Made by a program: the position numbers and the translations under genes
Assembly (NCBI RefSeq): GCF_025770725.1
Contig: NZ_JANZKZ010000004.1
Coordinates: 124,001 to 188,000, forward strand
Origin: Sulfurospirillum oryzae
Lineage (GTDB): Bacteria > Campylobacterota > Campylobacteria > Campylobacterales > Sulfurospirillaceae
Reading direction: 5' to 3'
Length of the DNA: 64,000 nt
Part shown: positions 1 to 64,000 of the stretch, piece by piece
How positions within the stretch are numbered: position 1 is the first letter of the stretch
Layout of the letters: every line of letters begins with the position of its first letter
The notes under the pieces: model-generated
Told to the model about the DNA's origin: nothing
Database searches by the model: none
Seen by the model: only the letters and a program-made list of their open reading frames with translations

Positions 1-535
1 CGCGGTTTTCCAAAAAATGTGCCACATTATTGAGCGTGGCGTCTACTTGTGTGGTTTCATTTTGCTTGGTATAGAGCCAAAAAAACTTTTCTAACCACAC
101 CTCCAATGCTTTTACATGTAAAGATGAATATCCCTCAATAAGCGCTTTAATAATACGCGTAAATGCTTCAAATAACGCTTTGTGAAAAATGAGAGGTGAT
201 GTTAGTGGTAGAAGTGTGGTAGCTTCTTTAAAATGTCTTTCTTGGATATGCGCGCAAAAGTCAGCGTCAAGGTAAACCATAACATAACTGCGTTTGCTCT
301 CTTTGATAGGGTTGCACGAATGTTGCGTATAGGGTGGAATGATGGCAAGAGCGCCTTGCTCTAAAAAAAACGAACCGTTTGGTGTTTGAAAACAGGTTTG
401 ACCTTCTAGCATAAAGCCGATGGAAAGGGTAGGGTGTGCATGCGTCTCGTAAGCGCGCGTACTTTGCAGCGTTTGACGTATCTGCACAAAAGGTGCTTCC
501 TTGTAACCTGTCGTTGTTGTTTTTGACGTATTCAT
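1..535 (-). CDS. AraC-type transcriptional regulator, N-terminal part (cut by window edge)
   Basis: The minus-strand frame is open from an ATG at 535 to the left edge of the window and reads MNTSKTTTTGYKEAPFVQ onward for 178 codons with no stop. The segment with THAHPTLSIGFMLEGQT, then FFLEQGALAIIPPYTQHSC, is the cupin-like ligand-binding half of AraC-family regulators: a conserved H-P pair, a G-rich beta turn and the IIPP-x-x-x-H signature. The C-terminal DNA-binding domain would lie outside the window. A shorter open frame overlaps it in another register but looks like nothing known. No strong ribosome binding site is visible before the ATG. The gene is divergent from the Sel1-repeat gene. 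The ligand cannot be predicted. Confidence 0.8.
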   Translation of the reverse strand, partial: MNTSKTTTTGYKEAPFVQIRQTLQSTRAYETHAHPTLSIGFMLEGQTCFQTPNGSFFLEQGALAIIPPYTQHSCNPIKESKRSYVMVYLDADFCAHIQERHFKEATTLLPLTSPLIFHKALFEAFTRIIKALIEGYSSLHVKALEVWLEKFFWLYTKQNETTQVDATLNNVAHFLENR

Positions 536-581
536 GTTGGTATTGTAATATAATAATCAAAATGATGGCAAGGAGAAAAAT

Positions 582-1268
582 ATGCATAAACTCTTTTTTA
601 TCGTAACAATCATCGTTGCAACTTCTGCACTCTATGCTTTAGATTTGGTGCGCGAAAGTGAGCTTCAAAATGAGTGCGATCACAACAATGGTGTGGCATG
701 TTTACAATTAGGAACGATGTACCATCTAGGTGATGGTGTCGCTACCAATTTTAGGAAAGCGAAAGAGCTCTACACTCAATCATGCAGTTTAGGCGTTGCT
801 AAAGGCTGTTCAAGTCTTGGATTTATGTATGAAAATGGGCATGCTGGTACAAACTATGCTAAGGCGGCTGAACTGTATGAAAAAGCTTGTGTGCTTGGTG
901 ATGCCTTTGCATGTGAAAGCTTGGCTGTTTTGTATGAAAATGGTAAAGGTGTGAGTGAAGATTTGCAACAAGCAGTCAATTACTATGATCGCGCGTGCAG
1001 TGGTGGGGCAGCAAGCAGTTGCGCTCATCTTGCTTTGCTGTACGAGCAAGATGAAAATTATGTCAGTGCTGCGATTTACCATCAAAATGGGTGTGATGCG
1101 GGCGATGCAAAAGAGTGTTCGCGCATAGGGACAATGTACTACTATGGACAAGGCGTAAGCCAAAGAGAAGAGCAAGCTGCCAAGCTTTTTAAAAAAGCGT
1201 GTGAGTTAGGTGATGAAATAGCGTGCAAAAACTATGAGCTCATTAAGAAGAGCTACTATATCGAATAA
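582..1268 (+). CDS. Sel1-like repeat, cysteine-rich secreted protein (Hcp-type)
   Basis: 228 aa with a signal peptide (residues 1-19, ending in ALYA). The rest is about five Sel1-like repeats of roughly 36 residues (G-x-x-Y-x-x-G-x-G-V, then A-x-x-x-Y-x-x-A-C-x-x-G). Each repeat carries a pair of cysteines spaced as in Helicobacter cysteine-rich proteins (Hcp), where each pair forms a disulfide that staples the helix-turn-helix. This implies a periplasmic or secreted protein-binding scaffold. One repeat (around YEQDENYVSAAIYH) has a shortened turn. AGGAG lies just upstream of the ATG. The next gene follows by 12 bp, so the two may be co-transcribed. No partner can be named; some Hcp proteins bind penicillin-like ligands, but that is not shown here. 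Confidence 0.85.
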   Translation: MHKLFFIVTIIVATSALYALDLVRESELQNECDHNNGVACLQLGTMYHLGDGVATNFRKAKELYTQSCSLGVAKGCSSLGFMYENGHAGTNYAKAAELYEKACVLGDAFACESLAVLYENGKGVSEDLQQAVNYYDRACSGGAASSCAHLALLYEQDENYVSAAIYHQNGCDAGDAKECSRIGTMYYYGQGVSQREEQAAKLFKKACELGDEIACKNYELIKKSYYIE

Positions 1269-1280
1269 GCCAAATATTTT

Positions 1281-3989
1281 ATGACACGTAAACATGTAAA
1301 TTGGCATGCACAAGACTCGCAAGAGATTTTGGAAGCTTTACATGTAAACGAATATGAGGGCTTATCTTCGGATGAAATTGGAAAACGTCGATCACAGTAT
1401 GGCGCCAATATTTTGAGTAAAAAACAAGAAGAGTCGGCTTTAAAACTCTTCTTGCTTCAGTTTCACCAACCCCTTGTTTACATTCTTCTTCTAGCGTGTG
1501 TCATTATGGCGCTTTTAGAAGAGTGGATGGATACAGGGGTTATCTTTGCCGTTGTCTTTATCAATGCGATCATTGGTTACATGCAAGAGTCCAAAGCGCG
1601 TAAAGCCATTGAAGCACTCGTCAGACTGAGCCGTAGCAATGTGATGGTTCTTCGTGATGGTAAAAAGTTTCTGCTTGAATCTTCCTTGATTGTTGTTGGC
1701 GACATCGTACTGCTTTACTCCGGCGATAAAATTCCTGCGGATGTCAAACTTCTGCACTCCAAAGAGCTTAAAGTTGATGAGTCTTTACTGACGGGCGAGT
1801 CACTTTCTGTTGAAAAAAGCGTGGGCGTAGTGCATGCTGATACCCCTTTAGCCGATCGTGTCAATATGCTTTTTGCCTCAACACTGGTGACCTATGGACA
1901 GGGAATGGGTGTTGTGGTCAGTGTGGGAGATGAGAGCCAACTTGGCAAGATCAACGCAATGATTTCACAAGCGGATGTCCTCCAAACACCTCTTACGAAA
2001 AAGCTTGCCTTTTTTTCTAAACGCATACTTTATGGTATTTTAGCGATGGCAGGAGTGGCGTTTGTCATTGGTATTATTCGTGGAGAAGAGCTGGTCATCA
2101 CTTTTTTAGCGTCCGTTTCGATGGCGGTAGGGGTTATTCCCGAGGGATTGCCTGCTGCGATGACCATCATTCTCGCGATCGGGGTGGTAAAAATGGCACG
2201 TAAAAATGCCATCATCCGCAAGCTTCCCGCCGTAGAAACACTGGGGAGTACGACGGTTATTTGCACCGATAAAACAGGCACTCTTACCCAGAATGCAATG
2301 ACAGTTACTGAAATCATGGCGGGTGAAAAAGCTTATACACTCAGTGGTAATGGGTATGATCCCAATGGTGAGATTTTAGAAGAGGGTATGCCCGTTACAC
2401 TCCAGAAAACGACGCCACTTTATGAAGTGTTAGTGTGTGGTGTGCTGTGCAATACTTCGCATCATGTGAATGTGGAGGGTGTTTATACGATAGAAGGTGA
2501 CCCAACGGAGGGGGCGCTTATTGTCTCTGCACTCAAAGCGGGCATCAAAGAGGAGCTGTTGAGCCAAGAGTTTGAACACGTCGATACGCTTTCCTTCGAG
2601 TCAGAACATCAGTATATGGCGTCAGGTTATAGCACGTATGGTGGCGCATCTTACCCTGTTTATGTTAAAGGCTCAGTAGAAAAAATCTTAGAGCGATGCG
2701 ATGTTTACATGGATGCACAAGGAGCACTCTTAACGATTGATAAAGAGGGTATTTTAGCCCATGCAAATGCAATGGCAAGCAAAGGACTACGCATTTTAGC
2801 CTTTGCAAAAGTGCATCTAAAAGAAAAAACCAATCAACTTGGGCACCATCACTTGCAAAGCGGGCTTATTTTTTTAGGTCTTCAAGGGATGATCGACCCA
2901 CCGCGTTTAGGTGTTATCGAAGCGCTTCAAAGTTGCTATCATGCTGGTATTTTGGTCAAGATGATCACAGGAGATCATAGCATAACCGCTTTGTCTATCG
3001 CACATTCCATTGGGTTAAAAACGGATGAAGAAACGCCTGTTTTAACCGGCAAAGAGATGGATGCTCTGAGCGATGAATCATTAGCGGCGCTGATTGAAAA
3101 GGTCAATGTCTATGCTCGCATCGCACCTGAGCAAAAATTGCGTCTGGTCAAAGCACTTCAATCACTTTCTCATATCGTCGCCATGACAGGGGATGGGGTC
3201 AATGACGCTCCTGCTCTTCGCCAAGCTAACATTGGAATCGCTATGGGCATAGCAGGTACCGAAGTTGCCAAAGAGTCCGCCGATATGATCTTGACAGATG
3301 ATAACTTCGCTACACTCGAAGATGCCATCGAAGAGGGACGTGTGGTCTATGACAACATCATTAAGTTTATCACATGGGTACTTCCTTCCAACATGGGCGA
3401 GGGGCTTATCGTCATTTTTGCGATTATTTCGGGGATGACACTGCCGATATTGCCGTTGCAAATACTCTGGATCAATATGGCAACCGATAGCGTTTTAGGC
3501 ATCATGCTCGCGTATGAGCCTAAAGAGAAAAACTTGATGGATCGACCACCGCGCAATGCTTCTGAGCCTATTTTAACCGGAGTGCTTATTTTTAAAGTCT
3601 TTTTGGTGGGTACGATACTGTTCATCAACGCTCTTTGCGCATTTTACTATGTGCAAGATTTGGGTATGAGTGAAGAAGTGGCGCGCACCTTAGTGGTCAA
3701 CATCTTTGTTTTTGGCGAGATGTTCTATCTTTTCAACTGCCGCTCTTTGACCTACTCTATGTTCCAAATAGGCTTTTTTAGCAACCCTTATCTTCTCTAT
3801 GGTGTTGTGAGTATTATCGTTTTTGAACTACTTTTCATCTATGCACCTTTTATGAACGTGATGTTTAAAAGTGCACCTCTAGGCGCTTTAGAGTGGGGTA
3901 TGACGTTGGCTTCAAGCCTTGTCGTTTACGTTGTCATCGAGTTTGAAAAAAGATTTACAAGTAAAAGGCGTTTACAAAAAATAAGTTAG
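1281..3989 (+). CDS. Cation-transporting P-type ATPase (P2/Ca2+ type)
   Basis: 902 aa with the full P-type ATPase plan. There is an N-terminal cation-ATPase domain, the actuator-domain TGES loop (about residues 171-174), the transmembrane PEGLPA motif (about 287) typical of P2 (Ca2+ or Na+/K+-like) pumps, the phosphorylated aspartate in DKTGTLTQN (D330), the nucleotide-binding domain, TGDGVNDAP (about 636-644), and a C-terminal bundle of membrane helices. PEGLP argues against heavy-metal P1B pumps, which have CPC and N-terminal metal sites. The transported ion is probably Ca2+ (inference). The ATG has only a weak upstream binding site. The stop codon overlaps that of the convergent gene at 3986. 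Confidence 0.93.
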   Translation: MTRKHVNWHAQDSQEILEALHVNEYEGLSSDEIGKRRSQYGANILSKKQEESALKLFLLQFHQPLVYILLLACVIMALLEEWMDTGVIFAVVFINAIIGYMQESKARKAIEALVRLSRSNVMVLRDGKKFLLESSLIVVGDIVLLYSGDKIPADVKLLHSKELKVDESLLTGESLSVEKSVGVVHADTPLADRVNMLFASTLVTYGQGMGVVVSVGDESQLGKINAMISQADVLQTPLTKKLAFFSKRILYGILAMAGVAFVIGIIRGEELVITFLASVSMAVGVIPEGLPAAMTIILAIGVVKMARKNAIIRKLPAVETLGSTTVICTDKTGTLTQNAMTVTEIMAGEKAYTLSGNGYDPNGEILEEGMPVTLQKTTPLYEVLVCGVLCNTSHHVNVEGVYTIEGDPTEGALIVSALKAGIKEELLSQEFEHVDTLSFESEHQYMASGYSTYGGASYPVYVKGSVEKILERCDVYMDAQGALLTIDKEGILAHANAMASKGLRILAFAKVHLKEKTNQLGHHHLQSGLIFLGLQGMIDPPRLGVIEALQSCYHAGILVKMITGDHSITALSIAHSIGLKTDEETPVLTGKEMDALSDESLAALIEKVNVYARIAPEQKLRLVKALQSLSHIVAMTGDGVNDAPALRQANIGIAMGIAGTEVAKESADMILTDDNFATLEDAIEEGRVVYDNIIKFITWVLPSNMGEGLIVIFAIISGMTLPILPLQILWINMATDSVLGIMLAYEPKEKNLMDRPPRNASEPILTGVLIFKVFLVGTILFINALCAFYYVQDLGMSEEVARTLVVNIFVFGEMFYLFNCRSLTYSMFQIGFFSNPYLLYGVVSIIVFELLFIYAPFMNVMFKSAPLGALEWGMTLASSLVVYVVIEFEKRFTSKRRLQKIS

Positions 3990-4441
3990 AGATTTTTAGC
4001 GTGATTTTCAAAGCGAAAGTGCGCTTGCGTCATCTGATGGCGGTAAGCAAACATGGCATCCATATCTCTTTTCACAAACCAAAAAAAGAGTCTTTGTAAA
4101 AAAGGAATGGGTGGCGCTAGCGTGATGGTCTCTTCCATACGCGTGCGATTTTCACTTTCTGCTCTAAAACGTCGTTCATGCCTAAATGAAGCAAATGGAC
4201 CTTTTAACATCACATCAACAATACTATGAGGGCAGTTCTTCTCAAGTGCCATTTCCCATCGTGTTGTGATTCCAAATTTTTTAATGTCGAGTACGACGCT
4301 ATTAGGTTCCATCTTCACAATGTTCACTTTTATAGAAGGTGGCGTGATGAGCGGAAGGTTGTGTGTATCGGTATGAAATGCACACACCTCTTGAATCGAG
4401 GCATCTAAAACGCATGTATAGTGAAGGGTAAAATATTTCAT
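3986..4441 (-). CDS. SRPBCC-fold (START/polyketide-cyclase-like) protein
   Basis: 151 aa, no signal peptide. The opening pattern YFTLHYTCVLDASIQEVCAFHTD, the later TTRWEMAL strand and the C-terminal amphipathic helix with FLQRLFFWFVKRDMDAMFAYRH are typical of SRPBCC ligand-binding proteins, a hot-dog-like hydrophobic cavity. The ligand is unknown. Its ATG overlaps the TGA of the upstream cytochrome gene (ATGA), so the two are translationally coupled and may work together. Its stop overlaps the convergent ATPase stop by 3 bp. Confidence 0.7.
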   Translation of the reverse strand: MKYFTLHYTCVLDASIQEVCAFHTDTHNLPLITPPSIKVNIVKMEPNSVVLDIKKFGITTRWEMALEKNCPHSIVDVMLKGPFASFRHERRFRAESENRTRMEETITLAPPIPFLQRLFFWFVKRDMDAMFAYRHQMTQAHFRFENHAKNL

Positions 4442-4776
4442 TGGCTCAGTCTTGCATCGTACAGATATGAAGCGATCTCTTGAAGCGTCTCTTTATCATA
4501 CCCAAGCGAAGGCATCAACCCATGTTTTTTAATAGCTTCTGGCATTAAAGTTGTTTTGGTATTGGGTTGTGCGATCCAATTCACCATAAATGCCACAAAT
4601 TTTTCTTTGGTATCAAACATTTTTTTATAGGCATGTTGTACTTCCTGAATGGCGGGGGCAGAATTGGGTGAAGTGATGGCATGACATGTCACACAGTTGC
4701 CATTAAAAAGTGTTTCACCCAGTGATGCGGCACTAAGAGAAAAAGAAAAAAAGGCAAGTAAAAGTAATTTTTTCAT
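4438..4776 (-). CDS. Small periplasmic c-type cytochrome
   Basis: 112 aa: a signal peptide (about residues 1-17, MKKLLLLAFFSFSLSAAS), one CVTCH haem-attachment site and a downstream LMPSLGY segment whose methionine is a likely axial haem ligand. The C-terminal helix (KETLQEIASYLYDARL) matches the last helix of class I cytochromes c. It is a mono-haem electron carrier of the periplasm. It is the first gene of a two-gene operon with the SRPBCC protein (ATGA overlap). Redox partners cannot be identified from this context. Confidence 0.88.
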   Translation of the reverse strand: MKKLLLLAFFSFSLSAASLGETLFNGNCVTCHAITSPNSAPAIQEVQHAYKKMFDTKEKFVAFMVNWIAQPNTKTTLMPEAIKKHGLMPSLGYDKETLQEIASYLYDARLSQ

Positions 4777-4853
4777 GGGTTAACTTTAGTTTAATTTATG
4801 GCATCATTGTATCAAAAGTCATTTGTTAACAGCTTTGATGTAAGTCATAAGCT

Positions 4854-4865
4854 TTTACATGTAAA
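4854..4865. repeat. TTTACATGTAAA palindrome (intergenic copy)
   Basis: A perfect 12-bp palindrome, 35 bp upstream of the cupin gene. It is one of about 29 exact TTACATGTAA sites in the window (all listed in the findings). As most copies lie inside genes, this one should not be read as an operator on position alone. Confidence 0.9.
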
Positions 4866-4900
4866 GTAAAATAGTTTAAAAATTCCCCAAAGGATCGATC

Positions 4901-5302
4901 ATGCAAAAGGTTTTGTGTTCTTTAGTACTGCTTTTTTCTTTTACATTTGCCGCTGGCAATGTCGAGTCAGTAACCCTTGCCAAGTCCGACAAAAGTTGGG
5001 ATGGCTCAAATTTGCCTGCATATCCCAAAGAAGCGCCTGAGATTTCAGTTTTGAAGATCACCATTCCTGCACATACGGAGCTTCCACTTCACAAACATCC
5101 TATCATCAATGCGGGGTATATGGTAAAAGGCTCACTTAAAGTTGTGACGGATGAGAACAAAACATTGCATCTTAAAGCGGGTGACGCGCTCATCGAAGTG
5201 GTGGACAAGTGGCATTATGGTGTGAATGAGGGCGATGAACCCGTTGAGATTGTCGTCTTTTATGCGGGAACAAAAGCGAGCGCTTATTCCATTAAAAAAT
5301 AG
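4901..5302 (+). CDS. Secreted single-domain cupin protein
   Basis: 133 aa. A signal peptide (MQKVLCSLVLLFSFTFAAG) is followed by one cupin barrel. Cupin motif 1 is seen as PLHKHPIINAGYMVKGSLKVV, with metal-binding histidines and an A-G-Y in place of the usual glutamate region. Motif 2 is GDALIEVVDKWHYGVN, with its histidine. It is probably a periplasmic metal-binding protein; the substrate is unknown and it may be a non-enzymatic sensor or store. GGATCG lies before the ATG. It stands alone between divergent and parallel neighbours. Confidence 0.82.
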   Translation: MQKVLCSLVLLFSFTFAAGNVESVTLAKSDKSWDGSNLPAYPKEAPEISVLKITIPAHTELPLHKHPIINAGYMVKGSLKVVTDENKTLHLKAGDALIEVVDKWHYGVNEGDEPVEIVVFYAGTKASAYSIKK

Positions 5303-5340
5303 TTTTGTTATAATGTGAAAAATCTCCTAAGGAGTGCAAA

Positions 5341-6168
5341 ATGGATACAGAACTGCAAACGCTTCAAAAGTTTTACAATATCGTCATTGAGTTTTTGACC
5401 CATTACAGTTTCCAGCTTTTAGGTGCGTTTATTATTGTCATCATCGGATGGTTTGCAGCGAAATATGTTTATGCGCTTTTGATGCGGGTGTTTGAGCGAA
5501 ACCACTTTGATATTACGCTCTCTAAGTTTGTCGCAAGCGTTGTCAAAATGCTTATTTTTGCCGCGATGATTGTGATAGCACTTGGTAAAGTGGGCATATC
5601 TATCGCTCCTTTTGTCGCTGCCATTGGTGCGGTTTCTTTGACAGCAGGTTTGGCACTTCAAGGCAGTGTTTCAAACTATGCTGCAGGTGTTTTGCTCATC
5701 ATCTCTCGTCCGTTTAAAGTCGGTGATACGCTTTCCATTAGCGGTTTTTACGGTGTGGTGGAAGAGATAAAACTCTCCTATACTGTGCTTCGCAATGAAG
5801 ATGAAGAGCTCATCACGATTCCTAACAAAAAGATGATCGGTGACGTACTGGTAAACTCTTTTGATGTGCGTGTTGTGGAGTCTGGCATTGGTGTGGCGTA
5901 TGAGGAAGACCCTGCTAAAGCGATAGCGCTCATCAAAGAGGTGTTATCGAGCTTTAAAGACGTTTCAAAAGAGCATAAACCCGTTGTGGGTATCGCAAAA
6001 TTTGGTGATAGTTCCATCGAGCTTGGACTTCGTTACTGGGTTCCGACCAAGAGTTATTTTAAGACGCAATATGAGGTCAATCTGGCACTTTATAACATTT
6101 TACATGTAAACAATATCAGCATTCCGTACCCTCAAAGAGAAGTGCGCATTTTAGGAGAAAAAGTTTGA
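5341..6168 (+). CDS. Small-conductance mechanosensitive channel, MscS family
   Basis: 275 aa, close to the size of E. coli MscS. Three N-terminal membrane helices end in the pore-lining TM3 with the family pattern AGLALQGSVSNYAAGVLLI (alternating Gly/Ala faces), followed by SRPFKVGD and the beta and C-terminal cytoplasmic cage domains. It is an inner-membrane safety valve opened by membrane tension during hypo-osmotic shock. AAGGAG sits at good spacing before the ATG. Its TGA overlaps the TTG start of the following DUF2798 gene. Confidence 0.93.
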   Translation: MDTELQTLQKFYNIVIEFLTHYSFQLLGAFIIVIIGWFAAKYVYALLMRVFERNHFDITLSKFVASVVKMLIFAAMIVIALGKVGISIAPFVAAIGAVSLTAGLALQGSVSNYAAGVLLIISRPFKVGDTLSISGFYGVVEEIKLSYTVLRNEDEELITIPNKKMIGDVLVNSFDVRVVESGIGVAYEEDPAKAIALIKEVLSSFKDVSKEHKPVVGIAKFGDSSIELGLRYWVPTKSYFKTQYEVNLALYNILHVNNISIPYPQREVRILGEKV

Positions 6169-6392
6169 TTCCAAAGAAGTATGAGTTTATAACGTTTGCC
6201 TTTTTTATGTCATTGTTTATGACTTTGTTAATGTCGTTTGTCATTACACTAATTAATGTTGGATTTAGTGAAGCTTTTTTCTTTCAATGGTTTGGAGCAT
6301 TTTGGCGAGCTTACATTATCGCATTTCCTGCGGTTTTAACCGTTGTACCACTCGTTCGAAAACTCGTGAAAAAGTTGGTTGCAGAGCATTGA
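6165..6392 (+). CDS. DUF2798 small membrane protein
   Basis: 75 aa with two predicted membrane helices. The pattern SFVITLINVGF...WFGAFWRAYIIAFPAVLTVVPLVRKLV is the DUF2798 signature. Translation starts at TTG within the TTGA that also ends mscS, with AGGAG about 8 bp upstream, so it is coupled to the channel gene. Function unknown; a role next to a tension-gated channel is only suggested by position. Confidence 0.82.
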   Translation: MIPKKYEFITFAFFMSLFMTLLMSFVITLINVGFSEAFFFQWFGAFWRAYIIAFPAVLTVVPLVRKLVKKLVAEH

Positions 6393-6397
6393 TTCAA

Positions 6398-6563
6398 TAG
6401 ACTTCTTTCATAACCTATTAAAGCAAGAGTATTGAGACATAGCACATCACTTTTTTAAAGTAAAAACATTGCCATAGCTTCGGCTATGACTCAATTTTTA
6501 CTTTAAAAAATTAACGCACTCTGTTCAAACTCTTTATGCTTCAAAGGTTATGAAAGAAGTCTA
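6398..6563. mobile_element. MITE-like element with 19-bp perfect terminal inverted repeats
   Basis: The ends are TAGACTTCTTTCATAACCT (6398-6416) and its exact reverse complement (6545-6563). Inside lies a second inverted repeat, 16 bp per arm (6451-6466 and 6495-6510), closed by a CATAGC-TTCG-GCTATG stem (6473-6488). The whole 166 bp can therefore fold into one long hairpin. There is no open reading frame, as expected for a non-autonomous element. A TA dinucleotide bounds both ends, which would fit TA-targeting (Tc1/mariner/IS630-type) insertion. The right end carries the stop codon of the convergent RMD1-family gene. A related right end recurs at 34545-34600. Confidence 0.78.
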
Positions 6564-7352
6564 ATGTTTAAAAAATTCGATGAGTCCCATCACGATCTCG
6601 AAACCAATAAGTCCTATGATGATCCATTCTAAAAATTCACTGTGCTTTTGGTTGAAAAGATCCAGTGACATACTAATGTCTTCTTTGAGGTGAGTGAGCT
6701 TATGCTCGACAATCTCGAAGCGATCTTTGAGCTCTAGGATGGAGGAGAGTCTGTTGTAGAGCTTTTCTGCTTCTTCATTATCCCATAAGATGTTGGGTTT
6801 GTCTAAGAGCAATAGATCGCTTACCATACCATGTTGAATGCTCATCAAACTCCGTGCAAATTCGATAAGCTTGGAGCGTTTCAAAAGCGAGTAACTTTGG
6901 GTAAGATCAAGGAGTTGTTGGCTTTTCTCAAAATGTACGTTGAGATCTTGCTCATACTTCTCTAAGCCCACGCTTTGGGAGACGACAAGAGCGATGATAA
7001 CGAGAAAAAGCGAAAGTGGCTCTTTGAGGATGATTTGCTCATTGTTCACTTTACATGTAACCTCTAAATCTGGCTCAATGAGAATCGGATAATCTTGGAA
7101 AATGGTGTTTTGCTCAAAAGAGTCAGCGTCTTTTATACCTAGTTTCAAGAGGGCTTTGTAAATGGCTTCCTTTTCCCAGTTGATGAAGGTGAGGACATTG
7201 AATTGGGTATAGATTAAAAACGTTTCGCGGTATTGCCAATAAAATGCTTTTTCGATGCCTTTTTTTAACGAGCAGTCCAGTCGTGTTTCTATTTCATGTT
7301 TAACAAAAGGGGTGGGAAGAGAAATCGAAACAAGTGAAAACGATGCAGCCAT
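6561..7352 (-). CDS. RMD1/DUF155 family protein
   Basis: 263 aa. The N-terminal part contains FNVLTFINWEKEAIYKALLKLGI. The central segment EPLSLFLVIIALVVSQSVGLEKYEQDL is followed by long helices, and the C-terminus has SEFLEWIIIGLIGFEIVMGLIEFF, a membrane helix ending the protein. This layout is that of the RMD1/Sif2 family (DUF155), whose eukaryotic members are mitochondrial membrane proteins; the bacterial role is unknown. The TAG stop (6561-6563) lies within the inverted repeat of the adjacent MITE-like element, so the insertion may have set the present C-terminus. Confidence 0.8.
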   Translation of the reverse strand: MAASFSLVSISLPTPFVKHEIETRLDCSLKKGIEKAFYWQYRETFLIYTQFNVLTFINWEKEAIYKALLKLGIKDADSFEQNTIFQDYPILIEPDLEVTCKVNNEQIILKEPLSLFLVIIALVVSQSVGLEKYEQDLNVHFEKSQQLLDLTQSYSLLKRSKLIEFARSLMSIQHGMVSDLLLLDKPNILWDNEEAEKLYNRLSSILELKDRFEIVEHKLTHLKEDISMSLDLFNQKHSEFLEWIIIGLIGFEIVMGLIEFFKH

Positions 7353-7415
7353 AGGAACTCCTTATGCAAAATCATTTTATATTGCATAGTATACATCCAA
7401 ATCAAAACTAAAGCA

Positions 7416-7425
7416 TTACATGTAA
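7416..7425. repeat. TTACATGTAA palindrome (intergenic copy)
   Basis: An exact copy of the dispersed palindrome, between the divergent RMD1-family and efflux genes, about 90 bp upstream of the efflux operon start. Confidence 0.85.
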
Positions 7426-7512
7426 AGAAGTGTTAACAAATTCATGCTAATATTAACGCAATAAATTAAGAAAGTTCTTGTAGGACTTTCCAGATAATTT
7501 CTAAGGATGCCA

Positions 7513-8868
7513 ATGCGTTTGAGGTTTATAGGGTGTATGGTTCTTGGCATGATAAGCGTGCTTGTGGCAGAAGATGATCCGTTAGATACAAGGTCCCTTT
7601 TGCCAAAACAGCAAGCGACGTTTGTAACATGCGCAACGACCGATCTTACCAAGTCTTTAGGACTTTGGGATGTGGTTATGGCGGCACTGTGTAACAACCC
7701 GCAAACGAAAATTGCGTGGCAAACATCGCTTTATCAGGCTTCTTTAGTCGGTGTTAGCCGCTCTGCGTACTTGCCAACACTCAGTGCTACAGGTTCTGTT
7801 CTTAAAAGTGAAAGCAGTGAAACAAAAAGTGGCAATCAAGAAAACATAGGTGTTACACTCTCCTATTTACTCTATGATTTTGGAAAGCGTGATGCGACGT
7901 ATGACAATGCAAGAGCCCTTTTAGATGTGGCACTTTTTTCGGAAAATGGCACGATTCAGAGCGTTTTTCTCTCTGCTATTCAAGCCTACTACACACTTTT
8001 TGGCTCAAATGCCTCATTGGAAGCAAGTCTCGAAGCTGAACGTTCCGCAATGGAAAGTCTTAATGCGGCAAAAACACGTTATAGTGTAGGAACTGCCACA
8101 CCTGCTGATACCCTGCAAGCCCAAACTGCCTATTCACAAGCGATGCTCAATCGCATTCAAGCAGAAGGTAGTGTCAAGAGCGCACAAGGAGAACTCGCAA
8201 GCGTTTTAGGACTGATGCCAGATACCACCATTGGGTTGCAAAATCCACAGCTCTCTATTCCCAGTGATACGTTTGAAAAAAACATAAAAGCATTGATGGA
8301 AGAGGCTCAAAAACTTCGACCTGATTTGATGGCGGCGAGTGCTAAGATCAAAGCAGCAGAAGCCAATGTCAAAGCCGCCAAAGCGGATAATATGCCTACC
8401 TTTTCACTCTCAGCGACGTCAGGACACACCGATACCGTGTTTAATACATCACAGAGAACGTCTAGCATTGGGCTTTATGTGAGCATTCCTATTTTTACAG
8501 GTTATAACACAAAGTATAAAGTGCAAGCGGCACAGCAACAGCTCAAAATCAACGAAGCAGAGTATGAAAAACTCTCCCAAGATGCTAGTTTAGAAGTGTA
8601 TAAAACGTATCAGACCTTGGTGAGTGAAACCCAAGCCACACGCACCAGTAGCGACCTTGTAGCCAGTGCGCAAGCTTCGTATGACTTAGCTCTTGGCAGG
8701 TACAAAGCGGGTGTGGGAACCATACTCGATCTTCTAAGCGCGCAAAGCGCACTGGCGAGTGCCAAACAACAACATATCCAATCACTTTATAACTGGTACA
8801 TTACCAAAGCAAGCCTTGCTAAAGCGATGGGCTCGCTTGATTTTTCAACGATAAAAGGACAACCATGA
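7513..8868 (+). CDS. TolC-family outer-membrane efflux channel
   Basis: 451 aa from the ATG at 7513. An ATG at 7507 is also in frame, but AAGGA (7503-7507) abuts it and is properly spaced only for 7513. A signal peptide is followed by two OEP repeats rich in Ala/Gln coiled coil: YLPTLSATGSV at the start of the first, then LRPDLMAASAKIKAAEANVKAAKADNMPTFSLSA, and a C-terminal YKAGVGTILDLLSAQSALASAKQQ. It is the outer-membrane duct of a tripartite pump. Its TGA overlaps the ATG of the adaptor gene. Confidence 0.93.
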   Translation: MRLRFIGCMVLGMISVLVAEDDPLDTRSLLPKQQATFVTCATTDLTKSLGLWDVVMAALCNNPQTKIAWQTSLYQASLVGVSRSAYLPTLSATGSVLKSESSETKSGNQENIGVTLSYLLYDFGKRDATYDNARALLDVALFSENGTIQSVFLSAIQAYYTLFGSNASLEASLEAERSAMESLNAAKTRYSVGTATPADTLQAQTAYSQAMLNRIQAEGSVKSAQGELASVLGLMPDTTIGLQNPQLSIPSDTFEKNIKALMEEAQKLRPDLMAASAKIKAAEANVKAAKADNMPTFSLSATSGHTDTVFNTSQRTSSIGLYVSIPIFTGYNTKYKVQAAQQQLKINEAEYEKLSQDASLEVYKTYQTLVSETQATRTSSDLVASAQASYDLALGRYKAGVGTILDLLSAQSALASAKQQHIQSLYNWYITKASLAKAMGSLDFSTIKGQP

Positions 8869-10055
8869 CCCTCTTAAAAAAGATACTTTTTCATAAATTG
8901 AGCATTTTTATTGCACTCATAGCACTCAGTGCTGGCGGTTACATGGTATGGAAAGAGTACACCAAAGTGCCATTGGAAGCAAAGTATAAATTTCATACAC
9001 TTGAAAATGGCGACATTACACAAAGTGTTGCTGCCAATGGAACACTCAACCCTTTGGTTTTGGTAACCGTAGGTACGCAAGTCTCCGGTAAAGTCATTAA
9101 GCTTTATGTGGATTTTAATGACCGTGTTGAAGAAGGACAGATTTTAGCCGAACTTGATCCGGCTCTTTTAGATGCACAAGTTGCACAAAGTGCCGCCAGT
9201 GTCAAAAGCGCTGAAGCCTCTTTGGAACTTGCTATGGCAAATGAAAAAAGATCACGTGGGCTTTTTACTAAAGAGTACATTTCTAAGCAAGATTTGGACT
9301 CTTCTGTGCAAGCACTCAAATCCGCTCGCGCCGCATTAGACCTTGCGCGTGCCCAGTCTCAAAAAGACCGTACCAATCAAGGCTATACGATTATTCGCTC
9401 CCCCGTCTCTGGTGTCGTAGTGGATCGCCAAATCGATGTAGGACAAACAGTGGCAGCAAGCTTGCAAGCACCTGTACTTTTTAAAATTGCGCAAGATCTT
9501 AGAGAAATGCAGATTGACTCAAACTTCGCAGAAGCAGACATTGGTCGTATCAAAGTGGGGCAAAATGTCAACTTTGCCGTTGATGCCTTTCCCAATAACT
9601 CCTTTAGTGGTGTTGTCAAACAAGTGAGACTCAACGCCACAACAGTTTCAAACGTTGTTACATACGATGTCGTCGTCACCCTTAAAAACCCTGATGAAAT
9701 ACTAGCCCCTGGTATGACAGCGTATGTGAATGTTATTCTTGCCGAGAAGAAAAATATTTTGGTTGTACCTAATGCGGCATTACGCTATAAACCAACTGAA
9801 CTTCAGGCAAAAAATGGGGCACAAAATAATAGTATGAAAGCTAAAAAAGAGAAAAAAGAGACAAATTCGGCGATACTTTACGTGTTTGAAAATGGCGAGC
9901 CAAAACCTGTCAAGGTGACCACTGGTATTACCGATAACCGTTTTACAGAAATTATCTCAGATGGATTGAAAGTAGGCGATAAAATTATTCTTGAAGAGAC
10001 AAAATCTACTGCAAAAGCAACCGCAGCAGGTAGTCCAATGGGAAGACCGTTTTAA
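8865..10055 (+). CDS. macA: Periplasmic adaptor of efflux pump (MacA/HlyD family)
   Basis: 396 aa. A single N-terminal membrane anchor (KLSIFIALIALSAGGYMVW) precedes a biotinyl-lipoyl half-motif (VGTQVSGKVIKLYVDFNDRVEEGQILAELD), a coiled-coil hairpin (about residues 100-165), the second lipoyl half (IIRSPVSGVVVDRQIDVGQTV), and beta-barrel and membrane-proximal domains. The C-terminal domain has a Lys-rich insertion (about residues 318-332, KAKKEKKET). Its position between a TolC-like gene and MacB-like ATPase and permease genes makes it the adaptor of a MacAB-TolC-type exporter. Overlaps of 4 bp and 1 bp with its neighbours show one operon. Confidence 0.92.
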   Translation: MTLLKKILFHKLSIFIALIALSAGGYMVWKEYTKVPLEAKYKFHTLENGDITQSVAANGTLNPLVLVTVGTQVSGKVIKLYVDFNDRVEEGQILAELDPALLDAQVAQSAASVKSAEASLELAMANEKRSRGLFTKEYISKQDLDSSVQALKSARAALDLARAQSQKDRTNQGYTIIRSPVSGVVVDRQIDVGQTVAASLQAPVLFKIAQDLREMQIDSNFAEADIGRIKVGQNVNFAVDAFPNNSFSGVVKQVRLNATTVSNVVTYDVVVTLKNPDEILAPGMTAYVNVILAEKKNILVVPNAALRYKPTELQAKNGAQNNSMKAKKEKKETNSAILYVFENGEPKPVKVTTGITDNRFTEIISDGLKVGDKIILEETKSTAKATAAGSPMGRPF

Positions 10056-10765
10056 TGAACGAAGTTATCAAAATTACGCAGTTAACAAAAAACTACTACA
10101 CCGATGCGGGTGAAGTATGCGTGCTTAAAGGCGTTGATATTACCATTCACAGTGGCGAATTTGTTGCCATTATGGGACCTTCGGGGTCTGGTAAATCAAC
10201 TTTTATGAACATCCTAGGCTGCCTTGATAAAGCAACTTCGGGCGAATACTTTTTAAATCAAACCAAGACAACCTCTTTGAGTAAAAATGATCTTGCAACG
10301 CTTCGCAACCAAGTCATAGGCTTTGTCTTTCAAGGCTTCAACCTCTTGCCACGTAAAAGCCTTATTGATAATGTAGCTCTTCCTTTAGTCTATGCGGGGA
10401 TAAGCTCTGCTGAACGAAAAATAAGAGCCAAAGAGATGCTTAAAAGCGTGGGGTTGGAAGCCTTTGGAACATACCTTCCAACGCATATTTCAGGCGGTCA
10501 GCAACAACGTGTTGCCATTGCACGTGCGCTTGTCAATAACCCAAAACTTATTTTAGCGGATGAGCCTACGGGAAATCTTGATACCAAAACAAGCCAAGAG
10601 ATCATGCAGCTTTTTAGTGAGCTCAATGAAAAAGAGGGCATTACAATCGTATTGGTCACGCATGAGCCAGATATTGCGGCGTATGCGAAACGACTGGTAA
10701 ATTTTGTGGATGGCAAAATACAACACGATGGACCAACGGCACGTATGATGGAGAAGGCACAATGA
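10055..10765 (+). CDS. ABC transporter ATPase, MacB/LolD type
   Basis: 236 aa. Walker A GPSGSGKS, Q-loop FQGFNLLPR, signature HISGGQQQR, Walker B LILADEPTGNLD and H-loop VTHEPD are all present. The sequence resembles the nucleotide-binding half of MacB. In E. coli the ATPase and permease are fused; here they are separate genes with 1-bp and 4-bp overlaps to adaptor and permease. It energises the tripartite pump by a mechanotransmission mechanism known for the MacB family. The substrate (macrolide, peptide, siderophore or other) is not predictable. Confidence 0.94.
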   Translation: MNEVIKITQLTKNYYTDAGEVCVLKGVDITIHSGEFVAIMGPSGSGKSTFMNILGCLDKATSGEYFLNQTKTTSLSKNDLATLRNQVIGFVFQGFNLLPRKSLIDNVALPLVYAGISSAERKIRAKEMLKSVGLEAFGTYLPTHISGGQQQRVAIARALVNNPKLILADEPTGNLDTKTSQEIMQLFSELNEKEGITIVLVTHEPDIAAYAKRLVNFVDGKIQHDGPTARMMEKAQ

Positions 10766-11982
10766 CATTTATAATGCTAGCAGAAGCATGGAGTGCTATG
10801 GGGGCTAATAGGCTTCGTACATTTTTAACGATGCTTGGAATGGTCATTGGCGTGGGTGCGGTTATCTTGATGTCTTCCATTGGTGCTGGAACGCAAGCAA
10901 AAGTCAAAGAGTCCATCGCTTCGATGGGAAGTAATCTTTTTATTGTTCTTGCGGGTTCTATGACTTCTGGAGGGGTTCGTATCGGAAGTGGAGGGGTTCA
11001 GACTTTGACGATTAGCGATGCAACGGCGATGGAAGAGATCGATAGCATTTCAGCAACAGCACCTGTTTCTTCAGGTTCTGCTCAAATGGTTTATCAGTCT
11101 GCAAACTGGAATAGCCAAGTGACAGGCACGACACCATCCTTTTTTCTAATACGTGATTGGGCACTTGAGAGTGGACATCCTTTTATGGATTCGGATGTAA
11201 GAGGTGCGACCAGAGTGGTTGTTTTGGGTAAGACGATTGCCCAAAATCTTTTTGGAGATGAAGAGCCTGTGGGTAAAACCATTCGTATCAAAAACAGTCC
11301 TTATATTGTGGTGGGTGTGCTTGCCAAAAAAGGGCAAAGTTTAGATGGTAGAGATCAAGACGATACCGCGATGGTTCCAATCACCACAGCACAAACCAAA
11401 CTTTTTGGTAGCCAGTTTAAAGGTACGGTACGGTTTATCATGGTGCAAGGGCGCTCTGAAGATACGATGGATAAGGCAGAAAAAGAGATGACACAGCTTC
11501 TTCGCCAACGCCATAAATTGCGTGATAGTGTGGAAGATGACTTTACGATTCGCAACCTCACAGCCCTTGCCAATACAGCAGAAGAGACAACCAAAGCCAT
11601 GTCTTTGATGCTCGCAGCCATTGCGTCTATTTCGCTCTTGGTTGGGGGCATTGGCATTATGAACATCATGCTGGTTTCTGTTACGGAGCGTACACGTGAG
11701 ATTGGTATTCGTATCGCTATTGGTGCGAAACAAAATCATATTTTATTGCAGTTTTTACTCGAAGCGTTGATGATTTCCATCATCGGTTGTTTTATTGGTG
11801 TGTGTGTGGGCGTTGGTGGGGCGTATACGGTGTCGTACTTTTTCCCCATTAGTGTGGTGATTACGCAAAATTCCATCATCATCTCTTTCTTGGTTGCAAC
11901 AGGCGTTGGCGTCTTTTTTGGCTTCTACCCCGCACGAAAAGCGGCAAATTTAGAGCCTATTGAGGCGTTGAGGTATCAGTAA
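10762..11982 (+). CDS. ABC transporter permease, MacB/FtsX family
   Basis: 406 aa. One N-terminal membrane helix (LRTFLTMLGMVIGVGAVILM) leads to a large periplasmic MacB_PCD domain (about residues 45-270) and the C-terminal FtsX domain with three helices, including the conserved GGIGIMNIMLVSVTERTREIGIRIAIGA stretch. The end (FYPARKAANLEPIEALRYQ) is diagnostic for MacB permeases. It pairs with the preceding ATPase (ATGA overlap) and is the last gene of the efflux operon. Confidence 0.95.
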   Translation: MTFIMLAEAWSAMGANRLRTFLTMLGMVIGVGAVILMSSIGAGTQAKVKESIASMGSNLFIVLAGSMTSGGVRIGSGGVQTLTISDATAMEEIDSISATAPVSSGSAQMVYQSANWNSQVTGTTPSFFLIRDWALESGHPFMDSDVRGATRVVVLGKTIAQNLFGDEEPVGKTIRIKNSPYIVVGVLAKKGQSLDGRDQDDTAMVPITTAQTKLFGSQFKGTVRFIMVQGRSEDTMDKAEKEMTQLLRQRHKLRDSVEDDFTIRNLTALANTAEETTKAMSLMLAAIASISLLVGGIGIMNIMLVSVTERTREIGIRIAIGAKQNHILLQFLLEALMISIIGCFIGVCVGVGGAYTVSYFFPISVVITQNSIIISFLVATGVGVFFGFYPARKAANLEPIEALRYQ

Positions 11983-12020
11983 TTGCGCTATAATTCTTCA
12001 AAATTAACATAGGAATGTCA

Positions 12021-12767
12021 ATGAAATTACTTTTAATTGGTGCTGGCAATATGGGTGGAGCAATGCTTCAAGGGTTACATGTAAAAGATATTACAGTGGT
12101 TGAAGCGTATCCACCGCGCGTTAAAGAGCTCCAAGAACTCTATCCTACGATTAAAATTGTGCAAGAAATTCCTTCATTAGAAGGCTACATTGTCATTCTT
12201 GCGGTTAAACCTCAGTCCTTTGGAACTTTGACGACTAAAGGCATTGCGGAGGGCGTTATTTCAATTATGGCTGGGGTTAGTTTAGAAAAACTAAAAGCAG
12301 GCATTATGGCAAAGCATTACATTCGCTCTATGCCAAATATGGCAGCTCTTGTACGAAAATCGGCAACCTCTTTGTGCGGTGACGTTGCTTTAAAAGAGGA
12401 CGCGATGGATGTTTTAAGCTCAATTGGCCGCTGTTTTTGGCTAGAGAGTGAAAAAGAGCTTGACATTGCCACTGGACTTTCAGGTTCAGCTCCAGCGTGG
12501 ATTGCCTTGGTCGCAGAAGCTTTGAGTGATGGCGCGGTCAATCTTGGAATGAAAAGAGAGATTACCTATCAATACATTGCAACGCTCTTTGAGGGAGTGG
12601 GTGAAGTGCTAAAAACAGAGCATCCTGCACTTTTAAAAGATAAAGTCATGTCACCTGCTGGAACAACTGCCGCAGGTTATGCAAAACTTGAAGAGGGCAA
12701 GGTAAGAGATAGTTTCATCAAAGCGATGGAAGCATCGTATGAGAGAGCAAAGGGTTTTTCAAAGTAG
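12021..12767 (+). CDS. proC: Pyrroline-5-carboxylate reductase
   Basis: 248 aa from ATG 12021, preferred over ATG 12015, which would touch the AGGA at 12011-12014. Makes L-proline from 1-pyrroline-5-carboxylate with NAD(P)H. The Rossmann motif GAGNMG is at the N-terminus, AVKPQ follows strand 4, RSMPNMAA marks the family, and the C-terminal dimer domain carries the ProC signature VMSPAGTTAAGYAKLEEGKVR. It is monocistronic, 38 bp after the efflux permease, and followed by a strong bidirectional terminator. Confidence 0.95.
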   Translation: MKLLLIGAGNMGGAMLQGLHVKDITVVEAYPPRVKELQELYPTIKIVQEIPSLEGYIVILAVKPQSFGTLTTKGIAEGVISIMAGVSLEKLKAGIMAKHYIRSMPNMAALVRKSATSLCGDVALKEDAMDVLSSIGRCFWLESEKELDIATGLSGSAPAWIALVAEALSDGAVNLGMKREITYQYIATLFEGVGEVLKTEHPALLKDKVMSPAGTTAAGYAKLEEGKVRDSFIKAMEASYERAKGFSK

Positions 12768-12773
12768 AAGAAG

Positions 12774-12805
12774 CTTAAGGGCTTGTCATAAGACAAGTCC
12801 TTAAG
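12774..12805. terminator. Bidirectional terminator between proC and dacA
   Basis: CTTAAGGGCTTGTC (12774-12787), loop ATAA, then GACAAGTCCTTAAG (12792-12805): a 14-bp stem with one G-T wobble, lying between convergent genes. The stop codon of dacA is inside the right arm. Confidence 0.85.
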
Positions 12806-13721
12806 CGATTTTATGTGCTTTTTTCTTGGTTGAGGCTGTTTTCTTTGTATTTTTAGAAGGGACAGTTGCTTTCTTAGCACTTCTTGTTTCTGTAATATCC
12901 GGTAAAACATCTTCAAAAATCGTCTTCACGTCATTCCATCGGTGTTCGGAGTTAAGCATAACGACTAAAATATCTTTATCATCTTTTTTAGCTCTAGCAA
13001 TCAAACATGGACCTGCTTTTTGTGTGTATCCTGTTTTGATGCCTACAGCGTACTTATAATTGTTAAGAAGTTTGTTATGGGTATAAGCGGCATAGCCTCT
13101 TTTGGTATTAAGTGCTTGAAAATCATGGCGTTTCAGCTTTGCCATATCGTTAAACGCGTTGTTCTTGATAGCATATTCACTAAGGGTTAAAAGATCAAGT
13201 GCGGTAGAGTAATGATGGCCAAAATTACTACTGTCAAAACCACAAGGATTCGTAAAGTTAGTGTTTTTCATGCCAATTGCTTTTGCTTTGCGATTCATCA
13301 TTCCTACAAATTTATCGACATCTCCATCGCCTAAATAAACGCCTATACTCATGGCTGCATCATTGGCGGACATAACCATGGCAGCTTTTACAAGATCTCG
13401 AAGGTAAAATTTTTCACCTACTCTAAGCCCTGCTTTTGTCGGTTCGACTTGAATCATCTCTCGTGTGATGGTGACGACATCGTTCATTCTGCCACTTTCA
13501 ATAGCAAGGACAGCTGTCATAATTTTGGTTAAACTAGCGGGTTGATTGATTTTTTGTTCATCTTTTGCAAAAATAAGTTGTTTACTATTGAGATCTTTAG
13601 CAATGATAGAGTCTGTGTTACGTTTGATACGGTCAGCTGTCTCTTTGTCAAGATAGGCTGCGCTAAGGGAACTGGTTACGATACATACGCCGCAGAAAAG
13701 CGATAAAAGTTTTTGGGTCAT
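12801..13721 (-). CDS. dacA: D-alanyl-D-alanine carboxypeptidase (PBP5-like, peptidase S11)
   Basis: 306 aa with a signal peptide. Serine peptidase motifs are in order: SLTK (nucleophile Ser and Lys) in QPASLTKIMTAVLA, SAND (SxN box) and KTG in VGIKTGYTQKAGPC. It trims the terminal D-Ala of peptidoglycan pentapeptides in the periplasm. Compared with E. coli PBP5 it lacks a clear C-terminal beta domain and amphipathic anchor. It ends instead in a Lys/Thr/Ser-rich tail of about 30 residues (KKATVPSKNTKKTASTKKK), which could bind acidic wall polymers or membrane (inference). Confidence 0.92.
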   Translation of the reverse strand: MTQKLLSLFCGVCIVTSSLSAAYLDKETADRIKRNTDSIIAKDLNSKQLIFAKDEQKINQPASLTKIMTAVLAIESGRMNDVVTITREMIQVEPTKAGLRVGEKFYLRDLVKAAMVMSANDAAMSIGVYLGDGDVDKFVGMMNRKAKAIGMKNTNFTNPCGFDSSNFGHHYSTALDLLTLSEYAIKNNAFNDMAKLKRHDFQALNTKRGYAAYTHNKLLNNYKYAVGIKTGYTQKAGPCLIARAKKDDKDILVVMLNSEHRWNDVKTIFEDVLPDITETRSAKKATVPSKNTKKTASTKKKAHKIA

Positions 13722-13834
13722 GCTGCTCTTTTTTAGGAATTGATTTTTTCCATTTTAGTGAAAGTTTCTTAAAAATTTCCTTTTAAAATGGCTAAAATAG
13801 CCACTTTGCTTCAAATGATGAAAAATTAAACATA

Positions 13835-13873
13835 AAGCGTTATAACGCTTAAGGTAATAACGTTATAATGCTT
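13835..13873. promoter_or_regulatory. Palindrome and direct repeats upstream of modE, with candidate -10
   Basis: AAGCGTTATAACGCTT (13835-13850) is a perfect 16-bp palindrome. Its half CGTTATAACGCTT (13838-13850) recurs as CGTTATAATGCTT (13861-13873), 23 bp downstream, and the start CGTTATA recurs in the ModE-type box at 13897. TATAAT at 13864-13869 is a plausible -10. These look like regulator sites on the mod promoter, possibly extra ModE half-sites. Confidence 0.55.
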
Positions 13874-13894
13874 CCAATATTTTAATGCAGATCT

Positions 13895-13923
13895 ATCGTT
13901 ATATACTTAAACTACATAAGGAA
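13895..13923 (+). promoter_or_regulatory. ModE-type operator before modE
   Basis: ATCGTTATATA, 7 bp, then TACATAAGGA: a close match to the known ModE operator (ATCGnTATATA-n6/7-TAYATAACGAT of E. coli). It ends about 6 bp before the modE start and overlaps the ribosome binding region. This suggests autorepression of the whole mod operon when molybdate or tungstate is plentiful. Confidence 0.7.
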
Positions 13924-13928
13924 GAGAG

Positions 13929-14708
13929 ATGGAAGGGATTGCCTCTGGTGTGATCAGCTTTGACAAGCCAGTTCTTTTAGAAAAAAGGATTAAATTGCTA
14001 GAAGCTATTGCAGAAACTGGCTCTATTAGCAGTGCTGCCAAAAGAGTAGGGCTTAGTTATAAAGCAGCATGGGAAGCTGTTGATACGATGAATAATCTTT
14101 CTCATAATCCTTTAGTTGTTCGTGTAACAGGCGGTAGTGGAGGTGGTGGAACGACGCTAACACCCTTGGGGGAAGAAGTGGTTGCTAATTATTCCGTTTT
14201 AAAAAAAGAGTATGAGAGGTTTTTAAATCGGCTTTCTACTATGGGCAACTTTGAAATGAACAGTTTAAAACACATACAAAGGATTGCAATGCAGATAAGC
14301 GCACGTAACCAGCTGATGGGAAAAATCGGCGAGATCAAACAAGCAAAGGTCAATGCAGAGGTAAGCGTTGTGCTCAAAAGTGGTGTTATCCTTGTCTCGA
14401 CCATTACCAACAGTGCGGTGGAAGAGTTAGGATTAGAAATTGGTGATGAAGTGGTTGGCATCATCAAAGCATCTTCTGTTTTGATTTCCAATGTGATTGA
14501 CATCGCAACCAGCGCTCGCAATAAGCTTGTGGGTGTTGTCACCGACATTAAGTTAGGCGAAGTGAATGCGACGGTAAGTGTGGACATTGGTCAAAACGAT
14601 GTGATCATTGCAACCATAACAAGCGAGTCGGTTAGAAGTTTAGGGCTAACGGTTGGAACACGCGTGTGTGCCATTATCAAATCCAGCAGTATATTAATCG
14701 GAAAATAA
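13929..14708 (+). CDS. modE: Molybdate-responsive regulator ModE
   Basis: 259 aa, full-length ModE. It has an N-terminal winged helix-turn-helix (KLLEAIAETGSISSAAKRVGLSYKAAWEAVDTM, about residues 23-56, with VRVTGGSGGGGTTLTPLG as wing) followed by two Mop/TOBE domains. Each begins SARN-x-L, first SARNQLMGKIGEIKQAKVNAEVSV and then SARNKLVGVVTDIKLGEVNATVSV, and together they bind oxyanion at the dimer interface. As a DNA-binding repressor/activator it should control its own operon through the box at 13895. It is the first gene of the Mod locus, 11 bp before modA. Confidence 0.95.
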   Translation: MEGIASGVISFDKPVLLEKRIKLLEAIAETGSISSAAKRVGLSYKAAWEAVDTMNNLSHNPLVVRVTGGSGGGGTTLTPLGEEVVANYSVLKKEYERFLNRLSTMGNFEMNSLKHIQRIAMQISARNQLMGKIGEIKQAKVNAEVSVVLKSGVILVSTITNSAVEELGLEIGDEVVGIIKASSVLISNVIDIATSARNKLVGVVTDIKLGEVNATVSVDIGQNDVIIATITSESVRSLGLTVGTRVCAIIKSSSILIGK

Positions 14709-14719
14709 AAGGAGCTTCC

Positions 14720-15469
14720 ATGTTAAAAGTATTGATTGCCAGCGTCGTATTATCAGTTTCTCTTCTTGCAGGAGAGATTAGTGTTGCGGTTGCCGCCAAT
14801 TTGAGTGACGTCATCGAGGTTTTTAAAGCAGAGTTTGCCAAAACAAACCCAAATACTAAAGTCAACACTGTTTTGGGTGCGAGTGGTAAATTTACAACAC
14901 AAATTAAAAGTGGTGCACCGTTTGATCTTTTTTTAAGTGCCGACATGGGTTTTCCTGAGAACCTTTACGCTGAGAAAATCGCGGTGACAAAACCGGTTGT
15001 TTATGCCAGTGGTGCTTTAGCGATGGTGAGTATGAAAGGATTTGATTTAAGTAAAGGTATTGCCGTATTGGATGATCCTAAAGTAGAGAAAATCGCAATT
15101 GCAAATCCAAAAACAGCACCTTATGGAGCGGCAAGTATTGAAGCGTTTAAAAATGCAAAATTGTTTGAAAAAGTTGAACCAAAACTTGTTCAAGGCGATA
15201 GCATTTCTCAGGCATTACAATTTTCCATTACAGCCGCAGATGTAGGCTTTGTTAATGCTTCCGCTTTTTACAGCGATAAAATGAAAGAGTACAAAAAAGG
15301 GGTTCAATGGGTGGATGTTGATCCAAAACTTTATACACCTATTGCTCAAGGAATTGTTCTTTTAAAACAAGCGGAAAACAATGCAGAAGCCAAAGCGTTT
15401 TATGACTTTGTTTTAAGTGCTAAAGCCAAATCGATCTTTAAGAGCTACGGATACTTGGTCAATGAATAG
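14720..15469 (+). CDS. modA: Molybdate ABC transporter substrate-binding protein
   Basis: 249 aa from ATG 14720 (GGAG at 14711-14714). An upstream in-frame ATG at 14666 lies inside modE and is unlikely. A signal peptide (MLKVLIASVVLSVSLLAGE) leads to the ModA fold: SVAVAANLSDVIEVF, NTVLGASGKFTTQIKSGAPFDLFLSAD with the Ser residues that bind the oxyanion, and NPKTAPYGAASIEAF. It captures MoO4(2-), or WO4(2-), in the periplasm and delivers it to ModB. Overlaps the next gene by 8 bp. Confidence 0.95.
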   Translation: MLKVLIASVVLSVSLLAGEISVAVAANLSDVIEVFKAEFAKTNPNTKVNTVLGASGKFTTQIKSGAPFDLFLSADMGFPENLYAEKIAVTKPVVYASGALAMVSMKGFDLSKGIAVLDDPKVEKIAIANPKTAPYGAASIEAFKNAKLFEKVEPKLVQGDSISQALQFSITAADVGFVNASAFYSDKMKEYKKGVQWVDVDPKLYTPIAQGIVLLKQAENNAEAKAFYDFVLSAKAKSIFKSYGYLVNE

Positions 15470-15863
15470 ACTAAGGGCTGTTGTTACAGAAATAGAAGGA
15501 GAGCAGAACCTGCACATCATTACTTTTGACTGTGCAGGGAGTTCACTTAAAATGATGGGACTTGATCTGCCCAAAGGTTTACATCTCAATAGTCATGTCA
15601 TCCTTGGTATCAAGCCTTCCCATGTGGCGATTGCTAAACATCTTAGTGGAGAGCTGAGTTATTCTAACCAGCTTCAAGCAACCATTGCAAGCATTGAAAA
15701 TGGAAAATTACTGAGCAATATTCTTTTACATGTAAAAGAGAGTGACGTTCAAAGTTTCATCACGCTCTCTTCATCAAAACGAATGAATTTACAAGTAGGT
15801 GAGCAAGTAACCCTTCTTATAAAAGCAAGTGAACTTTTTGTTTTGGAGGTGCTGGATGCTTGA
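15462..15863 (+). CDS. TOBE-domain molybdenum-binding-type protein
   Basis: 133 aa from ATG 15462, inside the end of modA; the frame is open farther upstream but the region is modA coding sequence. Two TOBE-like halves are visible: [32 protein letters not shown]...[11 protein letters not shown], then [21 protein letters not shown]...[20 protein letters not shown] small protein of this type sits between modA and modB in Campylobacter (annotated there as molybdenum-pterin-binding). It may be a cytoplasmic oxyanion buffer or a TOBE unit that regulates ModC. The gene carries a TTTACATGTAAA site at 15725-15736. Confidence 0.8.
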
Positions 15864-16554
15864 AAAGCTAATGGGACTTGAATTTACACCTTTTTTAATT
15901 TCGTTTAAACTTGCGTCCATTACCACTGCCATTTTATTTTTTATTTCGCTTTTTATAGCGTGGAATTTATCGCAAAGCAAGTCACGACTCAAGCCTATTT
16001 TTGAAGCCATTACCGCCCTTCCGATCGTTTTGCCCCCTTCAGTTTTAGGTTTTTACATTCTCTATGCGCTTTCATTTCACTCTCCCATTGGACGCTTTTT
16101 TCAAGATGTGTTTGGGGTCAAATTGGTTTTTAACTTCACAGGTTTAGTGGTAGCAAGCTGTTTTTATTCGCTTCCTTTTATGGTTCAGCCCTTGCAGAGT
16201 GGCTTTGAAGCATTACCAAAAAATATGCTTGAAGCGTCGTATATTGCTGGTAAAAGTAAACTCAAAACACTTTTTTGTGTGGCACTTCCTAACATTAAAC
16301 CTGCTTTGATGACGGCGGTAATTATCACTTTTGCTCATACCGTAGGAGAATTTGGTGTGGTTTTGATGGTGGGTGGAAGTATTCCTGGCGAGACAAAGGT
16401 CGCCTCTGTGGCTATTTATGAAATGGTGGAGATTATGGATTATACCAGCGCTCATATTTACAGTGCCATTATGGTTAGTATCAGCTTTTGCGTGCTTTTA
16501 GGTGTTTATATTTTTAATCGCAAACAGAGCCATCATGTAGGAGGCATTGCATGA
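15856..16554 (+). CDS. modB: Molybdate ABC transporter permease
   Basis: 232 aa from ATG 15856, chosen because GGAGG lies at 15845-15849. It has five or six membrane helices and the binding-protein-dependent transport EAA loop in [31 protein letters not shown]. The helices [18 protein letters not shown] and [19 protein letters not shown] are hallmark ModB segments. It forms the inner-membrane channel with ModC. Overlaps the TOBE gene by 8 bp and modC by 4 bp. Confidence 0.94.
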
Positions 16555-17408
16555 TCGAAATTGATGTTCAAAAAGAGCTTCTAGGCTCTCTTGGCAAAAT
16601 GGACTTACATGTAAAGCTTTCGATTGAAAAAGAGAGTTTTGTAGCACTTTCAGGTCAAAGTGGCAGTGGAAAAACAACACTTCTTCGCATTTTAGCAGGA
16701 CTAGAGCGTGCACAAGGCGAGATAAAAGTCGATGATGAGGTCTGGTTAGATGGTTCTCACTCCTTGCCACCCCAACAACGAGGCATTGGATTTGTGTTTC
16801 AAGACTATGCGCTTTTCCCCAATATGAGTGTTTTAGAAAATTTGCTTTTTGTGCGTAAAGACAAAGAACTTGCTCGTCAACTTTTGGATTTGACTGAGCT
16901 AGTAGAGTTGGCACACAGAAAACCTGCGACACTCTCAGGTGGGCAAAAACAGCGTGTGAGTTTGTGTCGTGCGATGATGAACAGACCTAAACTTCTTTTA
17001 ATGGATGAACCTCTCTCCGCACTCGATCCCTTGATGCGAAATAAGCTCCAACATGAGATTTTAACGCTTCACAAAGCGTTTGGGACAACGACCATTATGG
17101 TGAGCCATGATCCGAGTGAAATTTATCGTTTAAGTTCGCGTGTGGTGGTGCTTTCACAAGGCAAAGTGATGCAAGATGGCGATGCTAAAAGTGTGCTTCT
17201 TCGTACGCAAGGAAGTCAAAAGTTTTCGTTTGAGGGAGAGCTTTTAGATATTGTAAAAGTGGATGTGATTTACATCGCGATCATTTCTATTGGTCAGCAG
17301 ATCGTTGAAGTGGTGTTGGATGCGAGTGAAGCTAGAGATTTACATGTAGGCGATGTGGTGAGCATTGGAACCAAAGCGTTTGCTCCTATCATCCAAAAGC
17401 TCAGGTAA
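16551..17408 (+). CDS. modC: Molybdate ABC transporter ATPase
   Basis: 285 aa. Walker [11 protein letters not shown]-loop [14 protein letters not shown], signature LSGGQKQR, Walker [13 protein letters not shown] and H-loop VSHDPSE are in order. The C-terminal about 60 residues resemble a single regulatory TOBE/Mop-like domain ([41 protein letters not shown]). It powers ModB. It is the only ATPase of the locus and sits between two binding-protein/permease sets, so it may serve both (see findings). Confidence 0.94.
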
Positions 17409-17417
17409 GGACAAAAA

Positions 17418-18131
17418 ATGAAAAAAATAGTCTGCTTCATGGCAATTGCTCTTTTGTGCAACGCTTTTGCGGATGATCTTAAAATTGCCGTTGGTGCTGG
17501 GTACAAAAAACCAGTCGTGGAAGTTTTAAAAGTTTATGAAGAGATGACGCATAGCAAGATAGATGCGATGTATGGCAATATGGCGCAAATCTTTGCCCAA
17601 GCTAAACAGACAGAAATTGCGCTCATCATTGCCGATAAAAAGTTTCTAGAGAAGCAAAAAGAGCTTAGTTTTACCAACTATCAAAAAATAGGGGATGGCA
17701 TTGCTGTTATTGCATACACTAAGGGTGTTAGGTTTGATGGAATTGAAGATATCACAAAAGAGAGCATTAAAACCATTGCGATGCCAGAAGCTAAAAAAGC
17801 GATTTACGGTGATGCGGGTATGGAGTTTTTGCACAATGCAAAGCTTTATGATGCGCTAAAAGAAAAACTCTTAATCGTAGCAACTGTGCCTCAGGTAAGC
17901 TCTTACGTGAGTACGCATGAGGTGGATGTGGGCATTATGAACCTTACCGCAGCGCTTGATAGCATCGATAAGATCGGTGGATACATCAAAATCCCTCAAG
18001 AGTACTACACCAAAATTGAGATCGTCTCAGGAAGTTTAAAAGCATGTGAAGCTGATAAGGCGTGTCAAAACTTTATCGCTTTTTTACAAACACCCAAAGC
18101 TAAGGAAATTTTTACGAAATATGGGCTTTGA
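17418..18131 (+). CDS. Second ModA-like oxyanion-binding protein
   Basis: 237 aa with a signal peptide (about residues 1-18, MKKIVCFMAIALLCNAFA). Related to ModA but divergent: KIAVGAGYKKPVVEVLKVYEEMTHSKIDAMYGNMAQIFAQAKQ, then AMPEAKKAIYGDAGMEFLHNA and VSSYVSTHEVDVGIMNL. The usual Ser-containing A-x-N-L start is replaced by GAGYKKP, so the anion site differs; tungstate or another oxyanion is possible (inference). A C-terminal CEADKAC pair could form a disulfide. It starts 9 bp after modC and overlaps the following permease gene. Confidence 0.82.
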   Translation: MKKIVCFMAIALLCNAFADDLKIAVGAGYKKPVVEVLKVYEEMTHSKIDAMYGNMAQIFAQAKQTEIALIIADKKFLEKQKELSFTNYQKIGDGIAVIAYTKGVRFDGIEDITKESIKTIAMPEAKKAIYGDAGMEFLHNAKLYDALKEKLLIVATVPQVSSYVSTHEVDVGIMNLTAALDSIDKIGGYIKIPQEYYTKIEIVSGSLKACEADKACQNFIAFLQTPKAKEIFTKYGL

Positions 18132-18798
18132 GATGGTGCAGATTTGGCACCCCTTGGTGTTAAGCCTTAAAACATTGAGTGTTGTTGCTTTGCTTTTAGT
18201 GGTTATAGGAATTCCTTTAGCCTATTTTCTTTCAAAAGAGAATCTCAAGTACAAATGGTTTATGGAAACTTTAGTAACGCTTCCTTTGGTCTTTCCGCCC
18301 ATTGCTATTGGCTTTTTACTGTTGCTTCTTTTAGGAAAGCATGGTTGGCTTGGAAGTTATCTTAATCCTCTTGGTATACGCTTTATTTTTGACTTTAATG
18401 GGCTTGTTTTAGCGGGTTTTGTTGCCGCTTTGCCGCTCATGGTCAAACCCTTACAATCTGCGATTGAACTTTTTCCAAAAACCATCAAAGAAGCAGCGTA
18501 TATCAGCGGTAAAAGTGGATTGCATACCCTTGTTTTTATTATTTTGCCTTCCATCAAAAAAAGTGTGATGGCGGCACTTCTTATCGCTTCTGCGAGAGCA
18601 CTTGGCGAGGTCGGCATTACGTTGATGCTAGGTGGCAATATCGTAGGGAAAACAGACACCATCTCTTTAGCTATTTACAATGCTGTTTTCGATGGCGATT
18701 ATCCTTTGGCACTGCTTTTATGTACGATTTTAATTGTTATCTCTTTGGCTGTTTTTACAGCACTTCATTTTTTTCAAAAAAATGAAAATTTACTTTAG
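18121..18798 (+). CDS. Second ModB-like ABC permease
   Basis: 225 aa from ATG 18121 (AAGGAA at 18102-18107). ATG 18133 is an alternative, and the frame runs farther upstream inside the preceding gene. It has multiple membrane helices. LPLVFPPIAIGFLLLLLLG and the EAA-loop region EAAYISGKSGLHTLVFIILPSIKKSVMAALLIASARALGEVG are those of molybdate/tungstate permeases. It has no ATPase gene of its own; modC is the nearest candidate. Overlap with the binding-protein gene shows the two act together. Confidence 0.88.
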   Translation: MGFEMVQIWHPLVLSLKTLSVVALLLVVIGIPLAYFLSKENLKYKWFMETLVTLPLVFPPIAIGFLLLLLLGKHGWLGSYLNPLGIRFIFDFNGLVLAGFVAALPLMVKPLQSAIELFPKTIKEAAYISGKSGLHTLVFIILPSIKKSVMAALLIASARALGEVGITLMLGGNIVGKTDTISLAIYNAVFDGDYPLALLLCTILIVISLAVFTALHFFQKNENLL

Positions 18799-18840
18799 CT
18801 TATTTTTGTTACAATATTTTTAAATAATAAAGGCTTTCGC

Positions 18841-19662
18841 ATGATGGACATGATACGTGAAGATATAGGGCTTATCGATATGACCACTGTTGGGTTGGAG
18901 ATTGGTCATTTGCAAGGTAAAATTACCTTTGCACCCAAGCGAGCACTTGTTTTATGCGGTGCAGAACTGGTTGAAGAGATTTGCCTAAAGATGAACCTTC
19001 AAGTCAAGCGTTTTAAAAGTAGTGGCGATAAACTGGAAGCAGATGAGCTCATTTTAGAAGCCTATGGGGATGCGGAGCATCTGCATTATGTCTGGAAAGT
19101 ATGCCAAAATATCTTAGAGTACTCCTGTGGGATTGCCACGAAAACACATGAAATGCTCACTCTTGCAAGAGCCGAAAATCCTCATGTTGAACTGCTGACA
19201 ACCCGTAAAATTTTCCCGCGCACCAAAGAGCTCGCTTTAAAAGCAATTTATGCAGGCGGAGGCGCACATCACCGTTTAGGGCTGTATGATTCGGTTCTCA
19301 TTTTTAAACAGCACCGTGTTTTTTTTGAAAATGATGCCGCATTTGAAGCACAATTTTTAAAAATGAAGCGTAAATTTTTGGAGAAGAAAATCATCGTTGA
19401 AGTTGAAAATTGTGAAGAAGCTCTCTATTTTGCAAACCTTGGTGCAGATATTTTGCAATGTGAAAAAATGACTCCAGAACAGTTGCAAAACTGCATTTAT
19501 GAAGTGCGTAAAAGTTCTCCAGCAGTGCTCTTTTCTGCAACCGGTGGTGTTGGCGAAAAAAATATTGCAGAGTATGCCAAAGCAGGAGCTGATTTTATTG
19601 TAACGTCCTCTCCTTATCATGCGAAGCCAGCAGAGATTCGTGTTGTGATTGAGCGAGTGTAA
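18841..19662 (+). CDS. modD: ModD, nicotinate-nucleotide-pyrophosphorylase-like protein
   Basis: 273 aa. The fold is that of quinolinate phosphoribosyltransferase: REDIGLIDMTTVGLEIG at the N-terminus, EYSCGIATKTHEML, TTRKIFPRTKELALKAIYAGGGAHHRLGLYD with the substrate-binding Arg/Lys/His set, and FSATGGVGEKNIAEYAKAGADFIVTSSPYHAKPA. The variant that clusters with mod genes is ModD, known genetically in Rhodobacter but with no settled reaction. The candidate -10 TACAAT at 18809-18814 suggests it may also have its own promoter. The GGGAHHR loop sets it apart from a housekeeping nadC. Confidence 0.85.
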   Translation: MMDMIREDIGLIDMTTVGLEIGHLQGKITFAPKRALVLCGAELVEEICLKMNLQVKRFKSSGDKLEADELILEAYGDAEHLHYVWKVCQNILEYSCGIATKTHEMLTLARAENPHVELLTTRKIFPRTKELALKAIYAGGGAHHRLGLYDSVLIFKQHRVFFENDAAFEAQFLKMKRKFLEKKIIVEVENCEEALYFANLGADILQCEKMTPEQLQNCIYEVRKSSPAVLFSATGGVGEKNIAEYAKAGADFIVTSSPYHAKPAEIRVVIERV

Positions 19663-20249
19663 TGCAGACCATAGAGCAGATTTATACCGCTGAGGTTGAA
19701 GAAAAAAAGTCGACATTTTTAGCGTATCTTTGCCCAATGAGTGCATTTGAATCTTTACATGTAAAGCTCAAAAATGAACATCCCAAAGCAGCACACATCG
19801 TTTGGGCAAAGCGTTTTTATAATGAGTACCGCCAAGTGGTGGAAAATAATTCAGACGATGGTGAACCAAAAGGTACGTCTGGTCCACCCGTGCTTAATGT
19901 AATGCGCGGTGTTGAGCTCATTGAAGCGGGGCTTTTGATCGTGCGTTATTTTGGAGGTATAAAGCTTGGAACGGGTGGGTTGGTGCGAGCCTATGGAAGC
20001 AGTGCCAAAGAGGTCATTGCGCACGCTAAACTTGTCCCTTTTGTCTTTAAAGAGGTTCTTACATGTAAAACTGAGTATCCGCGCGTACCACGCTTTGAGC
20101 ACTATACGTCAACACACAATGTAACGATTGTTAAAAGAGAATTTGAAAGCGATGGTGTGGTGTGGCAGTTAGAGGTGAGCGAAGAAGAGAAAGCGCAGTT
20201 TATGCTCTTCGCCCAGCCTTTTGAAAGAGATGGTTTTAAACTTTTATAG
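19662..20249 (+). CDS. YigZ/IMPACT family protein
   Basis: 195 aa. The IMPACT N-terminal domain is clear: EKKSTFLAYL, HPKAAHIVWAKRF, DDGEPKGTSGPPVLNVM and LLIVRYFGGIKLGTGGLVRAYG are the family motifs. A short C-terminal ferredoxin-like domain (UPF0029) follows. The eukaryotic homologue modulates Gcn2-dependent translation control; the bacterial role is uncertain. It overlaps modD by 1 bp (TAATG), but a functional link is doubtful. Its end overlaps the convergent yceI by 6 bp. Contains palindromes at 19755 and 20059. Confidence 0.9.
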   Translation: MQTIEQIYTAEVEEKKSTFLAYLCPMSAFESLHVKLKNEHPKAAHIVWAKRFYNEYRQVVENNSDDGEPKGTSGPPVLNVMRGVELIEAGLLIVRYFGGIKLGTGGLVRAYGSSAKEVIAHAKLVPFVFKEVLTCKTEYPRVPRFEHYTSTHNVTIVKREFESDGVVWQLEVSEEEKAQFMLFAQPFERDGFKLL

Positions 20250-20810
20250 CTCGATTGCTTCAACATCAATCGAAAGGTTAACATTCTCATCAACGGTCAT
20301 GCCGCCACCTTCAAGGATTTTGTTCCATGTCAGACCAAAATCTTTACGGTTAAGCTTGCCCTCTAATGTAAACCCAACTCTCTGATGCCCTTGAAAATCT
20401 TTAATGACACCATGAACCTTACTCTCTAAGACAATATCTTTGGTGACGCCATGAATGGTAAGTTTTCCATACACTTTGCCATCTTTCATTGAAGTCATGA
20501 CAAAGTCAACCGTTTTAAACTTGTCAGCATCAAAAAAGTCGCTACTTCTTAGATGATCATCACGTTTAGTAATCCCTGTATCAATGGATGAAGCTTCAAT
20601 TTTAGCACTGAGTTTATTGAAAACTTTTTTATCGGTGTCAAAGTCGATGTCAGCAGTGTAGGTGTTAAAGTTACCCTTTACGTTGGAGATCATCATGTGT
20701 TTGACTGAAAAACCAATGTTGGAGTGCGTGTTGTCGATAACAAACTCTTTCGCCTCTGCAAAAGAGAAAAGAAGAGCCAATGCCATAAGCGGTTTGTAGA
20801 GGTGTTTCAT
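20244..20810 (-). CDS. YceI family periplasmic protein
   Basis: 188 aa. A signal peptide (about residues 1-20, ending FAEA) is followed by the YceI lipocalin-like barrel: FVIDNTHSNIGFSVKHMMISNVKGNFNTYTADIDFD, then DDHLRSSDFFDADKFKTVDFVM and the C-terminal RKDFGLTWNK. Family members bind polyisoprenoids or amphiphiles in the periplasm. AGGAA precedes the ATG. It is a single-gene unit. Confidence 0.92.
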   Translation of the reverse strand: MKHLYKPLMALALLFSFAEAKEFVIDNTHSNIGFSVKHMMISNVKGNFNTYTADIDFDTDKKVFNKLSAKIEASSIDTGITKRDDHLRSSDFFDADKFKTVDFVMTSMKDGKVYGKLTIHGVTKDIVLESKVHGVIKDFQGHQRVGFTLEGKLNRKDFGLTWNKILEGGGMTVDENVNLSIDVEAIEL

Positions 20811-20890
20811 GTGTTATTCCTTTCCTAAATAGATAGGAAAAGTATAGTCGTACGTCGCTTATGGCTCTTAGATTATGTAAAAGTAATGTT

Positions 20891-21361
20891 TTAGTTTAAG
20901 AGAGTTTTTTGTGCGTATTCAAGCAGTTGGAAAGTACCAGCACTGCAAATTCCTGCAATCACACCCGCAAGCATGTCATCCCCGATAACACCCCAACCAC
21001 CTTTCACATTTTGGTCAATTCTGCCAATTAAAGAGGGTTTCCAAATATCAAAAAGACGAAAAAATGCAAAGCTAAGGACAATTTGGACAAGTGTTCCTGA
21101 GCTTAGAATGAGTGCGATCCATACACCAACGACTTCGTCGATAACAATGCGTTTATCATCGTGTTCACCGCCATTGGCTTCATAAGCATTGATCTGTTTA
21201 ATGCCCATAATCGTAAAGAGAATACTCAAAAGTACGAGCGTTTCCATAGAAACATACTGAATAATAAGTGCTCCTACAATAACAGCAAGCAGTGAACCCG
21301 CCGTTCCAGGAGCTTTAGGGGAGAGCCCTGTGTATAAAAAAGTCAAAAAAGCATTTGGCAT
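20891..21361 (-). CDS. pgpA: Phosphatidylglycerophosphatase A
   Basis: 156 aa, with membrane helices. PgpA signatures: YTGLSPKAPGTAGSLLA, KRIVIDEVVGVWIAL, FFRLFDIWKPSLIGRIDQNVKGGWGVIGDDMLAGVIAGI. It removes phosphate from phosphatidylglycerol phosphate in the inner membrane, the last step of phosphatidylglycerol synthesis. It lies 7 bp after sat, the last gene of the ispDF-regulator-sat-pgpA run, an order also seen in Campylobacter. Confidence 0.93.
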   Translation of the reverse strand: MPNAFLTFLYTGLSPKAPGTAGSLLAVIVGALIIQYVSMETLVLLSILFTIMGIKQINAYEANGGEHDDKRIVIDEVVGVWIALILSSGTLVQIVLSFAFFRLFDIWKPSLIGRIDQNVKGGWGVIGDDMLAGVIAGICSAGTFQLLEYAQKTLLN

Positions 21362-21368
21362 AAGTGTC

Positions 21369-22562
21369 CTAAGTGAGTGAAGTTGTTTGATGTAAGCGCA
21401 TCAGTTCAAGGTAAAAATCGCGTTCATCGTGTGTTTCTAAAAGTCCGCTATTAGGAAAAATAGCATCGTAAATTTTGCCAATATTGGCAAAACGATGTTT
21501 AAAGAGCTCACTCAAAAGAAGAGCTGAGATGTCTTTACGCATAAAAATGGCAGGAGGTAGCATACCTGCTTTTAATATTTCGAGTAAAGATTCTGCATGG
21601 TATTTGATATGATGATGTCCTCCATGCGGACAAGTGTTTGTACTTACCAAGGTCTTACATTCGTTACAATAGACAAACTCAGTGATAATTTCGATGTCAA
21701 TATCCAAATCTTCGTAATGGTCCAAAATAGACTTCATCTCATTTTTATCGTAGTAAGCACCAATACCACTATGGTGTTGACCAAGTACAAGTTTGTTACA
21801 CCCTAGATTTGAAGCACAAATAGCATCTAAAACAGCATTTTTATAACTGGTAAAGAGATAGGTGTTTTCAAAAGGAACGATGACCACTCTATTTTTTGGT
21901 AAATAGTTGTCGACAAAATATTGCAAAGCTTTCAAACGCAGATCATAAGAGAGGATATCTTGTTTGTAAGGTTTGAGCATAAAAATGACCAGCATATCGC
22001 ACTTCTCAAGCGTAATACGAATAACGCGCTCATGCGCTCTATGAAAAGGTTTTGCGTTCATCATCATGGCAGAGACATTTTTTGCACCCAGTTGTGCTTT
22101 GGCATCGGCGATTTTATTTTTGACATTTTTAACATCATCAAATTGGAGTTCATACTCTCCACAAACCGCAATGTCACCAAGGCGTTTAAGAAATGTTTGC
22201 GTCTCAGGATTGGAGATGTCATACGTTCCAAAAATTTGCTCGATGCGTTTTTTCTTATCCACTTCAAAGACTTCATCGACAATAATAGTGCCTTTGATCT
22301 TGCCATCGACCATAAAATCAAGCGGCTCACCTTTGTAGGCGGTGGTGAGTACTTCTCTGTTTTTCTCACCCGCAGGTGCAATAATGAAAGGGAAGGGAAA
22401 AGGTTTTCCTTTGTAGTATCCACTCTCCTCAACCTCTTTGGCTTCTGCTTTATTCATCAGTTTATCTACAGGGTATAAAATGCCTTCTTTGGCAAGGCCA
22501 AGAGTTGCTATGAATTCTTTATCTAAAAAGAGTTGTCGGTTATTTTTTCTTGTTGATTCCAT
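21369..22562 (-). CDS. sat: ATP sulfurylase-like protein (Sat family, altered motifs)
   Basis: 397 aa. Overall this is the bacterial/archaeal Sat fold with N-terminal PUA-like domain and nucleotidyltransferase core. The usual QxRNPxHxxH is here MMNAKPFHRAHERVI, and the usual GRDHAG is GQHHSGIGAYYD. HxxH is retained but the Arg and Asp around it are changed, so sulfate adenylylation is uncertain. A Cys/His cluster (CNECKTLVSTNTCPHGGHHH, about residues 302-321) resembles the zinc site of Sat enzymes. AAGGAAG precedes the ATG, which lies 23 bp inside the upstream regulator gene. No other sulfate-assimilation gene is nearby. Confidence 0.8.
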   Translation of the reverse strand: MESTRKNNRQLFLDKEFIATLGLAKEGILYPVDKLMNKAEAKEVEESGYYKGKPFPFPFIIAPAGEKNREVLTTAYKGEPLDFMVDGKIKGTIIVDEVFEVDKKKRIEQIFGTYDISNPETQTFLKRLGDIAVCGEYELQFDDVKNVKNKIADAKAQLGAKNVSAMMMNAKPFHRAHERVIRITLEKCDMLVIFMLKPYKQDILSYDLRLKALQYFVDNYLPKNRVVIVPFENTYLFTSYKNAVLDAICASNLGCNKLVLGQHHSGIGAYYDKNEMKSILDHYEDLDIDIEIITEFVYCNECKTLVSTNTCPHGGHHHIKYHAESLLEILKAGMLPPAIFMRKDISALLLSELFKHRFANIGKIYDAIFPNSGLLETHDERDFYLELMRLHQTTSLT

Positions 22563-23427
22563 ATTTCTTCCTTTTTTCCCATAGACTTTTGCGCGATATT
22601 CCTAATTTTTTTGAGAGTTCTGTGTCTGGAAATTTATTTTGGAAATTGAAAATGACATATTTAACATAATCATCAATACACAAAATATCACCTTGGTCTA
22701 ATATCTTACTATCAGTGTTGATTTCGATTTTTGTAAAGTCACTCTCTTCGTTAGGATCAGTGCTACAAATAATAGCACGTTTACCTTCCAAGATGTTATA
22801 GACTTTTAGCTTTTCGCTTTTTTTAAGATTTTGAAGGTCAATAATGTAGAGTAATTCCTCACTTCCCGCACGTGCGATTTTCTCATACGCATTGCCTTGC
22901 GTTAAAGAGATAAACGTAAATGTTTCATTTTGAGACTGTGCGTAGTTAAAGACAAGGGCATCAGCGTGTTTTTGAAAATTGGTTTTGATTAAAATAGGAA
23001 ATTTTGTTTTTTTATCAAGAGGCTCTAAATTAGCGCTGCTAAAAAGATTTTTGACATACTCTTTATACGTTTCATTCTCTTTTTTGAGGTTTTTAAAGTC
23101 ACTTAAATGCTGAAGCTTACGAATCAATTCTTCAATCATAAAAGGCTTTTGGATGTAATCACACGCTCCTGCTTTAATCGGATTGGTGACGGTGTCATTA
23201 CTGATATACGAAATCATCAAAATGATGATAGAAGAGCGGTGTTTTTCGATAACAGGGTAAAAATTTTGTCCTGAAATGTTGGTAGAGAGGAGTATGGCAT
23301 CGTATTTTTCATCTTTGAGAGCATCTTTGATACTGGTAGCGATTTCACATAAATGTCCAATTTCCATCAACTTGGAGGCGATACTTTGTGCGAGGTAAAT
23401 CTCGTTTTCAACGATTAAAATCTTCAT
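22540..23427 (-). CDS. Response-regulator-like protein with degenerate receiver and Fis-type HTH
   Basis: 295 aa from the ATG at 23427; GGAAG is properly placed for it, and the ATGA overlaps the ispDF stop. Residues 1-110 form a receiver fold (MKILIVENEIYLAQS...GACDYIQKPFMIEELI) with the conserved Lys. The phospho-acceptor position reads DAILLSTNISG, Ser in place of Asp, and the acidic pair is EN. A middle region recalls a shrunken NtrC-type module without Walker motifs. The C-terminus (ELSKKLGISRKSLWEKRKKYGINKK) is a Fis-like helix-turn-helix. Probably a phosphorylation-independent DNA-binding protein. Same neighbours in Campylobacter. Confidence 0.82.
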   Translation of the reverse strand: MKILIVENEIYLAQSIASKLMEIGHLCEIATSIKDALKDEKYDAILLSTNISGQNFYPVIEKHRSSIIILMISYISNDTVTNPIKAGACDYIQKPFMIEELIRKLQHLSDFKNLKKENETYKEYVKNLFSSANLEPLDKKTKFPILIKTNFQKHADALVFNYAQSQNETFTFISLTQGNAYEKIARAGSEELLYIIDLQNLKKSEKLKVYNILEGKRAIICSTDPNEESDFTKIEINTDSKILDQGDILCIDDYVKYVIFNFQNKFPDTELSKKLGISRKSLWEKRKKYGINKKK

Positions 23428-24587
23428 ACATTCTTCCAATCATAATATTTTAATGTAGTCGTTGCACTAACGGCAACACCTTCTTGTCGTCCGACAAAGC
23501 CTAATTTTTCTGTTGTGGTTGCTTTTACGTTCAGATGGATGGGAGAGATTGCCATAATGTCAGCAAGACAGAATCGTATTTTGTCTTTAAACGCACTCAA
23601 GCGCGGAAATTCTGCCATGATGGTAAGATCGCAATGTGTGATCTCAAATCCCACTTTTGCCAAAAAGGAACACACCTCCCTTAGAAGTAATTTTGAATCA
23701 ATATTTTTATAACGTTGGTCATTATCGGGGAAAAGCTCTCCAATATCGCCCGCTCCAGCAGCTCCCAAAAGAGCATCGATGAGAGCGTGAATGGCTACAT
23801 CACCATCAGAGTGCGCTTTAAAGCCTATGGTATCGTGAACTTGAACACCTCCAAGCATCATCACTTTACCTTCCTCATAAGCGTGGACATCAAAACCTTG
23901 TCCTGTAAAATGAGAAGAAGAGGGGGCTTTGAGACAGGGAATGTCGTTTATATCTTCTTTACATGTAAGCTTTTTGGCTTCAGGGTTGCCAAGCACATAA
24001 GCAACTTTGCCTCCCATCGCTTTGATAGCACTGCTATCATCGGTGTAAAGTGTTGATGTGTTCAGTGCCTTTTTCAATATATCGGTACGCGAGAGTTGAG
24101 GTGTTTGAATGAGTTTGACTTGATCGCGATTAATCGTCGTGCCTTCATAAACGACTGTATCGACAACGCTCAGATAAGGAACAACAATATCATTGTTTTC
24201 CATCTCAGATAAGATTCTCACAAGCATCTCTTGGTCGATACACGGACGCGCTATGTCACTTACCAGTACATACGGTGTCTTTACATGTAAAAGGGCATTG
24301 GCAAGAGATTCTTGTCTGGTAGCACCACCCTCTACAAAAGTGATTGTATCGCTAAACTTTCCAGCATAAAAATGTTCATCAGGTGTTGTTGTCACAATAA
24401 TTTGCTTAAACGGAAAAAGCTGTTGGAGATTTTGAGTTGCAAAAAGCCATAACGGAGTATCATCAATGCGAAGCCACTGCTTTTTGACACGTTGGTTAAA
24501 GCGCGTTGAACTACCAGCCCCTAACATTACAAGCGCTAAATCGGGCAAACTTTGTCCTTTTTTCTGAAGTGTTACAATATTATACAT
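23424..24587 (-). CDS. ispDF: Bifunctional IspD/IspF enzyme
   Basis: 387 aa fusion. Residues 1 to about 210 are IspD, 2-C-methyl-D-erythritol 4-phosphate cytidylyltransferase: VMLGAGSSTRFNQRVKKQWL, then VLVSDIARPCI. Residues about 225-387 are IspF, MECDP synthase: GQGFDVHAYEEGKVMMLGGV with metal-binding D and H, FKAHSDGDVAIHALIDALLGAAGAGDIGELFPD. They catalyse two non-consecutive steps of the MEP isoprenoid pathway in the cytoplasm. The fusion is typical of Campylobacterota and some alphaproteobacteria. The start is divergent from mrp with only about 67 bp between them. It contains palindromes at 23959 and 24281. Confidence 0.95.
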   Translation of the reverse strand: MYNIVTLQKKGQSLPDLALVMLGAGSSTRFNQRVKKQWLRIDDTPLWLFATQNLQQLFPFKQIIVTTTPDEHFYAGKFSDTITFVEGGATRQESLANALLHVKTPYVLVSDIARPCIDQEMLVRILSEMENNDIVVPYLSVVDTVVYEGTTINRDQVKLIQTPQLSRTDILKKALNTSTLYTDDSSAIKAMGGKVAYVLGNPEAKKLTCKEDINDIPCLKAPSSSHFTGQGFDVHAYEEGKVMMLGGVQVHDTIGFKAHSDGDVAIHALIDALLGAAGAGDIGELFPDNDQRYKNIDSKLLLREVCSFLAKVGFEITHCDLTIMAEFPRLSAFKDKIRFCLADIMAISPIHLNVKATTTEKLGFVGRQEGVAVSATTTLKYYDWKNV

Positions 24588-24654
24588 TTTGAAAGCTTTT
24601 TTTTATCTTTTTTGTGTTAAATTCCGTGATCACTTAAGCATAGAGGTTGAAAAA

Positions 24655-25785
24655 ATGTTAAATAAAGATGCAGTTTTAAGCGCGTTAGGTGGCGTTAAAT
24701 ACCCAGGTTTTGAGAAAGATATTGTGACATTTGGTTTTGTTAAAAATATCGATATTTCAGATAATAATGTTTATATAGAAGTTGAGATTGTCTCCTCAAG
24801 CAAAGAGGTTGCTGACGAATTAAAAGGTTCTATTGAAAAAGCTATCAAAGCAATTGGTGCAGCACGTGTTGACATCGTTGTAAAGCAACCTAAGGCTCCG
24901 GTTGAGAAAAGCAACTCACAATCAGGCAAAAACATGGCTCCGCACATCAAAAACTTTGTGATGGTAAGCTCAGGAAAAGGCGGTGTTGGTAAAACAACAA
25001 CAACGGTTAACTTGGCGATTTCCCTTGCAAGTCAAGGTAAAAAAGTGGGGCTTTTAGATGCTGATATCTATGGACCAAACGTGCCTCGTATGATGGGTGT
25101 GGTTGATACGCATCCTGAAATTGTTGGACAAAAAGTAAAACCAATCCTTGCTTATGGCGTTGAGATGATGAGTATGGGCTCTTTGATGGAAAACGGTCAG
25201 TCACTCATCTGGCGTGGTGCGATGGTTATGAAAGCAATCGAGCAACTTCTTCGCGATATTTTGTGGAGTGACTTGGATGTTCTTTTCATCGACATGCCTC
25301 CAGGAACGGGTGACGCACAGTTGACACTCGCTCAAAGTGTTCCTGTGACTGCGGGTATTTGTGTCACAACGCCTCAACAAGTAGCGCTTGATGATACCGA
25401 GCGAAGCCTTGATATGTTCCAAAAACTTCACATCCCCATCGCTGGAATTATGGAAAATATGAGCGGTTTTATCTGCCCTGAGACTAATAAAGAGTATGAT
25501 ATTTTTGGAAAAGGAACCACCAAGCCTTTAGCTGAAAAGTTCGAAACAATTGTTATCGGCGAGATTCCTATAGAGCCTGCAGTTCGTGAAGGTGGTGACG
25601 CTGGAAAACCAGTGAGCTTCTTCCATCCTGAGAGTGAAACAGCAAAACGCTACCAAGCATCTGCTCGTAAACTTTGGGAGTGTATTGAAAAAGTAAATGA
25701 AGAGGGTGGCGCAAACAACGAGGCAATACAGCCTACAATGGGTGTTAATGGTGCACCAAGTGCTTGTTCAAGTATGAAAAAGTAA
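24655..25785 (+). CDS. mrp: Mrp/ApbC-type iron-sulfur carrier ATPase
   Basis: 376 aa from ATG 24655 (GAGG at 24643-24646); the frame is open farther upstream but that is the divergent promoter region. The N-terminal MIP18/DUF59 domain (about residues 1-80) precedes the P-loop NTPase with deviant Walker A SSGKGGVGKTTTTVNLA, LLDADIYGPNVPRMMG and IDMPPGTGDAQLTLAQSV. It acts in Fe-S cluster loading in the cytoplasm. The CxxC that normally holds the bridging cluster reads CPET here (NMSGFICPETNKEYDIFG), so the second Cys is missing. The tail ends in PSACSSMKK. Confidence 0.92.
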   Translation: MLNKDAVLSALGGVKYPGFEKDIVTFGFVKNIDISDNNVYIEVEIVSSSKEVADELKGSIEKAIKAIGAARVDIVVKQPKAPVEKSNSQSGKNMAPHIKNFVMVSSGKGGVGKTTTTVNLAISLASQGKKVGLLDADIYGPNVPRMMGVVDTHPEIVGQKVKPILAYGVEMMSMGSLMENGQSLIWRGAMVMKAIEQLLRDILWSDLDVLFIDMPPGTGDAQLTLAQSVPVTAGICVTTPQQVALDDTERSLDMFQKLHIPIAGIMENMSGFICPETNKEYDIFGKGTTKPLAEKFETIVIGEIPIEPAVREGGDAGKPVSFFHPESETAKRYQASARKLWECIEKVNEEGGANNEAIQPTMGVNGAPSACSSMKK

Positions 25786-25803
25786 GGACTTAAAGGAGAC
25801 GAT

Positions 25804-27021
25804 ATGGCATTACGCGTAACAATTGATGAAGCAGATTTTAAAACATTAGTCAAAGAGATTGAAGCACAAGAGGGATACCGTAAACCGATTGGTTTTGGTA
25901 TCGCTAGAGTTGATCGTGGACAATTAAGCCCTGAAAAAATTTTACAAGCAACTTTCCCTGTTGTTAACTGGAATGAAAACTTTGGAAGTGCGGCTATTAT
26001 GATAGCCGCACTTCAAGCCAGTGACGTTGAGGTGGATTTTTCAAGCAGCGAATTTGTCTATGATGTGAAAAAGAAGTTTGTTAAAAATGCGATGAATGCA
26101 TTTACCCCGTATCTAAACCAAGCGATTGGCGAAGCCCATAAAAATGTTCAAGTGATTAAAACACTTGATTGGATCGCACAAACGGAGAAACTCAAAAAAG
26201 ATTATCGAATTGTTTTCTTATTTGAAGATGATGCGCCTCTTAGCCCCGAAGCAGTTTATTTGAAACTTTATGCGCTCTCAAGTGGAAAAGCTCCGATTCG
26301 ATCCTTAAACCTCTCTGGTGCGTTTGGCGTGTTGGAAAATGTTGCGTGGTCAATGGGACAGCCTATAGAGCTTGCATGGCTGAGAATGCACGAAGTTGAA
26401 ATGAAACTTTTGGGTGAGTATCCGATTATTGAATCCGTCGATAAATTCCCACGTTTCTTATCGCATATTATTCCAGCCGACAATACGCGTATCTTAGACG
26501 CAAGTAAAGTACGTATGGGTGCGCAACTTCACGCGGGTACAACCATTATGCCGGGTGCGAGTTATGTGAACTTCAATGCAGGTACAACAGGTGCGGTGAT
26601 GGTCGAAGGTCGTATTAGCTCTTCCGTTGTGGTAGGCAAAGGAAGCGATGTAGGTGGGGGTGCTAGTATTTTAGGTGTGCTTAGTGGAACCAATGGCAAC
26701 CCTGTCAGCATTGGTGAAAACACACTGCTTGGCGCAAATTCGGTTACGGGTATTCCTTTGGGGGATGCGTGTATCGTAGATGCAGGTATTGCGATTTTAG
26801 AGGGTACAAAAATCGGGGTGCATGCAGGAGAACTTACTAAAATTATTGAAGCAAATCCAAAAGCAAAACTCAAAAAGCCAGGTAAAGAAGAATTACTTTT
26901 CTTTAAAGGTTTAGAGCTCTCAGGACTGGATGGTGTTCATTTCCGCCAAAATAGCGTTAATGGTATGATTATGGCAACACGCAGTAAACGCGAAATCAAG
27001 CTTAACAGCGAACTACATTAA
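25804..27021 (+). CDS. dapD: Tetrahydrodipicolinate N-succinyltransferase (long form)
   Basis: 405 aa. The C-terminal half is a left-handed beta helix of hexapeptide repeats (GAQLHAGTTIMPGASYVNFNAGTTGAVMVEGRISSSVVVGKGSDVGGGASILGVLSGTNG), matching the DapD class with a long N-terminal domain. It makes N-succinyl-2-amino-6-oxopimelate in the lysine/diaminopimelate pathway. AAAGGAGAC lies before the ATG, and mrp ends 18 bp upstream, so the two may be co-transcribed. A strong hairpin terminator follows. Confidence 0.92.
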   Translation: MALRVTIDEADFKTLVKEIEAQEGYRKPIGFGIARVDRGQLSPEKILQATFPVVNWNENFGSAAIMIAALQASDVEVDFSSSEFVYDVKKKFVKNAMNAFTPYLNQAIGEAHKNVQVIKTLDWIAQTEKLKKDYRIVFLFEDDAPLSPEAVYLKLYALSSGKAPIRSLNLSGAFGVLENVAWSMGQPIELAWLRMHEVEMKLLGEYPIIESVDKFPRFLSHIIPADNTRILDASKVRMGAQLHAGTTIMPGASYVNFNAGTTGAVMVEGRISSSVVVGKGSDVGGGASILGVLSGTNGNPVSIGENTLLGANSVTGIPLGDACIVDAGIAILEGTKIGVHAGELTKIIEANPKAKLKKPGKEELLFFKGLELSGLDGVHFRQNSVNGMIMATRSKREIKLNSELH

Positions 27022-27025
27022 TATT

Positions 27026-27059
27026 TTTCAAGGAAGGATTTTTTAATCCTTCCTTGAAA
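27026..27059. terminator. Terminator after dapD, bidirectional
   Basis: TTTCAAGGAAGGATT (27026-27040), loop TTTT, then the exact complement (27045-27059): a perfect 15-bp stem between convergent genes. The last codons of the small gene at 27043-27261 lie inside it. Confidence 0.88.
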
Positions 27060-27261
27060 TCAAAGCGTTATTAAACTCTTCTGCCCATCTGAGTGAAACT
27101 TTTTCATACGTTTTATTGGCGACAGGGTCATCTTTTAAAATCCAATTTCCACATGTTGCGCATTTAGTAGCATAAGTTTCGAGTTGCGCTAAATCCATAG
27201 AATCTATCTCTATAAGTCGAGCCTTGCATTCTGCAATGGAGCATTTAAGCGAGCTATTCAC
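27043..27261 (-). CDS. Small four-cysteine protein of unknown function
   Basis: 72 aa, no signal peptide. Four cysteines sit in the pattern C-x4-C ... C-x2-C (SLKCSIAECKARL, then YATKCATCGNWIL), which could bind one zinc or an Fe-S cluster; the remainder is helical and charged. I do not recognise a family. AAGGAG precedes the ATG at good spacing, which supports a real gene. Its 3' end is embedded in the terminator hairpin shared with dapD. Confidence 0.6.
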   Translation of the reverse strand: MNSSLKCSIAECKARLIEIDSMDLAQLETYATKCATCGNWILKDDPVANKTYEKVSLRWAEEFNNALISRKD

Positions 27262-27326
27262 AAAGAACTCCTTGTTTGGATATTTTGGTTCATTGTATCA
27301 CAGCAAAAAAAGCTATTATGTGTAAA

Positions 27327-28544
27327 TTATAAGCAAATAAGGCAGTTACGTCCACTCTCTTTGGCTTTATATAGAGCATCATCTGCGATTTTGATAATCT
27401 CCTGAGGTGTTTTTCCTTTAGCAGATAGGGCTACACCGATACTAACGGAAAGACGCTCTTTCTTTACCGTGGTTGATGACTGAAGCTCTTTGGGTGCTTT
27501 TTCAGGACGATTTTTATCGCGAATGGCAAAACCTCTTCTAAAAATATGTTCTCTTACTTCTTCAAGAGCCATAATACACTCTTCTTTTTTCTTTCCGTTG
27601 AAAAGAATCGTAAATTCTTCACCACCGTAGCGATATACTTTACCACCGTTTTTCACATGAGTCAGCTCTTTAGCGACCAGTTTTAAAACATCATCTCCTA
27701 TATCATGCCCAAACTTATCGTTAAATTTTTTAAAAAAGTCAATATCGACCATGGCTATAATGTAGTGTGAGCCTAAGCGTAAAAAACGCTCCTCTAGAGC
27801 TCTTCGTGAGGGGACATTGGTTAGCGTGTCAATGTAAGCCATCCGATACGCATCGTGAACGAGTGCTGCTATGGCGATCCATGAGGCGACAAGGCAGAAG
27901 AGAACAAAATGGTTACTCTCTTGTAAAAATAGGAGTGGAACCATCTGCGCAAAAAGCATCCAAAAGGGAGCTTTTTGACTTTGGATTTCAAAGAGAAGGG
28001 AGATTAAAAAGACAAAAAGTAATGAAATAATCGCAATAATCAAAATAAAATCGCTTGCCTTTGAAAGCCCTTGAAGGCTTACATGTAAAATAGGCGTATC
28101 AAGTGCTTGCAAAAGTGCGGGTGAAAAGTATTTTAAACCAGCGTAGCCAATACCAAGAATTATCAACCCAATACTCGTACGAAGTGTTCCAAAAGAACTA
28201 AAAAGCCCCCTTTCTTGCAACGCATAAATCAAAAGATAACCAAGGGCCGTGATTAAAGGAGCGATATGCCAAAAGGCTTGGACGCTTAGTTTTGTAAACA
28301 GAGTGTTGGGGAAGGCTAAACAGAGTGTAAAAAAAAGTGGGAAGAGAAGCAAAACAAAGAGTTTGCTTTTGTTAAAATAAATGCTTAGAACTATGGCAAT
28401 AATAAGAAAAACAAAAGTGCTTTGCCAGATGAAGTAGTAAGCATAAGTGGGGATAAGTCCAAATTTTATAACGAAAAGAGTTGAAAAGATCATCCCTAAA
28501 CAGAGTGCATGAAAAGTAGAGAGAGAGTCTTTGAGTCGTTGCAT
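27327..28544 (-). CDS. Membrane-bound diguanylate cyclase (GGDEF)
   Basis: 405 aa. Residues 1 to about 235 form roughly eight membrane helices of a 7TM-like sensor region without recognisable ligand motif. The C-terminal GGDEF domain has DTLTNVPSRRALEERF, MVDIDFFKKFNDKFGHDIGDDVLK and active-site RYGGEEFTILF (GGEEF), so it is probably active in c-di-GMP synthesis from GTP at the inner membrane. An insertion rich in Lys/Glu (RDKNRPEKAPKELQSSTTVKKE) separates the last strands. No RxxD product-inhibition site is evident. Carries a TTACATGTAA site at 28079. Confidence 0.9.
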   Translation of the reverse strand: MQRLKDSLSTFHALCLGMIFSTLFVIKFGLIPTYAYYFIWQSTFVFLIIAIVLSIYFNKSKLFVLLLFPLFFTLCLAFPNTLFTKLSVQAFWHIAPLITALGYLLIYALQERGLFSSFGTLRTSIGLIILGIGYAGLKYFSPALLQALDTPILHVSLQGLSKASDFILIIAIISLLFVFLISLLFEIQSQKAPFWMLFAQMVPLLFLQESNHFVLFCLVASWIAIAALVHDAYRMAYIDTLTNVPSRRALEERFLRLGSHYIIAMVDIDFFKKFNDKFGHDIGDDVLKLVAKELTHVKNGGKVYRYGGEEFTILFNGKKKEECIMALEEVREHIFRRGFAIRDKNRPEKAPKELQSSTTVKKERLSVSIGVALSAKGKTPQEIIKIADDALYKAKESGRNCLICL

Positions 28545-28571
28545 TCCGTTTCGTTTCCTATTTTTTTGCGA

Positions 28572-29357
28572 TTATAGCAAAATTAACTCATAATCCCATA
28601 AATCTCCCATAAGCGGTGCTTGAAGATGAGGTTTGCCTAAAAGTAATTTTACCACTTCAGTACTTTGAATTGAGGCAGCAAAGCACACTGTAAAAGAAGG
28701 GTTTCCTACTTTTTTTTCGACACCATCACCTTTTTGTGAGTAGAGAGGCTCAAGCAAAGCAGAAGTTGAAAACTGACTACTGTACCCAGCAATAGCGCCA
28801 TGGACAAAAGGTTTTTGCTTATCATAGCAGAGTCTCGCAAGAAGGCATTTTAGATCAGGATTGTCAAGCGCATCAACGACAACATCGGCTTCTTTGATAA
28901 GATTTTCATCTGTTTTTGGGTCAAAAAAAGTTGTAATACTTCTTACATGTAAAGCAGGATTGATTTCTTCAAGTTTCTCTTTCAGTACTTCTGCTTTAAA
29001 GCATCCTAGTGTTTTAGGCGATGAAAAATTTTGACGATTCATATTATGTTCTTCGAAAACATCACCATCACACAAAATAAGATTCCCCACACCGATGCGC
29101 GTTAGCATTTCAGAAACAAAACCACCTAAGCCTCCACATCCGATGATAAGCACGGTAGAATGAAAAAGTCGGTATTGTTCCCCCGTGGAAATGGTCTTTT
29201 GATTGCGTTTGTATCGAAGCGGTAAAATATCATGTTTCAAAGCCATCTCTTCAACTTCTCTAAAGTTACATGTAAAGGTTTTCATTGCTTCAAACGTCGT
29301 TGTAAGTGGTAAGAAACCTTCGCCCAGATGACTTTTTAAAAAATCTAAAAGTTCCAT
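28572..29357 (-). CDS. HesA/MoeB/ThiF-type adenylating enzyme of the AOR cluster
   Basis: 261 aa. E1-like fold: IIGCGGLGGFVSEMLTRIGVGNLILCDGDVFEEHNMNRQNF, the nucleotide-binding GxGGxG and the Arg/Asp set that adenylates a ubiquitin-like partner, then VVDALDNPDLKCLL. The usual zinc CxxC pairs are not evident. The N-terminal about 50 residues (KTFTCNFREVEEMALKHDILPLRY) are typical of the HesA-type genes that accompany aldehyde oxidoreductase operons. It probably activates the C-terminus of the MoaD-like protein at 29693. Divergent from the MoaD-like gene at 29417. Confidence 0.85.
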   Translation of the reverse strand: MELLDFLKSHLGEGFLPLTTTFEAMKTFTCNFREVEEMALKHDILPLRYKRNQKTISTGEQYRLFHSTVLIIGCGGLGGFVSEMLTRIGVGNLILCDGDVFEEHNMNRQNFSSPKTLGCFKAEVLKEKLEEINPALHVRSITTFFDPKTDENLIKEADVVVDALDNPDLKCLLARLCYDKQKPFVHGAIAGYSSQFSTSALLEPLYSQKGDGVEKKVGNPSFTVCFAASIQSTEVVKLLLGKPHLQAPLMGDLWDYELILL

Positions 29358-29416
29358 AAGGACTCCTTTTCGGTGTATAATATTCTTGGTTTTATTTTAT
29401 TTTTTAAAGGAATAAC

Positions 29417-29692
29417 ATGCATATTATACTCAATGCTTTTTCATTTTTGCGCGAGAAACTGAAAGTTCAAGGTATCGCGCATATTGAAGCGCCATACGAA
29501 GTGGTTCAAGGTATGCGTGTTAAAGAACTTATAGATAGCTTGGGGTTTCAAAACAATGAAGTAGAAGCAGTGTTTGTCAATCATACTGTCGTTCCCAAAG
29601 AGACGATTTTACAAGAGGGCGATAGAGTTGCTCTTCTCCCTCCAGGTACGCCTGGTTCTTACAGGTTACTCTCAGGGCTCAAAGAGCATTAA
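29417..29692 (+). CDS. MoaD/ThiS-like protein lacking the terminal Gly-Gly
   Basis: 91 aa, beta-grasp fold: AFSFLREKLKVQ, MRVKELIDSLGF, VEAVFVNHTVVPKETILQEGDRVALLPPGTPG, resembling MoaD/ThiS. The family normally ends in Gly-Gly; this one continues past PPGTPG to SYRLLSGLKEH, so it cannot be a conventional sulfur carrier unless processed. AAAGGAA precedes the ATG, and TATAAT at about 29375 is a likely -10 in the divergent gap with hesA. It ends one base before the stop of the convergent MoaD gene. Confidence 0.78.
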   Translation: MHIILNAFSFLREKLKVQGIAHIEAPYEVVQGMRVKELIDSLGFQNNEVEAVFVNHTVVPKETILQEGDRVALLPPGTPGSYRLLSGLKEH

Positions 29693-29923
29693 TCAACCAC
29701 CACCAATTTTTGGGAAGAGGGCGATTTCGTCGCCCTCTTTTAAATGATAAGATGGATCAACATGTCGTCCATTGACCATTAAAACACCCAGTGGCGATAC
29801 ACCCTCAAGCTCTAGCGCATCTACAACCATTTGTGCGGTTGTTCCTTTAGCATACTCTATTTTTTCATCCTTAAATCGACCATCTCGATATTGGGCAAAA
29901 AGCTTAACAGTGACCGTCATCAT
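29693..29923 (-). CDS. MoaD/ThiS-type sulfur-carrier protein with Gly-Gly C-terminus
   Basis: 76 aa. Beta-grasp fold ending EGDEIALFPKIGGG, with the free diglycine needed for adenylation and thiocarboxylation. TVKLFAQYRDGR and MVNGRHVDPSYHLKEGDEIALFP match MoaD and ThiS. It starts inside the AOR stop (TAATG), so it is translated with AOR. It probably helps build or insert the pterin dithiolene of AOR and is activated by the HesA-type protein. Confidence 0.86.
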   Translation of the reverse strand: MMTVTVKLFAQYRDGRFKDEKIEYAKGTTAQMVVDALELEGVSPLGVLMVNGRHVDPSYHLKEGDEIALFPKIGGG

Positions 29924-31656
29924 TAAAAATTCCAGAACTCATCAATCTCTTCACCGCTAAAGTCCCAGATAGCATTGTGAGGAGGAAGTGTTTCGTATTT
30001 CATAAACTCTGGTAATCTGTCATCTGCTTTACCAAGACCTGCTTTGATGTTAAATTCATGCTCTGTTTTAAGAATGGTTTTACCCAAATTAACAACATCG
30101 TCAATTGTGAGGCTACAACCAAAACGTGCATTGATCATATCAACGAGTGCTGGTAGACATTTTGGATCATCGAGTGCTGGGAACGCAACGAAGATACACA
30201 TACCAGTACTATCTACCGCTGCAGTTGCAATTTGAAGGTTGCGCGCAAGTTCAACTTGTCCCTCTTTTTTGAGTGGATCAACATAACCACCACTGTTAAG
30301 AATGTTGGTAGCAACCGCATAACCTGAAGTATGGTCTGCTCCCATCGTTGAAGTCGCATACGTAATGCCTTGACCTTTAACAGCGCGTGGTTCATACGCA
30401 GGAATACCTTGACCTTTAACGGTTGGAACGTGTGTTAAACCATAAATTTTACCTAAAACATGTGTACCGCTTCCGATAATACGACCTATTGGTGTTCCTT
30501 GTGGCAAATCTTTTGATAAAAGCTCATACGCTTTTTCACCATCGCCATAAGCGACAATGCCAGCATCAACTGCAAGACCAAGTGTAACGCTCGCTTCAAT
30601 AGAATCAACACCCAAATCATCCATAAGACCATCGATTTTTGCAATCATATCTAGATCTTTGATACCAAAGTTAGATCCAAGAGCCCAAATGGTCTCATAC
30701 TCAAAACCTGATGTGAGGTAGTTGCCATCTTTGTCATTATAGACTTGTGAACATTGAATAACACAGCCTGCATGACAGCCATGGGTTGTTTTTCCACCTC
30801 TTGCTTTAATGGTTTCTGCCATTGTCTCACCACAGATGTTTTCAGCAAATTCCCAATTACCTTCTCTAAAGTTATGAGTTGGAAGACCACCTGCCTCATT
30901 AAGGATATTAACAAGAACGTTGGTACCAAATGCTGGTAAGCCTTGTCCACTGATTGGGTTTTCTTGAAGTGCTTTAGTGAAAATTTTACTTGCTTCTTTG
31001 AATTTCTCAGGATCAGCAATGGTTACTTCTTTATAATCTGCTGCATCAACAGTGATACATTTGATTTTTTTAGAACCCATAACAGCACCTAAACCACCAC
31101 GTCCGTGACTTCTTAGCTTTCCACCAGGGTCTTTAACAGAGATGTTAGCAAGGTTCATACGCATTTCACCAACACGACCTATCGTCATCACTGCAACTTT
31201 TTTGTCATATTTTGCTGCCATTGCGTCCAATACGGCATAGTTGTCTTTACCAACGAGTTCTGGAACTTCAATGAATTCGACGTTGTTTTTAGTGACATGT
31301 AATTGATAAAAAGCGTTCTTTTTAGGCATACCTTCAATGATAAGCGCTTTTACACCTAGCTTTGACATAATTTGTGCACTGGTTCCACCAACGTTTGACT
31401 CTTTGATACCACCTGTTAATGGGCTTTTTGCTCCACACGAATTACGACCGCTATTAGAAGCAGATGTTCCTGAAAGAAGACCTGGTGCAAAAACAAGTTT
31501 ATTATTTGGTCCCAATGGGTGACACTCTGGATCAACCTCTTTCGCAACAATAGTCGATGTTAATGCACGACCACCAAGTCCCATCCATTCTGTTGGAACT
31601 TCTTCAATTTTAAAACTAAGATTTGTCATGTTGACACGATAAATTAAATCAGCCAT
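29923..31656 (-). CDS. aor: Aldehyde:ferredoxin oxidoreductase, tungsten/molybdenum pterin enzyme
   Basis: 577 aa with the AOR N- and C-terminal domains. Pterin-binding segments are seen around KLVFAPGLLSGTSASNSGRNSCGAKSPLTGGI (residues 53-84) and KLRSHGRGGLGAVMGSKKIKC. The [4Fe-4S] ligands are C294, C298 and C302 (CHAGCVIQC) with C487 (DSTGMC). The first spacing is CxxxC, not the CxxC of Pyrococcus AOR. It oxidises aldehydes to acids with a low-potential acceptor. AAGGAG lies before the ATG. No FAD or ferredoxin subunit gene is adjacent, so it would use free ferredoxin or an unlinked partner. The metal is tungsten by family, not shown by sequence. Confidence 0.92.
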   Translation of the reverse strand: MADLIYRVNMTNLSFKIEEVPTEWMGLGGRALTSTIVAKEVDPECHPLGPNNKLVFAPGLLSGTSASNSGRNSCGAKSPLTGGIKESNVGGTSAQIMSKLGVKALIIEGMPKKNAFYQLHVTKNNVEFIEVPELVGKDNYAVLDAMAAKYDKKVAVMTIGRVGEMRMNLANISVKDPGGKLRSHGRGGLGAVMGSKKIKCITVDAADYKEVTIADPEKFKEASKIFTKALQENPISGQGLPAFGTNVLVNILNEAGGLPTHNFREGNWEFAENICGETMAETIKARGGKTTHGCHAGCVIQCSQVYNDKDGNYLTSGFEYETIWALGSNFGIKDLDMIAKIDGLMDDLGVDSIEASVTLGLAVDAGIVAYGDGEKAYELLSKDLPQGTPIGRIIGSGTHVLGKIYGLTHVPTVKGQGIPAYEPRAVKGQGITYATSTMGADHTSGYAVATNILNSGGYVDPLKKEGQVELARNLQIATAAVDSTGMCIFVAFPALDDPKCLPALVDMINARFGCSLTIDDVVNLGKTILKTEHEFNIKAGLGKADDRLPEFMKYETLPPHNAIWDFSGEEIDEFWNF

Positions 31657-31800
31657 TTTAACTCCTTACATTTTGGTTATAAAGCCATAATATATCAAGT
31701 ATATAGCATGAAAATAGCAAAGTCAAAGAAAGATTTTAAAACAAAAACATGCTTTTTTTGCATATCTTTTTTTACACACTTTAAAAAAATGTATTAAAAT

Positions 31801-31827
31801 AAAGTAGTGGTTTTAAGCCACTACTTT
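31801..31827 (-). terminator. Terminator of the GH17-GT2 gene
   Basis: On the minus strand AAAGTAGTGG, loop CTTAAAA, CCACTACTTT, then ATTTTAAT: a 10-bp stem followed by a T-rich tail. It overlaps the last codons and stop of the gene at 31821. Confidence 0.8.
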
Positions 31828-34355
31828 TGAGGTTTGAGAGATTGAAGTTCGATGATACGAAGAATAATTGCAGAGTAGTATGGAATACTCTGAATTAAAA
31901 GAGTAAATGCAAAAACATAAATTTCAGTGATACGCGTAAAGTTTGTAAAGTAAAGCGCAAAGAATGAGATGGTAAGCAAAGTCGCTAAAATCATCTCATG
32001 ACGAATAGGGCTTTTGTTGACTTTTTTAGTGTTGCCACCTTTTTCAGTACGTTTGAAAGGAAGTCCGTCTTTAACAAAACCATCGTAAACTGCTTTAAAA
32101 ATAACAAGTTGCAAACTCATAGATGCAATCGCGCTTAACATGGTCTCTTTGACACTCATCTTCACTCTGGTGTGATACAAGATAAACGCATGCAAAATGT
32201 TGACCAAAAATGCGACTAAAATAGGAAGCGTAAGGGGTAGCGTTGGGATCGTTACACCTACAAAGATAATGAATGGAACCCAGAAAATATTTAAAAAGGC
32301 AGTTAAGGCACCAAAGGCATCGGAGAGCCAGAAGAACCAACCCGCCACAAAGTGATATTTTTGGTAAGGTGTTAAGGTTTTGGATGAAGGCATAAAATGA
32401 CGCCAGTGACGTTTTAAAATCTGAATCGCACCATACGCCCAGCGATGACGTTGCGTACGGAAAGCTTCAACCGTATCTGGAAGTAGTCCCCAACCGTAGC
32501 GTCTATTTGTATAGTGCGCAGTGTAACCTGCTTCAAAAAGACGAAGTCCAAGCTCTGAGTCTTCAACAATGGTATAGGTTGTCCAGTCTCCTACTTCATG
32601 CATAGCAGAAAGTCTTGCCATAAGCATTGTTCCATGGGCTACGATGGCATTTTCTTCGTTTCGCTCAACCATACCGATGTCAAAGAAACCTGCATATTCT
32701 GCATTCATCGCTTGTTTGATGAGTGATTCTTTACCATCGCGGTGATCTTGTGGTGCTTGCACAAGAGCCACTTTAGGATCATCAAAAAGTGGAACAAGAT
32801 CAACCAGCCAGTTTTCACCCACGATGTAATCCGCATCAATAACGGCTAAGATTTCGGCTTTTTCATTGGTATATTTAAGCGCTTCATTAAGAGCACCTGC
32901 TTTAAAGCCTTTACATGTAATGTTCAAGAAGACAAATTTTTCACCCAGTTTTTGACAATGTTCTTCAATAGGCTTCCAGTAAAACTCTTCAGGTGTGTTG
33001 TTGATAACGACCAAAACTTCATAATTGGTATATTTCATACGAGCTAAAGAGTCTAGTGTTTCAATGAGAACATGCGGTTGCTCTTTGTACGCAGGAACAT
33101 GAATAGAGACAAATGGCACATGATCTGATTTGAGATTAAGTGGTGCTAAACGCTCAGGTGCGATTCCTAATGTACATTTAAAGAGTTCATTGATTTTAGC
33201 AAGCGTGATAATGACCAAAGGAAGCATCAAGATGATTCCCATCGTCCACATAATCCACATACCAAAGTTCATGTAATAGATAAAGGGATACGTCGCTGCC
33301 ATTGCAATACCAAAGCCCATCGCTTGAGCTGCTGCTGCATACGTGATGGCATGGGCAAAGTTTACGCGTTGATTTCTCAAACCAAAGAATGTCAGCAGAA
33401 TTCCAAAGAAAACGGAGCCTGCCATCTGATAACGCCAGAGTGGATTGATAATAGTTTGTTTAATAAAGTGAAATTTGGGTTGCTTATTGGTATCAAAAAG
33501 ACCCCAGTACGGTCCAACACTTCCTTCGTGCACGCCTTTCCATGGTTGATCAAACGCTTCAACGATATTATACGTCCACTTTTCAGCCTTAGCCATCTCC
33601 AAAAAGCCTGTAATTGCGGCAATTTGATTGGTGAGTGTTGCTTCCGCTTTCTCGTTATTATAACCACTGCTTGGCCAACCAAACTCCCCGATGGTAATTG
33701 GTTTTTTAGGATACATTTTAGCAATGGCATCGTATTTTTCTTTCGCAAACGCCAAAGTTTGCTCTATTGGCACTTTTTCCCAATACGGCAAGATGTGCAC
33801 ACAAATAAAATCAACATGGCGCGCTAGTTCAGTATTGGTAAGCCAAACGTGTTGAACTTCCGCTGTTGTTACGGGAATACGTGTACGCTTAGAAACACGG
33901 TCAATATATTCATAGAGTTCATCAGGGGTCAAATCTGCACGTAAAAGAACCTCGTTTCCTACGATAATGGAAGAAATTCTAGGGCTGTACAGTTTGATCA
34001 ATTCAAAGAGTGTTTCTATCTCAGCTTCATTGGCACCTTTATCTCCTGAGAGCCAAAGACCGACATCGACTTTAAGTTTAGTATCTTTTACATTTTCCAA
34101 AACATGTTTGGCATCAGAGATGGCGTAAGTTCGCACTTTTCGTGCAATCTGCGCGATTGTTTTCATGTCTTCTGCAATCTCAGCATCGCTCTTAAGGGCT
34201 TTCTCAAATCCACTGAATGGTGTGTAAGAAAGAGACTCGAGTTTTTCACCAATTTGAGGTGAAAGGACGATTTGGTCGCCGGATCTTGTCCATATAAGTA
34301 TTTGAACAAGGGATGTGATAACGAGGGAAAGTAGAATATATTTGAAGTATTTCAA
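31821..34355 (-). CDS. GH17-GT2 fusion: beta-glucan synthase, NdvB-like
   Basis: 844 aa from a TTG start (GGAG 7 bp upstream). An N-terminal membrane anchor is followed by a GH17 beta-1,3-glucanase/transglycosylase domain (about residues 28-300) with acid E135 (IVGNEV) and nucleophile E224 (IGEFGWPS). A membrane region (about 310-390) and a GT2 domain (about 415-660) come next, with VSIHVPAYKE, DxD at D507/D509 (VIDADY), acceptor ED at 598-599 (VEDSELG) and QRHRW at 635-639. Further membrane helices end the protein. Similar fusions make osmoregulated or cyclic beta-1,3-glucans (NdvB). It should extend glucan from UDP-glucose across the inner membrane while the GH17 part remodels or cyclises it (inference). 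Confidence 0.85.
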   Translation of the reverse strand: MKYFKYILLSLVITSLVQILIWTRSGDQIVLSPQIGEKLESLSYTPFSGFEKALKSDAEIAEDMKTIAQIARKVRTYAISDAKHVLENVKDTKLKVDVGLWLSGDKGANEAEIETLFELIKLYSPRISSIIVGNEVLLRADLTPDELYEYIDRVSKRTRIPVTTAEVQHVWLTNTELARHVDFICVHILPYWEKVPIEQTLAFAKEKYDAIAKMYPKKPITIGEFGWPSSGYNNEKAEATLTNQIAAITGFLEMAKAEKWTYNIVEAFDQPWKGVHEGSVGPYWGLFDTNKQPKFHFIKQTIINPLWRYQMAGSVFFGILLTFFGLRNQRVNFAHAITYAAAAQAMGFGIAMAATYPFIYYMNFGMWIMWTMGIILMLPLVIITLAKINELFKCTLGIAPERLAPLNLKSDHVPFVSIHVPAYKEQPHVLIETLDSLARMKYTNYEVLVVINNTPEEFYWKPIEEHCQKLGEKFVFLNITCKGFKAGALNEALKYTNEKAEILAVIDADYIVGENWLVDLVPLFDDPKVALVQAPQDHRDGKESLIKQAMNAEYAGFFDIGMVERNEENAIVAHGTMLMARLSAMHEVGDWTTYTIVEDSELGLRLFEAGYTAHYTNRRYGWGLLPDTVEAFRTQRHRWAYGAIQILKRHWRHFMPSSKTLTPYQKYHFVAGWFFWLSDAFGALTAFLNIFWVPFIIFVGVTIPTLPLTLPILVAFLVNILHAFILYHTRVKMSVKETMLSAIASMSLQLVIFKAVYDGFVKDGLPFKRTEKGGNTKKVNKSPIRHEMILATLLTISFFALYFTNFTRITEIYVFAFTLLIQSIPYYSAIILRIIELQSLKPQK

Positions 34356-34628
34356 CCGTATGCTCCGAAAAAAATTTCATAACTTTAGCAACTATAACGC
34401 TATTTCATAACGAATCGGGTGATTTTACAACAACTTTGTTTAAAAAAATGAAGCACTATACTTTACATGTAAATGTTTTCTCTTTGAAGAAGCTTTTTGG
34501 GATCGTAAAGCAATGTTAGGCAAATGCGTTTTACAACGTTTTTGACGTACTCTAAGCGAACTCTTTATCTTTTCAAGGGTTACGAAAGAAGTCTAATGTT
34601 ATAATCCGCGAAAAAAGAAAGAGTATAC
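34356..34628. other. Divergent intergenic region with a palindrome and a partial MITE-like end
   Basis: 273 bp without a gene, between the leftward GH17-GT2 and rightward ABC-F genes. It holds TTTACATGTAAA (34462-34473) and, at 34545-34600, a copy of the right half of the element at 6398-6563 (shared run GAAAGAAGTCTAATGTT and, before it, ACTCTTTAT). The left end and inner hairpin are not recognisable, so this looks like a decayed or solo end. TTATAAT at 34599-34605 directly after it could be the -10 of the ABC-F gene. Confidence 0.6.
34462..34473. repeat. TTTACATGTAAA palindrome (intergenic copy)
   Basis: A perfect 12-bp palindrome in the divergent gap before the ABC-F gene; an exact member of the dispersed family. 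Confidence 0.88.
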
Positions 34629-36224
34629 ATGGTCGAAGTGAACAACCTAACGATGCGTTTTGCGCATCAGCTTTTATTTGAAAATATCAATCTAAAACTT
34701 GATAAAGGTAAGCGTTATGGGCTTATTGGTGCGAATGGTGCGGGTAAAACAACCTTTTTGAAAATTTTATCACGTCAGATTGAGCCAACGAGTGGCAACA
34801 TTTCTATTGAAAATGGATTACGTGTCGGTGTTTTAAATCAAAATCAATATGCGTTTGAAGAGTTTACACTGAAAGATGCCGTAATGTATGGCAATAAACG
34901 TCTTTTTGATGCCATTAAAGAGAAAGAGCATCTCTATGCTACAGGCGATTTTTCTGACGATAAAGTGAACGATCGTTTGGCGGAGCTTGAAATCATCTGT
35001 GCGGAAGAAGATCCAACCTATGAAGTGGACGTTAATATCGAAAAGATTTTAGCATCCTTAGGCTTTCCTGTTAGTGCGCAGGATAGTTTGATGAGTGAAC
35101 TAACCGGTGGCGATAAATTTAAGATTTTGCTCGCCCAAGTGCTTTACCCCAAACCTGATGTTCTTTTTCTCGATGAGCCTACCAACAACCTAGACCTTGA
35201 GGCGATCTCTTGGTTAGAAGAACAACTTATTCGTCATGAAGGAACGATGGTTGTTATCTCGCACGATAGACACTTCCTCAACTCCGTTGTCACCAATATC
35301 TTAGATGTTGATTTTAAGAAAATCCGTGAATTTACGGGTAACTATGATGAATGGTATATGGCAGCGAATTTGATTGCAAAACAGCAAGAGATGGACAGAG
35401 ATAAAAAACTCAAAGAGAAAGAAGAGCTAGAAGCTTTCGTTCGTCGTTTCTCTGCTAATGCATCTAAAGCAAAACAAGCGACTTCACGCCAAAAAAGACT
35501 TGAAAAACTTGACATTGCAGACATCCAAACTTCTTCACGTAGAGACCCAAGTATCGTTTTTCGTATGGGACGTGACATCGGCAATGAAGTTTTAGAAGTT
35601 GAAGGCATTGAAAAAAGCTATGGTGATCAAAAAGTACTTCACAACATCAGTTTTAAAGTTGAAAAAGGCGAAAAGATTGCACTTATCGGACACAACGGTG
35701 TGGGTAAAACAACTCTGTGCAACATCCTTATGGAGCAACTCGCTTCCGATACAGGCACTGTTAAATGGGGTGCTACGATTATCCCAAGTTACTTCCCTCA
35801 AAATACAACCGATATGATTACGGGCGATTCTCAGCTGTTTGAGTGGTTGCAACAGTACGATGAGAAAAAAGATTTGGATGAAATTAGGAAGTGTTTAGGT
35901 CGTATGCTTTTCTCAGGCGAAGAGCAAAAGAAAAGTGTCTCTCAACTTAGCGGTGGCGAAAAACACCGTATGATGCTCTCTAAAATGATGCTTCAAAAAG
36001 GTAACTTCTTAGTGCTTGATGAGCCAGATAACCATCTTGACCTTGAAGCGATTATTGCTCTTGGAGAGGGTCTGTTTAAATTTGCAGGTAATGTCATTTG
36101 TGTTACTCACGATAGAGAGCTTATTGACGCGTTTGCAAACCGCATCATTGAGTTGCATCCTGATGGAACGATGATAGATTTTAAAGGTGATTATGAAGCC
36201 TTTAGAGAGACGTATGGCAGATAA
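34629..36224 (+). CDS. ABC-F ribosome-associated ATPase (YbiT-like)
   Basis: 531 aa, two ATPase domains in one chain without membrane segments. Domain 1: Walker A GANGAGKTT, signature LTGGDKFK, Walker B VLFLDEPTNNLD. A charged linker (about residues 240-310, KEKEELEAFVRRFSANASKAKQ) is the P-site tRNA interaction motif region. Domain 2: GHNGVGKTT, LSGGEKHR, FLVLDEPDNHLDLEA. ABC-F proteins bind the ribosomal E site to rescue or regulate translation. Length and the conserved start VEVNNLTMRF favour the YbiT branch. The following SUI1-like gene begins inside its 3' end. Confidence 0.9.
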   Translation: MVEVNNLTMRFAHQLLFENINLKLDKGKRYGLIGANGAGKTTFLKILSRQIEPTSGNISIENGLRVGVLNQNQYAFEEFTLKDAVMYGNKRLFDAIKEKEHLYATGDFSDDKVNDRLAELEIICAEEDPTYEVDVNIEKILASLGFPVSAQDSLMSELTGGDKFKILLAQVLYPKPDVLFLDEPTNNLDLEAISWLEEQLIRHEGTMVVISHDRHFLNSVVTNILDVDFKKIREFTGNYDEWYMAANLIAKQQEMDRDKKLKEKEELEAFVRRFSANASKAKQATSRQKRLEKLDIADIQTSSRRDPSIVFRMGRDIGNEVLEVEGIEKSYGDQKVLHNISFKVEKGEKIALIGHNGVGKTTLCNILMEQLASDTGTVKWGATIIPSYFPQNTTDMITGDSQLFEWLQQYDEKKDLDEIRKCLGRMLFSGEEQKKSVSQLSGGEKHRMMLSKMMLQKGNFLVLDEPDNHLDLEAIIALGEGLFKFAGNVICVTHDRELIDAFANRIIELHPDGTMIDFKGDYEAFRETYGR

Positions 36225-36552
36225 TAAGCCTCTCTTTTCCATTGGTTCTGCTTTAGACAAAGAAGAGGGATGGCGTTTTGAGGAAGAGAAGTCTTCCTCT
36301 CCTTCTTTGGAGATCAAACTTCCTTGTAAACATTTTTTAGTGCAAAAAATGGAAAAACGTCAAGGTAAGCCTGTTTCGATTGTCGGTCCTTTTTTTCTTG
36401 AAAAAGAAGCGCTTGCAAAACTTTGTTCACTTTTGAAAAAAAAGCTTGGTAGTGGTGGTAGATGTAAAGAGGAGTGGCTTGAGTTTCAAGGCGAATGCCG
36501 AGAAAAGCTTAAGACGCTTTTAGTGAGTGAAGGATTTCGATTTAAGGGATAA
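36214..36552 (+). CDS. SUI1/eIF1-family translation factor (YciH-like)
   Basis: 112 aa from ATG 36214, within the last codons of the ABC-F gene; the frame opens earlier but there is no plausible upstream start. The core GKPVSIVGPFFLEKEALAKLCSLLKKKLGSGGRCKEEWLEFQGECREKLKTLLVSEGFRFKG aligns with bacterial YciH and eIF1, with the hallmark KKxLGSGG and the terminal Q-G-x-x-R. YciH discriminates initiator codon and tRNA in vitro. The coupling to a ribosome-acting ABC-F gene suggests a translation-related unit. Confidence 0.85.
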   Translation: MADNKPLFSIGSALDKEEGWRFEEEKSSSPSLEIKLPCKHFLVQKMEKRQGKPVSIVGPFFLEKEALAKLCSLLKKKLGSGGRCKEEWLEFQGECREKLKTLLVSEGFRFKG

Positions 36553-36554
36553 TT

Positions 36555-37466
36555 ATGAGCTATGTACTAGGCGCTCTTTTACCTATTTGTTTGATTATCG
36601 TGGCAGGCTATGCGTTTAAGCATGCTAGTTTTCCTTCGGTTGATTTTTGGCCTAAAATGGACAAGTTCACCTACTATGTTTTAATGCCTTGTTTATTGGT
36701 CTATGAACTAGCAGTTGCTAAAATTGATTTGACTTATACGGTTAACCTTGTTCTGACATCTCTTGGCGGAATTTTTCTGATTTTAGTGATTTTAATCCTT
36801 CTTAACATGATTCTTCATTTTGAAAATAGGGCGTTTACCTCTATTGTTCAAGGAGGAATTCGTTTTAATACCTATGTTCTTTTAGCCTTGGTTAATGCTA
36901 TTTATGGCGATAAAGGCTTAGTTTTAGCTGCCATTGTCATAGCCTTTGCTATTCCGTTTATCAATATTCTCTGTATTTCTGTTTTTGCAATTTTTTTACG
37001 CGATGGTAAATTTTCGTTACGCTCTTTTTTCAAAACAATTGTGAAAAATCCTTTGATTGGCGCTTGTGTTATTGGTGGACTTATCAATGCGAGTGGTATT
37101 CCAATGCCTCTTTTTATTTTAAAAAGCATCTCGATTATTAGCCATGCCGCTTTGCCTATGGGACTTTTATCGGTAGGCGTAGGGTTGGAGCTTAAATATT
37201 TGAAGCATGCTAAAAAAGAGTTGGTTGTCTCAACCGTTGCCAAGCTTATTTTATTCCCAATGATCGCCTATGGTTTAGGTCTTTTGTTTGGGCTTAATGG
37301 CATCAGCTTGAGCATCGCTATTATTTTTGCTTCGATGCCAACGGCTACTTCTTCGCATATTTTGGCACGTGAACTTGGAGGCGATGTCTCATTAATGGCT
37401 TCCATTACAACACTTGAGACATTAGCATGCGTGGGGACACTTTTTTTAATCGTTCCGCTTTTATAG
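36555..37466 (+). CDS. AEC-family (auxin efflux carrier type) transporter
   Basis: 303 aa with about ten membrane helices. The start SYVLGALLPICLIIVAGYAFKHASF, the domain with INASGIPMP and the C-terminal SIAIIFASMPTATSSHILARELGGDVSLMASITTLETLACVGTLFLIV are AEC signatures. Bacterial members export or import organic acids such as malonate or malate. Begins 2 bp after the SUI1 gene. Its end overlaps the convergent RCK gene by 6 bp. Substrate unknown. Confidence 0.88.
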   Translation: MSYVLGALLPICLIIVAGYAFKHASFPSVDFWPKMDKFTYYVLMPCLLVYELAVAKIDLTYTVNLVLTSLGGIFLILVILILLNMILHFENRAFTSIVQGGIRFNTYVLLALVNAIYGDKGLVLAAIVIAFAIPFINILCISVFAIFLRDGKFSLRSFFKTIVKNPLIGACVIGGLINASGIPMPLFILKSISIISHAALPMGLLSVGVGLELKYLKHAKKELVVSTVAKLILFPMIAYGLGLLFGLNGISLSIAIIFASMPTATSSHILARELGGDVSLMASITTLETLACVGTLFLIVPLL

Positions 37467-38156
37467 ACTAAAATCCATTTTAAAACGTTCTATCTCAGCA
37501 CTTTTACCAACCACAACTAAAATATCACCAGCATCAAGTTTATGGTCATGCCCTTCGGTACTGAAGATAAACTCTTTTTTGAGCTCTTTATCGTGCAGAC
37601 CAATTAAAAGCATATTGTAGTTTTGTGTTGGATAGCAGGTTTGTAACATAAGTCCATTGAGAGGCGAGTGCGCACTAATGGTGATCTGCTCCATATTAAT
37701 GTCTTCTTCTCCAAAAATCGTAGCATCAATGACTTGCATGACTTCAGGTTGCGTAATGAGTTTATAGATTCTTTTCCCACAAATCTGATAGGGATCTAAA
37801 ATGGTACTTGCTCCTGCAATTTCAAGTTTATGAATCGCATCTTTGGTATGTGTGGTTGCAATAATCTCTACTTTTGGGTCTAAGGAACGAATAGAAAGGG
37901 TTAAAAAGACATTTTGCACATCTTCTTCAAAGAGTGTAAATACAAATTTGACATCTTCACCAATACCTAGACTTAACAGTGTATCATCATCGCTGTAATC
38001 CGCCACCAATAATTCAAATCCAAGTTTTTTAGCCTTAGGAAGTAAGGTGGGATCATTATCGATACAGATAAATGCGTGCCCTTGTGCTTGAAGTCGTGCG
38101 CCGATCTCAATGGCTGAACGGCTAAATCCAAAAAGAAGTATTTTGTTTTCTCTCAT
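37461..38156 (-). CDS. Stand-alone RCK (TrkA-N/TrkA-C) potassium regulator
   Basis: 231 aa, soluble. Rossmann TrkA-N domain (residues 1 to about 130): KILLFGFSRSAIEIGARLQAQGHAFICIDNDPTLL, with a serine-containing GxSxxA loop in place of GxGxxG, then VADYSDDDTLLSLGIGEDVKFVFTLFEED. The TrkA-C domain follows (about 145-230), ending GDILVVVGKSAEIERFK. It probably assembles with the channel encoded just upstream (ATGA overlap) as a second nucleotide-gated ring subunit. AAAGGAG precedes the ATG. Confidence 0.87.
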   Translation of the reverse strand: MRENKILLFGFSRSAIEIGARLQAQGHAFICIDNDPTLLPKAKKLGFELLVADYSDDDTLLSLGIGEDVKFVFTLFEEDVQNVFLTLSIRSLDPKVEIIATTHTKDAIHKLEIAGASTILDPYQICGKRIYKLITQPEVMQVIDATIFGEEDINMEQITISAHSPLNGLMLQTCYPTQNYNMLLIGLHDKELKKEFIFSTEGHDHKLDAGDILVVVGKSAEIERFKMDFSL

Positions 38157-39712
38157 TTTATACTCCTTTTATCATTGAGTTTGCGAAGGACATTGATATG
38201 GTGTTTTCTTCCCATGATAATAAGCATATCGTGGCTTTGAAGCTCAAAATTGGCAGCAGGATTGAAGTAAAAAGGAGTACGTTCTTCTTTGCGCAACACC
38301 CCAAAAAGAAGTAGTCTTTTCTCTTTAAGCCCTAGTGATCCAATAGGCTTGTTGACAAAACATGAGTGCTCATGAATAGAGATAATGTCAAATATAACCC
38401 CGGTATTCTCTGTGAGCATTTCATCAAGAGCGGCATAAGAGATAGGTTGATCAATATATTGAGCACCCATGACGCCAATTGTTTCATCGGCGCTAAAAGC
38501 GTAATTTGCGCCTGCTAAAAAATACTTTTTTTTATGAGTGTTTTTAATGACGCGAGCGATAATAATAATTTGCTTACTTAAACTTCGAGCTGTTAGTGTG
38601 ATAAAAACATTAAGTTCATCGCTGTTGGTTGCACAAATAATCTGTGCGGCGCGTTTACCCACGCCCAGCGAGCCTAGGATTCTACTTTTTGATGCATCTG
38701 CAACAATGCCGATAAGTCCTCTTTGTTGTGCGAGTTTGATTTTTGATTCGTCATTATCAATAATAACAAGCTTATAGCCATCTTCATGGAGCATTTTAGC
38801 CACCACTTCGCCGACTCTTCCGTAACCGCAAATAACAATGTAATCTTCAAGCTTTTCCACATCAGCAAAAATGCGACTCTCTTTAAGTTCAATGAGTTTG
38901 CTTTGAAAGGAGGAGACAATGATGGATGTTAAAAAGGCAAGAATGGCAACACCTAAAATAATGAGGATCATAGCGACAATCATGCCCTCTGTGGTCACAG
39001 GGACAATGTCGCCATAACCAACCGTTCCCATCGTTACAATTGCCCAATAGACAGCATCAAAAAGAGTGTTGATCTTAGGATTTTGGTGTGTTTCAAAGAT
39101 ATAGATAGCAGAGCTTCCTGTAAAAATGACAAAACTTGCAAAGGTTGCTAAGGTAAAGAGCTCAAATTTCTTTTCGGTGATGATTTCCGTAAATGTTTTC
39201 ATGCTCCTTGCATAGCGAAAGAGTTTAAAAATCCTAAAGAGAAGAAAAATCCTTAAAAAACGTAAAGGTCGGTAACTTGGTAGAATAGCCAAAAGATCGA
39301 TGATAGCCAGAGGAGAGAAAATGTATGCTAACTTTTTCTTTACAATGGCAAACAGTGTGCGTCTGAGTGAAAAAGGTAAGTCATTGTTGGTTGCTTGTTC
39401 ATAGTGTTCTAAGAATATTTTATGGCTATCTGAATAGATCCAAAAGCGAAGTAAGTATTCAATAACAAAAACAATCAAAGAAAACTGAACGAACATATCA
39501 AGATAAGCATGTCCCTCAGGATTTTTAACTTCGTAAAGTAAGAAAAGAACACTAAAAACAACAAGCAGAACCATGAAAATATCGAAATAGAATTTGAGTT
39601 TAGAGTGTTGTGCTTCTAAAAGTGCCTTGCAAAATTCTTTTGAGCGATGATACTTTGGGGATGCATCTAAAAAATAGGCAAATCGAACAAGAAGGGTCGT
39701 AATATAGCCCAT
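38153..39712 (-). CDS. Six-helix voltage-gated-like K+ channel with RCK domain
   Basis: 519 aa. Six membrane helices are followed by a cytoplasmic RCK module. The fourth helix is arginine-rich (YRPLRFLRIFLLFRIFKLFRYARSMKTF) like a voltage sensor. The pore has TMGTVGYGDIVP, the K+ selectivity filter. The TrkA-N domain starts DYIVICGYGRVGEVVAKMLHEDGYKLVIIDND and a TrkA-C domain ends the protein. It should conduct K+ across the inner membrane under nucleotide or ligand control. It is the first gene of the pair. Confidence 0.93.
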   Translation of the reverse strand: MGYITTLLVRFAYFLDASPKYHRSKEFCKALLEAQHSKLKFYFDIFMVLLVVFSVLFLLYEVKNPEGHAYLDMFVQFSLIVFVIEYLLRFWIYSDSHKIFLEHYEQATNNDLPFSLRRTLFAIVKKKLAYIFSPLAIIDLLAILPSYRPLRFLRIFLLFRIFKLFRYARSMKTFTEIITEKKFELFTLATFASFVIFTGSSAIYIFETHQNPKINTLFDAVYWAIVTMGTVGYGDIVPVTTEGMIVAMILIILGVAILAFLTSIIVSSFQSKLIELKESRIFADVEKLEDYIVICGYGRVGEVVAKMLHEDGYKLVIIDNDESKIKLAQQRGLIGIVADASKSRILGSLGVGKRAAQIICATNSDELNVFITLTARSLSKQIIIIARVIKNTHKKKYFLAGANYAFSADETIGVMGAQYIDQPISYAALDEMLTENTGVIFDIISIHEHSCFVNKPIGSLGLKEKRLLLFGVLRKEERTPFYFNPAANFELQSHDMLIIMGRKHHINVLRKLNDKRSIK

Positions 39713-39738
39713 TTTAAACCTTTGAAAAAGTATAAAAA

Positions 39739-39758
39739 AGCCTTTACATGTAAAGGCT
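39739..39758 (-). terminator. Terminator of selW built from the dispersed palindrome
   Basis: AGCCTTTACATGTAAAGGCT is a perfect 20-bp palindrome containing TTTACATGTAAA. On the minus strand it is followed by TTTTTATAC, the usual T tract. It begins at the selW stop codon. A loopless perfect palindrome is a slightly unusual terminator; a 4-nt loop would form from CATG. Confidence 0.7.
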
Positions 39759-40005
39759 AATAACCTGCTTTTTTCAGCAGTGCAGCGATCTCTCCCACTT
39801 CAGGAAAGCGTTCTATGGGTGTGCCAATTTTTTCCGTTTTGGAAAAAATAACAATATCGTCAACGACAACATCAAAAAATCCGCCCGTTTTTGGGGAAAG
39901 GGTTGTTTTGGCATTTGGATAGGCACTTAAAATTTCATCTTTCACACGGAAAGCTCGTGGCATATATCCTCAACGTGTACAATAATAGATAACAACGTTC
40001 ATCAT
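39757..40005 (-). CDS. selW: SelW/Rdx-type selenoprotein with in-frame TGA (CxxU)
   Basis: Read through one TGA (39970-39972), the frame from the ATG at 40005 gives about 82 aa: MMNVVIYYCTRUGYMPRAFRV and on to EIAALLKKAGY, with C9 and Sec12. The pattern VxYYCxxUGYxxRAxxL and the later FFDVVVDDIVIFSK are those of the SelW/SelT/SelH (Rdx) thioredoxin-like family, where CxxU or CxxC is the redox site. AAGGAAA sits right before the ATG, supporting this start over the ATG at 39963, which would drop the active site. A short stem-loop (39945-39959) about 10 nt after the TGA could act as SECIS. It starts 6 bp after the EAL/HDOD gene. Confidence 0.85.
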
Positions 40006-40011
40006 TTTTCC

Positions 40012-41253
40012 TTAGGTTTCTTTGGTATGTTCCGTTTCTTCTACAAAGAGGGTTGCATTCATGCAGGCATCATAAAGTTGTTCGGCGTTAAAGCAAGGGT
40101 AATGTCCAAGTGCTTTAATGGTCGTTTCCATGTCACATGAATGATTCATCTGCGTTGCAATATAGAGCAATTCACCTAAAAATCCTTCATGGGTGAGAAG
40201 GGCTTTTTTAATCTCATCATCCAGATGGACATTAGCTAAAAATTCTTCCATTGAGATATTGAGGTATGCGTCAATTAAAGAGAGACTTCCTGTTAAAAAG
40301 GCTTTATTGGCAAGCTCAGCTTTATTGCACGCAAGGGCTAACTCTTCCATTGTTTTGGCTCGAAATTTGACATTATTAAAAAGTTCATCTCCAAAAGGAC
40401 GATGGTGTGGTTCTCCATACAAAAAGAGCCCGAGCCATGAAAGAATTTTTTGCGGTCCCAAAAGAGTCACCATCTGTTTAATAGATGTTATCTTTTGTTT
40501 GAAATGGTAAGCCCCAGAATTGACATGGCGTAAAAGGTTATAGACAAGATCAGGACATGTTGCAAATTTGTTGGATATATAAGTGACATCGTTGTTTTCT
40601 TGAATGCAATTGATAAGTCGAATCGCATTGATGGTGTTAGGTTCAATCTTTTGGCCACTCAAAATAATAGGTTTCTCAAAAAAGTAGCCTTGAAAAAAGA
40701 GAAAATCGAGTTTAGTACACACTTCATACTCTTCGTGAGTTTCAATTTTTTCAGCAAGAAGAGGGATATTATATTTTTTGAGTTTATGAATGGCAGCTTC
40801 TAGCTGGGGAATTCCAATGGCTTGAATGTCTACTTTGATCATTTCAGTGTAAGGGAAAAGTGGTTCATAGTGTTGTATTATCAAATCACTGCAATCAAAA
40901 TCATCAAGAGAGAAACGATAGCCCAAAGAGTGTAAATATTTAACGCGCTCATACAGCGCTAAAGAGACTTTAGTGTGCTCTAAGATTTCAAAGCCAAAAT
41001 ACTCTTTTGGAAGTAGTAAAACAGCATCGCTAAACAGCATCGTTTCATCAACATTGATATACCCCATCTTGTGTCCGATGATAGGTGTAAGACCTATATT
41101 GTGAATGAGGTTAACGATGACGCGAGCGGTCGCTTTGGCATTGTCTTGAAATGTCGCAACATTGTTAATTTCGCAGGAACGGTAAAGAAGTTCATACCCA
41201 AAGCATACACCCTCTTTATCAAAAATAGGTTGTCTACCAACGTAGGTACTCAC
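40012..41253 (-). CDS. EAL-HDOD signalling protein (YuxH-like, degenerate EAL)
   Basis: 413 aa from a GTG at 41253, chosen because GGAG lies 6 bp upstream; the frame extends farther but only through the multi-hairpin repeat. The N-terminal half is an EAL fold (VGRQPIFDKEGVCFGYELLYRS, then GYRFSLDDFD). The catalytic EAL is YELLYR and key metal ligands are lacking, so c-di-GMP hydrolysis is unlikely. The C-terminal HDOD domain (about residues 190-390) includes NLLRHVNSGAYHFKQKITSIKQMVTLLGPQKILSWL. Such proteins act as signalling scaffolds. It is upstream of selW in one transcript. Confidence 0.88.
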   Translation of the reverse strand: MSTYVGRQPIFDKEGVCFGYELLYRSCEINNVATFQDNAKATARVIVNLIHNIGLTPIIGHKMGYINVDETMLFSDAVLLLPKEYFGFEILEHTKVSLALYERVKYLHSLGYRFSLDDFDCSDLIIQHYEPLFPYTEMIKVDIQAIGIPQLEAAIHKLKKYNIPLLAEKIETHEEYEVCTKLDFLFFQGYFFEKPIILSGQKIEPNTINAIRLINCIQENNDVTYISNKFATCPDLVYNLLRHVNSGAYHFKQKITSIKQMVTLLGPQKILSWLGLFLYGEPHHRPFGDELFNNVKFRAKTMEELALACNKAELANKAFLTGSLSLIDAYLNISMEEFLANVHLDDEIKKALLTHEGFLGELLYIATQMNHSCDMETTIKALGHYPCFNAEQLYDACMNATLFVEETEHTKET

Positions 41254-41287
41254 AAAGCGCTCCTTTTTTATTATGGTATAGAGTTCC

Positions 41288-41393
41288 GCAAGAACTCTTG
41301 ATACGTTTTTGAAGCAAAGCTTCAAAAAACTACGTTAACACTGAGTTTTCTTCGGCAGAAAGCCCATGCACCTTTGGTACTTAGAGTTCTTTT
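41288..41393 (+). repeat. Multi-hairpin dispersed repeat, copy A
   Basis: About 105 bp, closely matching 54516-54619. Hairpins: TTTTTGAAGC (41306-41315) with GCTTCAAAAA (41319-41328); GAGTTTTC...GAAAGCCC around 41343-41364 with loop TTCGGCA; and GCACC...GGTAC (41369-41380). The first stem differs from copy B by paired changes. Lies upstream of the EAL/HDOD gene and downstream of pgp1, both on the other strand. A further inverted repeat (41383-41416) follows and may terminate pgp1. Confidence 0.85.
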
Positions 41394-41435
41394 CAATTGA
41401 GTTTTGAAAGAGCTCTTATTGTCTAACAGAAAAGG

Positions 41436-42752
41436 CTATTTTTTACTTTTTTTCTCATCTTCAAACTTGATATTGATCATGCCACAAAACTTTTTATCTT
41501 TGTAATAGTGTACCATGTATGTGGTTTCATCTTTATCAATTGCATACGTTTTAACAAAATCTTTTGGTTCAACTTTAATACCACCTTCACTCACAACACC
41601 CTGTTTTGAAAAACCGATGATGTTAATGCGGTAGCCATTGATTGGGTCAATTTGAAAACTGTTTTTAGCACTAATCAGTGAACCAATTTTTGCTGTTGTT
41701 TTCTTTCCATCAATGAGGAGTCCTACTTCATTCAAAGAGTGTTCAAACTCAATAAAATCAGGTTTAAGCGTAGAAACAAGAATGTTTCCATTCATGATTT
41801 TGTATTCATCTTTCTCTTTAACAACTGCAATTAAAGGATTGTTACTGCTGTAAACTAATTTATCTTTACTCATTGGAAAAAATTTAATATAAGGTTTTAG
41901 CGTTGAAAGATCTAACATGATTTTGGTAGGAGGAATTTCCAACATACCCTCATCGTGAAGAAGTTTTTTGATGTTCTCTTCTGTGAGATCAAATGAGCGT
42001 GAATATTTAATATTCATCACGTTCATAAATTTTTCAATGGTTTTGAGTTGATAAAAGACTTTTTGAGAAAGGTTGGTAATATTTTTACTGGTTTCAATCG
42101 CAAAAGCAGGCTTGTTGTTTTGGATGGAAAAGAAAGTTAAGCTTTGTTGCATCGCTTTGTCTTGCGTTTTTGTATTGGTATTTTTAACGTTAAACTCATG
42201 CACATCTTCAATCAGCCCAACGTTGGTCTCTTGATTGACTTTTGTAGCAATATCTGCAAGATTTCCGTATTTTGCATTAGGAATTTGTTGCTGATCAATG
42301 ATGGTTGCTTGTCCCCAGGCTTTTTGATTAAAGTTTTTATCGATATTTTTATCTCGGTAAAAGCCTTGACCATCGTGCAAGTTCAAAGTGAGATCTACTT
42401 TAGGGTTCAAAATAAGCTTTTTTACCTCAGAAACAGTATCAAAATCTTTATCTTTGGTTTCAATTTTGGCAAATTTACGGTTCATATCACCATTGATGCC
42501 ACGAGAGTTTTTGACAATGCTGTCAAAGTTAAGGTTTGGAACGATCCAAAGGTTACCACTTTCAATTTTGTAATACCTTGATAAAAGCATCGGTGCAAAG
42601 TAGCCTCCAGGTTCATCACCATGAATTCCTCCCACAATTAAAAGGGTACTTCCCTCTTTGCCGCTCTCTTTCTTAATCAGAGAGTAATGTAAATTAGCGC
42701 TAAACGCATACGTTGAGAGTAAAAAACAGAAACCTAGGAACACTTTTTTCAT
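41436..42752 (-). CDS. pgp1: Peptidoglycan DL-carboxypeptidase, Pgp1/Csd4-like
   Basis: 438 aa, signal peptide (MKKVFLGFCFLLSTYAFSA). M14-type zinc peptidase: H44 and E47 in GGIHGDEPGG, H126 in LNLHDGQGFYRD, and a likely catalytic Glu in PAFAIETSKN. Two C-terminal domains follow, including KMFDLS-type and SH3-like beta regions. Homologues in Campylobacter jejuni (Pgp1) and Helicobacter (Csd4) trim murein tripeptides to dipeptides and give helical cell shape. H. pylori Csd4 has Gln at the first ligand; this protein has His. Confidence 0.88.
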   Translation of the reverse strand: MKKVFLGFCFLLSTYAFSANLHYSLIKKESGKEGSTLLIVGGIHGDEPGGYFAPMLLSRYYKIESGNLWIVPNLNFDSIVKNSRGINGDMNRKFAKIETKDKDFDTVSEVKKLILNPKVDLTLNLHDGQGFYRDKNIDKNFNQKAWGQATIIDQQQIPNAKYGNLADIATKVNQETNVGLIEDVHEFNVKNTNTKTQDKAMQQSLTFFSIQNNKPAFAIETSKNITNLSQKVFYQLKTIEKFMNVMNIKYSRSFDLTEENIKKLLHDEGMLEIPPTKIMLDLSTLKPYIKFFPMSKDKLVYSSNNPLIAVVKEKDEYKIMNGNILVSTLKPDFIEFEHSLNEVGLLIDGKKTTAKIGSLISAKNSFQIDPINGYRINIIGFSKQGVVSEGGIKVEPKDFVKTYAIDKDETTYMVHYYKDKKFCGMINIKFEDEKKSKK

Positions 42753-42833
42753 TCGTTATCTTTAATAAGTATTTTTTAAAATTTTTCCAAAGATATTAGC
42801 AAAAGGGAGATTAAACTATGCCCAAAAATAGAG

Positions 42834-43205
42834 TTATGAGCGTAACTTATCTTGTAGTATGGTAACAAAATTTTCAAAACTTGGTAGATTAAGATGCGAT
42901 TCGCGCTGTTTGATTCCCCACATGGACTCAGGAAAGTGTGAATCTTCCTCAAAACGTGCCATGATATGGATATGAAGATGCGGTACATAGTTACCAAACA
43001 TCGCAATATTGATCTTTTTAGGGTTATAGTAAAAACGCATTGTTTCTTCAACAATGAGCATGGCTTTTAAAATGGCTTCTTGCGTTTCTTTATCGCAATC
43101 ACTGAGCTCTTTGTAGGGATGCTGGGTAAAGATTTTCACCCAAGGAATGAGAGCATTTTCTTTTTCAATGTAAAAGTATTCATTTTCATAAAGTTTTTCT
43201 GACAT
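42834..43205 (-). CDS. HIT-family (histidine triad) protein
   Basis: 123 aa. The triad is NYVPHLHIHIMAR (H-x-H-x-H), the Fhit/HINT nucleotide-binding motif; upstream VKIFTQHPYKELSDCD and the C-terminal part are typical of the HIT class found in proteobacteria. It probably hydrolyses a nucleoside phosphoramidate or dinucleotide. AAGGAG precedes the ATG, which overlaps the stop of the radical SAM gene by 1 bp. Confidence 0.88.
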   Translation of the reverse strand: MSEKLYENEYFYIEKENALIPWVKIFTQHPYKELSDCDKETQEAILKAMLIVEETMRFYYNPKKINIAMFGNYVPHLHIHIMARFEEDSHFPESMWGIKQRESHLNLPSFENFVTILQDKLRS

Positions 43206-44080
43206 TATTTCTCCTTAAAACGGTGTTTATAAGTACACTTTTGGCATAAATTTTCAACAGCGTGATGACGTTTAAATCCCTCTATAATGGCTTTTGTTCG
43301 AGAGGTATTTAAAATATCACCCAGTGAGCTTACATGTAAATCTCCTAGTTCAATGACACCATCTTTATCAAGACAGCACGGAACAACTTTCCCATTGCTC
43401 AAAATCCCAATGTGTGAACTAAGCCCTTGGCATGTACCATCGCTTTCATGTTGCAAATGAAGGCTTGGCCACTCAAAATAGTCATCAAAATGGAGCAGAA
43501 TTTTTTCGCCCAATCGGATGGAACGAGGTTTTTGCTCATAAATCGTCTTTACATGTAAAGGTGTGTGAAAGATATTTTCTAAATAAGAAAAGAGTTTTTT
43601 ATTGAACGTTTCTTCACTGTGAGCTTCGTCCATATTCCATAAACGCAGATTGATGAAAAGGTCTTTGTTATGCTCCACTTTCAACGCACATAGCTTCATA
43701 ATAGGTTCCATATAGGCTTCAAATGAGAGTGGCAGGGCGTTTTTATTGTAGCTATTGAGTGAAATGTTGATCTGTTTGATGGCAGGATGGAGGAGGGTAT
43801 GAAGATCATGTTTGCTCAAATAATAACCGCTGGTTGTGAGCATGACTTTAAAATTCTTTTTACATGTAAGATCCAAATACTCTTTCAAATTGGAAAGTGT
43901 GAGTGCATCACCGCCTATATGGTAGGCAATCTCTTTAGTATAAGGTGTTAATTCATCCAACACATGTTCAAAAAAAGAAAGTGACATGCTCTGTGTTGGA
44001 AGTGTTTTAGGCGGGCAGAAACTGCATGCGAGCCCACAAATATTGGTGAGCTCGACATAGACGCGGTAAAATTTCATCAT
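43205..44080 (-). CDS. Radical SAM protein with SPASM-like C-terminus
   Basis: 291 aa. The [4Fe-4S]-SAM motif is C15-x3-C19-x2-C22 (CGLACSFCPP). The TIM-barrel core (HIGGDALTLSNLKEYL, TTSGYYLS, INISLNSYNKN) is followed by a C-terminal CxG-x-CC...CxxC cluster (DGTCQGLSS, VVPCCLDKDG, ENLCQKCTYKHR), which should hold an auxiliary cluster. Substrate unknown; no peptide precursor gene is visible next to it. Coupled to the HIT gene by TAATG. Three TTACATGTAA sites fall in this one gene (43330, 43549, 43860). Confidence 0.87.
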   Translation of the reverse strand: MMKFYRVYVELTNICGLACSFCPPKTLPTQSMSLSFFEHVLDELTPYTKEIAYHIGGDALTLSNLKEYLDLTCKKNFKVMLTTSGYYLSKHDLHTLLHPAIKQINISLNSYNKNALPLSFEAYMEPIMKLCALKVEHNKDLFINLRLWNMDEAHSEETFNKKLFSYLENIFHTPLHVKTIYEQKPRSIRLGEKILLHFDDYFEWPSLHLQHESDGTCQGLSSHIGILSNGKVVPCCLDKDGVIELGDLHVSSLGDILNTSRTKAIIEGFKRHHAVENLCQKCTYKHRFKEK

Positions 44081-44085
44081 TCTCT

Positions 44086-45915
44086 TTAAAAATCAGTTTT
44101 GAGCTCAGTTGCATCAACCATAGAGGCTTGAAATCGTTTGCTGCAATTACGACCACTGTCTTTAGCATTGTAAAGGGCGATGTCTGCAAACTTCACACAC
44201 TTCCACAGTGAATCAGAATCGTTAGGGAAGATTGATGCACCGACACTAAGTGTTTTGTAGAAGCTTGCTCCATTGTGAGCTTGTATAGGTGATTTTTCAA
44301 AAGCAAGACGTATTTTTTCTGCTATTGCAAGCACCATCGCTTCTTCACATTCGTAGAGTAAGACCAAAAATTCCTCGCCGCCAAAACGGAAAGCAGTATC
44401 GGATTCGCGGATGTTTTCTTTCAGTACTTGTGCGAGTACTTTGATTGCCTTATCGCCTACATCGTGTCCATAAGTGTCATTGACCATTTTAAACCAGTCA
44501 ATGTCGATCATCAAGATGCCATAAGCAATGCCATTGCGTTTTGCTTGAGAGAGTGCTTTTTCGATGTATTCATCCAAATATTTACGGTTATAAAGCTCTG
44601 TGAGAGCATCGGTTGTTGAGGAGACTTTTAAAATCTCTGTCAAGTTTTTGCTGACTAATTCTGGACGCGCAGCATCAATATAGTTTTGAATTTTTGGCAA
44701 TTTTTCTTTGATTTGGGCAAGTTCTTCTTGGGATTTTGCCCATATTGTAAGCAAGAGTTCAAAATCGCTGGTGATCAAATAAGGGATACACAAGTGGAAA
44801 GCAGATGTGGCACACAATCCACAAATATCACGAAATTGCTCTGAATTGACGGTTTGTTTAGTGCGTAGTGCGCGACAGTTTAGATTGATCGTGCGTTTTT
44901 TGGAAGAAGCATCAAACACAATGCTCGGATGAATATCATTTTTCCCTGATTCAATCAAGATAAAATCTTGAAGTCCCACATCATTTTGTAAAATAGAACC
45001 AATTCGTTTATAAACTTGTTCTTTGTCTTCATCAAATTCAATGGTACGTTTGAATTGGTAAATGTCAGAGAGTTCATGCACAATGCTTTGCGTCTCAAGC
45101 AGAAGATCGGGTTGATGGTTAGGCGAAAGTGCCAAAAACTTTTTAACAGTAACTTCAATATCTTTCAGCGTGTCTTCAAGTTTATCGAGCAATGAGTTGA
45201 GCCAAAATTTAACATCTTGGTACTCTTTATCATTGCTAGAACAACGTACACGTCTAACATACTCGCCTTCTTGGGCTTTTTTCATAACAAATTTAATAGA
45301 ATGGAAAAGCTCCATAAGAGGCTGCATAGAGCGGTTAATAATGACAAAAACCAACAACATGATAATAATCGAAATTCCCAAGATCGTTAATGAGGTTAGG
45401 ATACCATTGGTACGTACTTCACCAATATCAAAAACGATGCTAATAGCCCCTAATACATCACCTTCTTTAGCATTATGGCACTGCATACAGTTGGGTATTC
45501 CATGCTCTTTGGCAATATAAGGCGTTGTAACGCGTAATTTTGCACTATGCGCATTCTCTTCGCTCTGTTGTTGTACTTGACCACTTTTCAAAGCTTGTTC
45601 GTCAATGCCATCGCGCATGACTTCGTTATTCAACCCTTTGCCAAACTGATTGACAACCGATTCACTACGTACGATCCAAAGGGCATCGACTCCTTTGGCG
45701 GTACTAATCTTTTTAAGGAAAAACTCTCTTTGGTCCATTGTGCCACTAAGCATGTGAGCACTAAGGCCATCTTGTACTAAGTTAGAAATGATTTGCGCTT
45801 TTTCCTCCGCATTTTTGATTCCAATATTTCGGATTGAAAGTGCGGAAATTACCATTAAGATCATAAAAGAGATAAAAATGGTTCCTACAATGACCAAAGA
45901 GAGCTTTTTTTGCAT
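44086..45915 (-). CDS. Diguanylate cyclase with periplasmic haem-c-type sensor
   Basis: 609 aa. A membrane helix (residues 7-28), a periplasmic domain (about 29-178) and a second helix (about 179-202) are followed by a HAMP-like linker and a cytosolic region (about 215-440). A GGDEF domain ends the protein (DALTELYNRKYLDEYI, IDWFKMVNDTYGHDVGDKAI, RFGGEEFLVLLYE). The periplasmic domain carries CMQCH (C143, C146, H147), a c-type haem site, as in the DUF3365/Tll0287 sensors. It probably links redox or gas signals to c-di-GMP. The middle region has Cys pairs (DICGLCATSAFHLCIPY). AAGGAAG lies before the ATG, overlapping a TTACATGTAA site. Confidence 0.9.
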   Translation of the reverse strand: MQKKLSLVIVGTIFISFMILMVISALSIRNIGIKNAEEKAQIISNLVQDGLSAHMLSGTMDQREFFLKKISTAKGVDALWIVRSESVVNQFGKGLNNEVMRDGIDEQALKSGQVQQQSEENAHSAKLRVTTPYIAKEHGIPNCMQCHNAKEGDVLGAISIVFDIGEVRTNGILTSLTILGISIIIMLLVFVIINRSMQPLMELFHSIKFVMKKAQEGEYVRRVRCSSNDKEYQDVKFWLNSLLDKLEDTLKDIEVTVKKFLALSPNHQPDLLLETQSIVHELSDIYQFKRTIEFDEDKEQVYKRIGSILQNDVGLQDFILIESGKNDIHPSIVFDASSKKRTINLNCRALRTKQTVNSEQFRDICGLCATSAFHLCIPYLITSDFELLLTIWAKSQEELAQIKEKLPKIQNYIDAARPELVSKNLTEILKVSSTTDALTELYNRKYLDEYIEKALSQAKRNGIAYGILMIDIDWFKMVNDTYGHDVGDKAIKVLAQVLKENIRESDTAFRFGGEEFLVLLYECEEAMVLAIAEKIRLAFEKSPIQAHNGASFYKTLSVGASIFPNDSDSLWKCVKFADIALYNAKDSGRNCSKRFQASMVDATELKTDF

Positions 45916-45924
45916 TACGCTTCC

Positions 45925-45934
45925 TTACATGTAA
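45925..45934. repeat. TTACATGTAA palindrome (intergenic copy)
   Basis: An exact copy between glmS and the haem-sensor cyclase gene; its last bases merge with the ribosome binding site of the latter. Confidence 0.85.
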
Positions 45935-47746
45935 TTATTCTACAGTGACACTTTTCGCTAAATTTCGTGGCATATCAACATCGTTTCCAAGGCGAATAGA
46001 AATTTCTAAAGCAAGAAGTTGCGTGATGAGCATCATTTCAAAAAATTCGCCCATCATGTGATCATGGGATTTTGTTTTAATGAAATCATCGGCTAACTCA
46101 AATGGTTCTGGACTGATGATCAGCAGGGTAGAATCTCTAGCTCCTAGCTCTTCGACGTTGCTTTTCATTTTATCGTACAGAAGATTTTTAGGCATTAAGG
46201 CAATGGTGAAGAGTTCACTGTCCGCAAGGGCTATTGGGCCATGTTTCATCTCGCCTGCAGGGTAGCCTTCCGCATGAAGATAACTGATCTCTTTGAGCTT
46301 TAAAGCTCCTTCTAGTGCGAGCGGATAGAAAAGATCGCGACCAATAAAAAAGAAACCGTGTCCGTGCAAATAACGCTTGGAGAGGCGGCGAATTTTTTCA
46401 TGGGTTGTTTCATTGACTTTTAGAACAAGAGGTATATGTAAAAGCGCTGCAATTTCACTTTGGAGTGTTGTTGCATCGATGTTTCCTTTTCGCTCGCCAA
46501 TAAAAAGCGTTAAAAGCCAAAGGGTAATCACTTGCGTTGCAAAGGCTTTCGTGCTTGCCACACCTTTTTCAATGCCAGCACGCGTCAAAATAGTCATATC
46601 GGCAGTTCGCACGATGGAAGAGTTGTCTACGTTACAAATGGCAAGTGTTTGCATGCCGCCACGTTTTGCCATTTTAAGGGCTTCAAGCGTGTCTGCCGTT
46701 TCACCACTTTGCGAGATCACAATAAAAAGTGTTTTAGCATCTAAAAGAGGCTCTTTATAGCGAAATTCACTGGCAATTTCTACATTGCATCGAATCTTCG
46801 CCAAGCGCTCGAACATATAACAAGCACTTAAGGCCGCATGATAACTCGTACCGCATGCGCAGATTTTAATGGCGTCAATATTTTTAAGATCAAGTGAGGT
46901 GAGTTCATCTAAGACAACAGAGTTACCTTTGATGCGACCCATTAGTGTTTCACCAACAACCAAAGATTGCTCGTAAATCTCTTTTTCCATGAAATAACGA
47001 TACCCATCTTTTTGAGCAGAGAGTTTATCTTGTGTGAGTGCTTTAAAATCAAGATGCTGTGGTACAAAGTTTTTAAGAAGGGTAATCTCTTGATTTTTTG
47101 CCCAACCGTATTCGCCGTCTTCTAGATAAACAACCTCTTTAACAAGCCCTATGAGTGGTGCATCAGAAGAGCTAAAAAAGACTTCGCCATCATTGCTTTT
47201 GCCAAGGAGTAGAGGAACGGCATTTTTAGCAAAGAAGATGACATCGGGTTCTTTTTTGCTAATTAGTAAGATGGCATAAGCGCCATGCAAAGAGGTGATG
47301 GTTTTTTCAAATGCTTTAAAACTGTCACCTAATTCTCTTACATTTTTTTCAAAAAGGTGAACGGCAACTTCGGTATCGGTCTGGCTTAAAAATTTCACAC
47401 CATCTTTTAAAAGTTCATCTTTGATCTCTTTGTAGTTTTCGATGATGCCATTGTGGATGATATAAGAAAATTCACCCCAATGAGGATGTGCATTCGCTTC
47501 GGTTGGTTTGCCATGCGTTGCCCATCTTGTATGTCCGATGCCTACACCAAAACCAGATGAAGTAAAGTTTTCGACTTTATGGTCTAAGTTAGTGAGTTTG
47601 CCTGTGGCTTTAAATGAGGTGATGTCGCCATCTTTAAGTACAGCAATACCTGCTGAATCATATCCTCTGTATTCAAGTTCTTTTAGCCCACTGATCAAAA
47701 AATTGCGTTTTTCTTTGGTTCCAATATAGCCAACAATTCCACACAT
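45935..47746 (-). CDS. glmS: Glucosamine-6-phosphate synthase (isomerizing)
   Basis: 603 aa. MCGIVGYIG places the catalytic Cys at residue 2 of the glutaminase domain, with HTRWATHGKPTEANAHPH and FSQTDTEVAVHL. Two SIS domains follow (CGTSYHAAL, VISQSGETADTLEAL; HGHGFFFIGRD), and the protein ends PRNLAKSVTVE. It makes glucosamine-6-phosphate from fructose-6-phosphate and glutamine for murein and lipopolysaccharide. No upstream leader resembling the glmS ribozyme is present; only 13 bp separate it from glnD. Confidence 0.97.
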   Translation of the reverse strand: MCGIVGYIGTKEKRNFLISGLKELEYRGYDSAGIAVLKDGDITSFKATGKLTNLDHKVENFTSSGFGVGIGHTRWATHGKPTEANAHPHWGEFSYIIHNGIIENYKEIKDELLKDGVKFLSQTDTEVAVHLFEKNVRELGDSFKAFEKTITSLHGAYAILLISKKEPDVIFFAKNAVPLLLGKSNDGEVFFSSSDAPLIGLVKEVVYLEDGEYGWAKNQEITLLKNFVPQHLDFKALTQDKLSAQKDGYRYFMEKEIYEQSLVVGETLMGRIKGNSVVLDELTSLDLKNIDAIKICACGTSYHAALSACYMFERLAKIRCNVEIASEFRYKEPLLDAKTLFIVISQSGETADTLEALKMAKRGGMQTLAICNVDNSSIVRTADMTILTRAGIEKGVASTKAFATQVITLWLLTLFIGERKGNIDATTLQSEIAALLHIPLVLKVNETTHEKIRRLSKRYLHGHGFFFIGRDLFYPLALEGALKLKEISYLHAEGYPAGEMKHGPIALADSELFTIALMPKNLLYDKMKSNVEELGARDSTLLIISPEPFELADDFIKTKSHDHMMGEFFEMMLITQLLALEISIRLGNDVDMPRNLAKSVTVE

Positions 47747-47759
47747 AAACGTTACCTTT

Positions 47760-50285
47760 TTAGTAAAAATAATCTAAAATATTTTCTCCATTGTTGCATA
47801 ACCCGACTGTTTTTTCGATTAAAAGTAGGTTTCTCGTCCTGTTCTTAATGGTTTGGATTTTTGCCATCGCGATATCAATGCCATGTTCGTCAAACACACT
47901 CATCATGTATGCCATAAGTCCGTGTTGATTTTTAGTATTGACATGCATAAGCGCATACGACTTGGAGTGTTCGCAGTTGATGTCGATTTCACCTTTGAGA
48001 ATAGTTGGTTTTTTGAGTGTCACCTTCTTGCTCATATCAAAGGAGTTGTCGATAAGTTCACGGATAAGTTCAATATCGTTTTCAGTGACTTTTTCATTAA
48101 AATCAATTTGGAAGAATTTCTTGCCATCAAAAAGTTTGTAAATATCCATCTGAACAAGATCAAGATAAGAGAGTTTCCCTAAAAGGTAACCGATGTTAAA
48201 GCTCCTACCTCGAATAACCGTGATGCTCAGGTGCGAGTCGTTGCTGATCTTATAGCTGTAATGATCATCTCGGGTCTCGTCAGCTTCTTTGACAATGCGA
48301 ACAATCGCACTTGGTTTTTGTTTGAGGAAAAAGAAGTTGGATTGTACTGAGAGTGTTTTTTTCTGAAGTGATTTAGAAAGTGCTAAAAATTCAGGACTTT
48401 TTTTAAGACTATTCTCTTTACGAAGGCGTTTGGTTGTCTCATCAATGAGCTCTTCTTTATCGAACATATCAAGACTATAGTTGTAAAACTCGCGAAGCAG
48501 TTTTGAGATAAATCCGGTGTAGATATTGTCGTTTACCGCATTGGTATCGGCATACGTGAGAATGTAAAGCATTTTTAAAATCTGTGGGCTTTGAAGTTTG
48601 GAGATAAATGCCAAAATCACTTTTTCATCGTAGATGTCTTCACGGTTTGCGGTGTTACTCATAAGGGTATGGTACTTGATAAGCACAATTCCCGTTTCAA
48701 TGGCTTGTTCTGAAAACTGTAATTTCATAGCGTAAGCTCTAAATATTTTTGCTCCAAGTTCGCTGTGGTCGCCTTTTCTGCCTTTGCCAATGTCATGAAT
48801 AAACGCGACTAATTTCATTAAAGCGCGTCCTTCAGGGCAGAGGTCATCAAAAAGCGACTTGATAAACGGCTCTTTGATGTTTTCTAGGTGATAGAGCGTA
48901 TGTAAGGAGTGGATGTCCACAGGCAATTTGTGATAACCATCAAACTGTGCAAGGTTGAGAATTTGGCGAAACGGTTTGATGAGTTGTTGTAAAAGCGATG
49001 CTTCATAGAGTAGGCTAAAAAGTGTATAAAGATTTGGTTGGAACAAAAGCGCACGGAACTGTTTGTAGATTTTCTTTGAGTTATGCGATGTGTAATGGCA
49101 ATTTTTGATGTAACTCACATAGCTGATGTCAAAACTAAGCTTGGGGTCGTCAAACTGCTGGAGTTGCTCTAGGACAACGCTGAGGCTTGGACTTGGCATT
49201 TTCAAAGAGGCAACGACACAGTTATCAGCAACATATAGCCCTTTTTCAATACGTCCTTTTTTGAGTTCGCTCAAACGTGTTGGATGGCTCAAAATGGAAG
49301 CGGTAAGTTTGCGCATAAAGATTTTACATGTAACGTCAATCGTGTGCATTGAGGCCATCGTACGAGAGGCGAGTTGCATCTGCGCATTTTTTAAAACTTT
49401 GTTTTGAAAGCCTAGTTTTTGTGCAACCTCAGGAATGAACTCTAGGTTAAGAACATCTTGCTTCTTTTTGGCGCTTAGATGAAGAGCCGAACGTACACGG
49501 TATAAAAATTCTAAAGAGCTTCGAAATTCTTTGTACTCTTCTTCATTGATAATCTCAGGCACGCGGTCTCTAATGCGAATGCTTCCAAAGAGGATTTTGC
49601 AAATCCATGAAAGGGTATTGGCGTCTCTTAGCCCTCCGACACCTTCTTTGATGTTAGGCTCCATGCTCATAGGGTGTTTGGCACGGCGTTCTTCATTGGC
49701 TCTTACGATTTGGGAAATGACCTCTCTTTTTTGCCATTTTTGAATCTTGAGCAGTTCTCGCTCTGTCTCCATCCATAAAAGCTTTGATCCGCATAAAAAA
49801 CGAGATTCAAGCATGGCGGTTTTGATGGTCAGATCTTCATTGCTAGCGGGGACTAACTCTTCCAGTTTGTGAGTACGGTGCCCTAACTTCATGCCCGCAT
49901 CCCAAGCGAGGTAAAGCATAGACTGGATGAGGGGCTCGATGTTATAGCCAGGCACAGCTTTGTAAACAACCATCAGGTCAATGTCGGAATAAACACATAA
50001 CTCTTCTCTGCCATAACTTCCCATGCCAACGAGTACCACGGGGATGGAGTTGACAAAAGGCATGTAGTTGCCAAAGTATTTTCGCAGCGTGTATTTGTAA
50101 ATAAGAATGATAAATTGGTCAATTTTTTTGGCATGTTTAACAAGGAAGTCTTTACCTTGATTTTCGACAAAAATCTCATTGAGTGAGCCAAGATAGCTCT
50201 TAATATGCTCTTTAATCAGCTTTGATATTTCAAAATCATCGGCGTTTTTGTCAATAAGGTCTTCAATAATTTCTTCGATTTCCAT
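47760..50285 (-). CDS. glnD: PII uridylyltransferase/UR enzyme (GlnD-like)
   Basis: 841 aa from ATG 50285 (TAGGAAAA upstream); a longer frame upstream is less likely. The nucleotidyltransferase motif is VVLVGMGSYGREELCVYSDIDLMVVY (GSYGRxEL, DxD). EGVGGLRD marks GlnD, an HD domain is seen at FIHDIGKGRKGDHSELGAKIF, and two ACT-like domains end the protein (SYALMHVNTKNQHGLMAYMMSVFDEHG). It should uridylylate and de-uridylylate PII in response to glutamine. The NT domain keeps the metal ligands, so activity is expected. It lies 13 bp upstream of glmS. Confidence 0.88.
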   Translation of the reverse strand: MEIEEIIEDLIDKNADDFEISKLIKEHIKSYLGSLNEIFVENQGKDFLVKHAKKIDQFIILIYKYTLRKYFGNYMPFVNSIPVVLVGMGSYGREELCVYSDIDLMVVYKAVPGYNIEPLIQSMLYLAWDAGMKLGHRTHKLEELVPASNEDLTIKTAMLESRFLCGSKLLWMETERELLKIQKWQKREVISQIVRANEERRAKHPMSMEPNIKEGVGGLRDANTLSWICKILFGSIRIRDRVPEIINEEEYKEFRSSLEFLYRVRSALHLSAKKKQDVLNLEFIPEVAQKLGFQNKVLKNAQMQLASRTMASMHTIDVTCKIFMRKLTASILSHPTRLSELKKGRIEKGLYVADNCVVASLKMPSPSLSVVLEQLQQFDDPKLSFDISYVSYIKNCHYTSHNSKKIYKQFRALLFQPNLYTLFSLLYEASLLQQLIKPFRQILNLAQFDGYHKLPVDIHSLHTLYHLENIKEPFIKSLFDDLCPEGRALMKLVAFIHDIGKGRKGDHSELGAKIFRAYAMKLQFSEQAIETGIVLIKYHTLMSNTANREDIYDEKVILAFISKLQSPQILKMLYILTYADTNAVNDNIYTGFISKLLREFYNYSLDMFDKEELIDETTKRLRKENSLKKSPEFLALSKSLQKKTLSVQSNFFFLKQKPSAIVRIVKEADETRDDHYSYKISNDSHLSITVIRGRSFNIGYLLGKLSYLDLVQMDIYKLFDGKKFFQIDFNEKVTENDIELIRELIDNSFDMSKKVTLKKPTILKGEIDINCEHSKSYALMHVNTKNQHGLMAYMMSVFDEHGIDIAMAKIQTIKNRTRNLLLIEKTVGLCNNGENILDYFY

Positions 50286-50334
50286 TATTTTTCCTAGTTT
50301 CATGTTTCTGTAAGTTATAATACTAAAAAAGTGC

Positions 50335-50348
50335 TTGGTTATAACCAA
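50335..50348. promoter_or_regulatory. Perfect palindrome between glnD and trpB
   Basis: TTGGTTATAACCAA, a 14-bp perfect inverted repeat in the 112-bp divergent region, 50 bp upstream of either start. Its place next to TATAAT (50316-50321) fits an operator, but the regulator is unknown. Confidence 0.45.
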
Positions 50349-50377
50349 AATAAGTGATGAAGTTGTGACCATAGAGC

Positions 50378-50389
50378 TTTACATGTAAA
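50378..50389. repeat. TTTACATGTAAA palindrome before trpB
   Basis: A perfect 12-bp palindrome directly upstream of trpB; its last bases form the AAAGGA of the ribosome binding site. Confidence 0.88.
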
Positions 50390-50397
50390 GGAAAAAA

Positions 50398-51609
50398 ATG
50401 ATGCAAAAACCCTATCTAAGAGCTTTCCCTGACGCGAATGGTTACTTTGGAAAATTTGGTGGAGCGTTTTTACCACCAGAGCTTGTAGAGCAGTTTAAAA
50501 AGATTGAAGAGGCGTACTTGACCATCGGCAATTCGCACAATTTCATTCGAGAACTTCGCGATATTCGCAAACATTATCAAGGTCGTCCCACACCGGTGTA
50601 TTATGCCAAACGTCTTAGTGAACATGTAGGAGGGGCACGTATTTACCTTAAGCGTGAAGATTTGAATCACACGGGAGCACACAAGCTCAACCATTGTATG
50701 GGCGAAGCTCTTTTAGCCAAATATTTAGGCAAGAAAAAACTTATCGCTGAAACGGGAGCTGGGCAACACGGCGTGGCACTGGCTACTGCAGCGGCGTACT
50801 TTGGCTTAGAATGCGAGATTCACATGGGTGAAGTTGACATCGCTAAAGAGCATCCAAACGTGGTTCGTATGCGTGTTTTAGGTGCAAAAGTGGTACCTGT
50901 GAGTTTTGGCGCTCGTACCCTTAAAGAAGCGGTAGATTCAGCGTTTGAGGCTTACCTTAAAGATCCCGAAAACAGCATTTATTGCATCGGCTCTGTCGTA
51001 GGGCCGCACCCTTTTCCTAAAATGGTACGTGACTTTCAAAGTGTCGTAGGCATTGAAGCTAGAGAGCAATTTTTAGAGATGACAGGAAACCTTCCTGACA
51101 ACTTGGTCGCCTGTGTCGGTGGCGGTAGTAACGCTATGGGACTTTTCTCTGCCTTCATTGACGATCCATGTGAAATGTACGGCGTCGAACCCGGTGGTAA
51201 AGGGACAAAGCTGGGTGAGCATGCGGCAAGCTTAACTTATGGAAGTGAAGGTATATTGCATGGTTTTAACTCCATTATGCTTAAAAATGACAAAGGCGAG
51301 CCAGCAGCCGTTCATTCCGTGGCAAGTGGCTTAGACTACCCATCCGTTGGACCTGAACACGCTTATCTCAATTCGATTGCTCGTACAAAAGTGGGCATTG
51401 CTAATGATGCAGAAACCATTCAAGCCTTTTACGATCTTAGCCATTATGAAGGCATCATCCCAGCCCTTGAAAGTGCCCATGCTGTGGCATTTGCTATGAA
51501 ACTCGCCAAAGAAAAACCGTATGAGTCCATCTTGGTGAATCTCAGTGGAAGAGGTGATAAAGACATTGATTTTGTGGTCGCCAATTATAAGCCTGAGGAT
51601 TACATGTAA
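50398..51609 (+). CDS. trpB: Tryptophan synthase beta chain
   Basis: 403 aa. The PLP lysine lies in [14 protein letters not shown], the phosphate cup in [12 protein letters not shown], and the family start [18 protein letters not shown] and [12 protein letters not shown] are intact. It condenses indole with serine. No trpA or other trp gene is adjacent, so it is either a scattered trp gene or a second copy. It starts with two consecutive ATGs. The gene ends GAT TAC ATG TAA, so its stop codon is part of a TTACATGTAA site (51600-51609). Confidence 0.94.
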
Positions 51610-51622
51610 AGATTATTGGAAT

Positions 51623-51652
51623 GGAAGAGTATAGGTAAAAATGTATTCTTCC
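51623..51652 (+). terminator. Possible terminator after trpB
   Basis: GGAAGAGTA (51623-51631) pairs with TATTCTTCC (51644-51652) with one G-T wobble and a 12-nt loop. The T tract after it is poor, so this is tentative. Confidence 0.4.
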
Positions 51653-51684
51653 TCATGCCTTTGATTTTATAAAAAAGGTCAATC

Positions 51685-52206
51685 ATGTTACGAACTATTT
51701 TAAGTATCTTTGTAGTGATAATAAGCGTGAGCGCTTATGCTAATGAGCCAGAAATCATCAATGGGCACATTCTCCCTCCTGAGCCTGATCCAAAAATAAA
51801 TAATGCAACCCTCTTGGGAATAGACAGTAATCACAATGGTGTTAGAGATGATGTTGAGAGAAAAATATTAACCACCTATACTAAACCTGTACAAGCAGAA
51901 CTAATGCTCTTCCAGGCAAGAGCGCATCAAGAGATGCTTCATGATCCCGTAGGATCTGCCATAGCCTCTCAAAAGAAAATACAACGAGTAGGCGATTGTA
52001 GTATGTATCTAATGGATAAGGGTATAGATATTGCAGAACGCGTAGAGTTCACTAAAAAAGCAATGTACAATACCAAAGCAAGGGTAAAGGCTTATCGTGA
52101 TTACAATATGGCTTTAAGCGGAGGCGTCTACGGGAGTGGACCGGCTGATTGGACTGAAAAAGCATGTGACTTTGATGTAAAAGCCCTCTTGAAGACACAA
52201 CCATAA
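51685..52206 (+). CDS. Secreted protein with a DxNxNG calcium-loop-like motif, unknown function
   Basis: 173 aa. A signal peptide (about residues 1-19, ISVSAYA) is followed by EIINGHILPPEPDPKINNATLLGIDSNHNGVRDDVERKI. The D-x-N-x-N-G-x-R-D-D-x-E run is the acidic loop seen in thrombospondin-type-3/dockerin-like calcium sites and starts many secreted proteins of unknown role. The rest is helical, with two cysteines (GDCSMYL, EKACDFD) that may pair. I do not recognise the family further. AAAGG lies upstream of the ATG. Confidence 0.7.
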   Translation: MLRTILSIFVVIISVSAYANEPEIINGHILPPEPDPKINNATLLGIDSNHNGVRDDVERKILTTYTKPVQAELMLFQARAHQEMLHDPVGSAIASQKKIQRVGDCSMYLMDKGIDIAERVEFTKKAMYNTKARVKAYRDYNMALSGGVYGSGPADWTEKACDFDVKALLKTQP

Positions 52207-52259
52207 AAACTTTTACATCTTTGCATTACATTGAGAAGTGGCAAATTGCGAGATAATTA

Positions 52260-52288
52260 TTGACAAAAAAGTACGATAATCGTATAAT
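52260..52288 (+). promoter_or_regulatory. Perfect consensus promoter with operator in the spacer
   Basis: TTGACA (52260-52265), a 17-bp spacer, TATAAT (52283-52288): both hexamers match the sigma-70 consensus exactly, which is rare in this AT-rich window. The spacer contains TACGAT-A-ATCGTA (52272-52284), an inverted repeat that overlaps the -10, a position where a bound protein would block polymerase. Transcript start would be near 52295, shortly before GGAG at 52301-52304 and the GTG start. Confidence 0.85.
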
Positions 52289-52310
52289 TTTAATAAAAAA
52301 GGAGCCTCCA

Positions 52311-52694
52311 GTGAAAGCAAAAGAAATCGCTTCTATCTTTGGTGTTCCTCAATCTACGTTAAATGAATGGAAAAAAGAGGGTCATTCCAAAAAAGTACTC
52401 GCTGATTTTTTGACGAACGTCGATAAAGAATCTATCTTAAACTTATACAAATCAGCAACAGCTTACGATATGCTCGTATCAACGGTTAATACCTCTATTG
52501 GCAATGAGAATAAGCACCTTGGCGCTCATGATATTAAAAAGCTTCTTATGGGAAAAATTCCCCAAAATCCTCTAGAAAAATACGCCTTGGACATTATCAA
52601 AACGGAAGCTCTCAAAGTTGAGATAGAAGATTTTGCGAGCCACTTTAAAATACCAATGAAAAAAGTGAATAAAGTGCTCAATGATGGATACTAA
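52311..52694 (+). CDS. Small HTH protein, putative antitoxin/autorepressor
   Basis: 127 aa from GTG 52311 (GGAG at 52301-52304); an in-frame TTG at the promoter is rejected because it lies in the -35. The N-terminus KAKEIASIFGVPQSTLNEWKKEG is a helix-turn-helix. The remainder is helical with a second HTH-like end (IEDFASHFKIPMKKVNKVLNDGY). No catalytic motif is seen. It overlaps the nucleotidyltransferase gene by 14 bp. By context it is the repressor/antitoxin of the pair; it is much shorter than typical AbiEi. Family not recognised. Confidence 0.75.
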   Translation: MKAKEIASIFGVPQSTLNEWKKEGHSKKVLADFLTNVDKESILNLYKSATAYDMLVSTVNTSIGNENKHLGAHDIKKLLMGKIPQNPLEKYALDIIKTEALKVEIEDFASHFKIPMKKVNKVLNDGY

Positions 52695-53382
52695 AACAAA
52701 TACTTTCATCCTTGAGACGTATGCTAAGCAAATTAAAGCACTGAATGATCTCATCAGTGAGTGCAAAGAATTGCTACCGCATAACGATCTCTCTTTGATA
52801 CGATTCGGCGGGGGAACGGCATTAGCGATTTATCATTTTCAACATCGGAAAAGTTTTGATATTGATCTCTTCGTGACCGATCCGCAAATACTAAGTTACC
52901 TGAGTCCAAAACATTGGTTGGAAGACTCTTATTTGTTTAATACTGCAAAGTATATTGACCTCGCCAATCACATCAGGCTGCTTACAAAAGAAAATATCAA
53001 AATTGACATTTTAGTATCGCAAGATTTTATAGGCCATGCTATCATCGATGATAGTCAAGCTTTTTTCCATGAGAGTATTTATGTTGAAAGTTTGGAAGAT
53101 ATTTTGGCGAAGAAAATCGTCTATCGAAAAGATCAAAACAAATCCAGAGATATTATTGACCTCAGTGTTGCACTTTATCATGATGCCTCTATTTTTGAGA
53201 AGCTTTTAAACTCCGGTGCCGTTACGCTGCAAGATTTACACGACTTACATGATGCACTGACGAGACTCGATACTCAAAAGTATTTAGATGAAATTGATCT
53301 TGTTGAGCCTATAGAATTTTACATAGATATTTCAAAAAATGCACCAGCATCCATTAAACAAGCTATTGGCAAAATCATTTAA
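52681..53382 (+). CDS. AbiEii-like nucleotidyltransferase, putative toxin
   Basis: 233 aa. Nucleotidyltransferase core: LSLIRFGGGTALAIYHFQHRKSFDIDLFVTD, with the G43-G45/T46 loop and D60/D62, and a third acid D109 in KENIKIDILVSQ. ESLEDILAKKIVYRKDQNKSRDIIDLSVAL (K144/K145, R149, R156, D157, D160) matches the AbiEii/MenT pattern in which the toxin transfers nucleotides to tRNA or another target. All recognisable motifs are intact. ATG 52681 or 52684 lies inside the antitoxin gene, so translation is coupled. A phage-defence or growth-control role is inferred from family and layout. Confidence 0.82.
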   Translation: MMDTKTNTFILETYAKQIKALNDLISECKELLPHNDLSLIRFGGGTALAIYHFQHRKSFDIDLFVTDPQILSYLSPKHWLEDSYLFNTAKYIDLANHIRLLTKENIKIDILVSQDFIGHAIIDDSQAFFHESIYVESLEDILAKKIVYRKDQNKSRDIIDLSVALYHDASIFEKLLNSGAVTLQDLHDLHDALTRLDTQKYLDEIDLVEPIEFYIDISKNAPASIKQAIGKII

Positions 53383-53441
53383 CCTCTCTTTATAAAAAAA
53401 ATTGCTAAAATCTCCTCTTATTTCTTTCTGAAAGTAACGCA

Positions 53442-54506
53442 ATGACTCTTATCGAAAAGTTAGAAAACAACGAGCGACTAAGCCTTGAAGATGGCATAGC
53501 GCTCTACGATCTTGATCTTTTTACGTTGGGTAAATACGCCAACCAAAGACGAAGAAATCTTCACGGTAACAAAGTTTTTTTCAATGTCAACCGACATATT
53601 AACCCTACCAACATCTGCAAAGACATCTGCAAATTTTGCGCTTTTAGTGCCAACCGAAAAAATCCAAACCCATACACAATGACACACGAAGAGATTTTAT
53701 CTATTTTGGATAACTCGGTTAAAAACAATCATATTACCGAAGTGCATGTGGTTTCTGCTCACAACCCCGCAACGGGACTTGAGTGGTATTTGGAGATTTT
53801 CTCGAAGATTAAAGCGCGTTTTCCCTCTTTACATGTAAAGGCGTTGACGGCTGCTGAGATCAATTTTTTGGCAACGGAGTATCACCTAAGCTTTGATGAG
53901 GTCATTGATAAGATGATCGAGTATGGTGTGGATTCGATGCCCGGAGGTGGTGCTGAGATTTTTGATGAAGGTGTGCGTGAGTACGTTTGCAAAGGTAAAG
54001 TAAGCTCAACTGAATGGTTGCAGATTCATGAATTGTGGCATAAAAGGGGACGTGAATCCAATGCAACAATGCTTTTTGGGCATGTCGAAAAGCGTGAACA
54101 TCGCATCGACCATATTCTTCGTCTTCGTGACTTACAAGATCGCACGAATGGTTTTAATGCGTTCATTCCTCTTGTCTATCAACGTGACAATAACTATTTA
54201 CAGGTAGATGATTTTTTAAGCTCTACCGAAATTCTCAAAACCTTTGCCATCAGCCGTTTGATGCTCGACAACATCAACCACATCAAAGCGTACTGGGCGA
54301 CGTCAACGATTAATCTCGCTCTTGTTGCTATGGAATATGGTGCGGACGACCTTGATGGCACCATAGAAGCCGAAGCGATTCAATCGGCTGCGGGTGCGAA
54401 CAGCGCTAAAGGACTTGGGTTGCAAAGTATTTTAGAGCTCATCGAAACGAGTGGCTTTACACCGGTTGAACGCGATAGTTTATACAACGAACTCAAGGCA
54501 TATTGA
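53442..54506 (+). CDS. mqnE: Aminodeoxyfutalosine synthase
   Basis: 354 aa radical SAM enzyme. The cluster is CKDICKFCAFSAN (C-x3-C-x2-C). HVVSAHNPATGLEWYLEIFSKI, LTAAEINFLA, PGGGAEIFDEGVREYVC and HITKA/YWATSTINLALVAMEYGADDLDGTIEAEAIQ-type stretches place it in the MqnE/CofH group; MqnE is the fit, given the futalosine menaquinone route of Campylobacterota. It joins chorismate-derived enolpyruvyl benzoate to SAM-derived 5'-deoxyadenosyl. A TTTACATGTAAA is at 53828-53839. A multi-hairpin repeat follows the gene. Confidence 0.9.
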   Translation: MTLIEKLENNERLSLEDGIALYDLDLFTLGKYANQRRRNLHGNKVFFNVNRHINPTNICKDICKFCAFSANRKNPNPYTMTHEEILSILDNSVKNNHITEVHVVSAHNPATGLEWYLEIFSKIKARFPSLHVKALTAAEINFLATEYHLSFDEVIDKMIEYGVDSMPGGGAEIFDEGVREYVCKGKVSSTEWLQIHELWHKRGRESNATMLFGHVEKREHRIDHILRLRDLQDRTNGFNAFIPLVYQRDNNYLQVDDFLSSTEILKTFAISRLMLDNINHIKAYWATSTINLALVAMEYGADDLDGTIEAEAIQSAAGANSAKGLGLQSILELIETSGFTPVERDSLYNELKAY

Positions 54507-54515
54507 TGAATTTTT

Positions 54516-54619
54516 GCAAAATTCTTGATACGCTTTCAAAGCAAAGCTTTGAAAACTACGTTAACACTGGGTTTTCTTCGGCAGAAAGCCCACGCACCCT
54601 TGGTGCTTTAATTTCTTAC
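54516..54619 (+). repeat. Multi-hairpin dispersed repeat, copy B
   Basis: About 104 bp, homologous to 41288-41393. Hairpins: TTTCAAAGC (54534-54542) with GCTTTGAAA (54546-54554); GGGTTTTC...GAAAGCCC around 54569-54591 with loop TTCGGCA; and GCACC-CTT-GGTGC (54594-54606). Sits between mqnE and the NCS2 permease gene, and its end leads into the permease ribosome binding site. Confidence 0.85.
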
Positions 54620-54631
54620 AAAGGATAAACC

Positions 54632-55921
54632 TTGGATTTTTTCAAACTTGAAAAAAATGGTACAACTGTCAAAACTGAGCTTACAGCTGGGTTTACGACA
54701 TTTTTGACCATGATGTACATCGTACCTGTCAATGCTATTATTATGAGCAAAACAGGTATGCCAATGGAGGCATTGATCACTGCGACGGCATTGATCACTA
54801 TTTTTTCATCCATTCTCAATGGTCTTTGGGCAAATACGCCTATTGCCATGAGCGTTGGTATGGGACTTAATGCATACTTTACGTTTGGTTTGGTTTTGGG
54901 TATGAAAGTGCCTTGGCAAACAGCTCTTGGCGTTGTTTTCCTCTCAGGTCTTCTTTTCCTCATCCTCTCTTTAACCCCACTTCGGGTTTGGATTATGCGT
55001 AGTGTTCCTACCGATCTGAGACGTGCGATTAGTGCGGGTATTGGTTCTTTTATTGCGTTTATTGGGCTAAAAAGTATGGGGATGGTCATCGCTAATCCTG
55101 CGGTTTTAGTCGGTGTAGGCAATTTTAAAAACCCAAGTGTATTGCTGGGCGTTTTAGGGCTTGTTTTAGTCTTTGCTTTTTATTCATGGAAGCTTAAAGG
55201 TGCGTTCATTTTATCGGTAGTAACAACGGCGATTGTGGCATGGATTGCAGGTATTGCTCCGTATCCAACAGAGTTTTTCTCTCTTCCAGCTTCGGTCAGT
55301 CCCATTGCTTTTGAGCTTGATATTAAAGGGGCATTAACACTCTCTCTTTTCCCTGTCATTATTACGTTTTTGATTACCGATTTGTTTGACTCGTTGGGGA
55401 CTCTTGCGGGTGTTGGGTATCGTGCTGGTTTGTTTAAAGATGATGGAAAAGAGCTTCAAAAAACATTGGAAGTAGATGCCTTGGCAAGTACCATGTGTGC
55501 GGTTGTAGGTGTTTCTACAACGACTGCATTTATCGAAAGTGCGGCAGGTGTCGAAGAGGGCGGAAGAACGGGTTTAACTGCGGTGGTAACCGGTCTTTGT
55601 TTTATCCTCACACTGTTTATGATGCCTTTGTTTAAAGCCATTCCTGAAAATGCGATCTATCCTGTTTTGGTGATGGTCGGTGTTTTGATGTTTGGGGAAC
55701 TTTCTCATATCAATTTTAAAGACACAGCCATTGCGGTTTCAACCTTTTTGATTGTAATCATGATGCCTTTAACCTTTTCAATTACGAATGGTTTGGCATT
55801 TGGTTTGATCTCGTATGTACTGATCAAACTCATCAAAAAAGAGTTTAAAGATATTAACTTTGGTATTTTGTTTCTGACGTTTGTCAGTTTAATCGTATTT
55901 ATCGTACAAGAAGGACATTAA
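54632..55921 (+). CDS. NCS2-family purine permease (AzgA-like)
   Basis: 429 aa from a TTG start (AAGGA 7 bp upstream). About 12-14 membrane helices. The pattern TTFLTMMYIVPVNAIIMSKTGMPMEALITATALITI, the conserved MSVGMGLNAYF and later ITFLITDLFDSLGTLAGVGYRAG with VGVSTTTAFIESAAGVEEGGRTGLTAV belong to the adenine/guanine/hypoxanthine NCS2 branch. It imports purine bases. It is followed by a phosphoribosyltransferase after 1 bp, giving an uptake-and-salvage pair. Confidence 0.93.
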   Translation: MDFFKLEKNGTTVKTELTAGFTTFLTMMYIVPVNAIIMSKTGMPMEALITATALITIFSSILNGLWANTPIAMSVGMGLNAYFTFGLVLGMKVPWQTALGVVFLSGLLFLILSLTPLRVWIMRSVPTDLRRAISAGIGSFIAFIGLKSMGMVIANPAVLVGVGNFKNPSVLLGVLGLVLVFAFYSWKLKGAFILSVVTTAIVAWIAGIAPYPTEFFSLPASVSPIAFELDIKGALTLSLFPVIITFLITDLFDSLGTLAGVGYRAGLFKDDGKELQKTLEVDALASTMCAVVGVSTTTAFIESAAGVEEGGRTGLTAVVTGLCFILTLFMMPLFKAIPENAIYPVLVMVGVLMFGELSHINFKDTAIAVSTFLIVIMMPLTFSITNGLAFGLISYVLIKLIKKEFKDINFGILFLTFVSLIVFIVQEGH

Positions 55922-55922
55922 T

Positions 55923-56372
55923 TTGCGTTATTACAGTTATGAAGAATTTAAAGTTGACGTCAATCATTTGGCGAAAGAGATCAAGCCCTATAATCCAGAT
56001 GTTATTTTAGCGGTTGCTCGTGGTGGTATGACGTTAGGTCATTTTTTAGCAGAAGCCTTAGAGATGAGAGCGCTTTACTCCATCAATTCGATTCACTATG
56101 AAGAGACACACAAGCTTGATACCATCAATATTTTTAATATCCCAGATTTGAGCAAAGCAAAGCGTGTTGTCATTGTTGATGATATCATTGACAGTGGGGA
56201 GACGATGATTGAGATTGAGCGTGTTTTAGGTGAAAAATATCCGGAAGTGGATTTTAAAATTGCTTCGGTATTTTACAAAGAAAAAGCGCTGCTTCGCCCT
56301 GATTTTGCAGCCCGTGAAGCAACGGAATGGATAGAGTTTTTCTGGGATTTTCAGATTGACTCCGACAAATAG
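55923..56372 (+). CDS. Purine phosphoribosyltransferase (Gpt-like)
   Basis: 149 aa from a TTG start (GAAGGA upstream). The PRPP motif is VVIVDDIIDSGETM, and the phosphate-loop region is VILAVARGGMTLGHFLAEAL. C-terminal FYKEKALLRPDFAAREATEWIEFFWD is typical of bacterial xanthine/hypoxanthine PRTases. It converts an imported base to the nucleotide with PRPP. The paired permease gene precedes it; the MFS gene overlaps its end by 17 bp. Confidence 0.88.
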   Translation: MRYYSYEEFKVDVNHLAKEIKPYNPDVILAVARGGMTLGHFLAEALEMRALYSINSIHYEETHKLDTINIFNIPDLSKAKRVVIVDDIIDSGETMIEIERVLGEKYPEVDFKIASVFYKEKALLRPDFAAREATEWIEFFWDFQIDSDK

Positions 56373-57549
56373 ACTTGGGGGCGAAAGCTCCCTTGTTCAT
56401 TTTCTTTCCCACCATCAACTTCTTATTATTTATACCTGCACGATTTTGACACTTTGTACTCTGTATGCGGTACAGCCTATTCAACCCCTTTTTGAAAAAG
56501 AGTTTAGCCTAAGCCGTTTTGAGGCGGTCATCTTTACGACGGTCATCATGCTTCCTTTAGGATTCGCACCGATCTTTTATGGCTACATCTTAGAGACTTT
56601 TTCGTCTAAACTCTTTTTGAGAAATGCTGTCTTGATGTTAGGCATTTTGGAACTTTGTTTTTCATGGAGCGACACGTATCCGGTACTTTTAGCCATAAGG
56701 GCATTGCAAGGGCTTCTCATTCCAGCGGTTCTCACCTCTTTGATGAGCTACATCAGCTTCATAACGCCTAAAGATAAAGTACAACAAGCCATAGGCTATT
56801 ACATTGGTGCGACCATTTTGGGTGGTTTTATTGGGCGTTTGTTTTCGGGCTTGCTCAGTGATTTTTTTGGTTGGAGACTCTTTTTTGTTCTTTTAGGCAT
56901 TGCGCTTATCGTTATGTTTGGAGCACTTAGTTTTTTAAGCGAAGAGGTGAAAGTGGACTTTGTGAAGCCTAAACTTTCACAAATCATGGATGTGATCAAG
57001 AACAAAACTTTTTTTAATATTTATATGATGATGTTTTTCATTTTTTTTGTATTCCAAGCACTGCTCAATTTCATTCCTTTTCAGCTTAAAAATCTAAGCT
57101 CTTCTATGGGGTATGGAAAAGTAGGTATGATGTACGCGGGCTATATCATCGGTTTTATTATCTCCATTCGTATTTTATGGATGATCCGTCTTTTTGGAAA
57201 TGAGACAAGAACGATTATCTTTGGAATACTCATTTACATTGCGGGTTTGCAGATTTTTCATGTTAATGATTATATGATGATGTTTGGTGGCATGTTTGTC
57301 TTTTGCGCAGGCTTCTTTATTATTCACTCGGTTGCTTCGGGGCTTATTAGCAAACTAGCGCATGAAAAGCGTGCCATTTCCAATGGTCTGTATCTCTCCT
57401 TTTACTATGCGGGAGGAACCATTGGAACATTTGCACCGGGTGTTTTTTATCACTATTTAGGCTGGCATTTTTTCTTAGCATTATTGGCGCTTACCGTTAT
57501 TGCTACACTTTATTTTGCACTTCAACTGCAACAATCACTGAAAAAATAA
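56356..57549 (+). CDS. Major facilitator superfamily transporter
   Basis: 397 aa, 12 membrane helices in two halves. The first half has VIMLPLGFAPIFYGYILETFSSKLFLRN and RALQGLLIPAVLTSLMSYISF; the MFS signature after helix 4-5 is GYYIGATILGGFIGRLFSGLLSDFFGWR. Substrate unknown; it resembles multidrug or sugar exporters. A TTG at 56356 is the only reasonable start in frame, with a poor binding site, so the exact N-terminus is unsure. Confidence 0.88.
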   Translation: MTPTNRLGGESSLVHFLSHHQLLIIYTCTILTLCTLYAVQPIQPLFEKEFSLSRFEAVIFTTVIMLPLGFAPIFYGYILETFSSKLFLRNAVLMLGILELCFSWSDTYPVLLAIRALQGLLIPAVLTSLMSYISFITPKDKVQQAIGYYIGATILGGFIGRLFSGLLSDFFGWRLFFVLLGIALIVMFGALSFLSEEVKVDFVKPKLSQIMDVIKNKTFFNIYMMMFFIFFVFQALLNFIPFQLKNLSSSMGYGKVGMMYAGYIIGFIISIRILWMIRLFGNETRTIIFGILIYIAGLQIFHVNDYMMMFGGMFVFCAGFFIIHSVASGLISKLAHEKRAISNGLYLSFYYAGGTIGTFAPGVFYHYLGWHFFLALLALTVIATLYFALQLQQSLKK

Positions 57550-57551
57550 TC

Positions 57552-57563
57552 TTTACATGTAAA
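57552..57563. repeat. TTTACATGTAAA palindrome between convergent genes
   Basis: Extends to CTTTACATGTAAAG. Lies 3 bp after the MFS gene and 4 bp before the HD-GYP gene stop. It could help terminate both transcripts but has no T tract. Confidence 0.8.
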
Positions 57564-57566
57564 GCT

Positions 57567-58595
57567 TTAGATGAGTGCAATCGGCTCATCTTGGAACTGA
57601 GCCATAATCTCTTTGATCTCATCCATACACGCTAAAAAGGCGTCGACAAGCTCAGGGTCAAAATGCTTCCCTTTTTCGCTAACGAGATATTCAACGGCGC
57701 GTTCTAAACTCCAAGGCTCTTTGTAGGGACGTTTTGAAGTTAAGGCATCAAAAACATCCGCTATGGCAACAATACGCCCAGCGAGAGGAATGTCATACCC
57801 TTTAATGCCATAAGGATAACCTGTCCCATCATAGCGTTCATGATGTGTCAATGCCACAATACGCGCTGTTTGAAGCAGTGAAGATTGGTGTTTTCCTATA
57901 ATCTCTGCACCATGAATGGGGTGAGCTTTGACGATCGCCCACTCTTCAGGACTTAGGGCACTCTCTTTTTTCAAAATATGATCAGGAGTACCAATTTTAC
58001 CAATGTCATGCATTGGGGCAGAGAGAAAAAGAAGTTCTGTTCGAACATTGTCCAAGCCAATTTTCTGAGCAATGATTTTTGTATAAGCACTCATACGCAA
58101 GATATGTGTGCCTGTTTCGTTGTCTTTGTACTCAGCCGCGCGTCCTAGTTGGCGGATAACTTCCATACGCGTAAGCACGATCTCTTCTGTTCGTTCTTCG
58201 AGTTTTTGTTCTAGGTTTCTTTGGTATTGAAGCAGCATAATTTGTGTATTGACGCGTGCTAAAACGATGGATGCGTGCACAGGTTTTGTAATGTAATCTA
58301 CCGCGCCAATACCAAGACCTTCCGCTTCGTCTTCATAATCATTTAAAGCGGTGACAAAAATAATGGGGATATTGCGTGTGAGTGGATCGTTTTTAAGTTT
58401 TTTACACACTTCATAACCACTCATGATAGGCATCATAATATCGAGCAAGATGAGATCGGGAATGTCTCCAGAGGCAATAAGATTTAGAGCTTTTACTCCA
58501 CTGTTCGCAACTTTGACTTTATAAAAAGGCTTGAGGATTTCACTCAGTAGCATGATGTTTTCAGGCGTATCATCGACAATTAGAATTGTTTCCAT
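57567..58595 (-). CDS. HD-GYP response regulator (RpfG-type c-di-GMP phosphodiesterase)
   Basis: 342 aa. The receiver (ETILIVDDTPENIMLLSEIL, phospho-Asp in DLILLDIMMP, Lys in DYITKP) leads through a coiled coil to the HD-GYP domain: HDIGKIGTPDHIL, HPIHGAEIIGK, LTHHERYDGTGYPYG and VAIADVFDALTS. All metal and substrate motifs are present, so c-di-GMP hydrolysis is expected. It starts 5 bp after the hybrid kinase gene, its likely phosphodonor. Confidence 0.95.
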   Translation of the reverse strand: METILIVDDTPENIMLLSEILKPFYKVKVANSGVKALNLIASGDIPDLILLDIMMPIMSGYEVCKKLKNDPLTRNIPIIFVTALNDYEDEAEGLGIGAVDYITKPVHASIVLARVNTQIMLLQYQRNLEQKLEERTEEIVLTRMEVIRQLGRAAEYKDNETGTHILRMSAYTKIIAQKIGLDNVRTELLFLSAPMHDIGKIGTPDHILKKESALSPEEWAIVKAHPIHGAEIIGKHQSSLLQTARIVALTHHERYDGTGYPYGIKGYDIPLAGRIVAIADVFDALTSKRPYKEPWSLERAVEYLVSEKGKHFDPELVDAFLACMDEIKEIMAQFQDEPIALI

Positions 58596-58600
58596 AGTAG

Positions 58601-61600
58601 TTAGTCTGCCTTTTTGTGTGAAATTTCTTGAAGAAGCGGTTCTATAAGGCTTATGGCGTAGTCAAACTCAAATGCTTTTATCTGCTCAAAAGCTTCCAAT
58701 AATCGCCCATCCGTCGCTTGTATCAGGATCATAGCATCATCAAGTGCGGTCGCATCAGAACTTTTGAGTTTTATGATAAGGTTTTGTAGCGTTTCAAGGT
58801 CTATGTTTGAGGCTGTGGTAAAAGGCTCGGGTTGTGCCGAAAGCGCTTGAATAATAGCACTTAAAGAGCGAATTTTTATGTCAATAGCTTCAAGCAATGG
58901 AGCATCATTGGCAATAGGATGAACCAAAAGTTCGGCTTGCCCCGCTAATGAAGAGAGCTCTTCCATTCCAAGGGTTCCCGCAATTCCTTTTAAGGTATGA
59001 CACAGTCGTTTTGCCCCTTGTAAATCATTTTCAACGACAAGGTTTCGATACTTTTGTATAAAATGTACTTGATCTTTCGCAAAGGCTTTGAGTAATTGGC
59101 GATAGAGTTTTACATTGCCTCCCAGTCGTGCAATGGCATTGAGACTATTAATGCCCTCAAGCGCAAAAGTCTCAGAGGAAGGTGCGATCACAGATACTGT
59201 TTTATGGCAAAAATGTGCAATCTCATGAAGGAGTTTTTGTGCATCCACAGGCTTAGGAATATACCCATCCATTCCAGCAGCATAACATTTCTCTTCATCG
59301 CCTTTCATAACATTAGCCGTCATTGCAACGATTGGAAGTGTTAAATTGAGCTCTTCTCTTATTTTGTGGGTCGCTTCAAAACCATCTAAAATAGGCATTT
59401 GGCAATCCATCAAAATCAGATCAGGCAAAGGGTTTTGTTTAAGCCAATCAAGCGCTTCTTGCCCATTATTGGTAACCAAAACATGAATGCCAGCTTTGTT
59501 TAGAATTTCACAGGCTACTTCTTGATTGCTTTCATTATCTTCTACGAGCAGAACGGTAATGCCTTCAAGTGATTGAATCATTTGAGTGTCATGCGCATGA
59601 TGCAAAGGATCGACCAAGCGTGTGTGCCCATACAGACCAATCAATGTATCAAAAAGCGTTGAGGCGGTGATAGGTTTAACCAATATGGCATAAGGTTGGT
59701 TGAGCCCAATTTTGGCAGTCAACTCCTCTTTATCATAAGCGGTCACCATCATAATCGAGGCAATTTGATGTTCAAAACGTTGCTCAATCAGTTGGAAGAG
59801 AGTGATGCCATCCATCCCTTCCATTTTCCAGTCAATAATGGCAACGTCGGCTTGAAACCCCTTGTTTAAGAGTTCTAGTGCGTCTTTAGCGCTTTTACAT
59901 GTAACGCATCCAACCCCAAAATGAGAGAGGATTTCGGAGAAAATTTCGAGTGCTGTTTCGTTGTCATCGACAACTAAAACTTTGAGGGCACGTGTTAACA
60001 ATGTCTTGACGGGTGCTGTATAGGTGGTGTCAATATGCAAAGGAATTTCAAACCAAAAGGTACTGCCTTCGCCATACGTACTTTTACATTGGAGGTCGCC
60101 TCCCATCATCATGACTAACCCTTGTGCAATGGTAAGACCTAAGCCCGTACCTCCATAATTGCGGGTGGTTGACATATCGGCTTGTGAGAAAGCATTAAAA
60201 AGGTACGCTTGCTGTTCTTCTGTAATACCAATGCCCGTATCTTTGATTTCAAAGCGAATTTTTTGAATGCCGTTATGCTCATCTAGCGCTTTAAGACGTA
60301 TGAGCACTTCCCCTTTTGTAGTGAATTTGACGGCATTGGCTAGAAGATTGAGTAGAACTTGCTTGAGACGCAATGGATCGCCATTATAACGATGGGCTGT
60401 CACATTGCCAATATCAATCAGTAGTTCCAACCCTTTTTGTTGTGCGCGCATACTGATAAGATCGGTTGCCGAAACAATGAGCTCTTCGAGTTGAAAGGGA
60501 ATGGATTCGAGTTGAATTTTATTGGCTTCAATTTTCGAAAAATCCAAAATATCGTTGATGATGTCTAAAAGATGGTGCGCTGCCTCAGCGACTTTGGTAA
60601 GGTAATGGCGCTCTTTTTCGGGCAATTCCTTACGTAAAATAAGTTCGGTCATTCCGATAATCGTGTTCATAGGTGTGCGAATTTCATGGCTCATATTGGC
60701 AAGAAATTGGCTTTTGGCTTGGTGTGCATAGGCTGTTTTTGTCATGGCAATTTTGAGCTCTTCCGCCGTTTTTTGTAGTTGCTTATTGGTAAGTATGACT
60801 TCAGCTTCTGCGAGTTTTCGTTTTTTTATTTCTCGTTTTAGTGTCATAAGCCACAAGCTAAACCCAAGCACAATTAAAAACCCAATCCCAACAATCTTCA
60901 TGATTAAGGTGTAGTCTATCTTTTCTTGGATTTCAACTTTGATATATTTTTTATATAACGCGTCTTTTTCTTCTTCACTGATTGTATCGATGCCTTGATT
61001 GATTTTTGACAACAGTGAGGCATCTTTGAGTGCCATAACAAGTTCCAATTGATCTTTTAAGATACCGACTATCTTGATGTTTGAAAGCCCACTATTTTGC
61101 AGGGCATAGCCTATAATAGGCGCCATCTCCAAAAAAAGATCTGCCTTTTTATGCTCAATAGCAATCAGCCCCTCTTGCGTTGTTTGCACCACATAGGTTC
61201 TAATACTTGGATAGTAGCGTTGTAAATAGTGCTGTACGGATGAGTCTGCACCTACGGCAACGAGCAGGTCTTGTTGTTTCACTTCAGCAAGGTCGGTGAT
61301 GAGATTATTTGATTTAAGTCCTGCTAATACAAGGTTAAATTTTAAAAAGGGTCTGGTGGTTATCTCATGAGGGGAAACATCAAGAGAAATCAAGCCGGGA
61401 ATGATTTCAAAGGCACCAGCATCGTAATCTTGGATGACGGTACTCCAATTTTCACGAAAGCTATAGGTAAACTCAAGCCCCGTTTTGTTTTCTAAGAGAT
61501 GCAGATAATCTGCGATCATGCCACTGATATGCTGGTTTTGTATAAACACAAGAGGTTCCCATGAACTTTGGCTGTATAGGAGTGTTCGTTTGGGGGAAGA

Positions 61601-61693
61601 ATTTTCGTCTAAAGAGGAGGCAAGTCCAGAGATAGGGGAAAAAAGCAGTGTACACATTAACGTTAGAAAAAAAAGAACCCATCTTCTCATCAT
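58601..61693 (-). CDS. Hybrid sensor kinase: SBP_bac_3 sensor, HisKA, two receivers, HPt
   Basis: 1030 aa. A signal peptide, then a periplasmic substrate-binding domain of the amino-acid/organic-solute type (about residues 35-255, RTLLYSQSSWEPLVFIQNQHISGMIADYLHLLENKTGLEF). Next come a membrane helix, HisKA (FLANMSHEIRTPMNTIIGM), HATPase (NAVKFTTKGEV, DTGIGI, GGTGLGL), receiver 1 (KVLVVDDNET, IIDWKMEGMDG), receiver 2 (TVLLVEDNESN, LILMDCQMPILDG) and HPt (RLCHTLKGIAGTLGMEE). This His-Asp-His-Asp relay is BvgS/EvgS-like. Receiver 1 keeps its Asp. It should pass phosphate to the HD-GYP protein. Confidence 0.93.
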   Translation of the reverse strand: MMRRWVLFFLTLMCTLLFSPISGLASSLDENSSPKRTLLYSQSSWEPLVFIQNQHISGMIADYLHLLENKTGLEFTYSFRENWSTVIQDYDAGAFEIIPGLISLDVSPHEITTRPFLKFNLVLAGLKSNNLITDLAEVKQQDLLVAVGADSSVQHYLQRYYPSIRTYVVQTTQEGLIAIEHKKADLFLEMAPIIGYALQNSGLSNIKIVGILKDQLELVMALKDASLLSKINQGIDTISEEEKDALYKKYIKVEIQEKIDYTLIMKIVGIGFLIVLGFSLWLMTLKREIKKRKLAEAEVILTNKQLQKTAEELKIAMTKTAYAHQAKSQFLANMSHEIRTPMNTIIGMTELILRKELPEKERHYLTKVAEAAHHLLDIINDILDFSKIEANKIQLESIPFQLEELIVSATDLISMRAQQKGLELLIDIGNVTAHRYNGDPLRLKQVLLNLLANAVKFTTKGEVLIRLKALDEHNGIQKIRFEIKDTGIGITEEQQAYLFNAFSQADMSTTRNYGGTGLGLTIAQGLVMMMGGDLQCKSTYGEGSTFWFEIPLHIDTTYTAPVKTLLTRALKVLVVDDNETALEIFSEILSHFGVGCVTCKSAKDALELLNKGFQADVAIIDWKMEGMDGITLFQLIEQRFEHQIASIMMVTAYDKEELTAKIGLNQPYAILVKPITASTLFDTLIGLYGHTRLVDPLHHAHDTQMIQSLEGITVLLVEDNESNQEVACEILNKAGIHVLVTNNGQEALDWLKQNPLPDLILMDCQMPILDGFEATHKIREELNLTLPIVAMTANVMKGDEEKCYAAGMDGYIPKPVDAQKLLHEIAHFCHKTVSVIAPSSETFALEGINSLNAIARLGGNVKLYRQLLKAFAKDQVHFIQKYRNLVVENDLQGAKRLCHTLKGIAGTLGMEELSSLAGQAELLVHPIANDAPLLEAIDIKIRSLSAIIQALSAQPEPFTTASNIDLETLQNLIIKLKSSDATALDDAMILIQATDGRLLEAFEQIKAFEFDYAISLIEPLLQEISHKKAD

Positions 61694-61987
61694 TGGTAAA
61701 CCTTTTGAGTCACGCTAATGTTTAGTATAACGCGATATTCTTTAATCCTATTTGAATTAAGAGCCCCATAAATTAAATTAGTTTTTATAAAATTATTTAG
61801 AAACATAACTTAAAAAAATAGGCTTAATTTGAGTGCTTTTAAAGAGGTTGTGTAACAAAAAGTAGCATTAAACAGTATGCACAAAATAGCCAAAATACCA
61901 ATAAAACAACAAATGTCTTTTATATTGCTTAGGTGTTCCTAAAAGTGCTACGATATGTCTTATTACAGCTAAAGGAGAGTGAATAAA
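61694..61987. other. Divergent intergenic region before the DASS transporter
   Basis: 294 bp, very AT-rich, between the leftward kinase and rightward transporter genes. I find no open frame, RNA gene, long palindrome or TTACATGTAA here; AAAGGAGAG (61971-61979) is the transporter ribosome binding site. An operator for the response regulator encoded at 63460 is expected in this stretch but I cannot identify it. Confidence 0.5.
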
Positions 61988-63451
61988 ATGGAAAATGCTT
62001 CGAAATTTCGATGGATATCCTTGTTACCGATTTTCGTTACTCTTGGTATTGCTCTGTCTCCAACGCCTTCTGGACTTGAGCAACATGCTTGGTATTTTTT
62101 TGCTATTTTTGCAGGAACCATAGCGGCACTTGTTATGGAGTCCTTCACCTTTGCAGCGGTTGGTCTTATGGGTGCGACCATTGTTACCGTTTTTGCCCCG
62201 TGGGTACTTTTCAGTGCGAAAGAACTCGCCAACCCGAAATTCAAAGCGCCAGAGCAAGCGATTAAATGGATGCTGACGGGCTGGAGCAGTACAACAGTTT
62301 GGCTTGTGTTTGCAGCCTTCACCTTTGCGCTTGGCTATGAAAAATCAGGACTAGGGCGACGTATCGCTTTGGTGTTGGTTAAACTGATGGGGCGAAGAAC
62401 GCTTCTTCTTGGTTACGCAGTCATGCTCTCTGATGCCCTTATTGCACCGTTTACCTCTTCCAATACCGCACGAAGCGGAGGAATTATTTTCCCAATTGTG
62501 CGCAATTTACCACCTTTGTATGACTCAAAACCAAACGATCCATCATCGCGAAAAATAGGTGGGTATGTTATGTGGGTTGCTTTTGCAACAACAGCGGTTA
62601 CAAGCTCAATGTTTTTGACGGCTTTGGCTCCCAACTTGTTGTGTGTCGAGATTATCAAAAAAATTACGAAGGTTGAGATTTCGTGGACAGACTGGTTTTT
62701 TGCTGCCGCACCTTTTGGTATCGTGATGTTACTTTTACTTCCACTCTTGATTTATTGGGTCTATCCTCCAGAAATTAAAGAAGGTGATGCTGTGCCTCAA
62801 TGGGCGGCGAGTGAGTTGGAAAAAATGGGCAAGATTACACTGAATGAAATCATGCTTGGGCTCATTGTTTTTACAGCGATTTTGTTTTGGATATTTGGCG
62901 CAGCCATTATCAATGCAACCACAGTAGCTCTTGTTGCTATTACCTTTATGATCATCCTTAAAATTGTAAAATGGGACGACATTGCGGGCAATAAAACGGC
63001 TTGGAACACTATTATCTTACTCGCTTTTCTCGTTTCAATGGCAGAGGGTCTTTCACGCACGGGCTTTATTCATTGGTTTGACAATGGCGTAGCGTCTTAC
63101 ATGCAAGGATTTTCACCGATTGTTGCAATGTATGTTCTTGTAGCAATTTATTTCTTCTCACATTATATGTTTGCCAGTACAACACCGCATGCGACAGCAA
63201 TGATGCCGGTTATGCTTGCTGTTGGTATGAGTGTGCCTGGAATGCCAATCAAAGAATTTGCACTACTTCTTGCTATGACACACGGTATTATGGGTGTTAT
63301 TACGCCGTATGCCACAGGTCCAGCGCCTCTTTATTATGGTGCAGGTTATATTACAGGTAAAGATTTTTGGAAGCTTGGTTTTATCTTTGGAACTATATTT
63401 ATCGTTGCATTGTTAGGGCTCAGTGCTCCAGTTATGCTGGCAATGCGATAA
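61988..63451 (+). CDS. DASS-family anion transporter (CitT/2-oxoglutarate-malate type)
   Basis: 487 aa from ATG 61988; a GTG at 61979 would sit 1 bp from the GGAG. About 12 membrane helices. The family segments TAFTF-like VFAAFTFALGYEKSGLGRRIALVLVKLMG, APFTSSNTARSGGIIFPIVRNL and CitT-type FASTTPHATAMMPVMLAVG are plain (SSNTA and STTPHAT form the substrate/Na+ loops). It probably moves a dicarboxylate or tricarboxylate such as succinate, malate or citrate. A response regulator gene of the CitB/DcuR type lies 8 bp downstream on the opposite strand. Confidence 0.92.
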   Translation: MENASKFRWISLLPIFVTLGIALSPTPSGLEQHAWYFFAIFAGTIAALVMESFTFAAVGLMGATIVTVFAPWVLFSAKELANPKFKAPEQAIKWMLTGWSSTTVWLVFAAFTFALGYEKSGLGRRIALVLVKLMGRRTLLLGYAVMLSDALIAPFTSSNTARSGGIIFPIVRNLPPLYDSKPNDPSSRKIGGYVMWVAFATTAVTSSMFLTALAPNLLCVEIIKKITKVEISWTDWFFAAAPFGIVMLLLLPLLIYWVYPPEIKEGDAVPQWAASELEKMGKITLNEIMLGLIVFTAILFWIFGAAIINATTVALVAITFMIILKIVKWDDIAGNKTAWNTIILLAFLVSMAEGLSRTGFIHWFDNGVASYMQGFSPIVAMYVLVAIYFFSHYMFASTTPHATAMMPVMLAVGMSVPGMPIKEFALLLAMTHGIMGVITPYATGPAPLYYGAGYITGKDFWKLGFIFGTIFIVALLGLSAPVMLAMR

Positions 63452-63459
63452 ATAAATAT

Positions 63460-64000
63460 TTACTCCGTCGTCTTGAGCTTGTATTTACGCTCAGGGCGAC
63501 CTACTGAGCCATACAGTGAGTCTACTTCCACTTTGTGTTCTGAAACCAAATACTCCAAATATCTACGTGCAGTTGTACGGTTAATGCCTAGTGTTTCAGC
63601 GATTTCGCTTGCAGAAAAAAAAGATTCACTTTGATGTAAGGCACTTAAAATTTTCTCTAGCGTAATGCCATCAACGCCTTTTGGCAATCCTACATGTAAA
63701 GGTTTTTCCGAAGGTAGCGTTTTGTTAAACAAAGCATCGACTTTGCTCTGTGAAAGCTCCTCTTGGGAGATGACCTTCTCTTTGTAGTCATAAAATTTTT
63801 GCAAAGAGGATTGAAATCGGTAAAACATAATGGGCTTAATAAGATAGTCAAAAACGCCATACCGTAAAGACTTTTCTAATGATGCCATCTCTTTCGCGGC
63901 GGTAATGAGGATAACATCGGTGTGGAGAGCATTGCTTCGCATCCAGCTTAAAAAATCAATTCCATTACCATCGGGAAAATAGACATCTAAAAGAAGCAAA
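63460..64000 (-). CDS. CitB/DcuR-type response regulator, C-terminal part (cut by window edge)
   Basis: The frame is open to the right edge. It begins mid-receiver at the phospho-Asp strand (LLLDVYFPDGNGIDFLSWM), then VILITAAKE and DYLIKP. A linker follows, and the C-terminal winged HTH reads LEKILSALHQSESFFSASEIAETLGINRTTARRYLEYLVSEHKVEV...GSVGRPERKYKL, as in CitB/DcuR/DctR regulators of di- and tricarboxylate use. The start codon and first about 50 residues are outside. It faces the DASS transporter convergently, which fits that transporter as a target. Contains a near-match CTACATGTAA at 63690-63699. Confidence 0.9.
   Translation of the reverse strand, partial: LLLLDVYFPDGNGIDFLSWMRSNALHTDVILITAAKEMASLEKSLRYGVFDYLIKPIMFYRFQSSLQKFYDYKEKVISQEELSQSKVDALFNKTLPSEKPLHVGLPKGVDGITLEKILSALHQSESFFSASEIAETLGINRTTARRYLEYLVSEHKVEVDSLYGSVGRPERKYKLKTTE

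Follow-up and report, generated by a model that had tools for sequence, protein, structure and literature searches.

TTACATGTAA, an iterated CATG-core palindrome of Sulfurospirillum, read as a highly iterated palindrome system outside cyanobacteria

HIP1 (GCGATCGC) of cyanobacteria was reportedly first described in 1995, and the origin of highly iterated palindromes (HIPs) has been an open question ever since. According to the available part of one account (PMC4390886), HIP1 and the alternate HIPs are dispersed far above chance, with occasional flank extensions; their core fits a resident methyltransferase, relatives carry alternate palindromes, one-off variants are biased to the outer base, and some site-rich genomes lack the methylase. 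The uptake sequences (DUS/USS) of Neisseria and Haemophilus are also dispersed: excerpts of PMC1939737 give 1471 copies in H. influenzae, 65% of them in open reading frames (ORFs), only 35% in ORFs for N. gonorrhoeae, a non-coding excess over expectation, and about 10% of such sequences as inverted repeats. Known uptake sequences are not palindromes. Campylobacter jejuni belongs to the same phylum as Sulfurospirillum. Its DNA uptake requires CtsM-methylated DNA, with the target printed as RATTY (PMC8468864, in the part available); the target of cj0208 is listed as RAATTY (PMC4687069, likewise in part), and we take the two as identical. IceA1 is a CATG nuclease adjoining the CATG methylase hpyIM (excerpt of PMC13340068), and GATC in S. 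deleyianum has been remarked on (excerpt of PMC4687349).

The palindrome described here, TTACATGTAA, has ten letters and a CATG core and is present in about 1000 copies per genome in Sulfurospirillum and some related bacteria; we read it as a HIP system outside cyanobacteria. The comparison with HIP1 made in the original prediction holds in most features (dispersal, a sharp palindrome, a core that fits an orphan methyltransferase, and flank swaps), and the likeness extends to flank extensions, outer-base bias, and site-rich genomes without the methylase. In contrast to HIP1, the present system lies in Campylobacterota (in a genus that includes Sulfurospirillum diekertiae), its 10-mer is AT-rich with CATG rather than GATC/CGATCG at the core, the predicted modification is adenine methylation by an HpyI/NlaIII-type enzyme, and its genomes lack MutL, which cyanobacteria have (PMC4390886, in part). 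Intergenic excess and hairpin pairs occur here; the accessible part of that source contains no description of them for HIP1. Uptake sequences are similar in copy number, density, coding share (H. influenzae), non-coding excess, and some inverted pairs, whereas TTACATGTAA is palindromic and lineage-variable around a methylase core, and its role in uptake is something we infer. The CtsM system likewise couples an adenine methylase to a palindrome that is recognised when DNA is taken up (available parts of PMC8468864 and PMC4687069), but the target differs, and RAATTY is abundant (28170 copies in one C. coli genome) whereas the 10-mer of Sulfurospirillum is rare; the candidate writer here, M325, is likened to CtsM by description.

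The window is the whole stretch of 64,000 nucleotides that was analysed. All 29 exact sites originally predicted lie at the predicted first bases (29/29), and both predicted near-matches are real (Table 1). Dinucleotide shuffling gave a mean of 0.12 sites and a maximum of 1 in 100 shuffles, in agreement with the predicted excess over composition. Seven one-mismatch forms are present, and forms with one or two mismatches (n=45) are at chance level (74 including the exact ones vs 46.2 expected). The extended 14-mer exists, although "often" was a generous description (exact at 6/29 sites). About 22 coding sites had been estimated, and ORF calls give 21 coding and 8 intergenic; the coding sites fall in codon phases 12/8/1, the sole third-phase case being the trpB end, as claimed. 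Across the 2.6 Mb genome there are 1056 copies vs 3 of a reversed control, which rules out restriction to the window. Codon use does not explain the excess: 20 coding sites stand against a mean of 1.1 and a maximum of 5 in 2000 synonymous shuffles, a null run on the window with the trpB site (which holds a stop codon) excluded.

Table 1. Features in window coordinates, except for M325. Gene names ("-like") are readings of the window ORFs.
Feature	Coordinates	Context and conservation
TTACATGTAA site	112..121	intergenic
TTACATGTAA site	1338..1347	inside P-type ATPase-like gene
TTACATGTAA site	4855..4864	intergenic
TTACATGTAA site	6100..6109	inside mechanosensitive-channel-like gene
TTACATGTAA site	7051..7060	coding
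TTACATGTAA site	7416..7425	intergenic
TTACATGTAA site	12075..12084	inside proC-like gene
TTACATGTAA site	15726..15735	coding
TTACATGTAA site	16605..16614	inside ABC-ATPase-like gene
TTACATGTAA site	19755..19764	coding; 14-mer form exact
TTACATGTAA site	20059..20068	coding
TTACATGTAA site	23959..23968	ispDF-like gene; exact in G002, sole aligned genome
TTACATGTAA site	24281..24290	ispDF-like gene; exact in G002, sole aligned genome
TTACATGTAA site	28079..28088	GGDEF-like gene; exact in G002, sole aligned genome
TTACATGTAA site	28943..28952	ThiF/MoeB-like gene; exact in G002, sole aligned genome
TTACATGTAA site	29266..29275	ThiF/MoeB-like gene; exact in G002, sole aligned genome
TTACATGTAA site	32911..32920	coding; exact in 3/3 aligned (G004, G011, G002)
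TTACATGTAA site	34463..34472	intergenic; exact in 2/2 aligned (G011, G002)
TTACATGTAA site	39744..39753	intergenic; 14-mer exact; exact in 6/6 aligned site-rich congeners and G017
TTACATGTAA site	43330..43339	radical-SAM-like gene; exact in 5/7 site-rich congeners; not G009, G017
TTACATGTAA site	43549..43558	same radical-SAM-like gene; 14-mer exact; 7/7 site-rich congeners; not G009, G017
TTACATGTAA site	43860..43869	same radical-SAM-like gene; exact in 3/7 site-rich congeners; not G009, G017
TTACATGTAA site	45925..45934	between two genes; exact in 4/7; not G009, G017
TTACATGTAA site	49324..49333	glnD-like gene; exact in 7/7; not G009, G017
TTACATGTAA site	50379..50388	glnD-like/trpB-like gap; 14-mer exact; 7/7 and G017, not G009
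TTACATGTAA site	51600..51609	trpB-like 3' end including stop codon; 3/6 aligned and G017, not G009
TTACATGTAA site	53829..53838	mqnE-like gene; 14-mer exact; 7/7; one mismatch in G009, G017
TTACATGTAA site	57553..57562	convergent-gene gap; 14-mer exact; 4/4 aligned, not G017
TTACATGTAA site	59895..59904	histidine-kinase-like gene; exact in 4/4 aligned, not G017
One-off form TTACATGTAG	17340..17349	8-mer core intact
One-off form CTACATGTAA	63690..63699	8-mer core intact
M325	G000:C3:196220-197194	outside window

In a sample of one site-rich genome (G004), 130/199 sites are coding (65%) and 69/199 intergenic (35%), though intergenic DNA makes up only 8%. The spread is even (chi-square p 0.93 over 20 stretches, 400 kb), with no ori-ter bias and a variance of 0.58, below Poisson; this evenness and the many sites inside genes make a classic operator unlikely, as originally argued. 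Close hairpin-forming inverted pairs, mostly intergenic, number 15 in G004 vs 4.4 expected and are weak elsewhere (7 vs 4.3 for G000, other rich genomes, and G013 pooled; 4 vs 2.0 for 8-mer pairs in four other genomes). Some copies form terminator-like hairpins, and convergent gene gaps hold 9.7 sites/kb in G004 vs 1.7/kb in the G000 sample. Few TTACATGTAA sites lie in a low-GC stretch that carries integrase-like and defence-like genes. On plasmids typed as non-mobilizable, a related form, TACATGTA, is near chromosomal density in the sampled stretches (11 in 22.6 kb, 7 in 27.8 kb). Virus stretches with the 14-mer (at least 120) matched neither M325/IceA nor Sulfurospirillum DNA and were uninformative.

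TTACATGTAA exceeds its control in 24/24 congeners (49-1496 vs 0-10); elsewhere in the order, one further family has it patchily. Between site-rich species, 86% of the aligned sites match exactly vs 12-20% of nearby 10-mers (25/29 and 121/140 pairwise-aligned ungapped sites vs 20% and 11.6%), and single site positions are kept across 77-82% identity. For seven site-rich congeners, conservation tests in single genomes gave p values from 3e-4 to 9e-11; the same test was not significant for site-poor G009 and G017, where 11/125 sites are exact vs 12.8% of nearby 10-mers. Judged from these alignments, the same positions have decayed in both. Site loss is nearly complete in some viable relatives (49 copies in G009, 168 in G022), and 80 kb of G009 holds no clear alternate palindrome. 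Because the HIP label needs 11 changes on the tree, a single origin is not demonstrated. Sequence comparison shows that a strong force holds sites at fixed places in most lineages examined, with decay in some that lack M325.

CATG is the core of every palindrome form found. Relatives carry TACATGTA, TKACATGTMA (the form in G010), CTACATGTAG (12 sites in G312), and ATCATGAT (685 in G059 vs 10-136 in 79 other genomes; 25 in 21 kb at locus L168, often as CTATCATGATAG), and TTCATGAA occurs seven times at locus L162. Relatives having the methylase in common thus carry alternate palindromes, a trait by which the HIP class is recognized. One-off variants lie mostly at the outermost base in several genomes (G013 11/14, G143 15/22, G110 14/18, G266 12/15, G121 16/19, G378 7/9) and at the second base instead in G010; G000 has no clear outer-base bias (5,5,5,3,2).

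M325 is an orphan, predicted D12-class N6-adenine methyltransferase (PF02086, E 3.8e-41); its HpyI/NlaIII-type label comes from IceA neighbours and CATG avoidance. Searches of NCBIfam and PDB were uninformative. Three of six scanned neighbours of M325-family genes are ICEA (PF05315, E 3e-112 to 9e-121). IceA homologues adjoin the family at 21/98 loci, with a median CATG observed/expected of 0.18 vs 0.69 without IceA, and among 16 palindromic 4-mers CATG ranks first in avoidance at 18/51 non-Campylobacterota loci (CTAG, the runner-up, at 9). At some IceA-paired loci avoidance of CATG is slight (0.59-0.87; L167, L185, L189, L196, L216, L245). In contrast to the IceA1-HpyIM arrangement, the window's genome has no IceA homologue in the 17 kb around M325, and CATG (observed/expected 0.76) is not among its most avoided palindromes (GGCC 0.15). 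The IceA neighbours and the CATG avoidance seen with M325 homologues point to CATG as the probable specificity of M325, and the methylation signal among the original options gains indirect support.

The association between M325 and the sites is strong but imperfect. A CATG-core palindrome accompanies M325 without IceA in 26/31 tested genomes (21/26 once five carriers known solely by a PF02086 match are excluded; the five without a clear iterated palindrome are G056, G328, G334, G201, and G061) and IceA-paired M325 in 0/3. Orphan M325 occurs in 6/9 site-rich vs 3/32 site-poor genomes of family f17 (Fisher p 0.001), and G022 retains the neighbours of M325, lacks M325 itself, and has decayed sites. 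M325 is not strictly needed for sharp sites: TACATGTA is still sharp in G013, G143, G110, and G266, where variants deviate chiefly at the outermost base and no full-length M325 is present (a fragment in G266); G305, without M325, has 368 TACATGTA; and 11/11 counted genomes of family f1 without full-length M325 keep 109-1201. We initially dismissed M325, since HIP-poor genomes have it and some rich ones do not, and reinstated it because IceA-paired copies and flank-switched palindromes explain part of the misfits; the remainder stand. Other writers were rejected: cytosine methylases (PF00145) were not found in site-rich G005, G011, G015, G018, G020, G121, G143, G305, and G378, and beta-class methylases (PF01555) had no match in 21/44 family genomes, including G001-G007 and G011.

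TTACATGTAA is probably the Sulfurospirillum form of a Campylobacterota HIP, with M325 as writer and a putative reader of the flanks. That M325 methylates CATG is the likeliest step. The putative reader would require the flanking bases, because only about one-tenth of CATGs lie within a full site. Methylated perfect sites would then be preferentially taken up and recombined, so that sites stay perfect; this last link, between marking and uptake, is possible but somewhat doubtful. Methylation-gated uptake or recombination is nevertheless the preferred, if unproven, force, with CtsM of C. jejuni as precedent. The intergenic excess, even spread, and G004 hairpin pairs resemble traits of uptake sequences; against uptake, the plasmid densities are not obviously predicted, and the pair excess is clear in G004 only. 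ComEC, the sole competence gene searched for, is present in 51/54 genomes, site-poor ones included; its loss as the cause of decay was rejected, since G009 and G017 both have it.

Several other forces might maintain the sites. A pilus or membrane receptor of the Neisseria/Haemophilus type could bind TTACATGTAA directly, biased uptake and recombination maintaining the sites with methylation irrelevant. The number and density of copies (1056 in 2.6 Mb), the coding split and even spread in G004, its mostly intergenic inverted pairs, the scarcity in the low-GC stretch, and the H. influenzae figures would all fit; this account is nonetheless improbable, given the palindromic form, the low ORF share in N. 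gonorrhoeae, the association with orphan M325, the lack of documented Sulfurospirillum competence in the literature consulted, and an element invariant across lineages that is the methylase target, the flanks differing. About equally improbable is that an intracellular protein binds the sites for chromosome organisation or repair and that purifying selection keeps each of them. Conservation of single positions, sub-Poisson variance in G004, and sites on plasmids suit such a protein, but some 1000 individually selected sites are hard to square with viable site-poor relatives, and close pairs and a strong intergenic excess are unexpected for spacing signals.

In the model published for HIP1, methyl-directed mismatch repair turns the surroundings of methylated cores into the palindrome, and the outer-base bias of deviations in several genomes fits it, as in HIP1 (PMC4390886, in part). 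MutL (PF01119) was found in 0/54 genomes, while 11/14 control genomes were positive, so the model cannot operate through MutL here; the repair option raised earlier is excluded in its MutL-dependent form, and the model as a whole is very unlikely. That the palindrome is a by-product of codon use or base composition, a mobile repeat, or a set of terminators or operators is refuted as a full account and deserves almost no weight: terminator-like hairpins and the site-dense convergent gaps of G004 (not of the G000 sample) are in its favor, but the synonymous shuffles, flanks alike over about 2 bases at most, and the coding location of most sampled sites speak against it.

Read as a HIP system, this is a second, independent case in another phylum, with a different core and a different predicted methylase type, distinguished by flank switches and by closely related species that have lost their sites, and one in which MutL-dependent repair is ruled out. 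Site-rich and site-poor sister species make writer, reader, and uptake directly testable. A bolder extension, speculative and rather unlikely, is that self DNA bears the mark of an orphan CATG methylase, that a receptor reads the methylated CATG within the 10-bp frame, and that biased uptake and recombination build and repair the roughly 1000 palindromes, so that HIPs, including HIP1, would arise through methyl-dependent transformation instead of mismatch repair. If true, it would unify HIPs and uptake sequences.

The palindrome TTACATGTAA occurs as an exact copy at all 29 positions in the window listed by the original prediction, whereas dinucleotide shuffles of the window yield a mean of 0.12. 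The genome-wide and codon-aware counts that it proposed as checks also bear out the excess. The Sulfurospirillum oryzae genome (G000) holds 1056 copies in 2,632,398 bases, compared with 3 for the reversed control, and the window has 20 coding sites, versus a mean of 1.1 and a maximum of 5 when synonymous codons were shuffled within its genes (2000 rounds). Because the 45 sites with one or two mismatches are at chance level, copies of TTACATGTAA are either perfect or absent.

All 24 genomes of the genus contain TTACATGTAA (49–1496 copies; control 0–10). Among the 398 genomes of the order counted, the 44 of the Sulfurospirillum family (f1) hold 6–1496, rich genomes are scattered through one other family, f17 (367, 354, 340, 194, 96, 77, 48, 31, then at most 19), and the remaining families hold 0–11, the control level. 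In 80 chosen genomes the 8-mer core TACATGTA has a background of 1–61, and it lies clearly above this in 30 of 31 f1 genomes (92–1724) and 9 of 41 f17 genomes (99–848). The f1 exception, G059, has only 28 but carries ATCATGAT 685 times, versus 10–136 in the 79 other genomes. Searches of an open-access library with few subscription journals listed no description of TTACATGTAA, nor of any other highly iterated palindrome in Campylobacterota, which falls short of establishing novelty.

Judged by its sequence variants, the core of the palindrome is CATG, regardless of flanks. The form is TKACATGTMA in G010, mostly CTACATGTAG in G312 (12 sites), and TACATGTA in G266 and G110. Sampled loci of two Campylobacterales genomes carry 25 ATCATGAT in 21 kb (L168; mostly TATCATGATA, often CTATCATGATAG) and 7 TTCATGAA in 20 kb (L162). 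The cyanobacterial HIP1 sequence GCGATCGC occurs 10 times in 19.6 kb of the Helicobacteraceae MAG TD114a_bin11 (L179), where a Markov model expects 6.4. Other palindromes are avoided in G000: GGCC and CCGG strongly so, and CATATG occurs 3 times in 80 kb outside the window (20.7 expected). Its absence from the window (0 versus 17.5 expected) suggests an NdeI-type restriction system or a trace of one.

Site conservation, named as a check by the original prediction, was assessed by aligning the window to syntenic regions of nine congeners. Pooled over the three rich congeners closest to G000, exact matches make up 25 of the 29 ungapped site comparisons (56 unaligned and 2 gapped dropped), versus 442 of 2205 control 10-mers. 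From G000, G001, G004, and G011 to G007, G006, G008, and G002, 121 of 140 non-independent site pairs are exact, versus 1219 of 10525 controls (134 unaligned, 6 gapped dropped); single-genome tests give 7–12 exact among 10–15 aligned sites (p 3e-4 to 9e-11). Sequence identity does not increase toward the sites from 300 down to 4 bp. G009 (49 sites) and G017 (238) are related just as closely; there, 11 of 125 comparisons at these places are exact (control 12.8%; 15 gapped, 122 unaligned dropped). Counted by position from the outermost base inward, one-mismatch forms number 3, 4, 3, 1, 1 in G009 (1 exact), 2, 4, 3, 2, 1 in G017 (4 exact), and 0, 3, 1, 1, 0 in G022 (1 exact). In these small numbers, one-mismatch forms exceed exact copies and show no edge bias, and we read the sites of these three genomes as decaying. 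Such forms fall at the outermost base in 11 of 14 cases in G013, 15 of 22 in G143, 14 of 18 in G110, 12 of 15 in G266, 16 of 19 in G121, and 7 of 9 in G378; these genomes appear to maintain the inner 8-mer and to tolerate more change at the outer base. On small numbers, G021 is intermediate (6, 4, 5, 1, 0), and in G010 the deviations sit at the second base.

The 62 exact sites in 144 kb of G000 are flanked preferentially by T (73%) and next by C or T, a bias that wanes past these two positions. The ori/ter distribution, also singled out for checking, proved even in G004, a single-contig genome of which 400 kb, holding 199 sites, was sampled at even spacing (chi-square p 0.93, variance/mean 0.58); its GC skew changes sign near 1.4 Mb. 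There, 130 sites are genic (phases 86/43/1) and 69 lie in the 8.2% of DNA that is intergenic, a 5.9-fold excess. Fifteen site pairs lie within 45 bp (4.4 expected), 11 of them intergenic and 6 of these between convergent genes; the pairs form hairpins whose stems extend inward by a mean of 1.7 bases, versus 1.0 in controls. Elsewhere the excess is weak (2, 3, and 2 pairs versus 1.6, 2.2, and 0.5 expected in other samples; 4 TACATGTA pairs versus 2.0 in G121, G143, G110, and G378). Convergent gaps hold 9.7 sites per kb in G004, a high density that the G000 sample does not share (1.7 per kb). Contig 1 of G000 has no sites from 12.2 to 42.0 kb.

A search of three methylase classes left one candidate writer of CATG, the 325-residue M325. 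The best 80 of at least 540 relatives in named genomes belong to Campylobacterota, Bacteroidota, and others. G194 encodes the same M325 as Sulfurimonas sp. RIFOXYD12_FULL_33_39. Three of six scanned neighbors belong to the ICEA family (PF05315; E 2.7e-112 to 8.7e-121), and the other three match nothing. An IceA homologue is present in 21 of 98 M325 loci of at least 8 kb, some genomes being included twice (three of the 21 distant, 27–28% identity); there is none in 17 kb around the G000 gene. Median observed/expected CATG is 0.18 in IceA-bearing loci versus 0.69 in those without. Among 51 non-Campylobacterota loci of at least 9 kb, all carrying M325 and assigned to phyla by record title, CATG ranks first in avoidance among palindromic tetranucleotides in 18; CTAG comes next, with 9. 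IceA1 is described in PMC13340068 as a nuclease recognising CATG that adjoins hpyIM. Given these neighbors, this avoidance, and this precedent, the M325 family is very probably CATG-specific.

Locations of M325, related genes, and associated regions
Feature	Location	Description
M325	G000:C3:196220-197194	D12 adenine methyltransferase, predicted
ORF in G022	L020 5582-5815	Lysine-rich, 77 residues, at M325's position in relatives
M325 paralogue	L277 1692-2732	Intact, on S. diekertiae plasmid pSDCE1
M325 fragments	L278 20143-20689	Fragments only, annotated as separate genes, on pSDIE1, a relative of pSDCE1
AccI-type restriction-modification pair	L175 7272-9979	Sulfurimonas; PF09545 and Eco57I methylase, directly upstream of tsaD-linked M325
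Low-GC region	L125 (G000 contig 1, 10001-30000)	One site in 20 kb; genes taken by eye to be integrase-like, Fic-like, zeta-toxin-like, HNH-like, and ATPase, presumably integrase-like/defence-like content

M325 status was assigned by protein identity and examined locus DNA, except in five f1 genomes (G289, G329, G346, G357, G384) assigned by PF02086 matches of similar length only. Where no IceA was found beside M325, a CATG-core palindrome is present in 26 of 31 genomes (21 of 26 with those five removed): 20 of 20 in f1, 6 of 9 in f17, and 0 of 2 elsewhere (G201, G061). The span searched for IceA was about 4 kb around M325 for f17, G201, G061, and G318, and longer for G056, G334, and G201. With IceA-paired M325 the palindrome is present in 0 of 3 (G071, G027, and a second copy in G061, which falls in both groups). 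Without full-length M325, all 11 f1 genomes still hold 109–1201 TACATGTA, 3 of 31 in f17 show an excess (G143, G305, G362; homologues at 32–35% identity not scored as M325), and 0 of 5 in other families have the palindrome, including G033 with broken M325 pieces. The f17 association has p 0.0029 (0.0012 with orphans only), at a 90-copy cut chosen post hoc with counts already known. Within the genus, the 19 genomes that reach 90% completeness were compared, the 5 below it being set aside, with G002, G005, G006, and G016 counted as carriers by domain match alone; the median count is 1169 with M325 versus 238 without (p 0.0024, kinship ignored). G022 retains M325's neighbors and lacks M325. In G143, the genes we take to be dxr and tsaD, whose gap is the usual place of M325 in f17, adjoin immediately, with sites maintained nonetheless. 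Samples of G013, G143, G110, and G266 show sharp TACATGTA without full-length M325, and in these another methylase, or none, is possible.

The published HIP1 model invokes mismatch repair through MutL (PMC4390886); it is excluded here because MutL is missing from all 54 genomes searched, while 11 of 14 control genomes were positive. DNA uptake as the force keeping the palindrome is attractive: PMC8468864 reports that C. jejuni restricts uptake to CtsM-methylated DNA, and the H. influenzae uptake sequences described in PMC1939737 resemble the palindrome in number of copies, in a coding fraction of 65%, in being overrepresented between genes, and in occurring as inverted pairs. Yet ComEC is retained in the decaying genomes, and TACATGTA also occurs on plasmids typed non-mobilizable. 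A chromosome-binding protein is a possible basis as well. A methylase alone is insufficient to account for the flanks, since CATG occurs 609 times in the 144 kb of G000 and the full site 62 times; a second factor, preferring the full site, would have to act besides it. Because the association is strong but sharp sites persist without M325, this methyltransferase is a likely writer in most lineages, and perhaps not the sole one.

Follow-up and report, generated by a model that had tools for sequence, protein, structure and literature searches.

Comparative evidence for a selenoprotein W gene with an in-frame TGA codon in Sulfurospirillum oryzae

We found that a minus-strand locus of Sulfurospirillum oryzae, of which a plain listing of open reading frames (ORFs) returns only the C-terminal 68 residues, is very probably (about 97%) a SelW-type selenoprotein gene with a CxxU motif, in which an in-frame TGA encodes selenocysteine (Sec). 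This reading is supported by family models, the predicted fold, the conservation of the TGA, coding-type evolution 5' of it, and a complete set of Sec genes in the genome. The gene, its recoding signal, the genomic machinery, the family, and the fold were all shown by computation; that this strain actually inserts Sec, and the redox chemistry of the product, we infer. SelW is already established as a selenoprotein in Campylobacterota, and what is new here is its Sulfurospirillum member.

The selW reading frame

The locus lies in a stretch of 64,000 nucleotides (the window). Its features are as follows:

39757 to 40002, minus strand: selW coding sequence, 81 residues including Sec, stop codon TAG (translation with TGA as U; Rdx match; start placed from relatives and Shine-Dalgarno spacing)
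40005, minus strand: alternative selW start ATG, one codon earlier, giving 82 residues
39970 to 39972, minus strand: predicted Sec codon, the in-frame TGA, residue 12 counting from 40005 (every locus inspected individually has TGA at the corresponding codon)
39979 to 39981, minus strand: Cys9 codon, with which the CxxU motif begins (invariant in the alignment of relatives)
40009 to 40013, minus strand: putative Shine-Dalgarno sequence AAGGA, overlapping the stop codon TAA of the upstream gene (all or nearly all members of the genus have an AAGG-type motif in roughly this position)
39739 to 39758, minus strand: intrinsic terminator-like hairpin AGCCTTTACATGTAAAGGCT, followed by a T-run and overlapping the selW stop codon
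39757 to 39963, minus strand: apparent 68-aa ORF
40012 to 41325, minus strand: upstream co-directional gene with EAL and HDOD domains, 9 bases before the first selW ATG (pair conserved in the genus)

A preliminary description of this DNA had proposed that the frame continues upstream through a TGA to an ATG preceded by AAGGAAA. The frame, the TGA, the ATG at 40005, and a Shine-Dalgarno-like AAGGA at 40013 to 40009 are all present, and over the 81 to 82 codons from 40005/40002 to 39757, the TGA at 39972 to 39970 is the sole internal stop. With TGA read as Sec, translation from 40005 gives MMNVVIYYCTRUGYMPRAFRVKDEILSAYPNAKTTLSPKTGGFFDVVVDDIVIFSKTEKIGTPIERFPEVGEIAALLKKAGY. The start itself needed revision: the ATG at 40005 exists, but the second ATG, at 40002, is probably the one used, because the relatives begin there and AAGGA then stands six bases upstream, a spacing that is also found in the relatives.

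Protein family and conservation of the TGA codon

The read-through protein matched the Pfam family Rdx (PF10262) with an E-value of 8.4e-19 and 68.0 bits (curated cut-off 22.6) and the SelW/T/H model TIGR02174 with 3.7e-13 and 49.5 bits (cut-off 34.2). The NCBI equivalog model NF041051 (SelTWH_Campy), searched with C written for U, gave 82.9 bits, below its cut-off of 88. Ten Sulfurospirillum SelW proteins scored 82.1 to 85.9 bits with this model, while other members of the order reached 92.6 to 109. The shortfall is therefore a near-miss of the cut-off across the genus, with the ten proteins tested falling 2 to 6 bits under it. Annotation relying on NF041051 would miss Sulfurospirillum SelW, which may amount to a genus-wide gap. 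The closest named relative that we found is SelW of Sulfurospirillum diekertiae (94% identical).

A structure predicted with 15 relatives had a mean pLDDT of 92.6 and matched SelW-like crystal structures with a TM score of about 0.8. In a sequence search of the PDB, bacterial SelW-like chains matched down to 4.3e-8, and mouse SelW matched more weakly. The model has a strand at residues 3 to 9 and a helix at 15 to 28, with Cys9 and residue 12 in the loop between them. Both positions are invariant in the alignment. A CxxC or CxxU motif closing the first strand of a thioredoxin-like fold is characteristic of SelW/Rdx proteins, and the model shows this arrangement. The assignment of the sequence CTRU to the active site of SelW/Rdx proteins, made in the preliminary description, is thus backed by both the family models and the predicted fold.

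We then compared the homologues at the TGA codon, a check that had been suggested with the original proposal. Of the 399 genomes from the order, 81 gave a SelW match; TGA occupies this position in 80 of them and a Cys codon in none. The remaining homologue has been reduced to a remnant by a frameshift, and its genome lacks the Sec machinery. The codon itself was verified in 37 loci, duplicates among them, and in 18 more, a stop was seen in alignment with residue 12. The in-frame TGA is thus conserved across homologues, as is characteristic of a selenoprotein gene. Over the ten codons preceding the TGA, pN/pS was 0.25, as compared to 0.31 after it, and within the genus, the differences in these ten codons are mostly at third positions. 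The portion of selW upstream of the TGA is thus coding.

These data also bear on whether the true gene might be the 68-aa ORF starting at the ATG at 39963, with the upstream frame open by chance. The ORF is indeed open, and GAGG lies six bases before its ATG. However, conservation of this ATG does not extend beyond the genus, the codon being Leu or Arg elsewhere, while the upstream frame, Cys9, and the TGA persist there, and none of the relatives starts at the downstream ATG. The mostly synonymous, third-position change upstream of 39963 (pN/pS 0.25) likewise argues against a chance frame. Moreover, a 68-aa product would have neither the first strand of the fold nor its redox motif; as had been pointed out, neither Cys9 nor residue 12 falls within it. 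On these comparative data, we rejected the internal start, to which we assign almost no probability, in favor of the full selW frame.

SECIS hairpin and Sec insertion machinery

Two overlapping stems downstream of the TGA were considered as the bacterial SECIS element:

39939 to 39953, minus strand: predicted apical hairpin of the bacterial SECIS, CTTTC-CGTGT-GAAAG, located 16 nt past the TGA (100% paired, 34 sequences)
39945 to 39959, minus strand: CACG/CGTG stem proposed earlier, rejected as the SECIS (58.8% paired, equal to shuffled)

The letters of the CACG/CGTG stem are present as originally given, but the stem is not conserved: across 34 sequences, 58.8% of its cells are paired, a level that shuffles also reach. 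It is the overlapping CTTTC/GAAAG hairpin that is conserved. Its arms (39953 to 39949 with 39943 to 39939) are paired in all 170 cells of 34 distinct sequences, with compensatory changes on both sides at three of the five pairs (34 cells) and a covariation score of 0.600, as compared to 0.181 in shuffles. Offsetting one arm against the other by one to three columns lowered pairing to 49 to 67%. RNAalifold, run on the 34-sequence alignment, returned this helix alone, with its five-base loop, and the hairpin ranked best among all five-pair hairpins tested in 48 sequences. The second loop position is an invariant G (39947), which agrees with the G expected within the first two loop bases of a bacterial SECIS.

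The minimum-energy fold of the single sequence was a different structure and no better than shuffles (z 0.13), so it is the alignment rather than single-sequence folding that is informative on the hairpin. An Rfam scan of the 64-kb window gave no match, as expected, since to our knowledge there is no general Rfam model of bacterial SECIS elements. Together, the comparative data point to CTTTC-CGTGT-GAAAG as the SECIS, whose position is now firmly placed by covariation.

The same observations address the possibility that the TGA is a disabling mutation and selW a pseudogene here. Pseudogenes are known in the family, with a frameshift in one genome and possibly in a second (G274 and G250, see below). 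Nevertheless, every intact relative has the same TGA together with the hairpin, and purifying selection is seen on both sides of the TGA, which makes a disabled gene extremely improbable as compared to a functional selenoprotein gene.

The proposal had implied selA, selB, selC, and selD elsewhere in the genome, and we found all four above their curated cut-offs: selA (1.7e-158), selB (2.8e-92), selD (8.4e-110), and the tRNA-Sec gene selC (51.4 bits), which ARAGORN also called as tRNA-Sec with anticodon TCA. The selA and selB genes adjoin on one contig, and selD and tRNA-Sec lie on another. Thus, the genome can insert Sec. It further encodes two formate dehydrogenase alpha subunits (FdhA), each with a single in-frame TGA that falls within the motif ARIUHS. 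In both genes, a stem starts 14 bases past the TGA, and its loop, GGTGT or GGTGC, resembles the SelW loops CGTGT and CGTGC.

Across the order, SelW and selB tend to occur together: selB was above the cut-off in 72 of the 81 genomes with SelW (a manual count based on the E-values) as compared to 113 of the 318 others (Fisher 6e-19, ignoring relatedness). Seven of the nine SelW genomes without selB above the cut-off are fragmented assemblies with tRNA-Sec above it.

The UGA could in principle be read by other means, such as ordinary readthrough, a suppressor tRNA, or insertion of tryptophan or cysteine. Against this stand the complete Sec set of the genome, the covariation of the SECIS hairpin, and the occupation of this place by Cys in Rdx proteins that are not selenoproteins. 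We therefore regard non-Sec decoding as having a negligible chance of being correct, and Sec as the residue encoded.

In the mechanism that we propose, the ribosome would start at 40002 and complete the first beta strand, whose last residues are Y-C-T-R, before reaching the UGA. SelB with Sec-tRNA(Sec), positioned on the hairpin CUUUC-CGUGU-GAAAG 16 nt downstream, would insert Sec at this codon, and translation would run on to the TAG at 39757. The predicted fold of the product is thioredoxin-like, and the CxxU residues Cys9 and Sec12 are placed in the loop that joins its first strand to its first helix. The protein would most likely act as a small thiol/selenol oxidoreductase with a selenenylsulfide cycle.

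Known relatives, genomic neighbors, and exceptional genomes

In Campylobacter jejuni, selW was predicted computationally in 2005 (PMC1242214), the transcript CJnc60 was found to encode a selW ortholog (PMC3847290), and in 2025, Ribo-seq and mass spectrometry detected full-length SelW extending past the Sec site (PMC11955535). SelW-like proteins are also among the high-confidence predicted prokaryotic selenoproteins (PMC13188914). Cravedi et al. (2015) reported that epsilonproteobacterial SelW genes were overlooked in annotation and described a shared hairpin of 5/6 bp whose loop has an invariant G (PMC4607533). This hairpin is the same element as the CTTTC/GAAAG hairpin of Sulfurospirillum, a genus that the main text of that paper does not mention and whose SelW was not the subject of any paper in the literature searched. 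The C. jejuni protein resembles the one described here in being an Rdx protein of about 80 residues with CxxU, a TGA-coded Sec, and a hairpin after the TGA, and in having been overlooked by ordinary annotation. It differs in its genomic neighbors, and protein identity to the relatives of that group is only about 40 to 45%. Our result thus amends a single gene's annotation and leaves the general knowledge of selenoproteins unchanged.

Mammalian selenoprotein W relies on eukaryotic Sec insertion via a SECIS in the 3'UTR, unlike bacterial SelW. The mouse protein (PDB 2npb) shares the Rdx family and CxxU, with a weaker fold match (TM about 0.6). Bacterial Rdx structures of the Cys type (PDB 3dex, 2fa8, 2obk, 2oka, and 2p0g) have the same fold at 23 to 34% identity but show CxxC instead of CxxU in the alignments seen, with a cysteine codon where selW has the TGA, so that no recoding is needed.

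The EAL/HDOD gene adjoins selW in all 18 loci of the genus, and a potassium channel-like gene lies downstream in 16 of the 18; neither was found beside selW in twelve loci that lie outside the genus but within the family. Because the pair is conserved in Sulfurospirillum, Sec availability and the SelW redox state could conceivably be tied to the EAL/HDOD signaling protein in a genus-specific functional pairing. We consider this very unlikely, and the literature searched does not describe it.

Several genomes depart from the general pattern. One of the nine SelW genomes without selB above the cut-off is a real exception: the metagenome-assembled genome (MAG) Sulfurospirillum sp. UBA2217 (G172; loci L036, L056, and L089) has SelW with the TGA and an intact, compensated SECIS, CTCTG-CGTGT-CAGAG. 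In this assembly, called 99% complete, selA, selB, selD, and tRNA-Sec were all below the cut-offs, and no FdhA with a TGA was found. Either the Sec trait was recently lost here and selW has been left as an orphan selenoprotein gene, or the MAG has gaps. In G274 (locus L066), the last of the nine, a selW remnant carries a frameshift just before the Sec codon, and none of selA, selB, selD, and tRNA-Sec was above the cut-off; this is a natural example of gene decay following Sec-trait loss. The single-contig Sulfurospirillum genome G250 (locus L067), which still has selB, shows a frameshift around residue 54 that is either a pseudogene or a sequencing error. Three further Sulfurospirillum genomes (G065, G194, and G265) have selB and tRNA-Sec and yet no SelW match; SelW is thus dispensable in the genus. 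Finally, two genomes hold more than one copy: G358 (locus L068) has two diverged SelW-like TGA frames in tandem, about 190 bases apart, and G297 has two SelW copies about 16 kb apart.

Follow-up and report, generated by a model that had tools for sequence, protein, structure and literature searches.

Between trpB and mqnE of Sulfurospirillum oryzae lies a compact two-gene operon (52260–53382, forward strand, in the 64-kb stretch of DNA that was analysed, here called the window), which an earlier note, made from the letters and a list of reading frames, had described as toxin-antitoxin-like. The questions raised by this locus are whether its two genes, here termed A and B, form such a pair, which of them would be the toxin, and to which family the other belongs.

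The two genes and their promoter

Gene B starts at an ATG at 52681 (or 52684), ends at 53382, and codes for a 233-aa AbiEii/DUF1814 nucleotidyltransferase, the putative toxin. It had been claimed to be an overlapping nucleotidyltransferase with AbiEii/MenT motifs, and this was borne out. Its reading frame overlaps that of A (52681 versus the A stop codon at 52694), and it matches Pfam AbiEii PF08843 with E=7e-12 (46.2 bits versus a curated cut-off of 22.5), PADLOC AbiEii with E=7e-9 and DUF6036 with E=9e-6. The nucleotidyltransferase motifs GG, DhD, K and D are all invariant in 36 homologues. They comprise motif I, GGGTAL (residues 43–48; 52807–52824), motif II, S58-F-D60-I-D62 (52852–52866), and motifs III/IV, K144-K145 ... 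R156-D157-x-x-D160 (53110–53160), and the invariant residues include G43-G44-G45-T46, H55, R56, S58, D60, D62, K144, K145, R149, R156, D157 and D160. The S58-x-D60-x-D62 spacing equals T39-x-D41-x-D43 of MenT1 and the K145-D157-D160 spacing equals K137-D149-D152; S58 occupies the MenT phosphoacceptor position, T39 being the auto-phosphorylation site of MenT1 (PMC11375011).

Searches of the PDB with the sequence of B, as a single sequence or as a profile, returned nothing significant, and MenT and JHP933 were found by fold only. The AlphaFold2 model of B (pLDDT 94.4) gave as its best Foldseek matches H. pylori JHP933 (4o8s, E=2.5e-6), MenT1 (8an4, E=2.4e-5), MenT4 (6y56, E=5e-5) and a second H. 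pylori nucleotidyltransferase entry, with a probability of 1.00 for MenT1, MenT4 and JHP933 and TM-scores of 0.4–0.5. By domain, B belongs to the AbiEii/MenT toxins, as judged from profile, motif and model. In a Helicobacter homologue of B (L007:1718-2518), residues 241–267 at the C-terminus match the corresponding tail of the H. pylori kinase CtkA (3akj, E=8e-7), the remainder of the two proteins being unrelated.

Gene A (52311–52694, forward strand, GTG start) encodes a putative antitoxin and autorepressor, an assignment drawn from its homologues, its AlphaFold2 model and dN/dS. It had been described as a 127-aa HTH protein; the length stands, but the HTH is confined to the N-terminal third (residues 1–48; 52311–52454), the predicted operator-binding part, and the portion conserved across its relatives is the C-terminal ~75 aa, which fall in the core domain (residues 50–127; 52458–52691), the predicted toxin-neutralising part. 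Structure prediction, which the earlier note had proposed, yielded an all-helical model of nine helices (AlphaFold2, mean pLDDT 90.4), with four in the HTH module (residues 3–10, 14–20, 28–36 and 39–48) and five in the core, and no PDB fold match at E<=0.001. The HTH module matches phrog_32162 (E=6e-6). Core residues N60, S62, I63, H69, Y91 and E99 are invariant across 36 homologues, and the core has no meaningful family match in Pfam, NCBIfam, PADLOC or PHROGs. A survey of the open-access literature yielded no account of such a family of antitoxins.

AbiE, which has been ranked fourth in abundance among phage defence systems (PMC11375011), is a two-gene operon that regulates itself and has inverted repeats in its promoter (PMC7319586, PMC3985639); AbiEi exerts the autoregulation through these repeats (PMC7319586). 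The pair in the window resembles AbiE (AbiEi-AbiEii, type IV) in its toxin family (PF08843), in its bicistronic layout with the repressor gene first, in its promoter inverted repeat and in its carriage on mobile DNA. An ordinary type IV AbiE, in which A would be an AbiEi of reduced size opposing B without contact, would account for the match of AbiEii models to B and for the shared operon architecture. However, AbiEi (COG5340) consists of a winged HTH and a large C-terminal domain and uses 23-bp repeats, whereas A has an unrelated five-helix core and a different, 13-bp operator, and no AbiEi model of Pfam or PADLOC matches A or its longer relatives. Since this AbiEi feature was examined and is absent from A, the system is taken not to be AbiE, as the earlier note had suggested for the antitoxin, and we consider the type IV reading quite improbable. 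AbiE is moreover an abortive infection system, which A and B may or may not be.

The size of A had also been offered as the mark of an unrecognised antitoxin class; its separation from AbiEi stands, but size as the mark does not, given the precedent of the 68-aa MenA1 (PMC10435456). MenA1 binds two MenT1 protomers and promotes MenT1 auto-phosphorylation (PMC10435456, PMC11375011), and it has no DNA-binding domain (PMC10435456). The M. tuberculosis MenAT1 system is thus alike in that its DUF1814 toxin is paired with an antitoxin that is short and bears no relation to AbiEi, and MenT1 has the S/T-x-D-x-D and K-D-D spacing in common with B. It differs, when compared by description, in that MenA1 is 68 aa long, predicted to be disordered and devoid of a DNA-binding domain, whereas A has a confidently modelled core plus an HTH. 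What is distinctive on these comparisons is not size but that the predicted family is modular, its core domain being separate from DNA-binding domains that can be exchanged.

The operon opens with a -35 hexamer TTGACA (52260–52265) and a -10 hexamer TATAAT (52283–52288), both kept in sister copies. The exact TTGACA-17-TATAAT promoter that had been claimed, with 12 of 12 consensus matches and a spacer of 17, is the only such match in the 64-kb window, where shuffles give an expectation of 0.02. A TTG start listed at 52260 among the open reading frames was rejected as a start codon, the triplet being part of the -35 box. The ribosome binding site of A, AGGAG (52300–52304), is kept in relatives, and no Rfam RNA was found in the 50–56 kb portion of the window. 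The inverted repeat said to lie between the hexamers, TACGAT-A-ATCGTA (TACGATAATCGTA, 13 bp, 52272–52284), is present and in part overlaps the -10 box, of which it covers the first two bases. The sequence TACGANNNTCGTA occurs once in the window versus 0 expected, TACGANNNTCGTATAAT has a single mismatch-free occurrence in the 2.63-Mb genome, and a pattern search found the 17-base operator plus -10 pattern to be unique in that genome.

Linkage and mobility of the pair

A scan for B across the genomes of 84,980 species returned 54 loci, nearly all in Campylobacterota. In nearly all loci uncut by contig ends A lies directly upstream of B, with overlapping or abutting reading frames, and for 55 of the 64 distinct cores B lies no more than 400 nt away. 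The core was matched in 41 of 397 sampled genomes of the phylum and, in the order Desulfobacterales, in seven of 194, one match being weak and several being accompanied by B. Relatives of B were not found among phages or viral contigs, nor were relatives of A among viral contigs.

In the window, the pair has trpB, a small ORF of secreted type and mqnE as its neighbours, and the gap between trpB and mqnE (51610–53441) had been proposed as an insertion site of accessory DNA. This proved well founded: in eight sister genomes the two genes are 91–134 bp apart with nothing between them, and elsewhere in the genus the gap holds other cargo. Among the other genomes of the genus whose gap could be read, none has A and B at this place. 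The sister-genome comparison that the earlier note had suggested gave a patchy distribution, a close A being present in eight of 24 genomes of the genus versus 24 of 24 for mqnE, which excludes an invariant housekeeping unit, the case that the earlier note had set against its own reading. Gap contents vary across loci L093–L115, and in L105 a RelE/ParE-like pair was recognised by eye.

The borders of the mobile unit could be placed by comparing copies. In seven copies from the genus the mean pairwise identity is 0.37 before the -35 box and rises there to 0.82, sister copies diverge immediately past the stop codon of B, and in the copies of other genus members the homology is limited to the stretch from the -35 box through that stop codon, which overlaps the conserved mqnE leader (TTTAACCTCTC). 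By this alignment evidence the promoter, the candidate operator, A and B are one mobile cassette. A 173-aa secreted-type ORF upstream of the cassette (51685–52206) has no family match and lies outside the homologous unit of the sister copies. Plasmid-borne copies occur in Sulfurimonas aquatica and on H. pylori pHel5, and a Sulfurospirillum plasmid holds a truncated A beside an integrase and IS21. On the latter (pSulSP, L025:4001-4225) the promoter, the operator and the HTH half of A remain and the core and B are gone, the remnant adjoining the integrase and the IS21 element. Relative to five sister copies, the dN/dS of A is 0.07–0.13 and that of B 0.06–0.08; both genes are under purifying selection (0.06–0.13), and the window copy is therefore not decaying.

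Forms of the core and the candidate operator

The core was encountered in several forms. It stands alone, at 75–100 aa and without the short HTH module, in Helicobacter, some Sulfurimonas, Arcobacter caeni and the Desulfobacterales loci L180 and L182; it lies behind a short HTH, as in the window protein, in Sulfurospirillum and Sulfurimonas; and it lies behind the same kind of HTH with an added C-terminal extension in Arcobacter and relatives, where B is more distant (about 25–30% identical). In some further homologues it follows a Cro/C1-type HTH (PF13443, E=3e-6; PF01381), and the N-terminus of L062 matches annotated HigA antitoxins. The likeness to HigA is thus a HigA-like or Cro/C1 N-terminal HTH fused to the A core (L054–L062 and L178), and the difference is that A in the window has another, shorter HTH and that its partner is a nucleotidyltransferase and not a RelE-type RNase. 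In a maximum-likelihood tree of B, the forms of A cluster by type, several of the N-terminal type labels having been set by eye (e.g. L037, L041, L043 and L058). Core-only members are found inside the HTH clade (L038 and L042) and beside the XRE-type Desulfobacterales (L022), so that there has been more than one gain or loss of the DNA-binding part.

These core-only loci also bear on the idea of a mobile regulator-enzyme unit outside toxin-antitoxin biology, in which B would be, for example, a nucleotidyltransferase modifying a small molecule under a dedicated repressor. JHP933, the best fold match of B (PDB 4O8S, E=2.5e-6) and a plasticity-zone gene of the same phylum, has been proposed to be LinA-like (PMC4125220), although it is about 16% identical to B and was missed by PDB sequence searches. 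The closest characterised fold relatives of B nevertheless include MenT toxins, and cores that have no DNA-binding domain are still linked to B, which implies that the core does more than repress. We therefore judge a regulator-enzyme unit to be unlikely.

The candidate operator can be followed across the same set of loci. Sulfurospirillum copies carry TACGA-NNN-TCGTA at the equivalent promoter position, and Sulfurimonas copies, in which A is ~42% identical, carry TACGAATATCGTATAAT or TCCGAATATCGTATAAT amid otherwise unrelated flanks. Allowing one mismatch at most, the site was found in 16 of 18 short-HTH loci scanned and in seven of 12 HTH-plus-extension loci versus none of 14 core-only and none of 12 XRE-type loci; L027, which is among the misses of the scan through frame choice, carries the site with one mismatch. 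The candidate operator thus keeps company with the DNA-binding module rather than with the toxin, which is the pattern that repression by A of its own promoter would produce. This gives comparative support to the autoregulatory operator suggested in the earlier note, and the repeat at 52272–52284 would be the operator bound by the short HTH of A. Upstream of the XRE-type loci L054, L056, L058, L158 and L161 there is a recurrent AT-rich near-palindrome, TATGATAATATTA plus its complement, a possible operator for antitoxins of the XRE type. A 57-aa protein in L023 (reverse strand, ~1300–1670) consists of the short HTH module only, and its gene directly follows an apparent CRISPR repeat array (GTTAGAATTTGCCTTTTAGGCTTTGAAA repeated).

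On proteobacterial plasmids, 87-aa or about 165-aa XRE-HTH proteins precede AbiEii genes (L186, L187, L189 and L190; L184, L185, L188 and L192) and show a faint LxTVN...E...F pattern resembling the A core. Against the small and the XRE-fused partners the core scored 7.5 and 1.2 bits (HMMER) versus a best of 9.2 in 1400 shuffles, and the hhalign probability was 1.5%. Homology to these proteins, collinear but weak, was set aside as a lead only. It is tentatively conceivable, though we lean against it, that the A core is a widespread unnamed antitoxin domain and a main alternative to AbiEi for DUF1814 toxins, reaching from Campylobacterota and Desulfobacterales to the 87-aa and XRE-fused AbiEii partners of Proteobacteria and Clostridia, with a constant toxin-binding core and with DNA-binding domains and operators that are exchanged as sets.

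Roles of the two genes

Which gene is the toxin was approached through the pattern of lesions. B is broken or missing beside an intact A in about 16 loci: it has stops, frameshifts or deletions in L002/L028, L015, L026, L052, L057, L061, L064, L158 and L179, and it is absent from L005, L012, L014, L017, L018, L020 and L024. Among the loci examined no case was confirmed in which B is intact and A broken; where A seems to be absent, the locus either runs into a contig end (L035) or is a distant member (L067, L068 and L074), and in L067 and L068 A was detected with a longer profile. Were lesions proportional to gene length, this bias toward B would arise by chance with a probability of 0.008–0.09, so that it is moderately significant, supportive rather than decisive. 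Some lesions of B may be assembly errors, and the several intact A genes without B are compatible with an antitoxin but can be no proof of one.

The same pattern weighs on a reversal of roles after the manner of HEPN/MNT, in which the nucleotidyltransferase B would be the antitoxin, modifying and silencing a toxin A. Nucleotidyltransferases are described as antitoxins in MntA/HepT (PMC7641770), and A is small and all-helical. But the lesions and losses fall on B beside an intact A, the gene order puts A, with its DNA-binding modules, at the head of the operon, and B has the motifs and the fold of AbiEii and MenT, which are toxins. Such a reversal appears highly improbable.

The reading that we favour, and think probable, is that A and B form a mobile toxin-antitoxin pair in which a DUF1814 toxin is matched with an antitoxin that is modular, regulates its own operon and belongs to no classified family. 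The claim of a toxin-antitoxin-like pair is in keeping with two genes that are linked, mobile, and of which A is kept when B is lost. From these comparisons we infer the toxicity of B, its tRNA target, direct contact between A and B, the chemistry at S58 and operator binding by A. B would act as an AbiEii/MenT-type nucleotidyltransferase toxin that most likely modifies tRNA ends and stops growth, and A would be both its antitoxin and a repressor. The conserved core of A would bind and inactivate B; it would probably lie over the active site, and it might also stimulate auto-phosphorylation at S58. We prefer direct binding by the core because, among short antitoxins, MenA1 offers the closest functional parallel. 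The short HTH would bind TACGA-NNN-TCGTA between the -35 and -10 boxes, so that A in excess would shut off the strong promoter.

Few partners of DUF1814 toxins beyond the AbiEi type and MenA1 have been studied so far, and the putative antitoxin domain defined here is unnamed in any library searched. Its core exists in natural variants with and without DNA-binding parts, the candidate operator following the DNA-binding part, and with such variants neutralisation could be studied apart from autoregulation. A likely role is also offered for unannotated genes on chromosomes and plasmids of Helicobacter, Sulfurimonas and Arcobacter.

A further possibility is that the core acts promiscuously as an antitoxin domain, neutralising toxins of other kinds, zeta kinases among them, as well as B. 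It was suggested by L012, where B has given way to a zeta toxin (PF06414, E=4e-21) while both flanks are retained, and by L014, where one follows an A region that is 94% identical. In L169, L170 and L173, members of the same zeta family nevertheless occur without A and are followed by a small gene of their own, L172 has a zeta gene beside a decayed A, and an orphan A left behind when B was replaced is the simpler account. With intact cores beside zeta toxins in two loci but related zeta loci that have no A, the idea was set aside as very unlikely. In both L012 (1495-2596) and L014 (1534-2716) a zeta toxin and a small downstream gene replace AbiEii behind an intact A, and in L012 the sequences flanking the zeta toxin are common to the A-B locus L004, as in an in-place toxin swap.
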